Source: Nitrosomonas sp. Nm132 (GTDB lineage: Bacteria > Pseudomonadota > Gammaproteobacteria > Burkholderiales > Nitrosomonadaceae). From it: DNA of 64,000 nucleotides. The stretch spans positions 1 to 64,000 of the forward strand of contig NZ_FNDH01000013.1 of assembly GCF_900100485.1 (NCBI RefSeq), given 5' to 3'. The translations under genes were made by a program, and so were the position numbers. A model generated the notes under the pieces. The model searched no databases. It worked only from the letters and a program-made list of their open reading frames with translations, and was not told the DNA's origin. Below, one piece after another: positions 1-64,000 of this stretch (position 1 is the first letter of the stretch; every line of letters starts with the position of its first letter).

Positions 1-1
1 G

Positions 2-112
2 GCAGCGTGGCAAGCACAACGAAATGCTTCCGCACGTCCCATGGAGTGGCGCTTTACGAATGATGACGCTCGGGTAAAATTGAAGAAACTTTACCTGACT
101 TTAGAAGAATGA
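2..112 (+). pseudogene. IS630-type transposase, C-terminal end (cut by window edge)
   Basis: The frame opens at the window edge and ends with TGA at 110-112, giving 36 residues. It contains MEWRFTNDDARVKLKKLY, which resembles the conserved C-terminus of IS630-family transposases (a W-RFT--DAR-KL--LY pattern). IS630 elements insert at TA and duplicate it. The upstream part is outside the window, so I cannot say whether the gene is intact. I could not identify the terminal inverted repeat of this element downstream. Confidence 0.65.
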
Positions 113-388
113 CTGAGTACTAGTACACCAGATTTAACTATAGCTCTTCCTTGCCTGAGCCCCTATTTTAATAAGATTATGAGCTCTTTTTGTTTCCTTT
201 TCTCACAGAGCATCCTGTAAGATGCTTTGCTGCCCAGTATTTTTCTAACCCATGAAAATGGGAAGTATGCAATATTATCGGATTATTATCCTAAATCAGA
301 AGGAAACAGTGGTAGACTTTTAATATAATAGACAAGCTTGTTTATTTATGCGTTTTATTATGAGTGATAATATTTTGTAAATTAAAGA
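113..388. other. Intergenic region upstream of mdh
   Basis: AT-rich sequence with no gene that I can support. It should hold the right end of the IS630-type element and the mdh promoter. An exact TATAAT lies at 324-329 but no convincing -35 box stands at the usual distance, so no promoter is called. Confidence 0.4.
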
Positions 389-1372
389 ATGAAACCTCCT
401 CTTTGTATTGCGATCACAGGCGCAGCAGGTCAAATTGGCTATAGTCTGTTGTTCAGGATTGCGGCTGGTGATATGCTTGGAAGTGATCAACCCATCATTT
501 TGCATCTACTTGACGTTACTGGATCTCAGCATATCCTTGATGGCGTAGTAATGGAATTGTGCGACTGTGCTTTCCCACTTTTGAAGAATGTCGTCACAAC
601 AGATGATCCGTTAGTTGCTTTCAATATGGCGGATATTGCCATTCTAGTTGGCGCGCGCCCTCGAACTAAAGGCATGGAGCGCAAAGATCTGCTCACAGCA
701 AATGCAGAAATATTCAGCATTCAAGGTAAAGCACTTAATAAAGTTGCTAAACGTAACGTAAGAGTACTGATTGTTGGCAACCCAGCCAATACTAATGCTT
801 ATATTACAATGAGAAATGCTCCGGATTTACCAACAGGTAATTTTGCTGCCATGCTTAGACTTGATCATAATCGGGCATTGTATCAAATAGCAACAAAATT
901 AGGTCAGCCTGTATCTGAAATCAGAAAAATGATTATTTGGGGCAATCATTCCTCTACGCAGTTTCCTGATCTGAGTCATACAGAAATAGATAACAAGAAA
1001 GTCATAAACCTTATTGGTGATCAGGCTTGGATAGAGGATTATTTTATTCCTACCGTTCAGAATCGAGGTGCTGCAATAATTGAAGCAAGAGGACTATCGA
1101 GTGCAGCCAGTGCCGCTAATGCAATAATTAGCCATGTCCATGACTGGGTTATTGGTACAAGAGAAAATGATTGGGTATCAATGGGAGTTCTTTCTGATGG
1201 AAGCTATGAAATTCCGGAGGGGGTAATTTATGGGTTTCCCGTCACTTGCCAAAATGGCGTTTATACAATTGTTCAGGGGTTAGAAATAAATAAAATTTCT
1301 AGAACAAAGATACTTGCAACATATAAAGAACTTTTAGAGGAAAAAGGCTCAATTAAGCATTTATTAGCATAA
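389..1372 (+). CDS. mdh: Malate dehydrogenase (NAD-dependent)
   Basis: A cytoplasmic TCA-cycle enzyme that interconverts malate and oxaloacetate. The 327 residues match the usual length of the proteobacterial group with long N-terminal domains. The nucleotide-binding motif GAAGQIG is at residues 11-17, and Asp42 at the end of the second strand favours NAD. The mobile active-site loop [14 protein letters not shown] carries the substrate arginines (about R92 and R98). [16 protein letters not shown] and the catalytic histidine in WGNHSS follow. The ATG has only a weak purine tract (AAAGA) before it. The gene converges on the peroxiredoxin gene with a 7-bp gap between stop codons. Confidence 0.95.
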
Positions 1373-1379
1373 AATTTAT

Positions 1380-1841
1380 TTAATTTTTTAATTCTCTAAT
1401 AAACGAGAGAACCTCCTCGGCATGACCAGGCACTTTAACACCACGCCACTCTTTTCGTAAGATACCTTTTGCATCGATCACAAAAGTACTACGTTCTATA
1501 CCGCGCACTTGTTTACCAAACATATTTTTCATTTTAATGACACTGTAAAGTTCGCATATGGACTCATCAGTATCGCTAAGCAAGTCAAAAGGTAATGATA
1601 ATTTCTCCTTAAAATTCTCATGAGATTTTATATTATCTCGTGAAATTCCAATAATTACACAGTTAAGATCATTAAATTCAGTATATAGATCACGAAATTG
1701 TAGACTCTCATCTGTACAACCTGGCGTATTATCTTTAGGATAAAAATAAATTACTATATTTCTCCCTAAATGTGCTGATAGGTGAAACACTTTCTCACCA
1801 GTGGCCTTAAGCTCAAAATCTGGAGCAGGTTTAAGCATCAT
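1380..1841 (-). CDS. bcp: Thioredoxin-dependent peroxiredoxin, BCP/PrxQ family
   Basis: Reduces hydrogen peroxide and organic hydroperoxides in the cytoplasm. The peroxidatic cysteine is Cys42 in KDNTPGCTDE. Many BCPs carry a resolving cysteine five residues later (PGCTxExC). Here that position is not cysteine (PGCTDESLQF), so the protein probably works as a one-cysteine type or uses another cysteine. At 153 residues it has the normal family length. Two adjacent ATG codons are possible starts and the ribosome site is weak. It lies just downstream of the ccm operon on the same strand and may be read from it. Confidence 0.9.
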   Translation of the reverse strand: MMLKPAPDFELKATGEKVFHLSAHLGRNIVIYFYPKDNTPGCTDESLQFRDLYTEFNDLNCVIIGISRDNIKSHENFKEKLSLPFDLLSDTDESICELYSVIKMKNMFGKQVRGIERSTFVIDAKGILRKEWRGVKVPGHAEEVLSFIRELKN

Positions 1842-1881
1842 CGTAATATTTACACAAACTAATGTTTTATTAAAAGTTGGG

Positions 1882-3222
1882 CTAGGGAATTATTTGATCG
1901 ATTACAACAGCGATATCTTTATCACCAATTTTTACAGGTTGACTAAAACCTTCTAAATCGCCACTTGCTGGTACAGCTTGACCTGACTTCGTTATCCTAG
2001 CACCTATAACCACTTCTGGAAAACTAGACATCTTCATAGTTGGTGTCATGGCCATATCATCATCTAGTGAAAAGGTTGTAGGTAAATCTTTAGCAGTCAA
2101 TCTTAAAATAGCTAATGGCATTTTTGGTCCAGTTTTGGCTCGTGCAAAAACAAACAAAGTATCATTTGGTGACACTCTGTTGGTCAAAGAAGGGTTCAGC
2201 GTAACGGTACCCGTGATAGTAGTGGTAGCTTTGGTGCTATCCGATTTATCAGATAATGGTTGCTGTTTTGTCTCAGCAGGTAAGTCACTGCTTATATTTG
2301 AGCTTTGTGTCAATTGCAGCGGGGCGGTACTCTCTTCACCTTTCATAGCCAGTGATTTTGCCTGAGCAATACTGTCACTTACTGATTTAGCTAATTGTGA
2401 ATCAGATGGAATAGCGCTCAATAATCTTTCCCAATAGACTGTAGCTTGATCATATTTTTTTTGTTCAAATTCAACAGTTCCTGCTAATGCAAGGGCCTTG
2501 GGATAATTTGGATCAATCTTAAGTGCTTGATTAATTAACTCAGCGGGTTTACCAATCAAACTCCCATTATTTGTCATTGCAAGTACGTCTGCATAATCAC
2601 TCAACAATTGTGCGCTATCAGGAATAATTTCAATTAATTTGGCATACGTCGCACTTGCTTCATCAAATTGACCCGTAATTGCGTAGGTTCGGCCTAGCAT
2701 AACCCAACCTTCGATATCCTCTGGATTTTCCTTAAGACGCGCAACCAAATTATCCACAACAGATTTAATTTCGGTATGGCCAGGAGGCATCCCTGCCATA
2801 TCTTGTGAATGAGATTGTGTTACGCTAGCTAACTGGGATTGTGGAAGCAATCCACGTGTATCACCCAAAACCATATATAACGATATTGCTGTAAGTGGAA
2901 TCGCTAAAATGACAACAGCTATCGTGGCAATTCCATGGCTTTTTATAGCAGAGGAGGCTGAAGGATTTTTTGATGATGCCGCTAAATCTTGCAGCATTCT
3001 TTTGTGCAATTCCTGCTTACTTTTATCATATTGTTCTTTGGATAAAATATCATTACGCAGATCATTATCTAATTCAGCAAGCTGGTCACGATAAATCGCA
3101 ATATTCGCAGTTTCCCGTTCTAATAGTTCTATTTTATCCTGCCTTTTTCTCAGCAGAGTCGGAAGTACAAACAGCAACGCAGCAACAATAAAAATACCAG
3201 CCACGACCCAAAATGAAGTCAT
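1882..3222 (-). CDS. ccmI: Cytochrome c maturation protein CcmI (TPR apocytochrome chaperone)
   Basis: A membrane protein that holds the C-terminus of apocytochrome c for haem ligation with CcmF and CcmH. The first membrane segment spans about residues 4-24 and a second about 95-120, with a coiled-coil-like stretch between them. Tetratricopeptide repeats follow (about 160-280), and a C-terminal beta-rich periplasmic domain resembles the C-terminal half of CcmI/NrfG-type proteins. It is the last gene of the ccm operon and begins 6 bp after the ccmH stop. Confidence 0.93.
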   Translation of the reverse strand: MTSFWVVAGIFIVAALLFVLPTLLRKRQDKIELLERETANIAIYRDQLAELDNDLRNDILSKEQYDKSKQELHKRMLQDLAASSKNPSASSAIKSHGIATIAVVILAIPLTAISLYMVLGDTRGLLPQSQLASVTQSHSQDMAGMPPGHTEIKSVVDNLVARLKENPEDIEGWVMLGRTYAITGQFDEASATYAKLIEIIPDSAQLLSDYADVLAMTNNGSLIGKPAELINQALKIDPNYPKALALAGTVEFEQKKYDQATVYWERLLSAIPSDSQLAKSVSDSIAQAKSLAMKGEESTAPLQLTQSSNISSDLPAETKQQPLSDKSDSTKATTTITGTVTLNPSLTNRVSPNDTLFVFARAKTGPKMPLAILRLTAKDLPTTFSLDDDMAMTPTMKMSSFPEVVIGARITKSGQAVPASGDLEGFSQPVKIGDKDIAVVIDQIIP

Positions 3223-3228
3223 ACTTAC

Positions 3229-3759
3229 TTATTCCTTATTAATTTTTCTTATTAAAGCTTCAGCCTCTAAGCGCTGACTTTCTGATAGTGGGATATCATC
3301 TATCTGTGTGCGACGGCGTCTTAAATAGAAGATTAGGGCTGTCGTTGCACCTATAAATAAAATAAGCGGGCCAAACCATAATAATATTGTGGTAGTTTTG
3401 AATGGTGGATTGTAAAGAACAAAGTCACCATAGCGAGCAACCAAAAAATCTATGATTTCTTCGTCACTTTTATCAGCTTTCATTTGTTCTCGAATTTCAC
3501 GCCTCAAATCGATAGCAAAATCAGCACGAGAACCAGCAAGTGATTCATTCTGGCATACCAAACAACGGAGATTCTCTGATAGTTCAACCAGGCGTTTTTC
3601 CAGCACTGGATCCTCGGCAACCGGTAATGCTTCATTAGCAAAACTAGTCAATGGCAATAAAAACACAGAAAAAACAATAACTAACTGTCTTATATATTTA
3701 AAAAATTGACTAGCACGCTCTTGTAAGACAAAAACATTTATAGCTTTAAATTTATACAT
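3229..3759 (-). CDS. ccmH: Cytochrome c maturation protein CcmH (thiol reductase)
   Basis: Keeps the CXXCH cysteines of apocytochrome c reduced. The family motif LRCLVCQ places the redox pair at Cys66 and Cys69. An N-terminal signal-like hydrophobic segment ends near residue 41, and one C-terminal transmembrane helix (about 122-142) precedes a basic cytoplasmic tail. At 176 residues it is the short CcmH form, with the TPR part encoded separately as ccmI. AAGGA inside the end of ccmG serves as ribosome site. The N-terminus is longer than usual, so an internal start is possible. Confidence 0.93.
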   Translation of the reverse strand: MYKFKAINVFVLQERASQFFKYIRQLVIVFSVFLLPLTSFANEALPVAEDPVLEKRLVELSENLRCLVCQNESLAGSRADFAIDLRREIREQMKADKSDEEIIDFLVARYGDFVLYNPPFKTTTILLWFGPLILFIGATTALIFYLRRRRTQIDDIPLSESQRLEAEALIRKINKE

Positions 3760-3764
3760 CGAAT

Positions 3765-4289
3765 CTATCCTTGCAACTCCCTTATCAAGGGGAGAATCTT
3801 GTCTTCCAGTGATTTTACCGTTACAGGTCCAATATGCTTGTGACGAATAATTCCCTGTTTATCAATAATATATGTCTCAGGAACACCGTAGACACCATAA
3901 TCAATGCCTACCTTACCATCGGAATCAACAATACTGACCGTATAAGGATCACCATATTGTCTAAGCCATTGTAAAGCGGTATCTCGCTCATCTTTGTAAT
4001 TGAGACCGTATATTGGCACTATTCCTGTCTTGGCTAGTTGCACAAGCAGAGGATGCTCATCACGGCAAGCCACACACCAAGAGGCCCAAACATTCAACAT
4101 CCATACTTTACCAAGATTATCTTTCGACATCATGATTTTGTCCGGATCATGCAAATGATTTAACTGGAAAACAGGTGCAGGTTTATCGATAAGAGGCGAT
4201 GGTACCTGGCGAGGATTTAGTGTCAGACCAATTCCAAGAAATACAACCAGAACAATAAATATAGCAAGCGGTAGTAAGAAGCGAATCAT
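3765..4289 (-). CDS. ccmG: Cytochrome c biogenesis thiol-disulfide oxidoreductase CcmG/DsbE
   Basis: A membrane-anchored periplasmic thioredoxin-fold protein that passes electrons to CcmH and apocytochrome c. An N-terminal anchor covers about residues 4-22, and the active site WCVAC (Cys72, Cys75) follows NVWAS. The cis-proline region GVYGVPETY is typical of DsbE. The start overlaps the ccmF stop by 4 bp (ATGA), so translation is probably coupled. Length (174 residues) is normal. Confidence 0.95.
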   Translation of the reverse strand: MIRFLLPLAIFIVLVVFLGIGLTLNPRQVPSPLIDKPAPVFQLNHLHDPDKIMMSKDNLGKVWMLNVWASWCVACRDEHPLLVQLAKTGIVPIYGLNYKDERDTALQWLRQYGDPYTVSIVDSDGKVGIDYGVYGVPETYIIDKQGIIRHKHIGPVTVKSLEDKILPLIRELQG

Positions 4290-6328
4290 ACTTTTCTTAC
4301 CTCTGGAAGAATAACCGGCTCTATATCTCTGGATTTTATGTCTGTATTACTTTTAGTAAGTATTTCTGAAGTGATCTCAGTCTTGTCTTTTTTACGAATA
4401 CCGTAACGATAACGACGATCTGTAACAGCTAGAATTCCACCTAATGCCATTAGGATACATCCTAGCCATATCCAGTCTACAAATGGCTTATGGTAAACGC
4501 GAACAACCCAGGCATTGTTATCTAATGGTTCACCTAAGGCAATGTATAGATCACGGAATAAACCGGCATCAATGGCTGCTTCAGTCATGACCATACCGGA
4601 AGCATTGTAAGTCCTTTTTTCTGGATACAGTTTCTGAATGAGCTTATCATCCTTCAGAACATCAATATCACCCTGAACTGCTTTGTAATTAGGTCCAGGA
4701 ATATTTGATATTCCATTAAATCGGAAAGTGTACCCACTAATTGAAACAGTATTACCGATTTCCATACGAACATCTTTTTCAGTCTCGTAACCATTGACGA
4801 GTGTTACGCCAATGACAAAAACAGCTATACCTAAATGTGCGCAGTGCATTCCATAGTAACTACGGGATTGCCGGGATAATTTTGTGAGTAATCCACCCTC
4901 ACCACTATTTTGTAAACGATGTTTGATATTTACAAAAATACTGGCAATGATCCAGAAAGCTAACAATAAGCCAAAACTAACGAGTGGTTTCCACTCACTC
5001 ATGAAAAATGGCATTATTAATGCGCTGATCAGACTCACGCCAAAAGCCCAGCGTAAACGAATGACCATAGACGGTAAACTTGCCTGTTTCCATCTCGCAA
5101 TAGGCCCCAATCCTATCAGAAAAATAGCCGGTGCCATTAACGGTACAAATACAGCTTCAAAATATGGCGGTCCAACTGAGATCTTTCCAAGACCCAAAGC
5201 ATCAACCAGTAAAGGATAGAGTGTGCCCAACATAACGCTGCCAGCAGCAACCAACAGCAGGACATTATTTACAAGAAGCATGGATTCACGTGAAATGAGT
5301 TGAAAGTTTCCTCCCAAACCCACTTTTGGCGCACGCCAAGCAAATAATATTAATGAAAAACCTACTATCGCAACTAAGTAAACTAAGATAAATATCCCGC
5401 GCGCAGGATCTGTGGCAAATGCATGAACTGATGTAAGCACACCAGAACGCACTAAGAATGTACCGAGTAAGCTCAATGAAAATGCGACTATTGCAAGCAG
5501 CACAGTCCAGCTTTTGAAGCTACCACGCTTTTCCGTAACTGCTAGAGAATGAATAAGAGCGGTGCCAACTAGCCAAGGCATAAAGGAAGCATTTTCAACT
5601 GCATCCCAAAACCACCAGCCGCCCCAACCCAATTCATAATAAGCCCACCAGCTACCAATCATAATACCGGTAGTCAGAAATACCCACGCAGCAGTTGTCC
5701 AGGGACGCGACCAACGTGCCCAGGCAGCATCTAGCTGACCACTTAGGAGGGCCGCAATAGCGAAAGCAAACGCCACCGAGAAGCCAACATACCCCATATA
5801 AAGCATAGGTGGGTGCAATACCATCCCGGGATCCTGCAGTAAAGGATTCAAATCATTACCGTCAAGAGCTGCTGGCAAAAGACGATCAAAGGGGTTGGAA
5901 GTAAATAGCAAAAATAATAAAAAACCCACACTAACTAGACCTAGCACACCTAAAACCCTGGCTACCATATCGTCTGGCAGTTGACGGCTAAATACACTAA
6001 CAGCAACTGACCATCCTGCTAATAACAGTACCCATAAAAGCAACGATCCTTCATGTGACCCCCAAGTAGCAGCAAACCGAAAATGAAGCGGCAATTCAGA
6101 ATTAGAGTGAGAAGCTACATTATGTACTGAAAAATCATTGCTAACAAAGGAATAGGCTAAGCAACCAAAAGAGATAGCAATAAACACGAATTGACCTTGC
6201 ACAGCTGGGCGAGCCAGGGCAATCCATGAAGGGATGCCGCGAGCTGCGCCAATAATGGGCAAGGTGCCTTGAATTAAAGCTAATAACATAGCAAGAATTA
6301 GAGCAAAATTACCAAGTTCTGGAATCAT
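4286..6328 (-). CDS. ccmF: Cytochrome c haem lyase subunit CcmF
   Basis: The large polytopic inner-membrane subunit of the haem ligation complex. It has more than ten hydrophobic segments and the tryptophan-rich WWD signature WGGWWFWDAVENASFMPWL near residue 240, which faces the periplasm and handles haem. A periplasmic loop (about 540-620) is rich in charged residues, and the protein ends in a basic cytoplasmic tail. The 680 residues fit the family. It is followed by ccmG with a 4-bp overlap and preceded by ccmE with an ~80-bp gap. Confidence 0.96.
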   Translation of the reverse strand: MIPELGNFALILAMLLALIQGTLPIIGAARGIPSWIALARPAVQGQFVFIAISFGCLAYSFVSNDFSVHNVASHSNSELPLHFRFAATWGSHEGSLLLWVLLLAGWSVAVSVFSRQLPDDMVARVLGVLGLVSVGFLLFLLFTSNPFDRLLPAALDGNDLNPLLQDPGMVLHPPMLYMGYVGFSVAFAFAIAALLSGQLDAAWARWSRPWTTAAWVFLTTGIMIGSWWAYYELGWGGWWFWDAVENASFMPWLVGTALIHSLAVTEKRGSFKSWTVLLAIVAFSLSLLGTFLVRSGVLTSVHAFATDPARGIFILVYLVAIVGFSLILFAWRAPKVGLGGNFQLISRESMLLVNNVLLLVAAGSVMLGTLYPLLVDALGLGKISVGPPYFEAVFVPLMAPAIFLIGLGPIARWKQASLPSMVIRLRWAFGVSLISALIMPFFMSEWKPLVSFGLLLAFWIIASIFVNIKHRLQNSGEGGLLTKLSRQSRSYYGMHCAHLGIAVFVIGVTLVNGYETEKDVRMEIGNTVSISGYTFRFNGISNIPGPNYKAVQGDIDVLKDDKLIQKLYPEKRTYNASGMVMTEAAIDAGLFRDLYIALGEPLDNNAWVVRVYHKPFVDWIWLGCILMALGGILAVTDRRYRYGIRKKDKTEITSEILTKSNTDIKSRDIEPVILPEVRKV

Positions 6329-6407
6329 GATTGAAATGCTATCCCTAAAAAATAATTATCTGAGATTAAGAAATCCTAACCCTATGTGCTCTATGAAAGC
6401 TTTTTTC

Positions 6408-6857
6408 TTATTGGGTTAATGATGTTTTCTGAGCTTTGGCCGCTTGTTCTAGTGCGCTTGCAGCCTCTGGTGGCATGTAATTTTCATCATGCTTGGCAAG
6501 AACTTCATCCGCATAGAAAATACCATCATCTGCTATTTTCCCTTGCGCTACCACACCCTTACCTTCTTTGAATAAATCAGGGAGTATCCCAGTGTATACC
6601 ACTTGTATTGCTTCTGCAGTATCGGTTACTGCAAAGCTAACAGTCGTGCTGCTGCCTTGGCGAGTTAAACTACCCTCTTCTACAATTCCACCAATTCTAA
6701 AACTCTTACCAATCGGTGCCTCATTGGCTGCAATTTGGCTAGGGCTAAAGAAAAAAACTAGATTGCTCTGGAAAACATTCAGTACCAAAATAGCTGCAAT
6801 TGTTAATGCTGTAACACTTGAGGCAATAATCGCTATTTTTTTATGACGTGGTTTCAT
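6408..6857 (-). CDS. ccmE: Periplasmic haem chaperone CcmE
   Basis: Binds haem covalently and carries it from CcmC to CcmF. An N-terminal anchor (about residues 8-30) is followed by an OB-fold domain. The haem-linking histidine is His123 in the conserved HDENY motif, with Tyr127 as the usual axial ligand. At 149 residues it is the normal length. The start overlaps the end of ccmD by 4 bp. Confidence 0.96.
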
Positions 6858-7036
6858 TTTTTCTCTCTTATAGTTGATTCGTCTCTGAGACCAAGATACT
6901 TTTGCAAAGTTCTACGACGATTTAATATCAGCCAAATTTCACCAGCTATGCAAGCAAATGAGACTAGATACGAGCCCCAGACATAGAGTCCATACCCACC
7001 CATTGAAAAAAATTCTGACCAGTTATTCCAGATCAT
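6854..7036 (-). CDS. ccmD: Haem exporter accessory protein CcmD
   Basis: A small single-pass membrane protein of about 60 residues that helps release holo-CcmE from the CcmABC complex. It shows the typical [13 protein letters not shown] segment followed by a transmembrane helix and a basic tail. The start chosen is the ATG that overlaps the ccmC stop as ATGA (7036-7033). A longer in-frame version beginning at 7066 would run inside ccmC and is less likely. Confidence 0.93.
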
Positions 7037-7773
7037 CGTGCAGCCCCCTTTAATTCTGCCACCCACGCAGTATGACGTTCACGCTCCAATATAATAACCC
7101 GTGTTCGCATTAATATCATGGCAATGGAATACATCCATGCGGCAAGTGACATGATCAGCATTCCAACAAGCATACTTGCCGCCATCTTGGGTGATTGAGT
7201 AACACTGACCGATGCACCTTGGTGTAAAGTATTCCACCATTGAACAGAAAAATAAATAATAGGGATATTAACTACGCCCACTAATGCGATAACCGCACCA
7301 GCTTTATCTGCCCGTCGCGGATCATCAATAGCAGCCTGAAGTGACATAAATCCAATATAAAGGAATAATAAAATTAACTCGGAAGTAAGTCGTGCATCCC
7401 ACACCCACCATGCTCCCCACATTGGCTTGCCCCACCAAGCTCCTGTCCATAATGCAATGAAGGTGAACATTGCTCCCGTTGGTGCAATAGCCGTAGCCAC
7501 CATTGATGAAAGACGGGTATTAAAAGCAAGGCCAATCCCTGCCCAAAATGCCATAACCAAATATAGGAACATGGACATCCACGCAGCTGGTACGTGAATG
7601 AAAATAATGCGATATGCTTCTCCTTGCTGAAAATCAGTCGGTGCTACAAAAAAGCCAATATAAAGACCAATAATGAGCAATACTATGGCTGCAATAGAAA
7701 AATATGGAATCATTCTTCCTGCCAGAAAATAAAAACTTGCAGGTGAAGCATATTTGTACCAATTTATCGACAT
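7033..7773 (-). CDS. ccmC: Haem exporter permease CcmC
   Basis: Six-helix membrane protein that presents haem to CcmE. It carries the tryptophan-rich WWD motif WGKPMWGAWWVWDARLTSEL near residue 120, and flanking periplasmic histidines (for example HVPAAWMSM and the later LHQGASV) that act as haem ligands in the family. Length (246 residues) and position between ccmB and ccmD are standard. Confidence 0.96.
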   Translation of the reverse strand: MSINWYKYASPASFYFLAGRMIPYFSIAAIVLLIIGLYIGFFVAPTDFQQGEAYRIIFIHVPAAWMSMFLYLVMAFWAGIGLAFNTRLSSMVATAIAPTGAMFTFIALWTGAWWGKPMWGAWWVWDARLTSELILLFLYIGFMSLQAAIDDPRRADKAGAVIALVGVVNIPIIYFSVQWWNTLHQGASVSVTQSPKMAASMLVGMLIMSLAAWMYSIAMILMRTRVIILERERHTAWVAELKGAAR

Positions 7774-7806
7774 ATCAAATTTTTGCTTGTAAGTTTTAGT
7801 TGAATT

Positions 7807-8466
7807 TTATTCGATTGAGATCCTAAGAGAGGCTGCTGTTGCCCAAGGTGCACAAACTAATGATACAAGCAAGAAAGCACCAAGCAATGAGAAATGTGCG
7901 TCAAACCCTAAGCCTGCGGTACTTGCTTCTACCGCACCCGCGCCAAAAATAAGTACTGGGATATATAACGGCAACACCAGTAATGATACTAGCACTCCCC
8001 CCCCTCTTAATCCTAAAGTTAGGGCAGCGCCTATTGCGCCAATTAGACTCAAGATAGGAGTACCTAACAATAATGATAATGTCAACACTATAAGCGCACT
8101 AAAAGGTAAATCATATTGAATACCTAATACTGGAGCCATCAATACTAAGGGAACTCCCGTAACCAACCAATGTGAAAACATCTTTCCTAGTACTAATAAA
8201 GGCAGGGATGTTGGTGAGAGTAATATTTGCTCTAAGGTTCCGTCCAAATAATCATTGGAAAACATACGTCCAAGTGAGAGCATTGACGCTAGTAATGCGG
8301 CAACCCATACAATTCCTGGAGCCATGATCCGAAGTATATTCATTTCTGGCCCCACACCTAGTGGAAATAGGCTCACTACGATAATAAAGAAAAATAATGT
8401 CGTTAATACATCAGCCTGCCGGCGCATTGCCAATAATAAATCACGCCGAATTATCCAAATCAACAT
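7807..8466 (-). CDS. ccmB: Haem exporter permease CcmB
   Basis: Integral membrane subunit of the CcmAB ABC transporter, with about six hydrophobic segments and the family-typical N-terminus IRRDLLLAMRRQADVL. The segment LGRMFSNDYLDGTLEQILLSP is characteristic of CcmB. At 219 residues it is the normal size. It begins directly after ccmA (1-bp gap). Confidence 0.95.
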   Translation of the reverse strand: MLIWIIRRDLLLAMRRQADVLTTLFFFIIVVSLFPLGVGPEMNILRIMAPGIVWVAALLASMLSLGRMFSNDYLDGTLEQILLSPTSLPLLVLGKMFSHWLVTGVPLVLMAPVLGIQYDLPFSALIVLTLSLLLGTPILSLIGAIGAALTLGLRGGGVLVSLLVLPLYIPVLIFGAGAVEASTAGLGFDAHFSLLGAFLLVSLVCAPWATAASLRISIE

Positions 8467-8467
8467 A

Positions 8468-9091
8468 TCAAGAAAGGTATAGTTGATGCGTTACCGTAGC
8501 TGTAATATTAATTTCCTGGTGCGTCGTCAGTATTACCATACCACCTTGAGCCAAATATCGTTCTATTATATTTTTAATCAATTCAATTGCTGAAACATCC
8601 AATGCAGTCAGAGGTTCATCTAGTATCCATAGTTTAGTCTGTACCAGCAATAAGCGCGCCAATGCAACTCGCCGCTTCTGACCTTGCGATAGTACTTTAG
8701 CCAGCAACGCCTCACGCTTCTCTAAACCCATTTTCTGTAAGATTTCACAGGCTGTCTTTTTATCAATCTCTACACCAGCAAGAGCGCTTGTGATACACAG
8801 ATTTTCAATGGTGGTCAAGTCATCTTTTACACCACTTAAATGCCCTAAATAAGTTATAACACTATAATAATCTTCGCCTAGAGATCGGATATCGGAGCCA
8901 TTCCAGCTAACCTCGCCTGAGTTTGGAACCGCTAAGCCACATAACATTCTTAATAAACTAGTCTTGCCACTGCCATTAGGCCCACGTACCTGCATCAATT
9001 CACCCGGCTTTATAGAAAAATTGATACCACTGAATAATACGCGGTCACCACGCATACATTCTAGATTGTTGCCTTGCAACATAGTTAGCAA
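8468..9091 (-). CDS. ccmA: Haem exporter ATP-binding protein CcmA
   Basis: ABC ATPase that drives release of haem-loaded CcmE. Walker A is GPNGSGKTS (about residues 39-47), the signature is LSQGQKRRVALARLL, and Walker B is LWILDEPLTALD. The 207 residues match CcmA. It is the first gene of the operon. Either of two ATG codons, three codons apart, could be the start. The ~138 bp upstream to truB should hold the ccm promoter. Confidence 0.95.
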   Translation of the reverse strand: MLTMLQGNNLECMRGDRVLFSGINFSIKPGELMQVRGPNGSGKTSLLRMLCGLAVPNSGEVSWNGSDIRSLGEDYYSVITYLGHLSGVKDDLTTIENLCITSALAGVEIDKKTACEILQKMGLEKREALLAKVLSQGQKRRVALARLLLVQTKLWILDEPLTALDVSAIELIKNIIERYLAQGGMVILTTHQEINITATVTHQLYLS

Positions 9092-9229
9092 TTAAAACTA
9101 AGCATTATAACGCACTGAAATATCTTTGACACTTTGTCGTTATAGAAAACATGACTTAAAAATGAATGAATCATTGTCTATTTTATTTCTACTAATAGTA
9201 TTTATTTCACTTTAAGTATAAAAGCCATA

Positions 9230-10213
9230 TTATTCAGTAATATGATTTATCATACCTTTGGAAGATATTAATCTTTTGGGGGCTATTATTCCAATTTCTG
9301 TTATTTCTCCCAATCCTAGAAATAACCCGCTACTGCTATACAGCCTGATTTTAGTTCCCAGGGGCAAGCCATATTTATTTTTATTATTTATCAGTTGTCC
9401 TTGTAATAAAGCTAAAGTTTCTGCTTCACTGAATGCGATGGAAGGAAAATTGTAAAGCAAGCTATCGATAGGATATAAATATGCATCATGCTCAGAAGAA
9501 AAAACTCCTTGAAATTGATCTAATTGATGTGCTTGCTGCAAGCTAAACTCACCAATCTGGCTTCGGCATAAACTTGTAAGATATGCACCACCAAAACCCA
9601 ATGCTTTGCCTATATCTTCAGCTAATGTACGTATATAAGTTCCTGCTCCACAACGAACCATGATCGATATTTCATTTCCGATCCATGAATCTAAACATAA
9701 ATCATAAATAATAATCTCACGCGGTTTTCTTTCAATTTCCTCACCCCTCCGAGCATATTTATATAAGGGTTTTCCATTAAATTTCAGAGCACTAAACATG
9801 GGAGGAGTTTGCTTGATTCGCCCTATAAAAGTTTGAAGAATATTTTTTATTCGTAAGGCGCTTAATTTATTGTCACTTGACACCGTGCGTGTTGCTGCAG
9901 TTATCTCTCCTTCCACATCGCCCGTCGTGCTGATATAACCAAGTTTCAATGTAGCATGATAGGTTTTATCTGCACTCAATAACATAGCCGAGAATTTTGT
10001 GGCTTCTCCGAAACAGATTGGCAGCAATCCAGTAGCCATTGGATCAAGAGTGCCAGTATGACCCGCCTTAGTAGCGCCGAAAAAACGCTTAGTAATTTGC
10101 AGGGAATAATTAGAAGTTAAGCCAGATGGCTTGTTGAGCAACAAAACACCACTAATATTGCGTTTAATAAGTTTAATTTTACTAAGTCTTGAAAGTAGGC
10201 TTGTATAAGACAA
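9230..10213 (-). CDS. truB: tRNA pseudouridine-55 synthase TruB
   Basis: Converts U55 of tRNAs to pseudouridine. The catalytic aspartate is Asp57 in GHTGTLDPMATG, preceded by LLLNKPSGLTSN. GAGTYIRTLAEDIG is the second conserved motif, and a PUA-like C-terminal domain follows. The N-terminus has about 20 extra basic residues before GVLLLNKPSG, so a later start is conceivable. It lies downstream of rbfA in the usual order but with a ~140-bp AT-rich gap. Confidence 0.95.
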   Translation of the reverse strand: MSYTSLLSRLSKIKLIKRNISGVLLLNKPSGLTSNYSLQITKRFFGATKAGHTGTLDPMATGLLPICFGEATKFSAMLLSADKTYHATLKLGYISTTGDVEGEITAATRTVSSDNKLSALRIKNILQTFIGRIKQTPPMFSALKFNGKPLYKYARRGEEIERKPREIIIYDLCLDSWIGNEISIMVRCGAGTYIRTLAEDIGKALGFGGAYLTSLCRSQIGEFSLQQAHQLDQFQGVFSSEHDAYLYPIDSLLYNFPSIAFSEAETLALLQGQLINNKNKYGLPLGTKIRLYSSSGLFLGLGEITEIGIIAPKRLISSKGMINHITE

Positions 10214-10355
10214 ATAATTTATACTAATAACCTTATCTAGATTACGTATTTTTTATTATATTTAATATTTTAAAATTAAATTTCTACATTCCTGGAATTC
10301 AGGTCAACTAGAAAAGTATATTAAAAAGCAATTATTGCTTATATAAAAATATTTG

Positions 10356-10712
10356 TTAGTTTTTTCCAATTGCTTCATCGATTAACCGCGAAAGATATAA
10401 TCCACGCTCAACTGATTCATCATAAATAAAATGAAGTTGTGGAATTACCCGTAATCTCATTCTGCTTGATAATTGACTACGCAGAAATCCATTTGCATGT
10501 TTTAAACCCTCTTCAATAGTAATGTTATTCTCTTTATTACTATTGATCGATGTATAAAAAATCTTGGCATGAGCATAATCACGCGTCACCTCTACACCAG
10601 TGATAGTAATCATTCCTACCCGCGGATCTTTGACCTCGGTTTTAATCATATCAGCCAACTCACGCTGTATTTGATCAGCAACACGCTGCGTTCGAGAGAA
10701 ATCTTTAGACAT
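10356..10712 (-). CDS. rbfA: Ribosome-binding factor A
   Basis: Cold-shock-related factor for 30S subunit maturation. The 118 residues have the KH-like fold pattern of RbfA: an N-terminal RTQRVADQIQRELADMI helix, then VKDPRVGMITITGVEVTRDY, and IPQLHFIYDESVERG near the end. It follows infB with a 17-bp gap, as in the standard rimP-nusA-infB-rbfA-truB operon. Confidence 0.96.
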   Translation of the reverse strand: MSKDFSRTQRVADQIQRELADMIKTEVKDPRVGMITITGVEVTRDYAHAKIFYTSINSNKENNITIEEGLKHANGFLRSQLSSRMRLRVIPQLHFIYDESVERGLYLSRLIDEAIGKN

Positions 10713-10729
10713 TACATCTACTTTTAACG

Positions 10730-13348
10730 TTACAGCACACGCGCAGTTTCAATAATTTCATATACCTCCAGTTGATCACCAACTTGAATATCATTGAAGT
10801 TCTTAAGTGAAAGTCCACATTCAAACCCTGCCTTTACTTCCTTCACATCCTCTTTGAACCGCTTCAAGGAATCAAGACCACAACTATGTATTACTACACC
10901 ATCGCGCAGCACTCGCACAAGAGAATCACGCCTCACCAAACCATCAAGAACATAGCAACCAGCTACAGTGCCTATTTTTGAAATTCGGTATATCTCACGA
11001 ATATCGACCAAACCAAGAATACTTTCTTTTCGCTCTGGCACCATCATCCCAGACAGCGCTTTCTTAATCTCATCAACCGCATCATAAATTATATTGTAAT
11101 AGCGAACATCAACTTCCGCTGTAGCAATCAACTTGCGGGCACTGGCATCAGCACGTGTGTTAAAGCCAATCACAACAGCTTTGGATGCGAGAGCCAGATT
11201 AATATCAGATTCAATAATCGCACCCACACCACTATGAATAATATTGATTTTCACTTCATCAGTAGCAAGTTTCTGCAAAGCATATGACAGCGCCTCACAT
11301 GAGCCCTGAACATCTGCTTTAATAATAAGATTGAGTATTTTGATATCTTCTTTCTGGCCAAAAATATCCTCCATCTTTGCAGCTTGTCGTTTATCAAGCT
11401 TCACATCCCGGAATTTGCCCTGACGAAACAATGCAATTTCACGGGCTTTACGCTCATCATCCAGGGCTATAATCGTTTCACCTGCAACTGCCACTTCAGA
11501 TAACCCTTGAATTTCTACTGGTATAGATGTCCCCGCCTCTTCAACTGAATTACCTTTTTCATCTAACATCGCCCTTACTCTTCCAAATACAGCGCCAGTC
11601 AATAAAACATCACCACGTTTTAAAGTGCCAGACTGTACTAATATGGTTGCAACTGGGCCGCGTCCTTTATCTAAGCGTGATTCAATTACCACTCCTTTAG
11701 CAGGCGCATTTTTAATTGCTTTAAGCTCTAAAACCTCTGCTTGCAATAAAATACTTTCAAGAAGCTCATCAATACCCTGACCAGTTTTAGCTGAAACACC
11801 TACAAATATAGTATCCCCCCCCCAATCCTCTGATACAACGCCATGATTTGTAAGTTCTTGCTTAATACGCTCAAAATTTGCCTCAGGTTTATCCATTTTA
11901 TTAACGGCTACCACAATTGGGATATTTGCCGCCTTGGCATGATGAATGGCTTCTATGGTTTGAGGCATTACACCGTCATCGGCTGCTACAACCAGAACAA
12001 CAAGATCAGTAATTTTTGCACCACGCGCACGCATGGCAGTGAATGCTTCATGACCCGGCGTATCAAGAAAAGTGATCATTCCATGCGCAGTTTCAACATG
12101 ATAAGCGCCAATGTGCTGTGTAATTCCCCCAGCTTCGCCACCTGCTACACGTGTTCTACGAATATAATCCAATAGAGATGTTTTTCCATGATCAACATGT
12201 CCCATAACAGTCACTACCGGCGCACGATGCTGCATCTCCAGCTCTGAAACTGGCGTCTTAATTTCTTCAAGAAAAGATTCAGGACTATCGAGTGCAGCAT
12301 ATTTTGCAATATGACCCATTTCTTCAACTACTATCATGGCAGTATCTTGATCTAGCATTTGATTGATCGTCACCATGCTACCCATTTTCATCAGCACTTT
12401 GATAACCTCAGCAGCTTTTACCGACATTTTTTGCGCGAGTGCAGCAACCGAGATAGTTTCAGGCACAAGAACTTCATGCACAACCGGCTCGGTTGGAGCA
12501 GAAAAACCGTGCTGTGTTTGTACCTCAGCTAAATTTGATTTGCCATGATGCTGTTTATCTTTGCGAACGCGCCAGCCTTGATTTCCTGACAAATCACCGC
12601 GTATTTTAGCTTCACGCTTTTTAGCAACCCCATCCTTCCATAAATCTTCTTGTTTAGTTTGTTTCTTTTTCTTTTCAGTTTTATCTTCTGGTTTAACGGC
12701 AGGCTTGCTGAGAGTGCTTTCAGCTGACACTTGTTTTGGTTGAGATACTGTTACTTGTGGTACTGATGGTATTTCCCCAGGAGTAGATGAGGCTGGCTCT
12801 TCTTTTTTTGGGATTATCTTCTCTTCTTTTAATTCTTTCTTTTCCTCAACAATTATATTTTTTCTTTTTTCCTGCTTCTCTTTGAGCTCCGCTGCTTGAC
12901 GAGCAATTAATTCAGCTTGTTTTAATGCTTCCTGTTCACGTAATGCCTGCTGTGCCGCATCAATTATTGGCTTTCGAGCTGATGTTGAGGAAATAGCAGG
13001 AGCTGATGTGGTTGTTGCTTCCAGCACTGTCTCTCTTTCAGTATCTTGCTCAGAGGGGTTAGTGAGCACACGCTTTTTTCGGACTTTGACTTCAATAGTT
13101 CGAGCTTTTCCAGCTCCATCCGATTGCCGTATTTCAGTAGTTTGCCGACGAGTCAATGTGATCTTCTTCTTTGACTCAATCGATCCATGCGTTTTACGAA
13201 GATAATCAAGCAGCTGCGCTTTATCTATTTCTGTCAAAATATCCCCTATCGACTGCTTCTTGACGCCCGCAGCCAGAAGCTGCTCAAGTAACGCTTCTGG
13301 CAACATATCCAGCTCATTGGCAAATTTTTCTACAGTCATTTGAGTCAT
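10730..13348 (-). CDS. infB: Translation initiation factor IF-2
   Basis: GTPase that delivers initiator tRNA to the 30S subunit. The N-terminal IF2_N module is followed by a long charged K/E/P/A-rich linker (about residues 60-290) and a second IF2_N region. The G domain has G1 [10 protein letters not shown]3 DTPGHEAF, G4 NKMD and G5 SAKTGQG, and domains II-IV follow. The start is taken at the ATG preceded by AAAGGG; an in-frame TTG two codons earlier is less likely. A run of nine C at 11815-11823 lies inside the coding sequence, in the G domain. Confidence 0.96.
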
Positions 13349-13471
13349 CAGCAACCCTTTGTTTACCTTAAATTCATTTCAAAAACAAGAGCATTAATTT
13401 TGGCTCTTACTTTTATTCTATTGGTGTTGATAATTAAAATTTCAAGTTCAAAGCAAAATGATAAACATATT

Positions 13472-14944
13472 TTAAATAAACCATGGCTCTCGTGCCTTTA
13501 TAATAAGCTTATTAGCACGTTCAATATCAATACCCGTCATTTCAACTAAATCATCTGCAGCCAGATCAGCAAGCTCTTCTTGTGTTTTAATACCATTAGC
13601 CGCTAGCTCACGAACTAGCTGAGCATCCATACCTTCCAGAGAAAGTAGCCCTTCTGATGTATGTTCAAGCTTTTCCTCAGTAGCAATTGCATCGGTTAGA
13701 AGAACGTTACGTGCCCGATTACGTAATTCATTGATTGTCTCTTCATCAAGCGCTTCTATTTCCAGCATTTCATTGAGTGGTACGTAAGCGATCTCTTCTA
13801 GCGTAGAGAAACCCTCTTCTATCAAAATATTGGCCACCTCTTCATCCACATCGAGTTTTTCCATGAAGACCTTACAAATCATAGAGGTTTCTTCTTCGTT
13901 CTTTTTCTGTGACTCCTCTACAGTCATGATATTGAGATCCCAGCCAGTTAATTCTGAGGCAAGCCGAACATTTTGCCCACCACGACCAATTGCTTGCGCG
14001 AGATTATCTTCATTGACAACAATATCCATACTATGTTTATCTTCATCGACCATGATACTACTGATCTCGGCTGGCGCTAGTGCGTTAACGACAAAAGTAG
14101 CAGGATCTTCCGACCACAATATAATATCAATCCGTTCTCCCGCTAGTTCACTTATAACAGCCTGTACTCTAGAACCACGCATGCCTACACAGGTACCAAT
14201 TGGATCAATACGCTGATCAGTTGATTTAACCGCTATTTTAGCGCGTGAACCCGGATCTCTTGCGGCCACCTTAATTTCGAGCAATCCTTCTTCAATTTCA
14301 GGCACCTCTAATTGAAACAATTTGATCAAAAATTCTGGAGAAGTACGTGAAAGTACTAATTGAGCCCCCCTTACTGAGCGATCAACTTTGAATAAATAAG
14401 CGCGAACACGATCTCCAACCCTCAGATTTTCTTTTGGGATCATCTGATCACGAGGTAGAATTGCTTCAATCCTGCCCGCCTCCACAGTAGCATTACCGCG
14501 CTCTATGCGTTTTATAGTACCAGCAACTAAATATTCTTTACGCTCAAGAAAATCATTCAGATTCTGTTCACGTTCTGCATCACGAATTCTTTGAAAGATT
14601 ATTTGCTTAGCCGCTTGAGCGCCAATGCGATCAAACTCTATTACCTCCAGAGGCTCTTCTATATGCTCACCCAATTTGATATCAGCATCGTACTGTAACG
14701 CCTCACTCAAAGAAATTTGCCGCGCAGGATTCTCCACAGCATCATCAGCAACTACTAATCTGTTACGAAAACATCGATAGCTCCCAGTCTCTCGCTCAAC
14801 TACAACCTGCACATCAATATCTTCATGAAAATGTTTTTTTGTAGCAGACGCAAGCGCCATTTCCAAGGCAGTAAAAACGATCGCTTTATCAACATTTTTT
14901 TCGTGTGCCAAGGCATCTACTAATAGCAAAATCTCGCGACTCAT
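13472..14944 (-). CDS. nusA: Transcription termination/antitermination protein NusA
   Basis: RNA polymerase-binding elongation factor. Order of domains: N-terminal RNAP-binding domain (1-130), S1 domain (about 135-200, [20 protein letters not shown]), two KH domains (about 200-345, with [15 protein letters not shown] and [19 protein letters not shown]), and two C-terminal acidic helix-hairpin-helix repeats ending near residue 490. It begins 31 bp after rimP and belongs to the same operon. Confidence 0.96.
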
Positions 14945-14975
14945 ATTCCTCCAGCCAATTTTTATGCACCTATAG

Positions 14976-15404
14976 TTATATTTCTGGAACCAACCGAGCT
15001 TTTTCTAAATTATCTAACTTAATATGCAGGATCCTCCCTTCTACCTCTAGCTCTAACATTCCATCATTAATTTCTCGTATGATTCCAATAAAGTTCTTTT
15101 GACCTTGCAGTGCTATACGTAACTTAATTTTTACTGATTTTCCCGCAAAGCGAATAAAATCACTTTCTTTTTTCAGAGGCCTATCCAAGCCCGGAGAAGA
15201 TATCTCGAGTCGGCTATAATCTATACCTTCTACCGTTAATAATCTATTGAGATGATTACTAATAGCGACACAATCGTCAATAGTAATACCACCATCCTTT
15301 TTATCCACAAATACTCTTAATAATTTTCCAGGAGCTGATTGTTCCACCTCTATCAGCTCATAACCTATTCCCGCTAACATCAAATCCAGTAATTCATACA
15401 ACGC
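14976..15404 (-). CDS. rimP: Ribosome maturation factor RimP
   Basis: Needed for 30S subunit assembly. The sequence shows the RimP pattern GYELIEVE, then [18 protein letters not shown], and [18 protein letters not shown]. The start at 15404 ([10 protein letters not shown]) gives 142 residues and lines up with the family N-terminus. A longer frame from 15446 adds a non-conserved leader. First gene of the nusA operon. Confidence 0.92.
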
Positions 15405-15459
15405 CATAGCTTCGCCACAAATAAAAAATGGGCCAAATAAGCCCACCTAAATTGTGCTT

Positions 15460-15488
15460 ATTATAACAATAATCAATTGCTAACAAAA
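15460..15488 (-). promoter_or_regulatory. Possible promoter of the rimP-nusA-infB operon
   Basis: On the minus strand a perfect TATAAT (complement at 15460-15465) is preceded at about 16 bp by TTTGTT. The position, about 55 bp before the rimP start, suits a promoter. The call rests on the -10 match alone. Confidence 0.35.
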
Positions 15489-15939
15489 CAGAATTTTGTT
15501 TTATGATAATAATTCCAATATGTTACTGTTAATTTACTATACTTTCTTTGCAAGAATTAACTGGGCTGTTTACAGCCGAATATATAAAATGAGGCTGAGA
15601 ATATTTCATAAGCAGTAGCGTTATTAAAAACTAGCAATTTACCATCAGGGAATGTTTTGCCTGCATGATAATCTTGACTCTTGATTTGGCACGTTATCGC
15701 AGCAGTAGATACAATCAGTCTCATAAGAGCATTGGGCAATAACCGCTGCCGCTCGGGCAGGCCTTGGTCTCCAGTGATGAGAACAGTGAAATGCAAGTGC
15801 CGGATCGGACTCAACTTGGATCACCCTGCTCTTCAGTGGCAAGGTAATCGCCCAGCACCAACCGTGACACCCTTACAGTAAGTGACTGAAATTCCGAAAA
15901 AAAGATTGACCGCGAAACACCTCATTCTAATTCTCAATA

Positions 15940-16086
15940 GAAGCGTAAATAACAAGAGCAGCCGGGAGATGTAGCCCCGGTCACCAAAGAGTCTCCCAAA
16001 TAAGGAGCGTGCCAGCTCGGGCGCCGGGTCACGATCATCGACATTACCTGCCGTTATTTTCACGCTCAGCAATTCCCCCTGATCAT
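15940..16086 (-). pseudogene. IS982-type transposase fragment
   Basis: The minus-strand frame reads NDQGELLSVKITAGNVDD, then an LFGRLFGDRGYIS segment. This matches the catalytic-core pattern of IS982-family transposases (GNVDDR-P---L---LFGKLF-DKGYIS). Similarity stops after GYIS. At its N-terminal side the fragment runs directly into the end of the MITE at 16087, and the sequence beyond that MITE is not IS982-like. It is a dead fragment. Confidence 0.65.
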
Positions 16087-16254
16087 TAGCCCGAATATTT
16101 CATAAATTCGCGTGATGATCACGCAGGATTTTGATTAATAGGGAAGTTTTGAGAAGGAGGGGTGTAGTGATTCATACACCCGACCGAGCAAAATCTTTCT
16201 TATTAATCAAAAGACAAGTGAGGGCACGTGCCAATTTATGAAATATTTGGGTTA
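16087..16254 (+). mobile_element. Palindromic MITE, full copy A
   Basis: 168 bp counted from TA to TA. Ends are CCCGAATATTTCATAAATT at the left and its near-complement at the right (one G/A change). Inside are GCGTGATGATCACGC, TTTTGATTAATA (16129-16140) paired with TATTAATCAAAA (16201-16212), an apical stem GGGTGTA/TACACCC (16160-16166 and 16175-16181, loop GTGATTCA), and GGCACGTGCC. There is no coding capacity. It borders the IS982 fragment. Confidence 0.88.
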
Positions 16255-16461
16255 AGTAAGTTGAAGAAATGAAGATAATCGCCATGCGCCAGAGAATCTT
16301 TGCCGAAATCAGGTGCCGGCATATTTTCCAAATTGTCAGGGGAGTTAAAAAACTTATTAACTACAGATCTCAGCTACCGTCTGCGGGCAGGAGATTGTCG
16401 AGTATTTTTTTGAGTTCGATAGCGGCTATGCGTATTATTGATATTGAAGAGGTGATAAAAC

Positions 16462-16707
16462 GTGATAAGCACACTCGCTAGCTACCAGACCATTTTGGAT
16501 AGCAATGGTAAACCCACCTTTGTAGTTGTTTCCTATGCTGATTTTGTCAAACTGCCCTGCGTAGTGCGACCCGGCATGATCGCGAATGATGTGGCCGGCA
16601 AACGCATGGGCATCACGCAAGCCGGTTACGCGCAAATCGAGGCCGCCAAGCGCCCTCGCAAGGCAACGCCGGAAAAGGCTGCGACGGCTATGGGCATCAT
16701 CCTGTAA
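16462..16707 (+). pseudogene. Decayed helix-turn-helix antitoxin
   Basis: The 81-residue frame begins with ILDSNGKPTFVVVSYADFVKL, typical of the N-terminus of HTH antitoxins that end in a Cro/C1-like domain. It finishes with RMGITQAGYAQIEAAKRPRK, the recognition part of that domain. The middle, which normally holds the W-REYLGLTQ stretch, is missing or scrambled, so the protein is probably non-functional. No partner toxin is recognisable upstream or downstream. Confidence 0.5.
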
Positions 16708-16800
16708 CAGTTGGCTTATGAACTATGACCAAAAGGATTATTAATCACGAAAGAGTCAGACATTGAGGCTCTTAGCATCGTCCAGGAAGTTCTCCACAGT

Positions 16801-16968
16801 ATGCTACCGACTCTCGCCGCTAGCAGCACAGCCGACCTCGGGGATATCGGTTCCGCGCTTGAGTTTACTGCCGCAAATGGGACAATTAATCCAATGGCCG
16901 GACAAATGCTCACTGATCTCGCCTCCGGAGCAACCGGACTGCACGCTGCTGGCATTAGGAAACAATGA
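16801..16968 (+). CDS. Unrecognised short ORF (possible remnant)
   Basis: From the ATG at 16801 the frame codes 55 residues rich in Ala, Thr and Gly (MLPTLAASSTADLGDIGSAL...). The same frame is open upstream to 16729 without a normal start codon (LITKESDIEALSIVQEVLHS precedes). The composition looks protein-like and helical, but I recognise no family and see no ribosome site. It may be the tail of a lost gene. Confidence 0.2.
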   Translation: MLPTLAASSTADLGDIGSALEFTAANGTINPMAGQMLTDLASGATGLHAAGIRKQ

Positions 16969-17085
16969 TCGCAATAGCCCCATGCGTCAACAACAAATGT
17001 TTCATTTTGCGATGCCATTGCTTATATCTCCTTGTTACGTTTATTCTCATGTTTTTTTCTCCTTGATATTTTTCGGAGCATTCTT

Positions 17086-17538
17086 ATGAACATTTTTGAT
17101 GGAATCGATAAGCTAATTAACGGAAATGAATCTGCTGCCATATTGAAAGAACCCGTCCTTCTTCTTAAGGAGCAGTTCGCTGCTCTCTATGCGCAGCTTT
17201 CCATATGCAGAAATCAGGCGACGGCACTTATGGAAGAAATATCAAATCTTAAGATGGAGAACGAAAATATTAAATTTGAGAACCGCAAGTTGCGCGAGAG
17301 AATAGAGAGTTTTCATAATATTAAGTTTGAGAACCACAAATTGCGCGAGAGAATAGAGGATTTTCATAATTCCAACCCTCATGAACATGCTTGCGAGCAT
17401 TGCGGATCAACTAAACTGAAACTAATACGCAGCCGACATAGCCACATATTTGAGGATTTAGGCGTTAGAAATGTGCTTTTTACATGCGATGAATGTGGAA
17501 ACGAATTGTCTGTCATGATTGCTTTGCCTAGTAGTTAA
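17086..17538 (+). CDS. Coiled-coil protein with C-terminal zinc ribbon
   Basis: A 150-residue protein starting at the ATG preceded by CGGAG. Residues about 40-100 form a coiled coil (MEENENIKFENRKLRERIE...). The C-terminus has two cysteine pairs, CEHCGSTKLK and FTCDECGN, about 35 residues apart, as in zinc-ribbon domains. The coiled coil contains an exact two-unit duplication of 17 residues (51 bp; 17266-17316 and 17317-17367). It lies alone between mobile-element debris. The family is not recognised; a DNA-binding or adaptor role is only a guess. Confidence 0.6.
   Translation: MNIFDGIDKLINGNESAAILKEPVLLLKEQFAALYAQLSICRNQATALMEEISNLKMENENIKFENRKLRERIESFHNIKFENHKLRERIEDFHNSNPHEHACEHCGSTKLKLIRSRHSHIFEDLGVRNVLFTCDECGNELSVMIALPSS
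17266..17367 (+). repeat. 51-bp in-frame tandem duplication
   Basis: Two adjacent 51-bp units, each coding (N)IKFEN(R/H)KLRERIE(S/D)FH. They differ at only a few bases and add one coiled-coil segment. The high identity points to a recent slippage or unequal exchange. Confidence 0.9.
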
Positions 17539-17550
17539 GGAAGCTTTGAT

Positions 17551-17615
17551 TAAACCCGAATATTTCATAAATTGGCAAGTGAGGACACGTGCCAATTTAT
17601 GAAATATTCGGGTTA
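17551..17615 (+). mobile_element. Short MITE copy (two ends only)
   Basis: 65 bp from TA to TA. The left end CCCGAATATTTCATAAATT is followed by GGCAAGTGAGGACACGTGCC and the perfect right end. The central ~100 bp of the full element is absent. It would form a strong hairpin and separates the zinc-ribbon gene from an ISNCY-type transposase fragment. Confidence 0.85.
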
Positions 17616-17616
17616 A

Positions 17617-17949
17617 CCCACGTATAACTGCGATTGCCGCCATCAGAACGGTACCAGGCGTAAAAGTGCTTGGCGCTCCAACCCAAGTGACGATTGCGGT
17701 AGCGCTCTACTAACCACATGACTTCATCTACCGGTGCCCGCCGGTGCGATACCTGCGCACAAGACGCTTATCCACTAACGCATCCAATCCACCCGCATCA
17801 TGCCGGTTCATATAGCGCCGGAATGTGCGATCGCATACCCCAAGCAACAACGCCGCTTCCGATTGCGTAAGGTTCCTCTTTCTGTAACCTTGATACGCTT
17901 CTTCAAATCTCATCTTCCCGGTCTCCTGTAGCCATTCTGTCCGTTTCAT
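17617..17949 (-). pseudogene. ISNCY-type transposase, N-terminal fragment (frameshifted)
   Basis: The first 73 residues contain WLQETGKMRFEEAYQGYRKR and the helix-turn-helix LTQSEAALLLGVCDRTFRRY, the N-terminus of ISNCY-group transposases. After LVDKRLVRRY the reading shifts frame into HRRAPVDEVMWLVERYRNRH and GWSAKHFYAWY, which continue the same family. The gene then ends abruptly at the short MITE (17615). It is both frameshifted and truncated, hence dead. Confidence 0.75.
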
Positions 17950-18169
17950 CTGAAATCCTCCCCGGATTCCATATAAACCGGACAGATCATTTGCTACAAG
18001 TCCGGACAGTTTATTTGCTCTCTACATTTCTATTTCTCAAATATTGCCATTCTAAGTAAATATGCGTAGAATCTTCGTAAACCCCCTACCATGTTTGTGT
18101 GCTTCCTAAGAATGAATGAGGGTTGTATCTAAGAGTGAAAAAGTAAATTTTCAAAAGGAGATAGTAGAA

Positions 18170-18289
18170 ATGGAAGAGAATAGAAGAACTGATGAAGCAG
18201 GTTTGTTCAAAGTAGTCGCGATCGCAACGATTGGTATCATTATTGCAGGGGCAATCGTATTTATGACGGGGATGGGCGGTAAATACTAA
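18170..18289 (+). CDS. Small single-span membrane protein (39 aa)
   Basis: A strong ribosome site (AAAAGGAGAT, 18153-18162) stands about 8 bp before ATG. The 39-residue product has a charged N-terminus (MEENRRTDEAG), then one hydrophobic helix (about residues 12-33, VVAIATIGIIIAGAIVF) and a GMGGKY tail. The match of ribosome site, start and clean transmembrane segment argues for a real gene. The family is not recognised. It might be a small subunit of a membrane complex or a toxin-like peptide; neither is shown. Confidence 0.55.
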   Translation: MEENRRTDEAGLFKVVAIATIGIIIAGAIVFMTGMGGKY

Positions 18290-18815
18290 TTGATTTATTT
18301 CTGTAGATACCATGTTTCCCTGCTTCCCTCTTGGCATATTTGTTAATCAAGGTAAGTGTCAAGAGTGATTTATGTAAATGTTATGAAGGCTAGAAGCTGG
18401 TAGCTTTAAGCTATTGCTTCTAGCTGAATTAGATAGATCATTAGTTCTTTAGATTACTGATTATCTCCTAGTAAGTAATTGCTATTAGTGAAATATCAAG
18501 GCCGTAATTGGATGAACTTGATGAGATGAGTCTTTGCAGTGATTTAACACTACGGAATGTTGCGCCGTAGATGTATGTTGAAGCCTTTCCCACAGAATGC
18601 ACCTTTCTTCCCTGTAAATTATGCGAATGTGCGGCATGATATCCGCTATCAGTTCAAACACATATTATTACGCTTAAATCCACTTTAACTTTCCAGACAC
18701 CCAGACTTCATTTGAAATATCGTGCCTGCGATGCGCTGAACTCATGGCGAACCTTCTCATTAAGAAATTGGTAATTCGCCAATTATGCCATTCTCTTGCC
18801 TTGTGACGGTATCAC
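18290..18815. other. Non-coding stretch after the 39-aa gene
   Basis: No gene can be supported. The stretch contains one strong hairpin at 18389-18424 (listed separately) and otherwise unremarkable AT-rich sequence up to MITE copy B. Confidence 0.4.
18389..18424 (+). other. Strong hairpin (possible terminator or small RNA end)
   Basis: GCTAGAAGC pairs with GCTTCTAGC (9 bp). Inside, TAGCT pairs with AGCTA around a TTA loop. No T-run follows, so intrinsic termination is uncertain. Confidence 0.4.
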
Positions 18816-18984
18816 TAGCCCGAATATTTCATAAATCCTGCGTGATGATCACGCAGGATTTTGATTCATAAGGAAGTTTTGAGAAGGAGGGGTGTAGTAA
18901 TTCATACACCCGACTGAGCAAAATCTTTCTTATTAATCAAAAGGCAAGTGAGGGCACGTGTCAATTTGTGAAATATTCGGGCTA
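18816..18984 (+). mobile_element. Palindromic MITE, full copy B
   Basis: 169 bp from TA to TA, same layout as copy A. Left arm AATCCTGCGTGAT/ATCACGCAGGATT is a near-perfect palindrome here. Ends read TAGCCCG and CGGGCTA. The right arm has two substitutions (GTGTCAATTTGTG). Confidence 0.88.
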
Positions 18985-19073
18985 GAACCACATTTACCTG
19001 GATGAGAGGGTGCATGGGGCGGCAAAGCACGAGATAACTGTCAGTTTCTCAATGCGGTTATTTTGGATTTTAA

Positions 19074-19640
19074 GGGCAGGCGCTCCGTAGCGTGGCTTGC
19101 TACCCTCCTATGGCGATTGGAAGAACACACACCGTTGCTTTTGCCGCTGGCGTGACCACGGCATTTGGGAATTTTTATTGGAACAGTTGATTGATAAGCC
19201 AGATGATGATTGGTTAATGATGAATGCCAGTCACATCAAGGTTCATCCATATGCTGCTAGTGCAAAAGGTGGAAATCAGGATATGAACCACACAAAAGGA
19301 GGCTCAACACAAAATTGCATCTGGCCGTGGATGCATTTGGTATGCCGGTCAGGATTATTATGCAAGATATACTCATCCCAGCGGATTGTACACAAGCTTC
19401 TCGCCTGACTGAGGGTATTACAGTCAAATATTTGCTTGTGGATCGATCGTGGCTACGACAGCGATATTATTGTTGAGCAGGCTAAAATTCAAGGCATGAA
19501 GCCTGTGATTCCATCTCGAGAAAACCGGAAAATACCCAGAAATTGCAATCCAGAGCGCTATCGTTCACGTCACATTATAGAGAATGTACTTTTACATCTC
19601 AAATGATGGTGTGGTATAGCTACACGCTATGCTAGCCCAA
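19074..19640 (+). pseudogene. IS5-family transposase remnant
   Basis: The frames contain LLPSYGDWKNTHRCFCRWRDHGIWE, DDWLMMNASHIKVHPYAA and TKGG, then after a frameshift DCTQASRLTEGI and, in another frame, IVEQAKIQGMKPVIPSRENRK and HIIENVLLHLK. This is the order of an IS5/IS427-group transposase with its DDE residues. There is also a TAG in the expected RTGAPWRDLP region, so several lesions are present. The 3' end stops at a MITE remnant (19633). Confidence 0.8.
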
Positions 19641-19661
19641 ATATTTCATAAATTCGGGTTA
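19633..19661 (+). mobile_element. MITE remnant upstream of argH
   Basis: TAGCCCAAATATTTCATAAATT is joined directly to CGGGTTA, i.e. one end plus the last bases of the other. It lies ~32 bp before the argH start codon. Confidence 0.75.
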
Positions 19662-19693
19662 AACTATATAGCGATAGCAACCAGATAATCTAA

Positions 19694-21100
19694 ATGGAGA
19701 AGAAAGCAGCAGTGGAAAATCATTCCAAAACTTGGTCAGGACGATTCAATGAACCTGTTTCTCAATTGGTGCAGCGATACACCGCCTCAGTTAATTTTGA
19801 CAAACGATTAGCTGAATACGATATACAAGGGTCGCTGGCTCATGCACAAATGCTTTCATCAGTCGGTGTGATAAGCTCGGCTGACCTGACTGCCATCGAG
19901 CAAGGCCTTGGTCAAATTCTCGAAGAAATTCGGAATAATGCCTTTGACTGGCAAATTGAGTTAGAAGATGTTCACCTTAATATTGAGAAACGACTGACCG
20001 CGCTGATTGGTGATGCCGGAAAAAGATTACATACCGCACGCTCCCGCAATGATCAGGTTGCTACCGATATACGGCTTTATCTGCGGGCTTCGATCGATGA
20101 GATCGTCAATCTCATCAGGAAAATGCAGCAAGCTTTATTGGATCTAGCCGAACAGCATACTGAGACGGTCATGCCGGGTTTTACCCATTTGCAAGTAGCT
20201 CAGCCTGTCTCATTCGGCCATCATCTCATGGCTTATTATGAGATGCTATGCAGAGACACAGAAAGGCTGCTGGACTGTCGCAAGCGTGCCAATAAACTGC
20301 CTTTGGGAGCAGCCGCGCTGGCTGGAACCAGTTATCCCATTGATCGTGAAAGGGTCGCACAAGCGCTTGGTTTTGACGGAATCTGCCTAAACTCACTGGA
20401 TGCCGTATCAGATCGTGATTTCGCAGTGGAGTTTTGCGCCTGCGCAGCACTGATCATGACGCACCTGTCGCGCTTTTCTGAAGAGCTGATTATATGGATG
20501 AGTCCTGCGTTCAGTTTCATTCAACTTGCGGATCGTTTTTGTACCGGCTCATCCATTATGCCGCAAAAGAAAAACCCTGATGTGCCTGAACTGGTTCGAG
20601 GGAAAACGGGGCGCGTCAATGGCCATCTGGTGGCACTGCTGACGCTCATGAAATCCCAGCCGCTTGCCTACAACAAGGATAATCAGGAAGACAAAGAGCC
20701 GCTATTTGATACTGTCGACACATTGGTCGATACCTTCCGGATTTATACGGACATGCTTCCCGGTATAACCGTAAAACAAGACATCATGCGCCATGCTGCA
20801 ATGCGTGGCTATGCCACTGCAACTGATCTGGCAGATTATCTGGTCAAAAAGGGACTACCCTTCCGTGATGCACATGAAATCGTCGCTAAAGCGGTTCGTT
20901 TTGCTGAAAATAAAAACTGTGATTTGAGCGGACTTTCGCTGTCCGAATTGAAGCAGTTTTCCTCCATCATCGAAGAAGATATTTTTTCGATCCTGACTCT
21001 TGAAGGCTCAATGAAAAGCCGCAACCATCCGGGTGGAACCGCGCCAGCGCAAGTCCGTAAAGCGATCAAGCAGGCAAGGCAGGATTTAGCCAATCAGTAA
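19694..21100 (+). CDS. argH: Argininosuccinate lyase
   Basis: Last step of arginine synthesis: argininosuccinate to arginine and fumarate. The fumarase/aspartase superfamily signature [20 protein letters not shown] is present near residue 285, and [12 protein letters not shown] and [13 protein letters not shown] are conserved active-site regions. The 468 residues are normal. The ATG at 19694 has no good ribosome site. An in-frame GTG at 19712 is preceded by GGAGAAGAAAG and may be the true start. The promoter region has been replaced by an IS5 remnant and a MITE remnant. Confidence 0.96.
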
Positions 21101-21103
21101 ATC

Positions 21104-22015
21104 ATGACTCGATTATCCAGTCATTTATCCTTACAATCTCCCTGGCAAGAGATTGCAGCACAGATTTCTTCTTTGGATACTCATTTTGTTCTGGAAAAGA
21201 TCAGCGCTATTGGCGGCGGATGTATCAACGAGACTTACCATATTCAAGGTAACGATCAGCACTATTTTGTCAAACTAAACAAAGCAAGCAGCCTACCCAT
21301 GTTTGAGGCAGAAGCGATGGGGCTTAAAGAAATACAAAATTCTCATGCCTTGCGCGTTCCTGACCCAAAGTGCTGGGGTCATAATGATTTCCATGCTTGG
21401 TTGGTGCTGGAATATCTGGAATTAACAGATACCGCCAAGCAGCACGCCGAAGCACTGGGTTCTGGGCTGGCCGGCATGCACCGTACTTTCTCGGCGCAGT
21501 TCGGATGGATACGTGACAACACCATTGGCTCAACCTTACAGAAAAACGATCGCTCTTCGGATTGGATTCATTTCTGGCGTTATAATCGTTTGGGACATCA
21601 ACTCCAGCTTGCGAAAACAAACGGCTATCAAGGCAAACTGCAAACCCAGGGTGAGCGGCTTATGGCAGACTTGGAATTATTCTTCACTGGATCACGCATC
21701 AACGCCTCTTTATTGCACGGTGATCTGTGGAGTGGCAATTATTCATTTAATTCGGCCGGACAACCCGTGTTGTTCGATCCTGCGGTATATTATGGAGATC
21801 GCGAGGCCGATCTCGCGATGACCGAGCTTTTCGGAGGATTCCCGGCACAGTTCTATGCGAGTTATCAAGACGCCTACCCTCTCGATGCAGGCTATCGTAC
21901 TCGCAAAACACTTTACAATCTCTACCATGTTTTGAATCATCTGAACCTGTTTGGAGGGGGATATCTGCGTCAGGCAGAGCAGATCCTGGATAGATTGCTT
22001 GCTGAAATAAAATAA
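21104..22015 (+). CDS. Fructosamine-3-kinase family protein
   Basis: A predicted cytoplasmic kinase of glycated amines, in the aminoglycoside-phosphotransferase-like fold. The motifs are IGGGCINETYHI (nucleotide loop), FVKLNKA (lysine), the catalytic LLHGDLWSGNY and the magnesium-binding LFDPAVYYGDREADLAM. At 303 residues it matches the family. It starts 3 bp after argH stops, so it is probably co-transcribed. The true substrate in bacteria of this type is not known from sequence. Confidence 0.88.
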   Translation: MTRLSSHLSLQSPWQEIAAQISSLDTHFVLEKISAIGGGCINETYHIQGNDQHYFVKLNKASSLPMFEAEAMGLKEIQNSHALRVPDPKCWGHNDFHAWLVLEYLELTDTAKQHAEALGSGLAGMHRTFSAQFGWIRDNTIGSTLQKNDRSSDWIHFWRYNRLGHQLQLAKTNGYQGKLQTQGERLMADLELFFTGSRINASLLHGDLWSGNYSFNSAGQPVLFDPAVYYGDREADLAMTELFGGFPAQFYASYQDAYPLDAGYRTRKTLYNLYHVLNHLNLFGGGYLRQAEQILDRLLAEIK

Positions 22016-22088
22016 AGTATGGGTGCAAGGCTTCACAATTTTTTGTGTCTGATTGTAATAGAATAAGATTTGGGTAAGATTGAACGCT

Positions 22089-22121
22089 AGAGCCACTAAA
22101 TTGATTAGGCTCTTTGTTATT
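22089..22121 (+). terminator. Rho-independent terminator after the argH unit
   Basis: AGAGC and CTAA pair with TTAG and GCTCT around an ATTGA loop, followed by TTTGTTATTT. It lies 74 bp after the fructosamine-kinase stop. Confidence 0.65.
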
Positions 22122-22150
22122 TAACGAATTGAAATTGAATAAGGACTGCT

Positions 22151-23662
22151 ATGCCACAAAGCTCAACAAATATTTATAAGCGTCTTCAAAGTCTCGAAAA
22201 GCATCTTGCTGAAGAACATCCTGATAATCCGGTATTGGCTAAGGCCGTTCATAGTTTCCGTAAATTAGATCGCGTCGCTCAGGATATCGGGTTGCTGGAT
22301 AGAAATGAATCTTACGCAACCTATGTTACCTGGTGGCCGATGATTGCGGTGCTGGGAACATTCTCGGCGGGTAAATCAACTTTTATCAATTCTTACCTAG
22401 GCCTGCATTTGCAACGCACAGGCAATCAGGCAGTCGACGATAAATTTACGGTTATTTGCTACGGTAGCGACCATGAAGTCAAGACGTTACCCGGTGTAGC
22501 ATTGGATGCTGATCCGCGTTTTCCTTTTTTCCAAATCAGCCGGAGTATCGCAGAAATTTCAGAAGCTGGACCACAGCGTATCGATGCTTATATTCAGCTA
22601 AAAACATGCCCTTCCGAAAAGATCCGCGGCAAGATTATGATTGACTCTCCCGGATTTGATGCAGACAGTCAGCGTAACTCTACTTTACGCCTGACACAAC
22701 ACATTATCGATTTATCTGATCTTGTGCTTGTATTCTTTGATGCACGCCATCCAGAACCAGGCGCCATGAAAGATACTCTGGAATATTTGGTAGCAGGCAC
22801 AATTAATCGCGCTGACTCAAATAAATTCCTTTATATCCTCAACCAGATGGATGTAACTGCTAAAGAAGATAATCCTGAAGAAGTTGTCTCTGCCTGGCAG
22901 CGTTCCCTTGCCCAGGCAGGCTTACTGGCTGGCAAGTTTTACCGGATTTATAATCCTGATGCAGCATCACCGATTGATGATTCGCAAATCAAAGAACGTT
23001 ATGAGAAGAAACGTGAAGAAGATATGGCGGAGATCAATACTCGCATGCAGCAAATCGAAATCGAACGATCTTATCGTATAGCCGGTATGCTCGAGCAAAC
23101 GGCAGAAACCATTGAGAACCAGGTTATCCACAAGCTTACCAGCATGCTTCATAGCTGGAAAAAAAGAGTCATCCTCTTTGATGGCATTCTATTCAGTATA
23201 TTGCTACTTCTAAGCGGCGCGGCTTTATATCAGACAAACAGCTGGGATCTGTTGAAAACATTCTGTGGAAATGTCATGGCCAATGAAACCCCTTCACTCG
23301 TCATGCTTGCCTCGTTACTAGGCTTTATTGGCTATATTCATTTTACTGTTCGCAGCAAGGCAGCTAACAGTATCATCAAGAAACTTCCTGTAGAATTTGG
23401 TCATGATCATACTACCTGCAAGCAATACACGCAGGCATTCATTAAAAGTACAGCAGCCTACCGACCCATGTTTCTACAAAAACCAGCTGGCTGGAATACG
23501 GCCAATCAACAGATACTCGGTCAGGTCAAGAATGAAGCCAATGATTATATTCAATCATTGAATGATCTATTTACTAACCCATCTGGCCGCAAAGCTGAAG
23601 TTGAAGAAGAACCCACGGTAGAAACCGTAACTGAGGTTGAAACCAAGGCCGAGCAATCTTAA
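22151..23662 (+). CDS. Dynamin-like GTPase, membrane-associated
   Basis: A 503-residue dynamin-superfamily protein. The G domain has G1 GTFSAGKSTFINS (about residues 73-85), G3 DSPGFDAD and G4 NQMD. Two hydrophobic helices follow at about 340-360 (ILFDGILFSILLLLSGAALY) and 380-400 (VMLASLLGFIGYIHFTV), then a helical tail ending in an acidic Glu/Thr-rich stretch. It probably acts at the inner membrane in remodelling or stress protection; that role is by analogy with bacterial dynamin-like proteins. It forms its own unit after a terminator. Confidence 0.8.
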   Translation: MPQSSTNIYKRLQSLEKHLAEEHPDNPVLAKAVHSFRKLDRVAQDIGLLDRNESYATYVTWWPMIAVLGTFSAGKSTFINSYLGLHLQRTGNQAVDDKFTVICYGSDHEVKTLPGVALDADPRFPFFQISRSIAEISEAGPQRIDAYIQLKTCPSEKIRGKIMIDSPGFDADSQRNSTLRLTQHIIDLSDLVLVFFDARHPEPGAMKDTLEYLVAGTINRADSNKFLYILNQMDVTAKEDNPEEVVSAWQRSLAQAGLLAGKFYRIYNPDAASPIDDSQIKERYEKKREEDMAEINTRMQQIEIERSYRIAGMLEQTAETIENQVIHKLTSMLHSWKKRVILFDGILFSILLLLSGAALYQTNSWDLLKTFCGNVMANETPSLVMLASLLGFIGYIHFTVRSKAANSIIKKLPVEFGHDHTTCKQYTQAFIKSTAAYRPMFLQKPAGWNTANQQILGQVKNEANDYIQSLNDLFTNPSGRKAEVEEEPTVETVTEVETKAEQS

Positions 23663-23675
23663 GAAAAGGCACTAA

Positions 23676-23750
23676 GGAGACTCTGAATAAATCCAATTCG
23701 AACTGGATACCCGCTTTAGCGGGTATAAAAACGACTTATTCAGAGGCTCC
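23676..23750. mobile_element. 75-bp mini-element with inverted ends
   Basis: GGAGACTCTGAATAA (23676-23690) faces TTATTCAGAGGCTCC (23736-23750), 14 of 15 positions complementary. Between them lies the hairpin ATACCCGC-TTTA-GCGGGTAT. It sits at the truncated end of a metallophosphoesterase fragment and may also terminate transcription from both sides. Confidence 0.65.
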
Positions 23751-23854
23751 CTCATACAAAGCAGTCTGCTACGTTGAAAAATATCAGCCTTACCCAAATG
23801 AAAATCCGCAATCAAATATCCCGGTAATGCCGGGGGGGTTGCTTTGGCTAACAT
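23751..23854 (-). pseudogene. Metallophosphoesterase N-terminal fragment
   Basis: The minus-strand frame begins MLAKATPPALPGYLIADFHLGKADIFQRSR. The LIADFHLGK segment carries the DxH metal site of calcineurin-like phosphoesterases of the ligase-associated/PdeM type. After about 35 residues the frame enters the 75-bp mini-element and the similarity is lost. The rest of the gene is gone. Confidence 0.55.
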
Positions 23855-23904
23855 CGTAAGTATCCGCGTTGAGGACTAGTCCATGCCTTTATACCAAGAG
23901 AGTT

Positions 23905-24243
23905 TTACTTGCCCCCAGGCTTGTTAGTCTTAGTTTCAATAATTTCAGCATCTTCAATTTCAACATACTTCTCTTCCCCATCAAACCTGCCGGACTTTTG
24001 CAGTTTACGACGTAACCACCAGAATCTAATTCCAATACCAGCAGCCACGATCACAAATAAAGCAAGAAAAATCGAGAAAAAAAACATACCCATAAACAGT
24101 ATCCCAATGAATATTGGAATAAGCGCCAAGTAAAATAGCCAGCGCTGGAAAGGAGAACCAGGAGCAGATCCGTTCTGCGGCGACTCTGTCTGCTTATCAT
24201 CAATTATTCTGCTGATGATTATTTTTCTATGATCATCATTCAT
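23905..24243 (-). CDS. Small two-helix membrane protein
   Basis: A 112-residue protein with a polar N-terminus, two adjacent hydrophobic helices (about residues 35-53 and 55-72) and a charged C-terminal tail (KKLQKSG...EIEDAEIIETK). The start overlaps the pepP stop by 4 bp (ATGA), so it is translated with pepP. No specific family function is recognised. Confidence 0.75.
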   Translation of the reverse strand: MNDDHRKIIISRIIDDKQTESPQNGSAPGSPFQRWLFYLALIPIFIGILFMGMFFFSIFLALFVIVAAGIGIRFWWLRRKLQKSGRFDGEEKYVEIEDAEIIETKTNKPGGK

Positions 24244-25547
24244 TGTGTCAACTCCTCTATTTCTGCTATTGTTTTAGGGGCAGCGACAGTCAGCACTTCA
24301 TGACCAGCAGATGTCACTGCCACATCATCCTCGATACGCACGCCTATATTCCAAAAATGCTGCGGAACATTATCTGCTGGACGAATATAACACCCTGGTT
24401 CTACCGTTAAGGCCATCCCGGGTGACAAACAACGCCATTGACCCTTCAACTTATATTCTCCCGCATCATGCACATCCAATCCGAGCCAATGCCCCGTACG
24501 GTGCATGTAAAAACGTTTGTAATCTTCTGACTGAATCACCGCGTCTACGCTACCTTGACAAAGACCCAGATCGATAAATCCCTGAGCAAGCACCTGCAAA
24601 GCAGTTTGATGGGGCATATCCCAGGTATTCCCGGGCTGCACTGCCGCGATCGCCGCCATTTGGGCAGAGAGCACAAGCTGATAAACGTCTTTTTGTACCG
24701 AGGTAAATTTTCTATCTACCGGAAAGGTGCGCGTAATATCCGCTGCATAGCCGTCGAATTCGCAGCCAGCATCGATCAGCAGCAAGTCACCGGAATGGAG
24801 CGGTGCATTATTTTCGATGTAATGCAATACACACGCATTGGCGCCCCCTGCCACAATGGATGAATAGGCTGGAGCTTGCGCGCCCAGCCGGCGAAACTCA
24901 TGCAATAACTCGGCCTCAATCTCATATTCATACATACCTGGCCTAGTTTTCTGCATTGCTCGGCAATGTGCGCCAGCAGAAATCTTGGCTGCATGACGCA
25001 TCAGTGAAAGTTCCTCCTCGCTTTTGAATAAGCGCATTTCATCCAGAATGTGGCGGACATCGCGTATTTCACTGGGGGCGGATACGCCGCTACGCGCCTG
25101 TTCTCTTACTCGATTGATCCAGTTGATGAGACGTGCATCCCATGCCGCATCCTGCCCGAACATGGAATAAACAACGGGTTGATTCTCCAATAATTTGGGT
25201 ATCCACTCATCCAATTTAGCAATAGGATAAGCGGCATCAAAACCATATGCTTCACGCGCCGCATCGGGTCCGTAACGGAAGCCATCCCAGATTTCACGTT
25301 CCTTATCTTTTTCCCGGCAAAACAGTATCTGCTCAGCATTTCCCTGACCATTCCCGGCAATGATGGCCAATACGGCTTCAGGTTCATGAAATCCCGTTAG
25401 GTAATAAAAATAACTATCAAAGCGATAGGGATAAAAAGCATCCCGATTTCTGAGTCTTGAAGGAGAAGTTGCAATGATGGCAACCCCTTTCTGCATTTGC
25501 GACAATAAGCGCAAGCGCCGGTCGTTAAAGGTTTTGATTTGATTCAT
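24240..25547 (-). CDS. pepP: Xaa-Pro aminopeptidase (aminopeptidase P)
   Basis: A cytoplasmic dimetal peptidase of family M24B that removes N-terminal residues preceding proline. The creatinase-like N-terminal domain contains DAFYPYRFDSYFYYLTGF. Metal ligands are in LLIDAGCEFDGYAADITRTF (two Asp), HRTGHWLGLDVHD (His), VEPG (Glu) and VRIEDDVAVT (Glu). The 435 residues match the family. Confidence 0.95.
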   Translation of the reverse strand: MNQIKTFNDRRLRLLSQMQKGVAIIATSPSRLRNRDAFYPYRFDSYFYYLTGFHEPEAVLAIIAGNGQGNAEQILFCREKDKEREIWDGFRYGPDAAREAYGFDAAYPIAKLDEWIPKLLENQPVVYSMFGQDAAWDARLINWINRVREQARSGVSAPSEIRDVRHILDEMRLFKSEEELSLMRHAAKISAGAHCRAMQKTRPGMYEYEIEAELLHEFRRLGAQAPAYSSIVAGGANACVLHYIENNAPLHSGDLLLIDAGCEFDGYAADITRTFPVDRKFTSVQKDVYQLVLSAQMAAIAAVQPGNTWDMPHQTALQVLAQGFIDLGLCQGSVDAVIQSEDYKRFYMHRTGHWLGLDVHDAGEYKLKGQWRCLSPGMALTVEPGCYIRPADNVPQHFWNIGVRIEDDVAVTSAGHEVLTVAAPKTIAEIEELTQ

Positions 25548-25612
25548 ATTGATTTGTTCTTTTTACAGGAATATCAAGGGAAAGCAACACAAAATGGCCA
25601 CTTCCACAAAGA

Positions 25613-28348
25613 TTAATGAGCTTGCTCCCAATTATTACCTACACCCACTTCGACCCGAAGGGATACGTTAAGTTTGCCGACACTTTCCATTAAATCCGGC
25701 AATGCGTTTTTTACAATATCGATTTCTTCATCCGTCACTTCCAGCACTAATTCGTCATGAACCTGCATAATGAGTTTACTGTGCATTTTTTCCTTTATCA
25801 GCCATTCATGCACGGCAATCATGGCAAGCTTAATGATATCTGCTGCAGTTCCTTGCATGGGCGCATTAATCGCGGCACGTTCCGCTCCCTGTCTACGATT
25901 GTGATTGGAGCTGTTAATTTCCGGCAGCCATAACCGGCGACCGAATACGGTCTCGACATATCCTTTTTCCCTGGCCTGTACCCGGGTTCTCTGCATGTAA
26001 TCAGCCACCCCGGGATAGCGTGCGAAATAACGATCGATATAAGCGCGTGCGGCGCTGCGATCAATCCCTAACTGGGTTGCCAGGCCAAAATCCGACATCC
26101 CATAGATGAGCCCAAAATTGATCACCTTGGCGTAGCGGCGTTGTTCCTGATCAACTTGATCGACCGGTACGCCAAACACTTCAGCAGCAGTGGCACGGTG
26201 AATATCTTCATCCGCCGCAAATGCTTTGAGCAATCCTTCATCCTGGGAAATATGGGCCATGATGCGCAATTCAATCTGGGAATAATCTGCAGAAATAATA
26301 CGACAACCAGCAGGTGCTATGAATGCTTCGCGGATACGCCGGCCTTCCTGCCTGCGTACCGGAATATTCTGTAAATTTGGATCGTTGCTAGCCAACCGCC
26401 CGGTTACGGCCACTGCTTGCGCATAATTGGTATGTACCCGCCCGGTGCTGCTATCCACCATTAACGGTAATTTATCCGTATACGTCGATTTGAGTTTAGC
26501 CAGACCGCGATAATCGAGCAGAATCTTGGGTAACGGATAATCTAGCGCGAGTTGCTGCAATACGTCTTCATCGGTTGATGGGGAGCCTTTGGGTGTTTTC
26601 TTGATAACCGGCAATTTGAGTTGGTTAAACAAAATTTCCTGGATTTGTTTGGTTGAGTTCAAATTGAATACTTGGCCGGCAATCGAACAAGCCTGCTGTT
26701 CCAGCGCCAGTAATTGCGTTTCCAGTTCACGGCTTTGTGCCCGTAAAAGATCCACATCCAGCAGCACGCCATTACGCTCAATCTGAAATAATACAGCTAG
26801 CAGTGGCATCTCAAGATGGCGATAAACATAGTCAAGTTGCGCCTGACTTTCAATTTCAGGGTATAAACACTGATGCAATCGCAGTGTAATATCAGCATCT
26901 TCTGCTGCGTAGCGAGTGGCCTGCTCAATCATCACCTGATCAAATCCGATCCGGCTCGCGCCCTTACCCGTGATTTCATCATAGGTAATCGTTTTTATAC
27001 CCAAATGGCGCAATGCCAGGCTATCCATATTATGCGATTGATGGGACTCCAGCACATAAGACTGCAGTAGCGTGTCATGGACAATACCATTCAGACTGAT
27101 GCCATGATTGGCAAAAACATGCTTGTCGTATTTCAGGTTCTGCCCGACTTTCAATTTTGCCGGATTCTCAAGCCAAGGTTTCATTTTGCTCAATACAAAA
27201 TCAATATCCAATTGTTGCGGCGCACCAGGAAAGCGGTGAGTGAGCGGCAGATAAGCCGCTTCACCTGCGTCAATACATAAGGAGATTCCTACAAGCTGAG
27301 CCTGCATTGGATTTAAGCTAGTCGTCTCGGTATCAAGTGAAACCAGTGGCGCTGCCTCACAACGCGCCAACCATTGATTCAACTGCGCTTCCGTAAGAAT
27401 GGTTTCATAAACAAGCGAAATCTCTCCTCCAGGCAAGTGCTCTGCTTGACGTTGTAGATTTGCCACTGGAATGGGATTTGAATGAGCAGAGTCCGGCTGG
27501 ACATTTTGCTGCAGCTCTCGTAACCAGGTTTTAAAGTCCAGATGTTCGAAGAGCGCTGCCAGTTTCTGAGTATCTTGCGACTTAATGATCAAATCATGTA
27601 AATCAATCGGCAGCATCACATCGCACTTAATCGTCAGTAATGTACGTGATATCTGCAGCCAAGGTAATGCCTTGCGCAGATTTTCTCCGACGACTCCGCT
27701 TATTTCACTGGCATGCGCGATGATATTATCCAAGGTGTCGTATTGTGTCAGCCACTTCACTGCTGTTTTAGGACCCACTTTCTCAACCCCTGGAATGTTA
27801 TCTGCACTGTCGCCTACCAGTGCCAGGTAATCGAGTATCTGTGCCGGGATGACACCAAATTTATTCTGCACACCCGCTTCATCCAGGATTTCATTGTTCA
27901 TGGTATTAATGAGTTTAATACCAGGATTGACCAATTGGGCGATATCTTTATCACCTGTTGAAATAATGCATTGCATACCCGACTGATTCGCCTTTTTAGC
28001 GAGTGTCCCGATCACATCATCCGCTTCAACGCCTTCTATTATCAGCATAGGCCAACCCATCGCATCGATGCATTCATGCAATGGCGCAATTTGTTGAGAT
28101 AAATCAGCAGGCATGGGAGGACGATGTGCTTTATATTGCGGGTAAATATCGTCACGAAAAGTTTTGCCTTTTGCATCAAACACGCACGCGCTATAATCTG
28201 CATGATATTCCTTGTACAAGCGCCGTAACATGCTGAGCACACCGTAAATTGCGCCAGTTGGCTCATTTTGGCGGTTGCGTAAATCGGGTAGTGCATGAAA
28301 TGCACGATATAAATAAGATGAGCCATCAACTAGCAAAAGCGTTTTCAT
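25613..28348 (-). CDS. polA: DNA polymerase I
   Basis: Repair and Okazaki-fragment polymerase. All three domains are present: a 5'-3' nuclease (1-290, LLVDGSSYLYRAFHAL and GDSADNIPGVEKVGPKTA), a 3'-5' exonuclease with apparently intact acidic site (VSLDTETTSLNP) and the polymerase (motif A SADYSQIELRIMAH, motif B RRYAKVINFGLIYGMS, motif C MQVHDELVLEV). The 911 residues are typical. Only 16 bp separate its start from the divergent LOG gene. Confidence 0.97.
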   Translation of the reverse strand: MKTLLLVDGSSYLYRAFHALPDLRNRQNEPTGAIYGVLSMLRRLYKEYHADYSACVFDAKGKTFRDDIYPQYKAHRPPMPADLSQQIAPLHECIDAMGWPMLIIEGVEADDVIGTLAKKANQSGMQCIISTGDKDIAQLVNPGIKLINTMNNEILDEAGVQNKFGVIPAQILDYLALVGDSADNIPGVEKVGPKTAVKWLTQYDTLDNIIAHASEISGVVGENLRKALPWLQISRTLLTIKCDVMLPIDLHDLIIKSQDTQKLAALFEHLDFKTWLRELQQNVQPDSAHSNPIPVANLQRQAEHLPGGEISLVYETILTEAQLNQWLARCEAAPLVSLDTETTSLNPMQAQLVGISLCIDAGEAAYLPLTHRFPGAPQQLDIDFVLSKMKPWLENPAKLKVGQNLKYDKHVFANHGISLNGIVHDTLLQSYVLESHQSHNMDSLALRHLGIKTITYDEITGKGASRIGFDQVMIEQATRYAAEDADITLRLHQCLYPEIESQAQLDYVYRHLEMPLLAVLFQIERNGVLLDVDLLRAQSRELETQLLALEQQACSIAGQVFNLNSTKQIQEILFNQLKLPVIKKTPKGSPSTDEDVLQQLALDYPLPKILLDYRGLAKLKSTYTDKLPLMVDSSTGRVHTNYAQAVAVTGRLASNDPNLQNIPVRRQEGRRIREAFIAPAGCRIISADYSQIELRIMAHISQDEGLLKAFAADEDIHRATAAEVFGVPVDQVDQEQRRYAKVINFGLIYGMSDFGLATQLGIDRSAARAYIDRYFARYPGVADYMQRTRVQAREKGYVETVFGRRLWLPEINSSNHNRRQGAERAAINAPMQGTAADIIKLAMIAVHEWLIKEKMHSKLIMQVHDELVLEVTDEEIDIVKNALPDLMESVGKLNVSLRVEVGVGNNWEQAH

Positions 28349-28364
28349 CTAATAAAGGACCTCT

Positions 28365-29084
28365 ATGAGTTTGCAAGAAAAACTAAGCGGCATCATGTCT
28401 CTTGAGAAACCCTGGTCAATAAGGGAATCATGGCGTGTCTTTGGTATTATGTCAGAGTTTGTTGAAGGCACAGAACGTCTTGAATATATTCAACCGGCAG
28501 TCAGTATATTCGGGAGTGCGCGCACTGAGCCGGATCACCCTTATTATAAATTAACTGAGGCCATCGCACGGCAATTGTCGGATGCAGGTTTCTCAGTTAT
28601 TTCAGGCGGCGGCCCAGGCATTATGGAAGCAGCAAACAAAGGTGCCTATTTTGGCAAATCACCCAGTGTAGGACTGAATATCCAGTTGCCTCATGAGCAG
28701 CATCGCAATGTTTATCAGGATGTCAGCCAATCATTTCGCCATTTCTTTGCCAGAAAATACATGTTCGTCAAATTTGCGACAGCTTATATCGTCATGCCCG
28801 GTGGATTTGGTACCGTGGATGAATTGATGGAAGCGTTGACACTGGTGCAAACTGGTAAGACGAGGAAAATGCCCATTATTTTAGTGTGCTCGGATTTCTG
28901 GCGAGGCTTGCTTGACTGGTTTCAGCAAGTGCTCATTAATGAAGGTTATATTTCTCCGGAAGATATGAATCTAATTCAGATTATCGACGAGCCCGCGCAA
29001 ATTGTCGATGCCATTTTTCAACATTATGAAACCTCTGGCTTTGAACCCACTCCCGCCGAAAGAGAAATTCAACTCAATTTATAA
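28365..29084 (+). CDS. LOG family protein (TIGR00730-type)
   Basis: A Rossmann-fold protein with the family signatures SGGGPGIMEAANKGA and PGGFGTVDELMEALTLVQT, the latter being the PGGxGT nucleotide-binding motif. Members are cytokinin riboside 5'-monophosphate phosphoribohydrolases or nucleotide nucleosidases. Length (239 residues) is normal. AAAGGACC precedes the ATG. It is divergent from polA with a 16-bp gap. Confidence 0.9.
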   Translation: MSLQEKLSGIMSLEKPWSIRESWRVFGIMSEFVEGTERLEYIQPAVSIFGSARTEPDHPYYKLTEAIARQLSDAGFSVISGGGPGIMEAANKGAYFGKSPSVGLNIQLPHEQHRNVYQDVSQSFRHFFARKYMFVKFATAYIVMPGGFGTVDELMEALTLVQTGKTRKMPIILVCSDFWRGLLDWFQQVLINEGYISPEDMNLIQIIDEPAQIVDAIFQHYETSGFEPTPAEREIQLNL

Positions 29085-29136
29085 CAATCTACTTTATTTC
29101 AGATAGAATGAACGCTACCAGCCGCCAGGAATCAGC

Positions 29137-29511
29137 ATGCAATCCATAAAGACTACTCTATTTTTGTGTGCTATTTGGTATACGTTGTCCGTATCCGCAC
29201 AATCCAATGAGCAACCAAAAGATTTACAACCCCTTCCCGAACTGCCTGATTTAGCGCCACGTGAGGAATCCCCGCTGCCTGACCTGGGGACCGACTCATC
29301 ATTGGAACCGCAAGTGACGATTATCAAGGGTAAAGAAGAAACTGTGGAGGAATATCGGGTCAATGGTCAGTTATATATGATTAAAGTTATCCCTCGTATT
29401 GGTAAACCCTTTTACCTTTTAAATAAACGTAGTCCCGTAGGCGAGCCCCATCGAGGTGATCTTGAAGGTTATGGGGTGAACGTACCGATGTGGGAGCTTT
29501 ACAGATTTTGA
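29137..29511 (+). CDS. DUF2782-type periplasmic protein
   Basis: A 124-residue protein with a signal peptide (TTLFLCAIWYTLSVSAQS) and a proline/glutamate-rich linker. The conserved domain reads VEEYRVNGQLYMIKVIP, then GKPFYLLNKR, and ends VPMWELYRF. Proteins with this domain are often found beside polA and thrB in betaproteobacteria. Function is unknown. Confidence 0.8.
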   Translation: MQSIKTTLFLCAIWYTLSVSAQSNEQPKDLQPLPELPDLAPREESPLPDLGTDSSLEPQVTIIKGKEETVEEYRVNGQLYMIKVIPRIGKPFYLLNKRSPVGEPHRGDLEGYGVNVPMWELYRF

Positions 29512-29593
29512 GGCCAAACAAAATCAGCATAAGAAAATAATCGCTACGTGAGGCTTAAATCTACCTATTGACGCTTTTTCTACCTGTTTATTC

Positions 29594-30547
29594 ATGTCTG
29601 TCTTTACTCCGGTTACCCAGGAACAACTCTCAGTCTGGCTTCAAGATTATCCGCTCGGTACCCTGATCAATCTTCAAGGTATCTCGTCTGGTATTGAAAA
29701 TACCAATTATCTCGTTACCACCACACTTGGCAAATACATTCTGACACTATTTGAAAAACTGACCGTTTCAGAACTCCCCTTCTACCTCAATCTGATGGCC
29801 CATTTATCGCATCGAGGTATTCCGTGTCCCAATCCAATTGCCACGCGCGAACAGAAACTGCTGGGTGAACTGAATGGCAAGCCAGCCAGCATCGTTACCT
29901 TTTTACCAGGTAAATCACTGACACATCCCACTCTCGAGCAATGCGCCGAAATTGGCGGAATGTTAGCCAGAATGCATTTATCTGGCTTATCTTACCCTGT
30001 AAAGATGGCCAATCCGCGCGGCTTAATATGGTGGAATACTGCAGCAAAAGAAGTGATGCCGTTTCTCACCAGAGAAGAACAAACATTACTTAATGAAGAG
30101 CTGCAATTCCAATCATTACATCGAACAGAAACTCTGCCGCGGGGAGTGATTCATGCCGATCTATTTCGCGACAATGTGTTATTTATTGATACCTCGATCG
30201 GCGGCATCATCGATTTCTATTTTGCGTGTAATGATACGTTCTTGTACGATCTTGCTATTACAATCAATGATTGGTGCGTATCTGAAGATATCGCACTGGA
30301 TGAAATGCGCACACGGGCACTTTTGTCGGCATATCACCGTATACGCCCCCTCGTCAGCGAGGAGCACAAGGCATGGCCACAAATGCTGCGCGCTGGCGCA
30401 TTGCGTTTCTGGATATCGCGTTTATATGATTATTATCTGCCTCGGGAAGGAGAGCTCACTCACCAGAAAGATCCTGGATATTTCAGAGAAATTCTGAAAT
30501 ATCACCTGGCTAATCATTCCAGATTGATGCAAATCTGGATTAGCTAA
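29594..30547 (+). CDS. thrB: Homoserine kinase (ThrB, choline-kinase-like type)
   Basis: Phosphorylates homoserine in threonine synthesis. This is the betaproteobacterial type with a choline/aminoglycoside-kinase fold, not the GHMP type. It has [13 protein letters not shown] at the nucleotide loop, the catalytic [13 protein letters not shown], and [12 protein letters not shown] as metal site. The 317 residues are normal for this group. Confidence 0.93.
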
Positions 30548-30601
30548 TCGACTAAAAAATCTATGTGCTGCCTTGATCTCCGGGCTTTACCAGAAAGGAA
30601 A

Positions 30602-30630
30602 GGGGAATAATGGAATTATTTCCCTAAATT
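30602..30630 (+). terminator. Likely terminator after thrB
   Basis: GGGGAATAAT pairs with ATTATTTCCC (one G-T pair) around a GGA loop, 54 bp after the thrB stop, followed by a weakly T-rich tail. Confidence 0.5.
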
Positions 30631-30753
30631 TGATTCAACGGAATCATCTGCTTGATATCCACAGTCCCAGGAAATCTGTAAGTACTTCTGGAAAATGAAT
30701 AGATTTTAAAAACAAATAACCCGTTACAAAATTCATTGGAGAAAACAAAATTG

Positions 30754-31551
30754 ATGGAAGCTCGACAAGTTCGCGGTAGGCAAGGATTGCAATGGATACT
30801 GAGTGGCTTTTATTTGTTCCGCCTATCCCCTTTTGTATGGATATTACTGTGCCTCACCTTCCTACTAATTGCCATGACGCTGGAATTTCTGCCCGTGCTG
30901 GGGAAATTTATTTTCACGCTCATTTCTCCCGTTTTTATGGCGGGAATCATGACAGGCTGCAGAAGTCTGGAGCAAGGTGATCAATTAGAGCTGGGCCATT
31001 TATTTCTTGGTTTCAAAAAGAATACCGTGCCGCTGATTACGGTAGGCGGATTTTATCTGATAAGCCAAGTGTTGATAATCGGCATATTCATGCTGATAGG
31101 AGGAAGCGCGCTGGTCGATATGTTACTTTATGGAAAACGATTTGATGAGCAGGAACTGATGGAAGTAATGGATAATGCCCTGTCTGCTTCATTGGCTGGA
31201 TTGCTGCTGACAGTTCCGCTCATGATGGCGATCTGGTTTGCTCCGTTGCTGGTCATGTTCGAGAATATGCCTCCCATGATTGCCATCCGAAAAAGCTTTT
31301 TTGCCTGCCTGAAAAATATCATTCCCTTTCAGATCTATACCATCGCCCTCATCATACTGCTTTTCCTTGCCATCATGCCTTATGGATTGGGGCTCCTCCT
31401 ATGGATTCCGACCGTATTTGCCTCAATCTATGTTAGCTACCAGGATATTTTTCATTTTGGGACCATGCCTACCGGTAAAGAAATTACAGAGGAAAAAGAA
31501 GAGATGCAGAATAAAGAAAATACCGAAAACAACCAAGAAACCCGCGACTGA
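30754..31551 (+). CDS. BPSS1780-type multispan membrane protein
   Basis: About 265 residues with five to six hydrophobic helices and a glutamate/lysine/asparagine-rich C-terminus. The N-terminus (MEARQVRGRQGLQWI) and the later FRLSPFVWILL resemble betaproteobacterial BPSS1780-family membrane proteins of unknown function. The ATG at 30754 has GGAG 12 bp upstream. A TTG start at 30736 would include that ribosome site and is less likely. It converges with uvrD (3-bp gap). Confidence 0.75.
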   Translation: MEARQVRGRQGLQWILSGFYLFRLSPFVWILLCLTFLLIAMTLEFLPVLGKFIFTLISPVFMAGIMTGCRSLEQGDQLELGHLFLGFKKNTVPLITVGGFYLISQVLIIGIFMLIGGSALVDMLLYGKRFDEQELMEVMDNALSASLAGLLLTVPLMMAIWFAPLLVMFENMPPMIAIRKSFFACLKNIIPFQIYTIALIILLFLAIMPYGLGLLLWIPTVFASIYVSYQDIFHFGTMPTGKEITEEKEEMQNKENTENNQETRD

Positions 31552-31554
31552 TCC

Positions 31555-33795
31555 TCACTGCAACGGTGTCAATTTGGCATATTCCAGCAGGAGCCATTTG
31601 GTTCCTGCACGGTTGAATTGAACCTGAACTCGCCTATCAGGGCCCTGGCCCTCATAGTTAATGATGACACCGGCGCCGAATTTTGCGTGTGAAACATTCT
31701 GTCCTATGCGCCAGTCGGATAGCTGTTCTGCTGAATCCCGAGACAACTTTTCCGCCCCCCCGCCTCCGGCAGGAGACTGCCCCCATGAACTTCTGCTAGA
31801 GGAAAATCTAGCCTGCTCATTAGAAGATCGGTAAGAACCCATGTTAGCCTTTGATAGCGGCTGCAACCATTTCAGTAAATGCTCAGGGATTTCATCGATA
31901 AACCGCGAAGGAATATTGTAATGCGTCTGGCCATGCAGCATCCGGCTTTGCGAAAAACTTAAATATAATCGCCGCCGCGCACGCGTCGTGGCCACATACA
32001 TCAGACGCCGTTCTTCTTCCACGCCATTCGCCTCATTGCGGCTATTGTCATGCGGAAATAACCCTTCTTCCAATCCACTCAGAAATACAGTGTGAAATTC
32101 CAGTCCTTTAGCTGCATGCACGGTCATGAGTTGCAATGCGTCCTGGTGATTATCTGCCTGATGCTCTCCCCCTTCGAGCGAGGCATGGGAAAGAAATGCC
32201 ACAAGACTATCATCTTCAGCTTCATGAACGAAACTGGTCGCTGCATTGATCAATTCATTGAGATTTTCCAGCCGCTCTGTTCCTTCACGTTCCGAGCTGT
32301 AATGATTCAATAATCCGCTATGCGTCAGCATATAGCGGATTATCTCAGGCAAGGGCAAATCAGCGCACGCGTGCTGCATCGCCATCACCAGCGACACAAA
32401 ATTCGGAAGTCCTTTTCTTGCTTTGCTCTCATCAGGACTAACGGCTGTCTCGCCACTGCATTTCTTGAGCGCTGCGGCCCATAAGCTTATTTGATGCAAT
32501 TTCGCTGCATCCTGCAATTGCTCCAGGCTGCGTACCCCAATGCCCCGAGGCGGGAAATTGATCACCCGTAACAACGCATGATCATCATCAGGATGCGCGA
32601 TCAATCGCAAATAAGCAATCGCATGCTTGATCTCCTGGCGTTCAAAAAAGCGCATACCGCCATAAACTCGATAAGACAACGAGGCATTAAACAAGCTATG
32701 TTCCAGGACGCGTGACTGCGCATTGGATCGATAAAGCAAAGCGATATCGGAGAGCGCCACCCCTTCTGAATGCAGCGCCTTGATCTCATCCACGATAAAG
32801 GCCGCTTCATCAAAATCCGTCACAGCGTTATACACCCGCACGGGCTCGCCTTGTCCTTCAGCAGTCCACAAATTCTTGCCAAGACGCCCGCGATTGTTTT
32901 CTATCAGTGCATTGGCTGCTTCCAGAATATTGCCGTGGGAACGGTAGTTTTGTTCCAGCTTGATAATGCCCGAAACGGCAAAATCACGCTCGAGATCCTG
33001 CATATTTCCACTATGAGCACCGCGGAAAGCATAGATACTTTGATCATCATCCCCGACAGCAAATACGGCAGCCTGTTTTGGCGATCCCACACCTGCCAGC
33101 AGTTTGAGCCATTGATATTGTAACCGGTTGGTATCTTGGAACTCATCTACCAGTATATGGCTGAAACGATCACGATAATGATTTCGCAGAAGCTCGTTAT
33201 CCGTCAGTAACTCGTAACAGCGCAACAGCAGCTCGGCAAAATCAACGATTCCTTCCCGCATACACGATACTTCGTAGGCACGATAAAATTCGAGCATATT
33301 GCGTGTAAAACTGTCATACACTTCAACCTGAGCAGCACGCCGCCCCTCTTCTTTTGCGTGATTAATAAACCATTGAACCTGGCGGGGAGGAAATGCCTTT
33401 TCATCAACGGCAAGATTTTTCAGAAGTCGCTTGATTACCGCCTGCTGATCGCCCATATCGAGAATCTGAAAAGTTTTTGGCAATCCCGCGTCCTGATAAT
33501 GTGCGCGCAACATGCGATGGCATAACCCATGGAAAGTCCCGATCCACATTCCTTGCGTATTGATGGGCAGCATCGCAGCAATGCGCACGATCATTTCTCT
33601 AGCTGCTTTATTGGTAAACGTGACCGCAAGAATACCGTTTGGGCTAACTTGTCCTGATTGAATCAGATAGGCAATACGTGTTGTCAGCACCCGTGTTTTG
33701 CCACTCCCTGCTCCAGCCAGTATCAATGCCGACTGATGAGGTAAAGTGACAGCTTCAAGTTGCTGTGGATTCAATCCAGAAAGTAAGGAAGTCAT
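31555..33795 (-). CDS. uvrD: DNA helicase II (UvrD/PcrA)
   Basis: Superfamily 1A 3'-5' helicase for nucleotide-excision and mismatch repair. Motifs: I AGAGSGKTRVLTTRI, Ia TFTNKAAREM, II VDEFQDTN, III GDDDQSIYAFRGA, IV LEQNYRS, V LMTVHAAKGLEF and VI ATTRARRRLYL. The C-terminal domain (NVSHAKFGAGVI and following) is of the UvrD/PcrA type rather than Rep. The 746 residues are normal. Confidence 0.93.
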   Translation of the reverse strand: MTSLLSGLNPQQLEAVTLPHQSALILAGAGSGKTRVLTTRIAYLIQSGQVSPNGILAVTFTNKAAREMIVRIAAMLPINTQGMWIGTFHGLCHRMLRAHYQDAGLPKTFQILDMGDQQAVIKRLLKNLAVDEKAFPPRQVQWFINHAKEEGRRAAQVEVYDSFTRNMLEFYRAYEVSCMREGIVDFAELLLRCYELLTDNELLRNHYRDRFSHILVDEFQDTNRLQYQWLKLLAGVGSPKQAAVFAVGDDDQSIYAFRGAHSGNMQDLERDFAVSGIIKLEQNYRSHGNILEAANALIENNRGRLGKNLWTAEGQGEPVRVYNAVTDFDEAAFIVDEIKALHSEGVALSDIALLYRSNAQSRVLEHSLFNASLSYRVYGGMRFFERQEIKHAIAYLRLIAHPDDDHALLRVINFPPRGIGVRSLEQLQDAAKLHQISLWAAALKKCSGETAVSPDESKARKGLPNFVSLVMAMQHACADLPLPEIIRYMLTHSGLLNHYSSEREGTERLENLNELINAATSFVHEAEDDSLVAFLSHASLEGGEHQADNHQDALQLMTVHAAKGLEFHTVFLSGLEEGLFPHDNSRNEANGVEEERRLMYVATTRARRRLYLSFSQSRMLHGQTHYNIPSRFIDEIPEHLLKWLQPLSKANMGSYRSSNEQARFSSSRSSWGQSPAGGGGAEKLSRDSAEQLSDWRIGQNVSHAKFGAGVIINYEGQGPDRRVQVQFNRAGTKWLLLEYAKLTPLQ

Positions 33796-33832
33796 AACTC
33801 AGAAGGAAGTGTTGCAGTGTACTCAGCTTGTA

Positions 33833-33890
33833 CCTACCTGAGAGCGAATAATGAGGAGCTATCATAACGCTCACTCTCTTCCCAGGTAGG
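33833..33890 (-). terminator. Long inverted repeat between phosphoribulokinase and uvrD
   Basis: CCTACCTG (33833-33840) pairs with CAGGTAGG (33883-33890), and GAGAGCG inside pairs partly with CGCTCACTCTC. It lies 11 bp after the phosphoribulokinase stop on the minus strand and is a plausible terminator. No clear T-run follows. Confidence 0.4.
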
Positions 33891-33900
33891 CTTTGTAAAA

Positions 33901-34770
33901 CTATTGTTTACTTTTTGCGGTCAGATCCAGGATCAATGGCGTCAAAACCAATTCAATCGCCATGCCCATTTTGCCGCCCGGCACAACAATGGTATTGGGA
34001 CGTGACATGAATGAATCATGAATCATATTCAACAGGAAAGGAAAATCCACAGATTTGTAATCGCGAAAACGGATCACCACCATGCTTTCATCCAGCGTCG
34101 GAATCTCACGCGCAATAAAAGGATTGGAGGTATCGACCGTTGGAACACGCTGAAAATTGATATGTGTGTGTGAAAACTGCGGCGTAATATAGTGCACATA
34201 GTCGTGCATACGGCGCAGAATAGTCTGTGTCACGGCCTCTGCTGAATAACCGCGAGCACTGGTATCACGGTGAATTTTCTGTATCCATTCCAGATTGACG
34301 ATGGGAACCACGCCCACGAGAAGATCCACGTATTTTGCCACATCCGCGGTATCACTTTTTACACCGCCGTGCAGACCTTCATAAAACAAAAGATCGGTAC
34401 CGGGCCCAATCGGTTTCCAAGAGGTAAAGGTGCCAGGTTTCTGATTGTAAGGGGCAGCCTCTTCTTCATTATGAAGGTATAGGCGGGTCATACCCGAGCC
34501 TGTTTCACCATATTCCCTGAACAGAATTTCCAGTTTCTCAAATTCATTGGCTTCTGGCCCAAAATGACTGATAGGGCGCCCGCCGCTTTTCTCTGATTCT
34601 GCTACTGCATTTCTCATGGCGTCCCGGTCGTAGCGGTGGAAACTATCTCCTTCCACGATAGCGACATTCAATTTTTCCCGGCGAAAGATATGCTCGAAAC
34701 TATTCTTAACCGTGGATGTGCCAGCACCGGATGATCCGGTCACGGCAATAACGGGATGTTTTTGCGACAT
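33901..34770 (-). CDS. prkB: Phosphoribulokinase
   Basis: Makes ribulose-1,5-bisphosphate for RuBisCO in the Calvin cycle, so its presence supports an autotrophic lifestyle. The P-loop is GSSGAGTSTVKNSF (about residues 12-25), followed by the PRK-typical VEGDSFHRYDRDAMR and LFYEGLHGGV. The 289 residues fit the proteobacterial (class I) enzyme. A strong ribosome site AAGGAGAT precedes the ATG. It stands apart from any other Calvin-cycle gene in this window. Confidence 0.94.
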   Translation of the reverse strand: MSQKHPVIAVTGSSGAGTSTVKNSFEHIFRREKLNVAIVEGDSFHRYDRDAMRNAVAESEKSGGRPISHFGPEANEFEKLEILFREYGETGSGMTRLYLHNEEEAAPYNQKPGTFTSWKPIGPGTDLLFYEGLHGGVKSDTADVAKYVDLLVGVVPIVNLEWIQKIHRDTSARGYSAEAVTQTILRRMHDYVHYITPQFSHTHINFQRVPTVDTSNPFIAREIPTLDESMVVIRFRDYKSVDFPFLLNMIHDSFMSRPNTIVVPGGKMGMAIELVLTPLILDLTAKSKQ

Positions 34771-35118
34771 TTTGCTACTATCTCCTTAAATATAAACAAC
34801 AATGCTGAATTTACCGATGATCTCTACGCCACTGGCAATAACCTTGTATGATACCTCCTTTCCACACTGTTTTGACAGGTAATCACCTGAAAATATAAAT
34901 TGAAAGCAATCCGGCAAGCTCTGAATAAGTCGTCAGATAGCATGAAGTAAAGTAAGACGGAGCGTGGGAAACGAGAGAACGAACGGAGTAAATTTCGATG
35001 AAACGAGCGTAGTAAAGCGCATCGTTGGCGGTTGATGCAGTTCATGCTCCGGCGCATCATCTACCCAATATCACAATACCTTATTCACGTCCCCCACTGA
35101 TTTCCAGGAGATTGACGA
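34771..35118. other. Intergenic stretch with element-end fragment
   Basis: Holds the phosphoribulokinase leader at its left. CTCTGAATAAGTCGT at 34919-34933 is identical to the inner part of the right end (read inward) of the 75-bp mini-element at 23676-23750. The G+A-rich stretch after it (to about 35065) looks like non-coding repeat sequence. No gene is supported. Confidence 0.45.
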
Positions 35119-35916
35119 TCACTTAACACAACGAGGGCTCTTGCCCGCGGCCCTGGCTTGTTGTTGTAACCGCTGCGCCTGAGGCAGCCGGGCTTGCAGA
35201 TCCTGAATGCGCGTAGCATGGGAAGGATGCGTTGAGAGAAACTCGACAGGTTGGCTGCCGTGGCTAGCTTGCGCCATTTTTTGCCATAGGGTAACGCTTT
35301 CTGCAGGATTAAAGCCCGCTTTCGCCATGAGATCCAGCCCAATCGTATCGGCTTCACTCTCATGCAATCTGCTAAAAGGCATGATAACCCCATACTCCGC
35401 GCCGATCCCCAGCAAACTGATCGCAGTCTGGCCCATTGCCGTCTGCGGCGCTGCTACCGCTTGAACCAGGGCTATTCCTGCTTGCGCGCCTAATTGCTGC
35501 GACATGCGTTCATTACTGTGTCTGGCCAGGACATGACCTACTTCATGACCGATGACTGCAGCTAATTGATCCTGATTATCAACCAGATCAATCAGACCGG
35601 TATGTACCCCGATTTTTCTACCTGGCAGTGCAAACGCATTCAGCGATGGGTCGTCAAACACGACCACTTCCCACTCCCCTCCAATTTCACGCGTGATCGC
35701 ATTGGCAATACAGCTTACAAATTGGTTATTTTTGTTGTTATGGTTAATGGGTTTTTCCTTTTTCAAATTTTCAAAAGCCTGAAGCCCCATGCTATCCAGT
35801 TCAGCATCTGGCATAAAAGCCAATTGCGTTCTGCCCGTTGGCGACGTGGCGCACGCAGCCAGAAAAAAGATAAATAGCAAGGTGCAAAACGGCTTTAAGT
35901 ATTGATTAATGATCAT
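35119..35916 (-). CDS. M48 family zinc metalloprotease, lipoprotein
   Basis: A predicted membrane-anchored periplasmic peptidase. The start at 35916 is chosen because GAAGG lies about 8 bp upstream and it leads straight into the signal peptide with lipobox LAAC. The zinc site is HEVGH in VIGHEVGHVLARHS, and the third ligand lies in HESEADTIGLDLM. It resembles LoiP/YcaL-type M48 proteases of envelope quality control. An upstream in-frame ATG (35958) is a less likely start. Confidence 0.88.
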   Translation of the reverse strand: MIINQYLKPFCTLLFIFFLAACATSPTGRTQLAFMPDAELDSMGLQAFENLKKEKPINHNNKNNQFVSCIANAITREIGGEWEVVVFDDPSLNAFALPGRKIGVHTGLIDLVDNQDQLAAVIGHEVGHVLARHSNERMSQQLGAQAGIALVQAVAAPQTAMGQTAISLLGIGAEYGVIMPFSRLHESEADTIGLDLMAKAGFNPAESVTLWQKMAQASHGSQPVEFLSTHPSHATRIQDLQARLPQAQRLQQQARAAGKSPRCVK

Positions 35917-35949
35917 TTCAAAACCCTTCGATAAATATTCGTTAATTGA

Positions 35950-38634
<2,685 letters not shown>

Positions 38635-38650
38635 GAATAATGCGCTGCCT

Positions 38651-38666
38651 TGAAATATTCGGGCTA
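38651..38666 (+). mobile_element. MITE end remnant
   Basis: TGAAATATTCGGGCTA, the last 16 bp of the palindromic MITE, 16 bp after the leuS stop. The rest of the element is missing. Confidence 0.6.
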
Positions 38667-38694
38667 ATAAACAAAGATACTCAAATGCTGGATT

Positions 38695-38780
38695 TATACT
38701 CATCGCACTTCAAAATCCGGCAGCTAGACCTTCTCCCGCTGGGAGAAGGCCGGATGAAGGATGATAAAAACCGAATTTTG
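38695..38780 (+). repeat. Dispersed ~86-bp repeat, copy 1
   Basis: Runs from TATACTCATCG to ACCGAATTTTG and contains the stem CCTTCTCCC/GGGAGAAGG around GCT (38729-38749). An inverted second copy lies at 62895-62986. It sits in the lptE leader and provides a longer open frame upstream of the true lptE start. Confidence 0.85.
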
Positions 38781-38822
38781 AAGGGTGATGCGTATAAACT
38801 GGAAATAAGCGTTATCGATATT

Positions 38823-39326
38823 ATGAAACCCATCCTTGCATTCCTTGCGATCACTCTTATGCTCACACTCACCGCCTGCGGCTTCCATTTGCGCGGACAA
38901 ATCACCGCCCTGCCATTTGACTCTATTCATGTCACCGCGCCACCAGGCCATTCCATCAGAATCGATGTCGAGCGTGCCATTCGTGTCAGCACCAATGCAA
39001 AAGTTGTCAAAAAACCAGAAAAAGCTCAGGCCATCCTGCAGATCCTGAGCGCGGTTAATGAAAAGAAAATTCTGTCTCTTTCAATTGGTGGGCGCGTCAG
39101 GGAATTTCAGTTAGGCTATCGTATTTCCGCGCGCCTGATCGACTCCCAGGGTGCTGAAATCGCACCCGTTGAGGAGATCAACGTGACACGGGTGCTCCCT
39201 TTCCTGGATGAACAGGTTCTCGCCAAAGCAGCAGAAGAGGAAATGCTTTACAAGGACATGCAGTCAGACGCTGTGCAGCAGATCATCCGGCGCATCGCCG
39301 CAATCAAGCCTCACCCGTCATTTTGA
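38823..39326 (+). CDS. lptE: LPS-assembly lipoprotein LptE
   Basis: Outer-membrane lipoprotein that plugs LptD for lipopolysaccharide insertion. The start at 38823 gives a signal peptide with lipobox LTAC, followed by GFHLRGQ, the standard LptE N-terminus. The 167 residues are normal. The frame is open upstream through a dispersed repeat, but that extension would bury the signal peptide. It lies between leuS and holA as in other betaproteobacteria. Confidence 0.92.
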   Translation: MKPILAFLAITLMLTLTACGFHLRGQITALPFDSIHVTAPPGHSIRIDVERAIRVSTNAKVVKKPEKAQAILQILSAVNEKKILSLSIGGRVREFQLGYRISARLIDSQGAEIAPVEEINVTRVLPFLDEQVLAKAAEEEMLYKDMQSDAVQQIIRRIAAIKPHPSF

Positions 39327-39366
39327 GAAAATGTTAAGCCTTGCATAATTCCAATCAAACTCATTT

Positions 39367-40386
39367 ATGAGCATCAATCCCGATCAGCTTTCCCGTCACT
39401 TGCAAAAACAGCTCGCACCGCTTTATGCCATCGTAGGCGACGAGCAACTGCTCGCAATGGAAGCAGCGGACACGATTCGCGCTCATGCCCGGCAACACGG
39501 CTACGCCGAGCGGGATATTTTTACGGTAGACCACCGTTTCGACTGGTCTAATCTGCAACGATGGCGCTGCCAATCATCATTATTTGAAGAACGGCGGTTG
39601 CTCGATATCCGTATTCCTTCAGGCAAGCCTGGAAAAGAAGGCGGTCTCGCTATCGAAGCACTCTGTCAGAGCCAGTCTCCTGATACCATAACGCTCATAA
39701 CGCTGCCCAAAATTGATAAACAGACCCAGACCAGCAAATGGTTTAAAGCGCTCGAGCATTCAAGCGTAATGATCGCCGCCGATCCGATAGCACACTCCCG
39801 GCTGGCAAACTGGATTGAGCAACGCCTCGCGCTACAAGAACAGCACATTGCGCCGGATACCCTGCAATTTCTCGCAGACAAGGTGGAAGGCAATCTTCTG
39901 GCGGCCCAGCAGGAGATCAAGAAACTTGCCTTACTCTATCCGCCTGGCATGCTTTCTTTTGAGCACGTCAAGAATGCCGTGCTCGATGTCGCGCGCTACG
40001 ATGTATTCAGCCTGTCTGAAGCCATGCTGACGGCGGATACCGTACGCTACACCCGTATCCTGGAAGGACTGCAAGGTGAAGGCACGCCCCCTCCCCTGAT
40101 ACTGAGTGCGCTGACTGAGCCCATTCGCACGCTGCTGCAAATTCACCAGGCAGTGGGTACAGGTAAGCCACTCGCGCAAGCGTTAAAAGACGCACGTGTC
40201 TGGAGTCAGCAGCAGAAAACCATGACGACTGCCGTAAAACGCTTGCCCCCTCGATTACTTTTACAGGCGCTTTTACACGCCGCAAGCATAGACAGAATGA
40301 TCAAAGGCGTCGCCAAGGGTGATATTGGAAATGAATTACTGCAACTTGGATTGCGCCTCACGACCCGTCAATCTTTTGCGCACTGA
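39367..40386 (+). CDS. holA: DNA polymerase III delta subunit
   Basis: Clamp-loader subunit that opens the beta clamp. The N-terminal domain has YAIVGDEQLLAMEAADTIR, and the family stretch LLAAQQEIKKLALLYP is near residue 180. The C-terminal helical domain ends near residue 339. Length and position after lptE are standard. Confidence 0.94.
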   Translation: MSINPDQLSRHLQKQLAPLYAIVGDEQLLAMEAADTIRAHARQHGYAERDIFTVDHRFDWSNLQRWRCQSSLFEERRLLDIRIPSGKPGKEGGLAIEALCQSQSPDTITLITLPKIDKQTQTSKWFKALEHSSVMIAADPIAHSRLANWIEQRLALQEQHIAPDTLQFLADKVEGNLLAAQQEIKKLALLYPPGMLSFEHVKNAVLDVARYDVFSLSEAMLTADTVRYTRILEGLQGEGTPPPLILSALTEPIRTLLQIHQAVGTGKPLAQALKDARVWSQQQKTMTTAVKRLPPRLLLQALLHAASIDRMIKGVAKGDIGNELLQLGLRLTTRQSFAH

Positions 40387-40440
40387 TATTTCCCGGGTTT
40401 CCGCCCGCGGGAACGATGAAATTGAATAAACGAATTTACT

Positions 40441-40608
40441 TAACCCGAATATTTCATAAATTCGCGTGATCATCACGCAGGATTTTGATTAATAGGGAAG
40501 TTTTGAGGAGGAGGGGTGTAGTGATTCATACACCCGACTGAGCAAAATCTTTCTTATTAATCAAAAGGCAAGTGAGGGCACGCGCCAATTTATGAAATAT
40601 TCGGGTTA
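40441..40608 (+). mobile_element. Palindromic MITE, full copy C
   Basis: 168 bp from TA to TA with perfectly matching ends (CCCGAATATTTCATAAATT and its complement). Same internal inverted repeats as copy A. The centre of the left-arm palindrome reads GATCATC instead of GATGATC. It lies between holA and the OsmC gene. Confidence 0.9.
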
Positions 40609-40640
40609 AGTTCTCTAATAAAAATACAGGAAAAAGACTG

Positions 40641-41057
40641 ATGAAATCACGTATCAAATGGCAGGACGGCATTCATTTCACCGGCGAAACAGAAAGTGGC
40701 CATGCAGTCCAGATAGATGGCGCACCGGATATCGGTGGAAAAAATCTGGGACCCCGCCCGATGGAACTAATCTTGCTGGGACTCGGCGGCTGCTCCTCAA
40801 TCGATGTCATTCTGATTCTGCAGAAAAGCCGTCAGGAAATCACCGACTGCGTCGTGGAAATCGATGCCACCCGGGCTACCGAAGATCCCAAGGTATTTAC
40901 CGATATTCACCTGCACTTCATCGTAACCGGAAAAAACCTGAATGCCCAACAGGTAGAACGCGCGATCAATCTCTCCGCAGAAAAATATTGCTCAGCCTCT
41001 ATCATGCTAAAGAACACAGTCAATATCACCCATGATTTTGAAATCGTTGAAGGATAG
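40641..41057 (+). CDS. OsmC/Ohr family protein, YhfA type
   Basis: A 138-residue thiol-dependent peroxidase-like protein. The cysteine in LLGLGGCSSIDVI corresponds to the first redox cysteine of OsmC proteins. The second conserved cysteine stands in LSAEKYCSASIMLKNTV. AGGAAAAAGACTG gives the ribosome site. MITE copy C ends 32 bp before the start, so the natural promoter may be within or beyond the element. Confidence 0.9.
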   Translation: MKSRIKWQDGIHFTGETESGHAVQIDGAPDIGGKNLGPRPMELILLGLGGCSSIDVILILQKSRQEITDCVVEIDATRATEDPKVFTDIHLHFIVTGKNLNAQQVERAINLSAEKYCSASIMLKNTVNITHDFEIVEG

Positions 41058-41377
41058 TTCTGCAAAATAGAACCGGATGAGTCGATTCCATTCTTATCTG
41101 GTTCTGAAAACCCCCTATTCAATTCTTCCACGTCAATCGACCCAGAAAACCTCCCCTCAGACTCATTTAATAAATCTGAAATAACCGCTTTTTATCGGGC
41201 TGTTCCTTCCCTCACGGCACAACAAACTTCCACATAATCTCAAGCATAAGGTTTTACGTAGCGCTTGCCGCCAGACTCTGATTCATCTCTCGGGACAAAG
41301 TGAATCATTGCCTGGCTGTTCTGCTATTCCGCTATCGTCTGAACACTCTTGATCAACACACTCAATTGCGAACGATT
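41058..41377. other. Intergenic region upstream of the secreted-protein gene
   Basis: 320 bp containing the hairpin at 41069-41105 and presumably the promoter of the next gene. I see no gene and no convincing promoter boxes. Confidence 0.4.
41069..41105 (+). terminator. Hairpin after the OsmC gene
   Basis: AGAACCGGATGAG pairs with CTTATCTGGTTCT (two G-T pairs in RNA) 12 bp after the stop. The tail is not T-rich, so this is a stem that may act with Rho or as a 3' stabiliser. Confidence 0.45.
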
Positions 41378-42859
41378 ATGAATAAATGGACTGCAATAAG
41401 TAATGCCATGATGCTGGTTATGATGCTGATATTTTCCTGTGTAGTCTTCTCTGCGGAGGCGACAATACGGCCACCAGGAGGCACCACCTCATCAGGTGGA
41501 GGCACCTCATCGGGCGGATCATCAGGCAGTAGCACCGACACCAATCAGATTGATCATCTAGAGCTTGTGGTAACCGTGATAAAGAATGAAAAGCCGGAGG
41601 CCTCGGGAAATCTGTTTGCTGAATTAGATGGCCTATCCCTCAGGTTACTGAATAGTCCCATTGGAAATTATGGTTTTCTGGACATCTCTGCAGCCGGCAG
41701 TTTTCGTTATGTCATAAAGAACGATCTGCCGCAGGTTCAGGCTTTGGGCCTCAACGATGTCGCACAAGAAACTTTTCTTTACCAGATTATTACTACCAAT
41801 GACAACACTATTGATGCCAAGCTGACTGTTTATATTCTTGGTAATCCCTCCGTATCTTTTGATAATGTCGAGATTGAGTTCAACAATAGCTCCAATGAAG
41901 CAAGCCCGATTCATGCAGGAAGCGCTTCCCAGATGGGGCAGTATATGCGCGGTCAATTGACGAGTCCCGATGACCGGGACTGGTTCATAGTCAACAGCCT
42001 CGGCAATGAAATCATCAACCTGGAGCTCTGCCCGGAAGGCTCACAGTGCAAGGATGAAAAAGGCTGGGTAATGTACGTTTTCGATGCCGATAAATTTGAA
42101 AGTGAAGGCAATGAAGACAAAACTGTCACTCTCAGGACTTATATAGACCGCACCAATGAAACGCTATCTACCACTCAAGCAAATCATTTCTATTTACTTT
42201 ACGACAAAGGCTTCTTCAATAATAGCCTGATTGGCATCATTGATCCCTGTTTCGGTGACCGGCGCACCCTGGATATCGGGGTAGGTCAACAACCCAAAAA
42301 TTATCTGGTGCTGATCACCTCACCCTTATTCAGGAGTAGTAGTCTTGATCCTCAAATAAACAATGATGTGGAAGGATGTGGCGCTGGGGATGTAGTACTA
42401 GAAAGAGTGAAAGCTACTCTTCCTGGTGGAACTAAGATCATTGAACAATTCATCACCGCATTCCCCTTCTCCGACGATCAATATACCCTGAGAGTCACGC
42501 GTACCGGCGCTGATCCCTTCGCTGTCCTCTCTCCCGATAGCGTAGCATTCGACGCAGTCGGCCGGAAAGCCCATGTCGCCAGGATACGGGTAAATAATCA
42601 GCTATTTACTGCTGAACTGGAGCAGCTGAATACCCCGACAGATGCCAATATCTTAACCACGTTCGGCATCCGGTCGATCCAATCACTCAGCGAGCCGTTA
42701 ACGGCGGATCCTTATCTGCCAACCTATAATCCGGTTAACCAGATCGTTAAATTTCCTCAAGTGCTCGATACTCAATCCGGTGCCGTGTATTCAGTCGAAA
42801 TGCTCTATCAGCCCGAGAGTAATACGCTGAATCTGCTTAGAGCAGTGCCTGTTCATTGA
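41378..42859 (+). CDS. Large secreted protein of unknown function
   Basis: From the ATG at 41378 the product has a signal peptide (MLVMMLIFSCVVFSAEA) and then a low-complexity Gly/Ser/Pro linker (residues about 29-50). A beta-rich repeat region follows with AAGSFRYVIKNDLP, reminiscent of cadherin-like or VCBS segments. LTSPDDRDWFIVNSLGNEIINLEL resembles a pre-peptidase C-terminal (PPC) domain. Four or more cysteines suggest disulfides. The C-terminal half is not recognised. An earlier in-frame start (41300) would spoil the signal peptide. A terminator follows at 42888. Confidence 0.7.
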   Translation: MNKWTAISNAMMLVMMLIFSCVVFSAEATIRPPGGTTSSGGGTSSGGSSGSSTDTNQIDHLELVVTVIKNEKPEASGNLFAELDGLSLRLLNSPIGNYGFLDISAAGSFRYVIKNDLPQVQALGLNDVAQETFLYQIITTNDNTIDAKLTVYILGNPSVSFDNVEIEFNNSSNEASPIHAGSASQMGQYMRGQLTSPDDRDWFIVNSLGNEIINLELCPEGSQCKDEKGWVMYVFDADKFESEGNEDKTVTLRTYIDRTNETLSTTQANHFYLLYDKGFFNNSLIGIIDPCFGDRRTLDIGVGQQPKNYLVLITSPLFRSSSLDPQINNDVEGCGAGDVVLERVKATLPGGTKIIEQFITAFPFSDDQYTLRVTRTGADPFAVLSPDSVAFDAVGRKAHVARIRVNNQLFTAELEQLNTPTDANILTTFGIRSIQSLSEPLTADPYLPTYNPVNQIVKFPQVLDTQSGAVYSVEMLYQPESNTLNLLRAVPVH

Positions 42860-42887
42860 ATGCGTGTGCATTGACGTACTGGGGTCA

Positions 42888-42914
42888 GGGTGATGAAGCG
42901 ATTCATCACCCTTT
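42888..42914 (+). terminator. Rho-independent terminator
   Basis: GGGTGATGAA and TTCATCACCC form a perfect 10-bp stem around GCGA, followed by TTTC. It ends the secreted-protein transcript. Confidence 0.7.
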
Positions 42915-43072
42915 CACCCGCCGCCCTTGAATTTCAGTATTCAATGCGTCAGGCAGTAACCACCAGCGGGCATAGCGCCGCATGTGCTTCGTTTAATGTT
43001 TCAAGACCGGGAAAAATAAGTCGTTATGTTAATAAATGACAACCTTAATCCAGTTGAACAGGAGAAACGATC

Positions 43073-43765
43073 TTGATTCTGCTTGCCAGTTCCTGCGAAG
43101 AAAAACTTGCTCATTGGAAGCAAGGATTATCGGATATTTCTACCCTGATCTGCCTGACCGATCTGGATTCTCTCTCACATGAACTGATCAGAAGATCCCC
43201 TCCCATCCTTCTGCTTGATCATGACTTACTCGGTATAGACAGCCTGCAGATCATTGAAAGCCTGCTGGTGCTGAGCCCTAAAACCCGGATCATATTATCT
43301 ATCCACGGCCTTTCCGATGAAATGGAGTGGGCGTTATTTAAATCGGGCGTCAGGGGATTTTGCCTGGACACCATCGAGCCTGAACAAATCAAACGCGCAG
43401 TCAAGGCTGTCTGGCAAGGCGAACTATGGATCCGGCGTAAGCTGGTCCAGCACATGCAAAATGAGCTGGCCATAACCTTGCAAGAAAAAAAACAAATTGA
43501 ACGCGCAGTAAATAGCTTGCTTGAAAATTTAACCCGGCGCGAATATGAAATCGCCATCCTGGTAGGGCGCGGTGAAAGCAACAAGCAAATTGCCAGACAA
43601 CTGGATATCACCGAACGAACCGTCAAGGCACACCTGACCGAGATATTCCGCAAGCTGGCCATTTCAGATCGAATCAAGCTGGCCCTGCTCGTCAAGGATA
43701 CCGCCGCCACATCGAATCAGACAGACATCGATCATGACAGCGACTACCCCACCATTTCTGTCTAA
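43073..43765 (+). CDS. LuxR/NarL-type response regulator, atypical receiver
   Basis: TTG start with AGGAG upstream at 43060. The N-terminal domain resembles a response-regulator receiver: the phospho-acceptor could be the Asp of LLLDHDLLG (near residue 49), and the region LSIHGLSDEMEWALFKSGVRGF matches the later part. The usual N-terminal acidic pair is absent (MILLASSCEEKL), so phosphorylation may be lost. The C-terminal LuxR helix-turn-helix LTRREYEIAILVGRGESNKQIA, with ITERTVKAHLTEIFRKL, is complete. No sensor kinase is adjacent. Confidence 0.85.
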   Translation: MILLASSCEEKLAHWKQGLSDISTLICLTDLDSLSHELIRRSPPILLLDHDLLGIDSLQIIESLLVLSPKTRIILSIHGLSDEMEWALFKSGVRGFCLDTIEPEQIKRAVKAVWQGELWIRRKLVQHMQNELAITLQEKKQIERAVNSLLENLTRREYEIAILVGRGESNKQIARQLDITERTVKAHLTEIFRKLAISDRIKLALLVKDTAATSNQTDIDHDSDYPTISV

Positions 43766-43786
43766 TACAAAATTCAACCAGCATAG

Positions 43787-43817
43787 TAGGGTGGATAAGC
43801 AGCGCGTCATCCGCCGC
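43787..43817 (+). repeat. REP sequence (GGGTGGATAAGC type), unit 1
   Basis: GGGTGGATAAGCAGCGCG followed by TCATCCGCC forms an imperfect palindrome, as in betaproteobacterial REP repeats. It lies 15 bp upstream of a RAYT transposase start. Confidence 0.8.
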
Positions 43818-43831
43818 ATGCTACTTGGTTA

Positions 43832-43888
43832 ATGCCGAACTACCGGCGCAATCGCATCCCAGGCGGAACCTACTTCTTCACGGTTAAC
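43832..43888 (+). pseudogene. REP-associated (RAYT) transposase, N-terminal fragment
   Basis: The ATG opens MPNYRRNRIPGGTYFFTVN, which is the characteristic N-terminus of RAYT (IS200-like Y1 HUH) transposases. At codon 18 (GTT-AAC) the sequence enters MITE copy D and the gene is lost. A REP lies immediately upstream, as expected for this gene type. Confidence 0.75.
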
Positions 43889-44052
43889 CCGAATATTTCA
43901 TAAATTGGCACGTGCCCTCACTTGTCTTTTGATTAATAAAAAAGATTTTGCTCAGTCGGGTGTATGAATCACTACACCACGCCTTCTCAAAACTTCCCTA
44001 TTAATCAAAATCCTGCGTGATCATCACGCGAATTTATGAAATATTCGGGCTA
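43885..44052 (-). mobile_element. Palindromic MITE, full copy D (reverse orientation)
   Basis: 168 bp from TA to TA, inverted relative to copies A-C. It joins a RAYT 5' fragment (left) to a BrnT toxin 3' fragment (right), two genes that would not normally be fused. Confidence 0.9.
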
Positions 44053-44054
44053 AT

Positions 44055-44123
44055 GAGTCTTTTATTCGCATCATTTCTGCGCGCCGCGCCGAACCTAAAG
44101 AGGAATCTATTTATGCTTTCTGA
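44055..44123 (+). pseudogene. brnT: BrnT-like toxin, C-terminal fragment
   Basis: The frame reads ESFIRIISARRAEPKEESIYAF then stop. The (I/V)RIISAR-A motif is the typical C-terminus of BrnT ribonuclease toxins. Everything before it is absent, with MITE copy D in its place. It overlaps the start of the antitoxin gene by 11 bp, the normal brnTA arrangement. Confidence 0.7.
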
Positions 44124-44397
44124 ACGCTTAAAAAAACGTCTGCAAAAAGACCGTCCTATGACATCTATCACGATACGCATTCCGGTTGATGTTGTGGAAT
44201 CCATGAAGGAAATTGCGCCGCTTAAGGGTTTCTCTGGATACCAAACACTGCTGAAATCATACATCAGCGAAGGATTGCGCAAAGATGAGGAACGCTATTC
44301 CAGTGGGTCAACAGCGCGATTGATCGAGGCACTAAAAAAACATGGGGTCTCCGAAGCCATCATCGAAGAAGCCACACGTGATCTAACATCGGTATAG
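44113..44397 (+). CDS. CopG/BrnA-like antitoxin, orphaned
   Basis: A 94-residue basic protein with a ribbon-helix-helix-like stretch, TSITIRIPVDVVESMKEIAP, followed by YQTLLKSYISEGLRKDEER. Such antitoxins follow brnT, and here only the toxin tail remains. The ATG at 44113 overlaps the toxin stop. A later ATG at 44158 is possible. Without toxin and promoter (both removed by MITE copy D) its expression is uncertain. Confidence 0.7.
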   Translation: MLSERLKKRLQKDRPMTSITIRIPVDVVESMKEIAPLKGFSGYQTLLKSYISEGLRKDEERYSSGSTARLIEALKKHGVSEAIIEEATRDLTSV

Positions 44398-44411
44398 CCG
44401 GATTCAGGGCT

Positions 44412-44481
44412 GCAGGATATGCCGGGAAACGAAGCGCATCAATCGCGAACGATGTACTTCATTACGTTCAGCGCCTCCTGC
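44412..44481. repeat. REP-like repeat (second type), unit 1
   Basis: Begins GCAGGATATGCCGGG and ends CAGCGCCTCCTGC, with GAAGCGCATC and ATCGCGAACGATG inside. Near-copies lie at 44771-44840 and 45797-45862. Confidence 0.7.
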
Positions 44482-44495
44482 GGCACTGAACAGAT

Positions 44496-44730
44496 TTACT
44501 TGCCAGAGGCTACTTGCTCAAGCCGTTCGGCAAGCCAAATCTTGATGATGGACTGACGCGTCACACCGAGCCGACTAGCTTCCCTATCGAGGGACTCAAG
44601 CATCCAAGTCTGGAAAATCCACATTGATTCTTCTCTGTTTTTGCAAAGGTCTACGCGCCTGCGAAAGATCTAGGACTGCAGTGATATCCTTGCCGCCATT
44701 AAAGTCGGTGTCAAATTGCTTAGCTTTCAT
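44496..44730 (-). pseudogene. CopG/BrnA-like antitoxin, frameshifted duplicate
   Basis: About 90 percent identical to the intact gene at 44855-45088 at an offset of 358-359 bp. One extra base (CCAAGTCTGG against CCAATCTGG, near 44609) breaks the frame in the middle. Together with the flanking REP-like unit it makes a tandem duplication. Confidence 0.8.
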
Positions 44731-44770
44731 ACAAAATCTCCTCTTCTGGACGTGAACGACGAACAGAGCT

Positions 44771-44840
44771 GTAGGATGTGCCGAGGCACGAGGCGCATCA
44801 ATCGCGAACGATGTACTTCATTACGTTCAGCGCCTCCTGC
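44771..44840. repeat. REP-like repeat (second type), unit 2
   Basis: GTAGGATGTGCCGAGG to CGCCTCCTGC, part of the tandem duplication that includes the antitoxin gene. Confidence 0.7.
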
Positions 44841-44854
44841 GGCACTGAACAGAT

Positions 44855-45088
44855 CTACTTGCCAGAGGCTACTTGCTCAAGCCGTTCGGCAAGCCAAATC
44901 TTGATGATGGACTGACGCGTCACACCGAGCCAACTGGCTTCCCTATCGAGGGATTCAACCATCCAATCTGGAAAATCCACATTGATTCTTCTCTGTTTTT
45001 GCAAAGGTCTACGCGCCTGCGAAAGATCCAAGATTGCAGCGATATCCTTGCCGCCATCAAAGTCGGCGTCAAATTGCTTAGCTTTCAT
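44855..45088 (-). CDS. CopG/BrnA-like antitoxin
   Basis: A 77-residue protein starting at MKAKQFDADFDGGKD. The C-terminal ribbon-helix-helix reads RRINVDFPDWMVESLDREA and then SWLGVTRQSIIKIWLAERLE. This is the BrnA/CopG antitoxin pattern. No toxin of the BrnT type is adjacent; a HigBA-like pair lies just upstream on the same strand. An upstream ATG (45103) is also in frame. Confidence 0.8.
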   Translation of the reverse strand: MKAKQFDADFDGGKDIAAILDLSQARRPLQKQRRINVDFPDWMVESLDREASWLGVTRQSIIKIWLAERLEQVASGK

Positions 45089-45103
45089 ATAAAACATAAT
45101 CAT

Positions 45104-45403
45104 TCAATGACGAGCAACCTCGACATGCAATCGTAACCCGAGTGCTTTGATGACTCTCAGGATCGTGGAAAACTCGGGGTTCCCATCAGCAGACAAGGCT
45201 TTATAAAGCCCTTCTCGAGCCAATCCGGTATCACGCGCAAGCTGGGTCATCCCGTGAGCACGCGCAATATCACCCAAAGCAGCGCGAATCAAGCTGCCGT
45301 CACCCGGATCTTCCTCAATGCAAGCGTCAAAATAGAGCGCCATATCTTCCTCGGTCTTGAGGTGGTCGATTACATCCCATTTTTTAAGTTTCATCATATT
45401 CAT
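45104..45403 (-). CDS. HigA-like antitoxin (addiction module antidote, TIGR02684 type)
   Basis: 99 residues. The C-terminal half is a Cro/C1-like helix-turn-helix: AHGMTQLARDTGLAREGLYKAL, then GNPEFSTILRVIKALGLRLHVE. This is typical of antidotes paired with TIGR02683-type killers. It begins 9 bp after the toxin gene, so toxin and antitoxin form one transcript in the toxin-first order usual for HigBA. The first or fourth codon could be the start. Confidence 0.88.
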   Translation of the reverse strand: MNMMKLKKWDVIDHLKTEEDMALYFDACIEEDPGDGSLIRAALGDIARAHGMTQLARDTGLAREGLYKALSADGNPEFSTILRVIKALGLRLHVEVARH

Positions 45404-45412
45404 GACTGTCCC

Positions 45413-45703
45413 TTACAGTTTCCGCGCCAATTCAAGCGCGGTTTTGATATCTTGCTCCTGCGTACTCTTATCGCCCCCCGCAAGCAGCACAACAACTTCA
45501 ATACCCCGTTGCGCCAGATATACCCGATAGCCAGGACCGCAATCGATACGCAATTCAGAAATCCCCTTACCAATCGGCTTAGCGTCACCAAGATTCCCCT
45601 GCTCGACTCGCCGTAACCGGGCTTCGATACGCGCCTTGCCACGCTTGTCGCGTAGACTGGAAAACCACTCATCGAAAACATCTGTAGTGTAGATTGTTCT
45701 CAT
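45413..45703 (-). CDS. HigB/RelE-like toxin (addiction module killer, TIGR02683 type)
   Basis: 96 residues from MRTIYTTDVFDEWFSSLRD. Conserved RelE-superfamily segments are ARIEARLRRVEQGNLGD, then SELRIDCGPGYRVYLAQRG and VVVLLAGGDKSTQEQDI. Members cleave mRNA at the ribosome. It is intact and adjacent to its antitoxin. A six-codon longer version (45721) is possible. Confidence 0.88.
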   Translation of the reverse strand: MRTIYTTDVFDEWFSSLRDKRGKARIEARLRRVEQGNLGDAKPIGKGISELRIDCGPGYRVYLAQRGIEVVVLLAGGDKSTQEQDIKTALELARKL

Positions 45704-45796
45704 AGGACGACCGTATACCATAGTTTACAAATATGCAAGCGATAAAGCGCTTCAACCTAACGCCACATTCTTTATGCCATATGCAGTTCAAGTCCA

Positions 45797-45862
45797 ATGT
45801 GCCGGGAAACAAAGCGCATCAATCGCGAACGATGCGCTTCACTGCGTTCAGCACATCCTACG
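45797..45862. repeat. REP-like repeat (second type), unit 3
   Basis: AATGTGCCGGGAAACAAAGC to TTCAGCACATCC, with the shared ATCGCGAACGATG core. Confidence 0.65.
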
Positions 45863-45895
45863 ATGCTATGAGAATATTAGCCTTCGATAGCGTGG

Positions 45896-45925
45896 TAGGG
45901 TGGATAAGCAGCGCGCCATCCACCC
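45896..45925 (+). repeat. REP sequence (GGGTGGATAAGC type), unit 2
   Basis: TAGGGTGGATAAGCAGCGCG followed by CCATCCACCC, a palindrome just past the 3' end of the methyltransferase-like gene. Confidence 0.8.
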
Positions 45926-45933
45926 GTGCCACA

Positions 45934-46554
45934 TCAATACACAAACGGGATCAACCGGTAGCGCACATCAACCATGTAAGTGCGATAGGCCGGATCCTGA
46001 GCGAGATGCCTTTCCTCCCGGATGATACGGATGCAGAGAAATATTACCATCACGGTGTAAACCAGCAGATTCAAGAGCGTTGTATGCGCCAGCACATAGC
46101 CGCCAAATAACAGGGAATAACTCGCATAGAGCGGATGCCGCACAATACGGTACATCCATCCTGTTTTGATTTCACGCTTGGCGGCGACAAGTGCAAAACT
46201 ACGATTGAGGGAGACCAGACTGATGATCTGCAATAGGGTACCCGCTGCTATCAGGGTACTGGCCATGGGAAAAATCCCCCACTCTGCCGGACGGAAAAAC
46301 AGCGGTGCGAAAGTCCCAATCATCGCCACCAGCCAATCGGATGGCGTTGATGAAACAGTTTCCGGATGGCTACGGCAAATAAAGAATACGGCTGCCAGAG
46401 TTTCAGAAGTAATAACCAGCAACAGCGTCCACTCATATGTTTCTTGAAACTTGCTGAATTGCGCATAGGCAAAAAATCCATAGAGTGTTGCCAATAGCGC
46501 CCCGCTATACACATTGAATCTCTTGGATTCGATTATCTTTGCTAATGAATTCAT
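45934..46554 (-). CDS. Isoprenylcysteine-methyltransferase/NnrU-like membrane protein
   Basis: About 206 residues from the ATG preceded by GGGGAA. It has five to six hydrophobic helices. The C-terminal segment GWMYRIVRHPLYASYSLLFGG, followed by RIIREERHL, is the phospholipid/isoprenylcysteine methyltransferase (PEMT/ICMT) signature that binds S-adenosylmethionine. The substrate is unknown. The frame continues upstream to 46614 but crosses a REP. Confidence 0.75.
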   Translation of the reverse strand: MNSLAKIIESKRFNVYSGALLATLYGFFAYAQFSKFQETYEWTLLLVITSETLAAVFFICRSHPETVSSTPSDWLVAMIGTFAPLFFRPAEWGIFPMASTLIAAGTLLQIISLVSLNRSFALVAAKREIKTGWMYRIVRHPLYASYSLLFGGYVLAHTTLLNLLVYTVMVIFLCIRIIREERHLAQDPAYRTYMVDVRYRLIPFVY

Positions 46555-46593
46555 TTTTTCCCCATAATAAATATAAAAAGGAGGAGTGCAGAA

Positions 46594-46619
46594 GGGTGGA
46601 TAAACTTGCGCCATCCACC
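46594..46619 (+). repeat. REP sequence (GGGTGGATAAGC type), unit 3
   Basis: GGGTGGATAAACTTGCG then CCATCCACC, immediately upstream of the methyltransferase-like gene. Confidence 0.75.
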
Positions 46620-46875
46620 GTTTGATTGAAATTTACCCATGCCGAATAGCTGGAGTGTAAATATTCTGGCAGATGACGCGCTGCTCACCCGCCCTCTTTC
46701 TGCTCGCCTATCCACCCTTTTCATTATGTTAAAAAATAGCGTATCAAGCGTTATAGAACAAACCGCTAAACCTCTCGTATTTCGTGTTTATAAAGACGGC
46801 GGCTCTAATCCAGGAGATTTTAGGGGCAGAATGAAATGAGTAGATCAACTATGATCAACTGGCTATTGGCAGGCG

Positions 46876-46904
46876 TAGGGTGGATAAGCAACGCGTCATC
46901 CGCC
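46876..46904 (+). repeat. REP sequence, left half of a BIME-like pair
   Basis: TAGGGTGGATAAGCAACGCG followed by TCATCCGCC. The inverted partner lies at 47038-47067. Confidence 0.8.
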
Positions 46905-47037
46905 GTATTTGAGTCCAATCCAAATGATGATTTAAAAGCTGGAATCGGAATAAGGTGCATGGCTTAATCAGCGTGTATCCATGTTTTTAGCCTGCAACCC
47001 AAACCCACCCGTTTTAGCCCGTGGTTGTTTGGTTTTT

Positions 47038-47067
47038 GGGTGGATGGCGCGTTGCTTATCCACCCTA
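47038..47067 (-). repeat. REP sequence, right half of a BIME-like pair
   Basis: GGGTGGATGGCGCGTTGC then TTATCCACCCTA, the reverse complement of the unit at 46876. Confidence 0.8.
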
Positions 47068-47091
47068 CCGGGTTAACAGCAAAATAAAGAC

Positions 47092-47146
47092 TTTTTGCTG
47101 TTCTGTTTCAGCCATCACGACAGCGTCCTATTTAATATAGTTCGCC
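47092..47146 (+). promoter_or_regulatory. Shared control element upstream of flp
   Basis: Aligns without gaps to 48395-48449 upstream of rcpC, with about 43 of 55 bases identical. Conserved blocks are TTTTGC, GTTCTGTTTC, CATCA-GACAGC and AATATAGT. The last block contains TATAGT, a possible -10, but no -35 box is at the right distance. This suggests an activator-dependent promoter used by both transcripts. Confidence 0.55.
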
Positions 47147-47170
47147 GGTCACCTTACTCTGCCCGCAGGT

Positions 47171-47200
47171 TGTACCAAAGTACGATGTACCACAGTACGA
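47171..47200 (+). promoter_or_regulatory. Tandem 15-bp GTAC repeats upstream of flp
   Basis: TGTACCAAAGTACGA is followed at once by TGTACCACAGTACGA (one mismatch). Each unit is itself partly palindromic. They lie about 100 bp before the pilin start, as expected for a dimeric regulator site. Confidence 0.4.
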
Positions 47201-47301
47201 TAGGCGCAGCATGCGTGATTGGCCACAATGACACCCGTGGCGTAACAAAACAAAGTCACTTTTTAAAAGAGAACTTTCTTAACCTTGATAGGAGAAATAC
47301 C

Positions 47302-47490
47302 ATGAACAAACTGATTCAATCCGCAAAACAATTCATTAACGACGAGCAAGGTATGGGTGCCGTTGAGTACGCGTTGATCGTTGCTATTATGGCTGCAGGA
47401 ATTGTAATTACATGGCCTAGCCTCTCAAGCGCATTAGATTCAGCATTCACTGCCGTCAAAAATAACTTAGCAACTCCACCTGCTCCTTAA
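47302..47490 (+). CDS. flp: Flp/Fap-type major pilin
   Basis: 62 residues, the structural subunit of the tad pilus. The prepilin site is G-MGAVEYALIVAIMAAGIVI: cleavage after Gly18 with Glu +5 and Tyr +6, as required by TadV. AGGAGA precedes the ATG by 7 bp. The long upstream open frame is not part of the gene. Confidence 0.93.
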   Translation: MNKLIQSAKQFINDEQGMGAVEYALIVAIMAAGIVITWPSLSSALDSAFTAVKNNLATPPAP

Positions 47491-47532
47491 CTAGTCTAAT
47501 TATATTTAGATAGTAGTTAATTTGGCTAAATC

Positions 47533-47558
47533 CATCACCCGGTCACTACCGGGTGATG
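47533..47558 (+). terminator. Hairpin at the flp-tadV junction
   Basis: CATCACCCGG and CCGGGTGATG form a perfect 10-bp stem around TCACTA, followed by TTTAT. It could end most flp transcripts. Its right arm also contains the GTG and the first ATG of tadV, so it can mask that start. Confidence 0.6.
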
Positions 47559-47561
47559 TTT

Positions 47562-48110
47562 ATGGAAAAAAGCATGCATATATTACAGATTGCCATTCTG
47601 ACAGGATTGTTACTCTTTGCCGCCTGGCACGACAGCCGTCATCACCGTATACCTAATGCACTGGTTTTTCCGGGCGCTGTCATCGGCGTGTTGCTCAATA
47701 GCCTGCTGCCGCACGACATGGGGGGACTCGATATTTTGACTTCGCTGGCAGGATTAGGCGTTGGCCTGATTATATTACTACCGCTCTATCTGCTACGTGC
47801 TCTAGGCGCTGGCGATATCAAACTGATGGCCATGATCGGTGCATTTGCCGGACCAGTCAGCATATTAATGATCACAGTCTATGTCCTATTAGCGGGCGGG
47901 GTGCTGGCGATCGGCGTGGTATTGGTACGTGGCAAGTTAGCCAAGCTGATGGATAATTTCAGATTCATGCTGCTCATGCGCTTGGCTGGATCGACCAGCA
48001 TCAATCTACCGACGACGGAAACCATTGATCAATCCGCTGGAAAATTACCCTACGGCGTGGCGATTGCCACCGGAACGCTGATCTATCTGACGAAAACTCA
48101 TTGGGGATAG
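47562..48110 (+). CDS. tadV: Prepilin peptidase TadV/CpaA
   Basis: Polytopic A24-family aspartic peptidase that processes Flp. The catalytic aspartates are in AAWHDSRHHRIPNALVFPG and ALGAGDIKLMAMIG (GxGD type motif). About 182 residues with five to six helices. Start choices are GTG 47553 and ATG 47556, 47562 and 47574; the first two lie within a hairpin, so 47562 is chosen. Confidence 0.92.
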   Translation: MEKSMHILQIAILTGLLLFAAWHDSRHHRIPNALVFPGAVIGVLLNSLLPHDMGGLDILTSLAGLGVGLIILLPLYLLRALGAGDIKLMAMIGAFAGPVSILMITVYVLLAGGVLAIGVVLVRGKLAKLMDNFRFMLLMRLAGSTSINLPTTETIDQSAGKLPYGVAIATGTLIYLTKTHWG

Positions 48111-48523
48111 CGCAAAGAAAGTAAACAGGTGAGGCGTCATCCCCAACGGGCATTGCGCCATGCACTCTGTTGCGTTTATTGATTAAATCACCCGCCGCTA
48201 TCTGGTGCAATGCGCTTGGCTTATTGCCCTACCCACCTGCTTTCGCAGGAATGACGAAATCGAACCTGCTCAGCGATTTCTTAAAAAATCCGGAAATCTC
48301 TCCTTATTCTACCTCAACCCCATGGATAAGCCGCTGTAACCAATGCCTACAACCAGATGTCATATTTTCGACTGTATAACCATGAAGTAAGGTTATTTTG
48401 CCGTTCTGTTTCGATCATCATGACAGCCTCATTTTCAATATAGTCAGCCTATTGATGGTGTGGTGATCATGCAACGATGCAGCCCGAAATTCATAACCCG
48501 ATTAAAGGATGAGAGGTAGATCA
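48111..48523. other. Intergenic region between tadV and rcpC
   Basis: 413 bp without a supported gene. It includes a REP-variant near 48197-48230 (GGTGCAATGCGC, then TTATTGCCCTACC) and the shared control element at 48395-48449. tadV and rcpC are therefore probably separate transcripts. Confidence 0.5.
48395..48449 (+). promoter_or_regulatory. Shared control element upstream of rcpC
   Basis: Partner of 47092-47146 with the same blocks: TTTTGC, GTTCTGTTTC, CATCATGACAGC and AATATAGT. It begins ~130 bp before the rcpC start. Confidence 0.55.
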
Positions 48524-49327
48524 ATGAGAAATACAGGCGCGCTAGGAATGATCGTGGTCTCGCTGCTGTTAGGCGTGGCTGCGGTGGTCGTGGCAGGAAA
48601 ATGGATTAACCAGCAGGTAGGCATCGATGCCTCCCGGGTCGTGGTGGCTGCGCAGGATATCAATGTGGGCACGCGACTTACAGCCGATCTGATGAAAACC
48701 ATCGACTGGCCGAGCGGCAGCATCCCGACTGGATCATTCAACGATCTCACCTTGCTCGATAGCCGTGTTGTCAAGGTCAATCTGCAACGCGGCGAACCGT
48801 TGCTGGAAGGCAAACTCGCGCCAGAAGGCACGGCCGGCGGACTGTCGGGCGTCATTCCTGATGGCAAACGCGCGATTACCGTGCGTGTCAACGATGTGGT
48901 CGGCGTCGCCGGATTTGCGCTCCCCGGCAATCTGGTGGACATTCTGGTGAATATCAAGGAAGACCATAGAAACCCCGTTTCCAAGATTGTCCTGGAGCAG
49001 ATTCTGGTGCTGGCTGTCGCGCAGGATCTCGGCCGCGATGAAACCAAGCCCAAAGTCGTCAACGCCGTCACGCTCGAAGTGACACCGGAGCAGGCAGAAC
49101 GGCTCGACCTCGCGCGCAGTGTCGGCACGTTGTCGCTGGTATTGCGCAATCAGATTGACAGGAGCTTCGGTTCAACCGATGGCATACGCACGCACGATTT
49201 GCTGGGCACAAAAATGGCCACGGTTGAAGCCAAGCCGGAAGACAAAAAAATTGTTTACAAATCTGTGGGGACACCCAGGCCATCGGTCGAGATCATCCGC
49301 GGGCTTGAGAAAACCAACGCGCGATAA
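48524..49327 (+). CDS. rcpC: Flp pilus assembly protein RcpC/CpaB
   Basis: Periplasmic/outer-membrane channel partner of the tad secretin, with an N-terminal anchor (about residues 5-25) and an SAF/RcpC domain (VVVAAQDINVGTRLTADL, then GKRAITVRVNDVVGVAGFALPG). Start at 48524 follows GAGAGG. An earlier ATG (48509) lies before that ribosome site. First gene of the main tad transcript. Confidence 0.92.
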   Translation: MRNTGALGMIVVSLLLGVAAVVVAGKWINQQVGIDASRVVVAAQDINVGTRLTADLMKTIDWPSGSIPTGSFNDLTLLDSRVVKVNLQRGEPLLEGKLAPEGTAGGLSGVIPDGKRAITVRVNDVVGVAGFALPGNLVDILVNIKEDHRNPVSKIVLEQILVLAVAQDLGRDETKPKVVNAVTLEVTPEQAERLDLARSVGTLSLVLRNQIDRSFGSTDGIRTHDLLGTKMATVEAKPEDKKIVYKSVGTPRPSVEIIRGLEKTNAR

Positions 49328-49344
49328 AATAAAGGGGAAATTCA

Positions 49345-50943
49345 ATGAAATCGCAACAACTGCCTGATTTCACCACGATGTTATTCTGGATGATCATAGG
49401 GTGGGTAATCAGTGTTTCAACGGTGCTGGCGCAAACTGTCGCAGCCATTCCACCCCATCTCAAAGCAGCCGATATGGCTGAGATGGCCTCCAGCATGGAT
49501 GTGACGCTGGGTAAATCCACCCTGCTCAGACTGCCCTCGCCGATTTCACGCATATCGGTCGGCAACCCCGGCGTGGCCGACGTCACCCTGATCAACCCGA
49601 GCGAAGTGTACATCCTCGGCAAGATGATCGGCACCACCAACATTATTCTATGGTCACGCAGCGGGCAAACCCGGGTGGTCGATGTAACCGTGCTGATGGA
49701 TGCCGCCGCGCTGCAAAATAAACTGCTGGAAATCATGCCGGAAGAAAGAGATATCAAAGTCAGGGCTGCGGGTGATTCACTGGTGCTTTCCGGCACGGTC
49801 TCCGATACCATCAAGGTGGATCGCGCTGTCACCCTGGCGGATACCTATATCCGCACTTCCGTACTCGGCATGATGATGAGCATGGGAGGCGGCGGTCAGG
49901 CAGGTAGCGGGCAAGGTGGCCAGGGAGGGCAGCAAGGAACGCAGATGTTACGGCAAGGCATGCAAAGTGACGAGGACTCACCCGGTGCGGGCGCGGGGCT
50001 GGGCAGCACCAAGATCGTCAATTTGCTGCGCGTGCGCGACAACCAGCAGGTGATGCTGGAGGTCAAGGTAGCCGAGGTCAACCGCACTATCGCCGAGAAA
50101 CTTGGCTTTGACTTCGCCCGGGCCGCCAGAAAGGCCGGCAGCGCCTGGACACAGGTCATGGCGGGGATGATTGGCGGAGGCGCCGCAAATTTTCTGACAG
50201 GAAAGAATTTAACGGCGGATGTCGAGCTGGGTTTGCCCAGAGTCAACAATGCCACCATGGATGAGGGCACCTCTTTCCTCATGGACGCCCAGAAAAGAGA
50301 CGAGCTGGTCAAAATTCTGGCGGAACCCAACATCGTAGCGATCAGCGGGCAGGATGCGAGTTTTCTGGTGGGCGGTGAAATTCTGATTCCCGTGCAAAGC
50401 GGCATAGGCCAGGTGACACTTAATTCCAAGGAATTCGGCATAGGCGTGCGCTTTACCCCGACTGTCCTCGAAGAAGGCCGCATTCACCTGCGAGTCAGCC
50501 CGGAAGTCTCAGAGTTGGTCTCCATCAATAACAATTTGTCTGGAACGCTGGGCGTGACCCAACCCGTCCCCACTTTCAAAACCCGACGCGTTTCGACCAC
50601 GGTACAGCTCAGCGATGGTCAATCTCTGGCGATTGGGGGACTATTACAGGATAACTTCAAGGAAGCGGTCAAACGTTTCCCGATGCTTGGGGAAGTGCCG
50701 GTATTAGGCGCACTGTTTCGCAGCAGCGACTTTCAAATGGATAAAACGGAGCTCATGATCGTGGTCACGCCCCGCCTGATAAAACCGCTCCAGACAGACT
50801 ACCCCCTACCGACCGATGCCTTCGTCACGCCTGATCGCGGCGAATTCCTGCTTCAGGGCAGAATGGAAAGCGCATCCGAACCAGCACGGCCCGCCAGGGT
50901 GGAGATACCGCAGAGTGAGCACGGCGGTTTTCAAATGAAATAA
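49345..50943 (+). CDS. rcpA: Tad secretin RcpA/CpaC
   Basis: Outer-membrane secretin of 532 residues. A signal sequence (MLFWMIIGWVISVSTVLAQ) is followed by a BON/N-domain region with SRISVGNPGVADVTLINPSEVYILGK. A Gly/Gln-rich linker covers about residues 180-215. The secretin core contains FLVGGEILIPV, VGVRFTPTVL-like strands and LAIGGLLQD. The C-terminus ends in a short proline/glutamine tail. Confidence 0.94.
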   Translation: MKSQQLPDFTTMLFWMIIGWVISVSTVLAQTVAAIPPHLKAADMAEMASSMDVTLGKSTLLRLPSPISRISVGNPGVADVTLINPSEVYILGKMIGTTNIILWSRSGQTRVVDVTVLMDAAALQNKLLEIMPEERDIKVRAAGDSLVLSGTVSDTIKVDRAVTLADTYIRTSVLGMMMSMGGGGQAGSGQGGQGGQQGTQMLRQGMQSDEDSPGAGAGLGSTKIVNLLRVRDNQQVMLEVKVAEVNRTIAEKLGFDFARAARKAGSAWTQVMAGMIGGGAANFLTGKNLTADVELGLPRVNNATMDEGTSFLMDAQKRDELVKILAEPNIVAISGQDASFLVGGEILIPVQSGIGQVTLNSKEFGIGVRFTPTVLEEGRIHLRVSPEVSELVSINNNLSGTLGVTQPVPTFKTRRVSTTVQLSDGQSLAIGGLLQDNFKEAVKRFPMLGEVPVLGALFRSSDFQMDKTELMIVVTPRLIKPLQTDYPLPTDAFVTPDRGEFLLQGRMESASEPARPARVEIPQSEHGGFQMK

Positions 50944-50956
50944 GGAGAAAATTGAC

Positions 50957-51292
50957 ATGAAAACAACACCCCCAGGAAATATTTCAGGCTCATTTTCATG
51001 CCTGCTGCTGGCCATAGCCAGCCTGACAGCGGGATGCGCGCCGGTCACCCCGCGCCTGGATGCGCGATTTGGTGAAGCCGTCGGCATTGCCAAAGCCCAG
51101 CAAACCATCAGTCCTGAAGCCTCACTCAATACGGAACCCGTCAAAGGCATCAATGGTCAGGCCGGCGATGCCATCTTTGATAATTACCGAGATTCATTCA
51201 GAAATCCACCCCGGCCCATGTCGGGAGGCGTGCTCAATGTTGGAAAGAGCGGTAGCAGCGGTGGTGGTGGCGGCGGCAGTGGCGGGAACTAA
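50957..51292 (+). CDS. Tad-locus lipoprotein, CpaD/RcpB-position
   Basis: 111 residues with a lipoprotein signal (LTAGC). Its conserved core is TPRLDARFGEAVGIAKAQQT, then NTEPVKGINGQAGDAIFDNY. It ends in a glycine-serine repeat. It occupies the cpaD/rcpB position after the secretin and probably supports it, but is too short for a full CpaD. Confidence 0.75.
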   Translation: MKTTPPGNISGSFSCLLLAIASLTAGCAPVTPRLDARFGEAVGIAKAQQTISPEASLNTEPVKGINGQAGDAIFDNYRDSFRNPPRPMSGGVLNVGKSGSSGGGGGGSGGN

Positions 51293-51340
51293 GCGCGACA
51301 CCATGATCACCCCCAAATATTCGTTACAGGAGAACCGCCT

Positions 51341-52618
51341 ATGAACCCCTCCCCGGTTCGATTATCCACTCACCGGAATTTTCATTCTGTTCAGAAAGAA
51401 ACAGGCGCTGTTGCCATCATTGTCGCGCTATCGCTGGTCGGGCTGGTCGGTTTTGTCGGCCTGGCACTCGATCTGGGCAAGCTTTTTGTCGCCAAAACAG
51501 AGCTGCAAAACAGTGCGGATGCTTGCGCATTAGCTGCGGCGCGCGAACTGACCGGTGCTAATACCAACCAGCTAGAGCTGGCTGAAGCGGCTGGTAAAAC
51601 TACTGGCGAGCGCCACAATGTGCTGTTCCAGGACGAACAAATTGTCATCAGCAGCGTGACCTTCAGTGAAACGCTGGCAGGAGGTTATGATACTGCTGCC
51701 GCTTTTACCGGATTGGAAGCAACCAAGAAGCGCTTTGCCCGTTGCGAAGCCAGCAAAGCCGGGATCGCCAACTGGTTCATCCAGGTGCTGAATCTCCTGC
51801 CTGGTACGGCCATTGGGGATCAGACCGTTGCTGCGAGTGCAGTGGCCACCCTCTCGCCATCCCAGATTACCTCTTGTGCCATTCCCGTTGGAATCTGCAG
51901 CGATCAGATTCTTCCTACTATAAAGGTAGGAGACTGGCTGGGCGGCACATTGACCCCAGGAAACAGCATTAGTGGTAGTTTTAAATGGATTGACTTTACT
52001 CCCCCGTCTGGAGGTGCGCAAGAAGTGGCTGATACTTTGGAAGGTCCAGGAACATGTAACCTCCCTGCCAAAGATATAGAAATAGGTGAATCTGGCTATA
52101 TGGCTGTTATCGCAAAGTCGTGGAATACTCGCTTTGGTATTTATCCGAACGGTAACCCCAACGCAGTAAAACCTAACCCTGATTTCTCGGGTTATGCCTA
52201 CACAACATATAGTTGGCCAACACAATTTGATGCCTTTTCTGACTTTAAGCTCAAAAGAGCAAATAATCGATCCTATCAAGGAGATGTTTTAGCAGGACTA
52301 AACGTTGAGCAACATGGAGTTCCGGTAAGTGATAACTATCTTATTGCAAACGGGACTGATCGCAGGATGGCAACTGCTCCGATAGTCAATTGTGGCGGAT
52401 TCTCTGATGAAACTAGTTCTACTGCATCAATTGAAGGATGGGCGTGTGTATTGATGTTGCATCCGATCAATCAAGGTAGTGGAGGTGGCAGCACATCTGT
52501 AAGTATGTTTCTGGAATACCTGGGACGATCGAATGAGCCTAACAGTCCTTGCGCCACCAATGGCGTGCCAGCAGGCCCCACTGCCGCAGGCCCGATGGTG
52601 CCCGCTCTCGTGAGGTAA
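51341..52618 (+). CDS. tadG: TadG-like minor pilin/assembly protein
   Basis: 425 residues. An N-terminal TadE/G-like helix (GAVAIIVALSLVGLVGFVGLALDLGKLFVAKTELQNSADACALAAA) is typical of TadG, with a large extracytoplasmic domain. No complete von Willebrand MIDAS motif is visible. The stop codon overlaps the next start (TAATG). Confidence 0.88.
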   Translation: MNPSPVRLSTHRNFHSVQKETGAVAIIVALSLVGLVGFVGLALDLGKLFVAKTELQNSADACALAAARELTGANTNQLELAEAAGKTTGERHNVLFQDEQIVISSVTFSETLAGGYDTAAAFTGLEATKKRFARCEASKAGIANWFIQVLNLLPGTAIGDQTVAASAVATLSPSQITSCAIPVGICSDQILPTIKVGDWLGGTLTPGNSISGSFKWIDFTPPSGGAQEVADTLEGPGTCNLPAKDIEIGESGYMAVIAKSWNTRFGIYPNGNPNAVKPNPDFSGYAYTTYSWPTQFDAFSDFKLKRANNRSYQGDVLAGLNVEQHGVPVSDNYLIANGTDRRMATAPIVNCGGFSDETSSTASIEGWACVLMLHPINQGSGGGSTSVSMFLEYLGRSNEPNSPCATNGVPAGPTAAGPMVPALVR

Positions 52619-52623
52619 TGATC

Positions 52624-53139
52624 ATGCATAGACAACACTACACGTTACCCAAAGCAATGCGCGGCGCAGTCGCGGTGGAATTCGCATTATTGATCCCACT
52701 GCTGCTGGCACTCGCACTCGGGGCAGCCGAATTTGGCCGAGCGCTGTATCAATACAACACGCTCGTCAAGGCCACGCGCGATGCGGTACGGCATCTCTCT
52801 CAATTCAATCCGGCAGATACCCTCACTTATTCCAAAGAAAAGAGTAATGCCGAATGCCTCGCGGTATATGGCAAAACCGAGTGCAAAGGAGATCCTTTGG
52901 TGCCAGGGCTAACTACTGACTTAGTTTTTATTTGCGATAGTATAAACACAGAAAACGGCTGTAAAACTATTGACAATTACGCAAATGTTTCTACTGATGC
53001 TGGTTCAAAAATTAACTTAGTTGAGGTAGGCATTACCCGCTATATCTTTAATTTTATACTCGATCCGCGCACGTTCCTGGGCGGCGGCGAGAATTCGCTC
53101 ACATTTGGTGATATTCGCGCAACGATGAGGCAATCATGA
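52624..53139 (+). CDS. tadE: TadE-like minor pilin
   Basis: About 171 residues. Prepilin-like segment GAVAVEFALLIPLLLALALGAAEFGRALYQYN. GAGG eight bases before the ATG at 52624 favours this start over the ATG at 52618. The C-terminal domain has three or more cysteines. Overlaps the following gene by 4 bp. Confidence 0.9.
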   Translation: MHRQHYTLPKAMRGAVAVEFALLIPLLLALALGAAEFGRALYQYNTLVKATRDAVRHLSQFNPADTLTYSKEKSNAECLAVYGKTECKGDPLVPGLTTDLVFICDSINTENGCKTIDNYANVSTDAGSKINLVEVGITRYIFNFILDPRTFLGGGENSLTFGDIRATMRQS

Positions 53140-53612
53140 AAGTTCCCCAACAATTTAATCCAAAATCCACATCAGCTCAGCGTTTCAGTCAGCGTGCAGC
53201 TCAACGTGGGGTAGCGGCTGTTGAATTCGCCTTGATTGCCTCACTGCTGTTCACACTGCTGCTTGGCGTCATGGAAATGAGCCGGGTGCTGTTCTACTGG
53301 AACACGGCCACGGAAGCGACACGGCTGGGGGCACGGTTAGCAGTCGTGTGCAATCAGGATGCCAGTGCGATCAAAACGAAAATGCGGGCGATGTTAGGGG
53401 TGCTCACGCCTGGCAATATCACTGTCGATTATGCAGACGAGGCTGGTAACAGTTGTGATGTCAATACCTGCAGATCCGTCACCGTGAGGATCACTGGTTT
53501 AACGGTTTCCACCGTGATTCCGTTGGTGCCGCTGAACATCACCATGCCGCCCTTTACCACGACGCTGCCGCGCGAGAGCATGAATAGCGCCAACAATCCG
53601 GATTGCACCTGA
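53136..53612 (+). CDS. tadF: TadE/TadF-like minor pilin
   Basis: 158 residues. A basic N-terminus leads into GVAAVEFALIASLLFTLLLGVMEMSRVLFYWNTATEATR, the TadE-family hydrophobic segment. Four cysteines in the C-terminal domain could form disulfides. It overlaps tadE by 4 bp and is probably its partner, the second pseudopilin. Confidence 0.88.
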   Translation: MKVPQQFNPKSTSAQRFSQRAAQRGVAAVEFALIASLLFTLLLGVMEMSRVLFYWNTATEATRLGARLAVVCNQDASAIKTKMRAMLGVLTPGNITVDYADEAGNSCDVNTCRSVTVRITGLTVSTVIPLVPLNITMPPFTTTLPRESMNSANNPDCT

Positions 53613-53653
53613 AATAGTATGAATAAAATAGCTGTGCCAGCAAACAGAGGAGT

Positions 53654-54820
53654 ATGAAATTGAAAATCGCAACGATTGCACAAGATCAACAATGTCTGGA
53701 TGATATTCAGAAGTTCCTTGCGCACACCCAGACATCGCATCCGCCGGTAGCCATAACAGGCGGCGCGCAACAAATCCCGGCGGTGGTCGAACAGGTACAC
53801 CCGGATCTGCTGCTGCTGGAGGGCGTGCAACTTAACCCAGGGGAGCAGCAAATTCTCAGCCGGGTGACTTCGCGTTTCCCTGATTTAGGAGTCATTATGC
53901 TGTGCCCGCCTCAACCGCAGGAATTTCTGCTCGAGGCGATGCGCGTGGGGGTGCGCGAAATCGTCCCGACCCCTGTCAGCCAGCATGGGCTGATCGATGC
54001 AGTCGGGCGTTTCCAGCAAAGAATGACGATGGCCAGAACGCCGATGCAGGAGGGCAAAATACTGGCGTTTATTCCCTGCAAGGGTGGCAGTGGCGCAACC
54101 TTTCTGGCGAGCAACATTGCCTATACTCTGGCGTCACTGGAAAACAAGCGGGTGATCCTGTTCGATTTCAATTTGCAGTTTGGCGATGCCTCTCTGTTCG
54201 TTCACGAAGGGGTATCGACCACTTCCATTGCGGATGTCACCCGGCAGATTCAGCGGCTGGATGGCTCGTTTCTCTCTTCCAGCTCGATTCATGTGCTGCC
54301 TAATTTCGATGTGCTGCCCGCTCCGGATGAGCCTGATAAGGCGGCAGAAATAAAACCGGAGCATATCAAGTCGTTGATCCAGGTCGCCAAAAAACACTAC
54401 GATTATGTCATTCTGGATATCGGACGCTCGTTCGATGCCATTTCAATTCAGTGCCTGGATCAGGCTGACTTGATCTTCCCGGTATTACAGCAGACCTTGC
54501 CTTTCATCCGCGATGCGAAGCGTGTCATCAACACGTTTGACTCGTTAGGCTATTCCGCTGACAAAATCCGCTTGATCGTGAACCGCTTTGGCAAAAAAGA
54601 CGACATTACCCTGAACGATGTGACCAGCACTTTACAGTTGGAAGTGTTCAAGGCGATCCCTAACGACTATAGCATCGTCGCCGAATCGGTCAATCAGGGC
54701 ATACCGGTCACCAAGCTGGCGCGGCGCAGTGCAATAGCGAAATCATTACAGGAAATCACGCAAGCGCTGACGCGTAATAATGCGCATGGCGGGCTGCTCA
54801 AAAAACTGTTTCCTTTTTAG
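53654..54820 (+). CDS. tadZ: Pilus localisation ATPase TadZ/CpaE
   Basis: 388 residues. An N-terminal receiver-like domain (LLLEGVQLNPGEQQILSRV) without a clear phospho-acceptor is followed by a MinD/ParA-type ATPase. Its deviant Walker A is CKGGSGATFLASNIAY, then FDFNLQFGDA and VILDIGRSFDA. It places the tad machine at the cell pole in model species. GAGGAG precedes the start. Confidence 0.92.
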   Translation: MKLKIATIAQDQQCLDDIQKFLAHTQTSHPPVAITGGAQQIPAVVEQVHPDLLLLEGVQLNPGEQQILSRVTSRFPDLGVIMLCPPQPQEFLLEAMRVGVREIVPTPVSQHGLIDAVGRFQQRMTMARTPMQEGKILAFIPCKGGSGATFLASNIAYTLASLENKRVILFDFNLQFGDASLFVHEGVSTTSIADVTRQIQRLDGSFLSSSSIHVLPNFDVLPAPDEPDKAAEIKPEHIKSLIQVAKKHYDYVILDIGRSFDAISIQCLDQADLIFPVLQQTLPFIRDAKRVINTFDSLGYSADKIRLIVNRFGKKDDITLNDVTSTLQLEVFKAIPNDYSIVAESVNQGIPVTKLARRSAIAKSLQEITQALTRNNAHGGLLKKLFPF

Positions 54821-54877
54821 CGCAGAAACCACGCATCCCATGAAAAATCACTTATTTATTTTTATGGAACCCTCATC

Positions 54878-56254
54878 ATGTCAATACGAGATCGCCTTCA
54901 GGGTATAGGAGCGGCCAATGCTGCCGCCACTCAATCCGCATCCGCTATACCAGCACATAACCATGCGGCTTTGCAGAATAACGCGGTCTATCATGAATTG
55001 AAGTCCCGCATCCACGAAGGGCTACTCAACCGGATGGATTTGGCCGTCATGGAAAGCCTGCCGCAAGAACGGCTGTTGTCGGAAATCAAGAGCCTGGTGG
55101 AGCGGCTATTGATCGAGGAACGCACCCCGATCAATGATACTGAACGCCAGCGCATCATTCAGGATATTCAGCACGAAGTACTCGGGCTCGGTCCGCTCGA
55201 ACCGTTGCTGGCTGATCCCACGATTTCGGATATTCTGGTCAACACTCATCGTCAGGTTTATGTCGAGCGGCGCGGAAAACTGGAAATCACCGATATTCAT
55301 TTTGCCAACGAAGGCCACTTGAGAAAAATCATTGACCGCATTGTTTCGCGGGTCGGACGCCGGGTGGATGAGTCGAGTCCGATGGTGGATGCGCGGCTGC
55401 CCGATGGCTCGCGTGTCAACGCGATTATTCCACCGCTGGCCCTCGATGGCTCGCTGGTCTCGATCCGGCGTTTTGCCGTGGTCCCGCTCAGAGTGGAGGA
55501 TCTGATACGCTACAAATCGATGACGCCAGAAGTGGCTGAAATCATCAGCGGATTGGTCAAGGCAAAATGCAGCATATTGATTTCAGGGGGTACGGGGAGC
55601 GGTAAAACGACATTGCTCAATATCATGTCCAGTTTCATCCCTCCCTCCGAACGGATCATCACCATCGAAGACGCCGCCGAGCTGCAATTACAGCAACCGC
55701 ATGTGGTCCGTCTGGAAACACGCCCGCCCAACGTGGAAGGCAAAGGCGAAGTCTCTCAGCGCTCACTGGTGCGCAACAGCCTGCGGATGCGCCCTGACCG
55801 GGTCATCATCGGCGAGGTGCGCGGCGCGGAAGCCGTCGATATGCTGCAAGCCATGAATACCGGCCATGAAGGCTCCATGGCCACGGTCCATGCCAATACC
55901 CCGCGCGATGCGCTGAGCCGGATCGAGAACATGGTCGGTATGGCGGGACTCAATCTGCCACCCAAGGCAATCCGCCAGCAGATCAGCTCGGCGATTGTTG
56001 CCGTCGTTCAGGTCTCGCGGCTGCCCGATGGAAAACGCAAGATTTTAAGCATTCAGGAGATTACCGGCATGGAAGGCGATGTCATCACCATGCAGGAAAT
56101 TTATACATTCGAGCAAACGGGCGTAGCGGCGGATGGATCCGTACAGGGGCATTTCCGTGCAACGGGTATCCGTCCCAAGTTTGCCGAGCGCTTACGGATA
56201 TTTGGTGTTCCTGTCCGGGAAGATTTGTTTGATCCTTCCCGGCGATATGAATAA
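54878..56254 (+). CDS. tadA: Tad secretion ATPase TadA/CpaF
   Basis: Type II/IV secretion ATPase of 458 residues that drives pilus extension. Motifs: Walker [15 protein letters not shown], Asp box [11 protein letters not shown], Walker B-like [17 protein letters not shown] and His box [19 protein letters not shown]. Length and order are standard. Confidence 0.96.
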
Positions 56255-56263
56255 GGAATAGTC

Positions 56264-57238
56264 ATGGATTACCTTTATTATTTATTCATCGCGTTTGCCT
56301 TTCTTGCAGTCGTGCTATTGCTGGAAGGAGGCTATCTGACCTGGCGCTCCAGCCAGGGAGCGGGGGCAAAGCGCATCAAAAAACGGCTGCAGCAGGTTTC
56401 TGTGGCCTGGAAGGATGCAGCCAATGCCTCCTTGCTCAAACAACGCCTCTTGAGCGACTCCCCTCCCCTGCAAAAACTGCTGCTGAAATTCCCACGCATG
56501 CACAGTCTCGACCAGTTATTGCTGCAATCCGGCATGCCGCTGATGGTCACGCAATTCCTGAGCTACAGCGCCATGACCGGCATAGGCGCCATGGCCATGG
56601 CTGCGCTGCTGGGCTGGCCATTCCTGATCATGTTGCTGTGCGCGGCGGGGGGCGCCCTGATTCCCTATTTCTTTGTAGTCCGGGCAAAAAATGAGCGCCT
56701 GAAAACAATCGAGCAGCAATTGCCGGAAACCATCGATCTGATGTCGCGCGCCTTGAAAGCAGGGCATGCCTTCCCGGGTGCATTACAAATGGCGGCGACT
56801 GAAGGCGTTGAACCTTCCGCCAGTGAATTTCGCCTGGTATTCGATGAAGTCAATTTTGGCGTTCCCATGCAGCATGCGCTGATGAATCTTGCGACACGGG
56901 TGCCCATCACCGATTTACGTTACTTTGTCATTGCGGTGCTGATTCAGCGCGAAAGCGGCGGTAACCTGGCGGAATTGCTTGACAAAATCAGTGGATTGAT
57001 CCGCGCCAGGCTTACGCTGTTAGGCAAAATTCGCGTCCTGTCAGCGGAAGGACGGCTATCCGCCTGGATCCTTTCGTCGCTGCCTTTTGCAATGGCTTTA
57101 TTGCTTAACACGATCAACCCAGATTTCATGAGCATCTTGTGGACAGATCCAGCAGGGCCGATCATCATTGCAATTGCCCTGGGCATGATGGTTACCGGCA
57201 TTTTTGCCATGTCGCGCATTATCAAGATTCGCGTCTAA
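56264..57238 (+). CDS. tadB: Tad inner-membrane platform protein TadB
   Basis: 324 residues with a T2SF domain (ETIDLMSRALKAGHAFPGALQMAA, then RESGGNLAELLDKIS) and four to five membrane helices. The N-terminal helix is at about 5-24 and the C-terminal pair at 268-318. Follows tadA by 9 bp. Confidence 0.94.
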   Translation: MDYLYYLFIAFAFLAVVLLLEGGYLTWRSSQGAGAKRIKKRLQQVSVAWKDAANASLLKQRLLSDSPPLQKLLLKFPRMHSLDQLLLQSGMPLMVTQFLSYSAMTGIGAMAMAALLGWPFLIMLLCAAGGALIPYFFVVRAKNERLKTIEQQLPETIDLMSRALKAGHAFPGALQMAATEGVEPSASEFRLVFDEVNFGVPMQHALMNLATRVPITDLRYFVIAVLIQRESGGNLAELLDKISGLIRARLTLLGKIRVLSAEGRLSAWILSSLPFAMALLLNTINPDFMSILWTDPAGPIIIAIALGMMVTGIFAMSRIIKIRV

Positions 57239-57314
57239 ATGATGTTAAGTCAATAAAAGACGGCCATGTATCCACTCCCCTCTCTTTTCTATCCGTTCTA
57301 GAGGCAACCCTATA

Positions 57315-58262
57315 ATGATTTCTGCACAGACTGCTTTTTTGATCATGATTTTTCTGGCGGTGGCAGGCGTTACTTACGCAATCATGCTCGTATTCGCGCC
57401 TCGCGCCACCAAAACGCGTCTGAAGAAGATTGTTGCCCAGGATAATGGGCTGAACAATGGCGACAAAACAGAGAATGAATGGAAAGAAGCAATGGTCAAG
57501 ATATCGCAGCCATTGGCGAAGCTTTCCCTGCCCGACAAGGATTGGGAGAAATCTGTATTACGGACTCGCTTTTTACATGCGGGCTACCGCTCCAGTTCGG
57601 CACCAATGATTTTTTTTGCTGCCAAGACATTGCTGACGCTGGTGTTCCCAGCAATCTTCCTGTTGTCTGCTGGCATTGGCCGGTTGGAGTTGAGCACCAA
57701 TACGGCCATCCTGGTACTGCTGGTGCTGGCAGCAATTGGTTTCTACTTGCCTAATGTAGTGCTGGCGCGCCAAATTGCCATGCGCCAGCGCGAGCTGTTC
57801 GAGAACTTTCCCGATGCGATCGATCTGATGACCGTGTGCGTCGAGGCAGGACTGGGGCTGGATGCGGCGCTGGCCAAGGTAGGCGAAGAAATACAACTGA
57901 GCAGCAAGATTCTAGCTGAGGAGATTTATCTGGTCGGACTGGAATTACGCGCGGGCGCATCCAGGGAAAAAGCGCTGCGTAATCTTGCCTTGCGAACCGG
58001 TGTCGAGGAAATCGAGGCGCTGGTTGCCATGCTGGTGCAGGCTGACCGCTTTGGCACCAGCACTGCCGCCTCCTTGCGCGTCTACTCCGATACCCTGCGC
58101 ACCAAGCGCCGCCTGCGCGCAGAAGAAGCCGCAGCCAAAATCGCGCTGAAGTTGCTTTTCCCGCTTATTTTTTTCATTTTTCCTTCATTGATGGTCGTGG
58201 TGTTAGGACCCGCTTTCATCAGCATCTATCGCAGCCTGCTACCTGCACTGGCAGGCCAATAA
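57315..58262 (+). CDS. tadC: Tad inner-membrane platform protein TadC
   Basis: 315 residues, paralogue of TadB: T2SF domain with NFPDAIDLMTVCVEAGLGLDAAL and VEEIEALVAMLVQADRFGTS, helices at the N-terminus, the middle and the end. A 76-bp gap after tadB has no clear terminator. Confidence 0.94.
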   Translation: MISAQTAFLIMIFLAVAGVTYAIMLVFAPRATKTRLKKIVAQDNGLNNGDKTENEWKEAMVKISQPLAKLSLPDKDWEKSVLRTRFLHAGYRSSSAPMIFFAAKTLLTLVFPAIFLLSAGIGRLELSTNTAILVLLVLAAIGFYLPNVVLARQIAMRQRELFENFPDAIDLMTVCVEAGLGLDAALAKVGEEIQLSSKILAEEIYLVGLELRAGASREKALRNLALRTGVEEIEALVAMLVQADRFGTSTAASLRVYSDTLRTKRRLRAEEAAAKIALKLLFPLIFFIFPSLMVVVLGPAFISIYRSLLPALAGQ

Positions 58263-58275
58263 CGGAGAGGATGTC

Positions 58276-58776
58276 ATGTTCAAATTAACACAGCTATTGT
58301 GGATCCTGGCTTGCCTGTTGCTGTTAGTAGCATGCGCCGCTCAACCCGGCAAAAACAAGCTGGGATCGGCAGACAATACCGGTAAGGATAGCCAGCAGAT
58401 CGCCCGTGATCTCGAAAAAATGTATCAATTAGGCCGCAGCTATCAGGATGAAGCTCAATTCCCGGAAGCCATCACGGCTTATGAGAACATCCTGGCTATC
58501 GACCCCAATTATGCTGAAGCCCACAATGGACTCGGCGTCATTTATTCCATCCAGGGGAAATTCGAACCCGCGCTGCAGCATCTCCAGAAAGCAGTGGCAT
58601 TGGCGCCGCTGGCGTCTCACTTACATAATAATCTGGGCTATACCTATCTACTGCTGGGGCAGGAGCCCGAAGCCATCAGCGCGTTTGAACAAGCGTTACG
58701 GCTGGACCCTGAGAATTTCAAGGCACGCGCCAATTTAGCCGCTATCCGTAATAAGGCCAATATCACAGGAGAATAG
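58276..58776 (+). CDS. tadD: TPR lipoprotein TadD
   Basis: 166 residues, lipoprotein signal ending LLLVACAA, then three tetratricopeptide repeats, e.g. ALQHLQKAVALAPLASHLHNNLGYTYL. TadD proteins are pilotins or scaffolds for the tad secretin. Confidence 0.9.
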   Translation: MFKLTQLLWILACLLLLVACAAQPGKNKLGSADNTGKDSQQIARDLEKMYQLGRSYQDEAQFPEAITAYENILAIDPNYAEAHNGLGVIYSIQGKFEPALQHLQKAVALAPLASHLHNNLGYTYLLLGQEPEAISAFEQALRLDPENFKARANLAAIRNKANITGE

Positions 58777-58779
58777 ATT

Positions 58780-59877
58780 ATGCGCGCTAACAAACAAAAG
58801 CTCGCCTGGACAATCGGTTGCTTATCGGTTCTGGCAGGCTGCTCATCCCTTTATTCCAGTAAGGAATACGCTGCGCTGCAGATCAAGCCGGTAATGCATG
58901 TCCAGCATGCCGACACCCGCGCCCAAAATCTGTATCACCTGGGACGGTACCATCATAGGAAAGCCAGCTATGCAGACGCCATCGCAGCTTATCAAAAAGC
59001 GCTGGCAGCCAATCCCGATTATGTAGAAGCTCACAATGGCCTGGGCGTGATCTATTCCTCGCAAGGACAATACCCATTGGCCTTGGAGCATTTCCAGAAA
59101 GCCATCGAACTCACTCCCACGGCAACCTATCTGCATAACAACCTCGGCTATGCCCATCTGCTGCAGGGACAAAATAGCGAGGCAGCGGCTGCATTCCAGG
59201 AAGCGCTTCACTTTGATCCCCGCAATCATAAAGCACGCCGGAATCTGGCTACCGCACATAAACGCATGGGATTGAACGAGCCAGTCGCGGTTTCTTCACC
59301 TGAGGCGAAGAAACCCGAAGAAAACCTCTCCAGCATCCCGCAAACACAGCCGGTACAACCGGTACAACCCAGCGCCAATCAGCAGCAACTCGTGCAGGTT
59401 GCATCTAACATTTATGAATTCAAAAGCGATCAGGAGCAACCCAAAGCGGCGGCACCCCTTACCGCGCCGACTATTCATCCGGCTCCTATCGCGCATCATC
59501 ATTCAGAAAAACCGGTCTCTGAAAAATCAGTATCCGTAGCACAAAATAAACGTATCGAAGTCTCCAATGGTAATGGCGTAACCGGTATGGCCAAAAATAT
59601 CGCCCTCTTTCTGAAACGATTCGGGATTGACAATGCGCGCCTGACTAATCACCCAACATTCCAGCAAGCGCAAACTGAAATACATTACCACTCAAGTGCC
59701 TCTATGCTCGCTGAGCAAATCAGCCAGATCATGCCAGCACAGATCAAAATAGTAGAAAACAATAAGCTTGCCGAGGGGATTCACCTGAAAATACTGCTGG
59801 GTAAAGATATTGCGAGCGAGGTTGCTTATTTCACCAAAGAGGCGAATATGCTCCTTGCCCAGAATCAGCGTTTATAA
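58780..59877 (+). CDS. TPR lipoprotein with LytR_C domain
   Basis: 365 residues. The lipoprotein signal ends in LAGCSS. Three TPRs (about residues 45-165) are closely similar to TadD (NNLGYAHLLQGQ, EAHNGLGVIYSSQGQYPLALEHFQKA), which suggests duplication of tadD. A low-complexity proline/glutamine linker (about 175-245) joins them to a C-terminal LytR_C-like domain (RIEVSNGNGVTGMAKNIALFL). LytR_C domains are thought to work at the cell wall. Last gene of the tad locus. Confidence 0.85.
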   Translation: MRANKQKLAWTIGCLSVLAGCSSLYSSKEYAALQIKPVMHVQHADTRAQNLYHLGRYHHRKASYADAIAAYQKALAANPDYVEAHNGLGVIYSSQGQYPLALEHFQKAIELTPTATYLHNNLGYAHLLQGQNSEAAAAFQEALHFDPRNHKARRNLATAHKRMGLNEPVAVSSPEAKKPEENLSSIPQTQPVQPVQPSANQQQLVQVASNIYEFKSDQEQPKAAAPLTAPTIHPAPIAHHHSEKPVSEKSVSVAQNKRIEVSNGNGVTGMAKNIALFLKRFGIDNARLTNHPTFQQAQTEIHYHSSASMLAEQISQIMPAQIKIVENNKLAEGIHLKILLGKDIASEVAYFTKEANMLLAQNQRL

Positions 59878-59894
59878 AAATCAATCACTCCTTT

Positions 59895-59946
59895 TAGCCC
59901 GAATATTTCATAAATTCACGTGCCAATTTATGAAATATTCGGGTTA
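59895..59946 (+). mobile_element. Short MITE copy (two ends only)
   Basis: 52 bp from TA to TA. TAGCCCGAATATTTCATAAA is followed by TTCACGTGCC and the complementary end. It sits between the convergent tad operon and the GTPase operon and could act as a bidirectional terminator hairpin. Confidence 0.85.
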
Positions 59947-59972
59947 ATGCCAATGGGAACGGTCAGGCTTCA

Positions 59973-61535
59973 TCACTCCCCGGAAGACTTACCCAATCTG
60001 TCAGGTAAACTCCACAGAAAACGGCCGGTGCTGATCAGTTGGCGGCGTAGCAAAGCCCAATCTTCCGCGCGTTTCTTCGCATCCAGGCAACGCAGTAGCC
60101 GAACTCTGAGTGCGGCGTCCTGATGATGCAGGATCGCTGCCCAGAGCGCGTCATTTACGTTGTAAACCCGCCCTTCCTTGAGACAAACCGGAATTACCTG
60201 CTCGACCGGTACCGCAAGATCGGTCGCAACGGTCTGCAGCGCAGCACGAATGCTGATGGCTTTGACATCCTGTTGGTTGCTCAGGTCATAAGGGGGTTGC
60301 CATGCGCTTGCTGGCCGCAACAGGTCGATATGGCTCATGACGACCAGCATGGGGGGCAAACGGCGATTCAATTGGGTAGCCTGGAAGATGCGTAAAGCGT
60401 CCAGGCAATGACGCTCGGTCTGCCGATCAGGACGATTGGCCGGGCTGACCCACAAGATCAAATCAGCATCCAGCGCAGCGGTATGCATCTGCTTCTCATT
60501 GAAGCGCGTGCTGTCACAGCCTGGGCTATCGAAGATCAACGCCTGGGTGAGCCCTTCGCGTTGCAGCACAAAAGGGGTGATCGTGCGCGTGGTATCCGGC
60601 AAGATATCGGTGGCCGTGGTGAGTTTCCCGAACAGCGCATTGATCAGGCTTGATTTGCCCGCATTGGTTCGTCCCAGCACGAGGATGCGCAATGGCTCTT
60701 CAGGCGCGGCGGCAGTTTGTTCAATCTTGTTCAAATCAGCATGGGAAACGGGTGTTTGCGCCATGGCCGGTTTTGTGGCCTCATCCATTACCACCGGTTG
60801 GCGACCGCTGTAGAGATCAATCGCATAGTAGCCAACCTTGCGTATATAAGCACGCAAGAACCAGCGGTGCAGCTCGCTCTGAGCCATACCGAAACTGCGC
60901 TCCCGCAGATGTTGCCAGATCTCGCCAAACAAGGCATTCACCGGATTGATCAGCACTCTGCCCGCCCGGTAAACATTGTATGCCTGCTCTGCTTTAGCTT
61001 TCCAGCGATGCAGGCGGAGCATATCACCAATGGTCAGGAGATCACTGAACGGTATATTCTCAGTCATATCCTTGCGTAAGTCGCGGCTCGCCTGCTCGAT
61101 GATCAACAAGGTATGCGGAACATTGAGTTCCAGGAATGGTTTCTCGGCTTGGGGGTAATAGCATTGTGATACCGTATCCAGCGTGCGCCTGCCCAATCCC
61201 AGGATCCAGGAAGCATCTTCGATCGGCCAATCCTTGGGATCGCAGGCTTCCGCCAGCTTCTCGACCTGCTGCCAGACGGCTTCCGCTTTCGGTGGCCAGT
61301 CCGGGTTGGGCTCGGTAGCGATTTCATCGAGCAGTTGACGGTCACGCCGCGCCAGCCAATGTTGCAAACCATAGCTGAGCGCACTGAATACCGCCATAGC
61401 GATCACCCAGTAAAGCAGATTGCCCGTCTGCCACAACCATAGCACCCCTAATCCGAATACCGTCAGCGTTGGCAGCCCTAATAAGATCAGCGCAAATAAT
61501 CGCAGAGGTTCAATCCGTTGCAGTAATGTCTTCAT
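59973..61535 (-). CDS. Membrane-associated GTPase, downstream partner
   Basis: 520 residues. Two N-terminal hydrophobic helices (about residues 12-50) are followed by a helical region. An Era/YihA-like G domain comes near residue 285: G1 LGRTNAGKSSLINALFG, G3 FDSPGCDSTR, G4 VVMSHIDLL. It starts with a 4-bp overlap to the upstream GTPase gene, so the two are translated together. The biological role is unknown. Resembles proteins annotated only as GTP-binding. Confidence 0.8.
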   Translation of the reverse strand: MKTLLQRIEPLRLFALILLGLPTLTVFGLGVLWLWQTGNLLYWVIAMAVFSALSYGLQHWLARRDRQLLDEIATEPNPDWPPKAEAVWQQVEKLAEACDPKDWPIEDASWILGLGRRTLDTVSQCYYPQAEKPFLELNVPHTLLIIEQASRDLRKDMTENIPFSDLLTIGDMLRLHRWKAKAEQAYNVYRAGRVLINPVNALFGEIWQHLRERSFGMAQSELHRWFLRAYIRKVGYYAIDLYSGRQPVVMDEATKPAMAQTPVSHADLNKIEQTAAAPEEPLRILVLGRTNAGKSSLINALFGKLTTATDILPDTTRTITPFVLQREGLTQALIFDSPGCDSTRFNEKQMHTAALDADLILWVSPANRPDRQTERHCLDALRIFQATQLNRRLPPMLVVMSHIDLLRPASAWQPPYDLSNQQDVKAISIRAALQTVATDLAVPVEQVIPVCLKEGRVYNVNDALWAAILHHQDAALRVRLLRCLDAKKRAEDWALLRRQLISTGRFLWSLPDRLGKSSGE

Positions 61536-62758
61536 TTACCGCGTAATCGCTCCTTAAGCAGGGAAGCGCCACTTTCCAGCGCTTCCACGTAGATTCGCCG
61601 CAGCGTATCAGGATCGACATTAAGACCCTCCTTACGCCGCGTGAAAAAATAAACCGCAGCCTTACCCAATGCATAAGTCGTCGCGCCGCTCGCGCTCGCG
61701 CCCCATGCCGCCCCTATTGTTTGCCCCAGAACAGGAATGACTTTGGTAACCGCACGACCTACCATTCGCGCCAGGTAGCTAGATGCAATCCCTACCCCCA
61801 CCAGGGCAAGAAATTCCGTGATGGCGCACTTATCCCAGCGCTGCCCGTACAGGACTGCCAGGCCGTGCAGAAGCTTTGCCTGGACTGTAGACACGGCAAC
61901 CAGATCCACCACCGGCAGGGCCCCTACTCCGGCTGCCGTTAGCGAATAGCCAACAATGTGCTGATGGGCGGTACGCTCATAAAGATCACGCACTTCTTTC
62001 TCACTGGTCAACTGGTGCTGCAAGCCAAGGGGCAACATGAATTCAATGGCTTGCCACAACGCTTCCAGACCGTAATTGGGTGGCTCAAAACCATCCTCAG
62101 GTAAAGTCAGATCCACAGCCACCCAACGTGCCGGGGTGGCGCCAGGCAACTTTTCTGCGGCAGCGCGCTGTGCGAGCAAAGCTCGCCGCAGTTCGACTGG
62201 AAGGGTATTCGGCAAGGGTTCATCACCATAGGGCCAGGGGAGAATATGCTTGCTGTCAGCTGGATACAGTTCATGCAGGCCAGTTTGCACCATCAGCAAA
62301 GGCCATTCAGGGTGACGTTGACGAACTGTCCGCAGCACTTCAAATACAGGCTCCTGATGCATATCGGCCACCTTCATCACTGCCAGCAGCAAATGCGCCT
62401 GAGATTCGCAATAATGCACATCATCATTCGGATCATAGGCAACCTCTCCGAGACCCCGTGTATCCAGAAACCGGACCACTGGCATATCCCCCGGGCAATC
62501 ATAAAAGCGGGAATAGCGTGTGCACGGCTGAAATCCATTGCCGATCTCGGCGGCTTCGTTACCAGTCAATGCACGGATGATCGAAGTTTTACCTGCCTGG
62601 GTTTTGCCTAGTAACCACAATACCGGCAGCGGCATCTTTTTCCGCGCTTCGCGCAAGGAGGCCTCCAGCGCGGCTTCGTCTACTTTAGGGTCGAGTAGAA
62701 CTGACTGGAGCTGTTTCCAGTATTCTGGCCAGTTTCTGAGATTATCAAATTTCATCAA
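61532..62758 (-). CDS. GTPase with C-terminal DUF697-like membrane domain
   Basis: 408 residues. The G domain is near the N-terminus: G1 LLGKTQAGKTSIIRALTGN (about 50-68), G3 RFLDTRGLGE, then VQTGLHELYP in the position of G4, a departure from NKxD. The C-terminal part (about 260-385) is Ala/Gly-rich with hydrophobic segments such as GYSLTAAGVGALPVVDLVAV, the pattern of DUF697. First gene of the pair. Confidence 0.8.
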   Translation of the reverse strand: MMKFDNLRNWPEYWKQLQSVLLDPKVDEAALEASLREARKKMPLPVLWLLGKTQAGKTSIIRALTGNEAAEIGNGFQPCTRYSRFYDCPGDMPVVRFLDTRGLGEVAYDPNDDVHYCESQAHLLLAVMKVADMHQEPVFEVLRTVRQRHPEWPLLMVQTGLHELYPADSKHILPWPYGDEPLPNTLPVELRRALLAQRAAAEKLPGATPARWVAVDLTLPEDGFEPPNYGLEALWQAIEFMLPLGLQHQLTSEKEVRDLYERTAHQHIVGYSLTAAGVGALPVVDLVAVSTVQAKLLHGLAVLYGQRWDKCAITEFLALVGVGIASSYLARMVGRAVTKVIPVLGQTIGAAWGASASGATTYALGKAAVYFFTRRKEGLNVDPDTLRRIYVEALESGASLLKERLRGK

Positions 62759-62894
62759 TATGAATTAATCCGTTGATTACCAGATAGATAAGTATTGCTA
62801 TGCTTCTTTTGAACACTATTCTACGCGTTTTGCGGATATTGCCATCGGTAAACTCAAAGAATTTGATTTTTCTGGTAATGCCATGACGGCAACG

Positions 62895-62986
62895 CAAAAT
62901 TCGGTTTTGATCATCCCTCATCCAGCCTTCTCCCAGCGGGAGAAGGTATAGCTATAGCTGCCAAATTTTGAGGTACGATGAGTATA
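62895..62986 (-). repeat. Dispersed ~86-bp repeat, copy 2 (inverted)
   Basis: Reverse complement of 38695-38780 with a few substitutions and a short TATAGC duplication. The stem CCTTCTCCC/GGGAGAAGG is kept at 62936-62956, and the loop reads AGC, the complement of GCT. Confidence 0.85.
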
Positions 62987-63045
62987 CTTCAAGCAGGTAT
63001 GGAATGCGCTGGATACGGCGGGTATCCCTTTCATCCTGCATTAAC

Positions 63046-63074
63046 TCACGCGAATTTATGAAATATTCGGGTTA
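63046..63074 (-). mobile_element. MITE end remnant
   Basis: TCACGCGAATTTATGAAATA followed by TTCGGGTTA. This is the left arm of the MITE in reverse orientation, truncated inside its palindrome. Confidence 0.7.
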
Positions 63075-63126
63075 AGGCGAATACAATGGTTTTCTTCGTG
63101 TCGATAACTCTCTGGAGGAATTTTCC

Positions 63127-64000
63127 ATGTTCAATTCCAAGCTTTTCATCATTACAGGCGTTCTTTTTCTGAGTCTGACAACATCGGATCTGATTTTTGC
63201 TGATACATCCCAAGCTGGCACATGGGCTACGGCTTCTCCTGCTCCCAGCAAGCGGACGGAAGTGGTCGCAGCCGCAGTCGAAGGTAAGCTATATGTGGCT
63301 GGCGGTTTTAGTGAACCCAGTCTTCAGAATGTACTGAAATTCGCTATCAGCAGCGACGTAGAGGTATATGACCCTGTTTCTGACTCCTGGTCGATCACCA
63401 CACCTCTCCCGGAAGGACGGCACCATGCTGGCATAGCCTCACACAATGGCTTGTTGTATGTAATCGGTGGATTTACCAAGTCTTTCTTGTCCATCTGGCA
63501 TGCGACCCCAACAGTTTATCAATATAATCCCTCAACGAAAGAATGGCGCGAATTAGCTCCCATGCCTACTGCCCGTGGGGCATTGGGTGTCACCGTTTAT
63601 CAAAATCGCATCTATGCCATCGGGGGCTATGATGGCCAACGCAACTCTGGCGCGGTGGAAATTTTTGATCCAGAAACAAATACGTGGTCGTCTGCCGCTT
63701 CGATGCCTACCCCGCGAGACCATTTGGCGGTTGTAACGGCTGGATCTCGAATCTATGCCATCGGCGGCCGGCCTGATCTGGATTATCATCATAATATCGG
63801 GACAGTCGAAGAATACGATCCCCATACCAATCAATGGCGACCACGGGCTAGCCTGCCTACCGCCCGGAGCGGCATTACCGCTGGCGTAATCGATGGCTGG
63901 ATCTATGTGGTTGGTGGTGAATCTGAAGAAGGCACCTTTGCCACTAATGAGGCGTATAACCCGGCTAAAGATCAATGGCATACGATGACGCCCATGCCGA
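63127..64000 (+). CDS. Secreted Kelch-repeat protein (3' end beyond window)
   Basis: Starts MFNSKLFIITGVLFLSLTTS, a signal peptide, with GGAGG at 63114-63118 before the ATG. At least five Kelch units follow, each with a GG pair and spaced Tyr/Trp (LYVAGGF, LYVIGGF, IYAIGGYDG, IYAIGGR, IYVVGGE), joined by DP-T--W segments such as FDPETNTWSS. Kelch motifs build a beta-propeller. The frame is open at the window edge (291 residues visible). Function is unknown. Confidence 0.88.
   Translation, partial: MFNSKLFIITGVLFLSLTTSDLIFADTSQAGTWATASPAPSKRTEVVAAAVEGKLYVAGGFSEPSLQNVLKFAISSDVEVYDPVSDSWSITTPLPEGRHHAGIASHNGLLYVIGGFTKSFLSIWHATPTVYQYNPSTKEWRELAPMPTARGALGVTVYQNRIYAIGGYDGQRNSGAVEIFDPETNTWSSAASMPTPRDHLAVVTAGSRIYAIGGRPDLDYHHNIGTVEEYDPHTNQWRPRASLPTARSGITAGVIDGWIYVVGGESEEGTFATNEAYNPAKDQWHTMTPMP

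Follow-up and report, generated by a model that had tools for sequence, protein, structure and literature searches.

Bacterial MITEs are usually regarded as passive pairs of transposon ends; in the repeat family described here, an interior fold of one strand has in addition long been kept. The Correia/NEMIS, ERIC and RUP elements are tabulated in PMC2229807 with TA termini, RUP being linked there to IS630, and their transcripts are predicted to fold (PMC2229807, PMC3049150); the word "compensatory" occurs 0 times in the main texts of these two papers, and "covar" 0 times in that of PMC3049150. YPAL/RU-2 of Yersinia is described in PMC2229807 as a 168-bp repeat with internal inverted repeats and a target duplication of 3-26 bp. 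IS1247, a Paracoccus member of the IS1380 family, is listed with a 5-bp repeat (PMC3281130), so that a 4-bp repeat is not universal in that family. In the parts of the literature on IS1380, on bacterial MITEs, and on repeats of Nitrosomonas, Nitrosospira and Thiobacillus that our search covered, we found no description of the present family.

An abundant repeat family in Nitrosomonas and related bacteria

The window (the whole 64-kb stretch of Nitrosomonas DNA that was analyzed) contains four elements of 162-163 bp, one of them inverted, in addition to two copies of reduced length and a remnant of one end:

16086..16255, + strand: full copy 1; element 16090-16251, 162 bp; flanks TTAG / TTAA
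18815..18985, + strand: full copy 2; element 18819-18981, 163 bp; flanks CTAG / CTAG
40440..40609, + strand: full copy 3; element 40444-40605, 162 bp; flanks TTAA / TTAA
43884..44053, - strand: full copy 4, inverted; element 43888-44049, 162 bp; + strand flanks TTAA / CTAA
17555..17612, no strand assigned: internally deleted copy, 58 bp; flanks TAAA / TTAA
59898..59943, no strand assigned: internally deleted copy, 46 bp; flanks TTAG / TTAA
63041..63075, - strand: one-end remnant, 27 bp (63045-63071); flanks TTAA / TTAA

A sequence-only reading of this DNA had reported the four full copies, and all four lie where it placed them, but the 168-169 bp that it assigned to each included part of the duplicated target: the element proper runs from CCCG to GGG at its ends, and the R that had been taken as its terminal base belongs to a YTAR target. 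The 58-bp copy, the 46-bp copy and the 27-bp remnant were absent from that list.

Across the 3.2-Mb Nitrosomonas genome, the end CCCGAATATTTCATAAAT (allowing up to 2 mismatches) gave 200 forward and 193 reverse matches, against 0 and 1 for the reversed pattern used as a control, from which we count about 190 copies. Short length (162-163 bp), inverted ends and many copies identify the element as a MITE. Among 399 genomes of the order, a covariance-model search with strict filters found relatives in 24, the studied genome included, and no match in the other 375; by BLAST, 54 of the 60 other genomes in the relatives search had none. The element is therefore found elsewhere, a point that the earlier reading had proposed to check, and one copy is held at the same place in three Thiobacillus genomes. 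Plasmids yielded no match to the element, and viral contigs gave 0 matches to the exact 19-base end. At the Rfam gathering score the window gave 0 hits and 16 loci gave tRNAs only, with chance-level matches below that score in a permissive scan of two loci. The family thus adds an abundant repeat of ammonia- and sulfur-oxidizing bacteria and their relatives that has no Rfam match.

Insertion at YTAR targets and ends resembling those of IS1380

The target duplication is 4 bp long, of the form YTAR, and exact in 57 of the 72 distinct full copies in the studied genome. Thirteen of these 57 target repeats are asymmetric (for example TTAG...TTAG, in 9 copies), and the atypical flanks GTAA, TGAA and CTAT likewise match at both ends. 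Exact duplications also flank 21 of 35 copies in Nitrosospira 40_S54, and 15 of 19 remnants have identical flanks. Both the 4-bp length and the 13 asymmetric repeats exclude a TA-only duplication of 2 bp (the RUP type, mobilized by IS630), and the TA targeting proposed by the sequence-only reading is not supported.

When 165 joined-flank queries were searched for empty sites, four matches crossed the junction. One of them pairs a 48-bp copy in L009 with a clean, paralogous empty site in L073, where TTAA stands once; in another (G011) a 15-base remnant-like sequence replaces the element, and the remaining two are ambiguous. The single-copy target anticipated at empty sites is thus seen at one paralogous site, with a target of 4 bp (TTAA) rather than TA. 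In the comparison with relatives for an orthologous empty site close to copy 3, the best matches end before the junction (query position <=693 of 744), and around a presumably yajQ-like gene the flanks of the two usable loci among six (L414 and L419) have diverged.

The transposase model PF13701 has 18 matches in the studied genome, with one intact protein assigned to IS1380 (NCBIfam, E 2.9e-124). IS1380 ends such as CCTGAACATTGCATAAAT adjoin YTAR, and the element end is identical to the ends of IS1380 fragments in G000 (C25, C92) at 15 of 18 bases, counted by eye. The three IS copies with both ends visible are flanked by CTAA/CTAA (L130), CTAG/CTAG (L365) and TTAG/CTAG (L090), a small sample in which two of three have exact 4-bp flanks. 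In G207, one degenerate pattern (<=1 mismatch) matches ends of the MITE type as well as the IS1380 ends bounding the L365 transposase, and its controls gave 0 matches in all 6 genomes searched. At the level of sequence, the element ends resemble IS1380-family ends in the studied and related genomes. IS630-type mobilization, as suggested earlier, is unsupported by the 4-bp duplications and by the IS1380-like ends, IS1380 being the family whose ends were compared. A 36-residue ORF end at 2-112, reading ...PMEWRFTNDDARVKLKKLYLTLEE*, which we take to resemble IS630 transposase ends, had no NCBIfam match.

PF13701 gave no match in 10 of the 22 distinct genomes that hold the element or its end and were included in this search, among them G360 (~27 copies, 91% complete), G302 (99%) and G414 (87%), the last of which has an IS1380-like end close to a contig edge (C154:127-147). 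No autonomous element with the same interior was found; one candidate, with ends 944 bp apart (C39:75491-76434), proved to be a presumably yajQ-like gene lying between two 23-bp remnants.

A fold of one strand is conserved across bacterial families

The folding energy of copy 1 is -80.2 kcal/mol, compared with a mean of -33.7 for 200 dinucleotide shuffles (z = -12.8, none equal). One strand adopts an extended, irregular hairpin, which has about 53 pairs and in which unpaired bases are also conserved. In a set of 43 diverse members, compensatory change on both sides is seen at 32 of the 53 pairs, covariation is present in the terminal stem and the inner stems alike, and 96.9% of alignment cells are paired, compared with 35-50% in slid controls; 0 of 500 shuffles reach the observed alignment on any measure. 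The two "side arms", which had been read as separate branches, are joined to one another by long-range pairs that span the hairpin (5 of 9 pairs covary, with 26 cells changed on both sides); the left arm taken as a local branch has compensatory change in 0 of 6 pairs and was rejected.

Single changes in the inner stems are strongly asymmetric: 58 convert a Watson-Crick pair to G-U and 14 to A-C, compared with 46 and 49 for the corresponding transitions at unpaired control positions. Leaving out the central hairpin gives 54 and 11 (p 6e-8). When pairs are called on the other strand, a choice biased against this finding, the counts are still 39 versus 16 (p 0.003); a point against is that, for minus-strand pairs, the inner stems by themselves yield 18 and 8 (p 0.08). 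The + strand folds better than the minus strand in all 43 members. Because G-U is retained far more frequently than A-C, the constraint lies on one strand, in the form of RNA or single-stranded DNA, and a protein-bound cruciform, which had been put forward together with RNA, is for that reason not favored. Taken together, the covariation and the excess of G-U over A-C show that purifying selection has kept the fold across bacterial families. The selection on structure suggested by the sequence-only reading, and the stem compensation by which it was to be recognized, are both borne out.

Orientation relative to genes, by crude ORF-based gene calls, is unbiased (++ 18, -- 19), in G000 (60 copies with both neighbors and 6 inside ORFs, of 71) as in other genomes (57 copies between neighbors and 17 inside ORFs, of 76). 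The region around copy 1 (16000-16400) has no promoter-like or terminator-like site.

The 63 recent copies of the studied genome present a different picture from the deep branches, with 21 changes to G-U and 22 to A-C, at 18 and 18 distinct sites (deep 54:11 versus recent 18:18, p 0.001), and no compensated change among them. Recent copies in the studied genome evolve as if neutral. In Nitrosospira 40_S54 (G085, 34 copies), the singletons (13 G-U, 4 A-C and 2 compensated) suggest constraint on individual copies, in a sample that is biased because its copies are those that scored highest with the covariance model.

Propagation of the element and alternative explanations

We consider it likely that the family is a MITE whose ends are of the IS1380 type, and that selection maintains its one-strand fold in the lineages that spread and not at every single insertion, with inserted copies decaying. 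It would be a non-autonomous DNA transposon served in trans by an IS1380-family transposase, which would insert it at YTAR with the 4-bp duplication that we observe. Because constraint is unseen on the 63 inserted copies of the studied genome, we place it, most likely, on lineages still spreading; there, the folded strand may aid propagation, or a few intact copies may provide it in trans, and this strand would more probably be RNA made by read-through transcription than single-stranded DNA. Inserted copies would afterwards decay, and deletion between short repeats in both ends, of which the junctions are observed, may collapse the hairpin to the 46-58 bp forms and 23-bp remnants. If confirmed, this would give the fold a part in the spread of the element or a function in trans, which the abundance of near-identical copies within a single genome makes directly testable. 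Doubtful, but worth stating, is a narrower version in which the MITE could not spread unless a single strand of it were folded: a step involving RNA or single-stranded DNA would be coupled to a DDE transposase, and the fold would persist in lineages that spread and disappear from resident copies, as in SINEs.

A trans-acting structured RNA, useful to host or element, would also account for the strong covariation and conserved unpaired bases, and since few intact copies per genome would suffice, most copies in a high-copy genome would be free to decay, in agreement with their neutrality; the copy retained in three Thiobacillus genomes and the singleton bias of the (biased) Nitrosospira sample fit as well. 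Nevertheless, the lack of matches in 54 of 60 genomes (BLAST) and 375 of 399 (covariance model, strict filters) means that no host group needs the element, and with copy 1 devoid of a promoter-like site and orientation preference absent, we regard such an RNA as unlikely. Those last two observations, and the favoring of one strand, would suit a folded strand of single-stranded DNA that becomes accessible during replication or transfer and is recognized by an enzyme, somewhat as in integron attC sites, which are recognized as folded single-stranded DNA. A 4-bp duplication with inverted ends is, however, the product of a DDE transposase acting on double-stranded DNA, making this quite unlikely.

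Selection on the fold might be dispensed with altogether if the element were an ordinary MITE with IS1380-type ends, in which the two ends change in concert, since the transposase has to bind each of them, and template-switch correction of the palindrome keeps the inner arms alike. The covariation of the terminal stem and the neutrality of copies in the studied genome are as this would predict, yet the inner stems covary too, asymmetric unpaired bases persist uncorrected, and the 63 recent copies lack any compensated change; moreover, such correction is blind to strand, whereas G-U exceeds A-C by 58 to 14 (39 to 16 with minus-strand pairs). We judge this improbable. Finally, mobilization by a transposase of a different family, be it IS630 or an IS5-type element with YTAR targets, could explain why IS1380 goes undetected in 10 of 22 carrier genomes, and would give meaning to the ORF end at 2-112, presumably IS630-like, but the exclusion of a TA-only duplication and the match of the element ends to those of IS1380, the family whose ends were compared, render it highly improbable.

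Comparison with known systems

In eukaryotic SINEs and retrozymes, spreading lineages keep a fold while inserted copies decay. The likeness of the present family to them is one of pattern only: its ends and 4-bp duplication indicate a DDE DNA transposase, and nothing in it points to reverse transcription. With the IS1380 family the element shares CCTGAACATTGCATAAAT-like termini and YTAR at its ends, both in the same genome; unlike IS1380 it has no transposase gene, and the IS1380 copies that were inspected, for their ends only, did not show its conserved interior fold. In size and target duplication it resembles YPAL/RU-2, from which it differs in that element's internal repeats and 3-26 bp duplications, as described in PMC2229807. 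Like the Correia/NEMIS, ERIC and RUP MITEs, it is small, has inverted ends and occurs in many copies; unlike them, it has a 4-bp YTAR duplication, IS1380-type ends, covariation across families, and a bias toward one strand.

Copies of the element and its distribution

All four full copies of the palindromic MITE reported by the sequence-only reading are present in the window, the fourth in inverted orientation, alongside three shorter forms:

16090-16251 (+), full copy
18819-18981 (+), full copy
40444-40605 (+), full copy
43888-44049 (-), full copy
internally deleted copy, 58 bp
internally deleted copy, 46 bp
remnant, 27 bp

In the source genome (G000), the 18-base element end, with at most 2 mismatches, gave 200 forward and 193 reverse matches (0 and 1 for a reversed-pattern control), which by arithmetic corresponds to about 190 copies; the 72 distinct full copies considered below are those fetched, a subset of the total. 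The element is likewise found beyond its source: BLAST detected it in 7 of 61 genomes, and across 399 genomes of the order a covariance model under strict filters detected it in 24 (G000 counted in both searches), covering 12 of 158 genera. An exact core pattern matched 86 stretches across bacterial records, in Nitrosomonas, Nitrosospira, Hydrogenophilales, Hydrogenophilus, Thiobacillus, Sulfuricella, Sulfurimicrobium, Sulfuriferula, Tepidiphilus, Methylophilaceae, Ectothiorhodospiraceae, and others. At gathering score, nothing in the window matched an Rfam family and 16 other loci yielded tRNAs alone, and we found no description of the element in the one paper collection searched. In three Thiobacillus genomes (loci L160, L179, and L184), a copy occupies the same place between two genes, which we take to be suhB-like and trmJ-like; at L179 its flanks are not YTAR, and the codons ATG AAA CAC ACG GAC of the long trmJ reading frame fall within the element's terminal stem.

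Target site and deletion forms

The duplicated target of the element is 4 bases. Identical 4-bp flanks border 57 of the 72 full G000 copies (TTAA 32, CTAG 12, TTAG 9, and CTAA, TGAA, CTAT, and GTAA once each); at asymmetric sites such as TTAG the outer bases must be duplicated as well, which rules out duplication of TA alone. Full copies in Nitrosospira 40_S54 (G085) have exactly matching 4-bp flanks in 21 of 35 cases, and a paralogous empty site in locus L073, the counterpart of a 48-bp copy in L009, contains a single TTAA (147 of 181 columns identical).

A pattern demanding YTAR at each side identified 19 remnants of 23 bp in G000 (13 + 6 matches), with flanks identical in 15 and one transition apart in the remaining 4. 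Their sequence is CCCGAATATTTCATAAATT followed by CGGG (10), CGCG (8), or TGGG (1). The CGGG and CGCG remnants are consistent with deletion between ATTCG-G repeats that both ends carry, where crossover before or after the single mismatch of the repeats would yield the two forms. Genome G011 has a similar solo remnant form, and G085 has forms of 57-72 bp. In locus L134, near 653 (-), a 15-bp remnant, CCCGAATATTTCAGG, has CTAG on either side; a 23-bp remnant with palindromic flanks is situated about 100 bases away. At the position of a full G000 copy (L226), L103 (G011:C99, -) has a 15-base sequence resembling a degraded right end, suggesting that an old insertion common to both was shrunk by deletion. 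We rejected as a transposon the yajQ-like gene lying between two inverted-order 23-bp remnants (L060 992-1935), which is mimicry only.

A fold constrained on one strand

From 103 elements of 156-164 bp we kept 43 members with pairwise differences above 8 edits. RNAalifold gave 53 pairs, 32 with changes on both sides; under this structure, kept fixed, 96.9% of cells were paired vs 35-50% in slid versions, and 0 of 500 shuffles reached any of five structure measures, so that covariation in the stems goes beyond both controls. Retrieval of 31 of the 43 members through an exact 25-base core means that the central hairpin is ascertained; of the 36 inner pairs, 29 are located elsewhere. Members that the covariance model identified afterwards, free of the exact-core condition, retain a similar core. 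One divergent member (L316, G142:C9:43233-43395) has different letters in its outer stem (ACCGGGCAAGT and ACTTGTCCCGGT), with pairing kept and TCAA on both sides. Extra inserts of about 28 bases occur in the left loop (L142, L159, L171, L213, L214, L219, and L191), and other parts of the fold carry inserts of about 50-75 bases (L155, L191, L204, L205, and L210); several contain a motif resembling CCCTTGCGGG, as though the insert were another repeat or a variable peripheral stem.

The direction of change within pairs argues strongly for structural constraint on one strand. Counting single changes from Watson-Crick pairs by parsimony on a FastTree phylogeny, we obtained 58 changes to G-U vs 14 to A-C in the inner stems and 24 vs 7 in the terminal stem, with 46 vs 49 for the two matching transition directions at unpaired sites. 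With the central hairpin removed, the counts were 54 vs 11 (p 6e-8), differing from unpaired sites (p 7e-6). The pairs used here came from the plus strand, so we repeated the calling on the minus strand, which gave 39 vs 16 overall (p 0.003) and 18 vs 8 in the inner stems alone (p 0.08). The plus strand has the better fold in 43 of 43 members (mean -79.9 vs -60.3 kcal/mol) and in all 72 G000 copies. Template-switch correction might produce matching arms, but would not be expected to generate this G-U/A-C asymmetry. The same asymmetry bears on the earlier proposal of selection on structure, which stands as one-strand constraint; its double-stranded cruciform version would not predict it.

The fetched G000 copies themselves look neutral: in 63 copies of 162 bp (the 9 of 72 with other lengths left out), with a mean divergence of 1.66% from consensus, Watson-Crick pairs show 21 changes to G-U vs 22 to A-C, none compensated, and singletons 15 vs 14. 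G085 singletons number 13 vs 4, with 2 compensated, but in a biased sample of 34 copies, those ranked highest by the covariance model, and the case for constraint in spreading lineages therefore draws mainly on G000 vs the deep tree. Orientation relative to neighbouring genes is balanced. We infer that constraint probably acts at the level of spread, and more likely on RNA than on ssDNA.

IS1380-type ends

The IS1380 transposase profile PF13701 matches 18 places in G000, where one intact protein is assigned to IS1380 by NCBIfam. IS1380 copies in G000 and in relatives carry termini such as CCTGAACATTGCATAAAT, CCTGAATGTTGCATAAA, and CCTGAATTTTTCATAAA adjoining YTAR, with exact 4-bp flanks in 2 of 3 copies having both ends in view; the IS copy in L130 has CTAA on both sides. 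All 6 genomes searched contain matches to a degenerate pattern derived from the element ends (control, none), and in genome G207 it picks up MITE-type ends together with many IS1380 ends, including those flanking the L365 transposase.

PF13701 had no match in 10 of 22 distinct genomes holding the element or its end (G072 and G087, with common coordinates, entered once): G016, G022, G067, G050, G360, G414, G302, G450, G184, and G088. The transposase may have been lost there, be absent from the assembly, or be a different one; G414 has one IS1380-like end close to a contig edge despite the absent match. G414 also has pairs of unlike ends (CCCGAATGTTTCATAAA and CCCGGACATTTCATAAA) 124-147 bp apart, which may represent another family of MITEs bearing IS1380-type ends:

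C104:3730-3876, end pair
C176:3995-4141, end pair
C115:1460-1583, end pair

The shared ends and flanks make a strong case that the element studied here is a MITE with IS1380-type ends; among known IS1380 members, one from Paracoccus is tabulated with a 5-bp repeat (PMC3281130).
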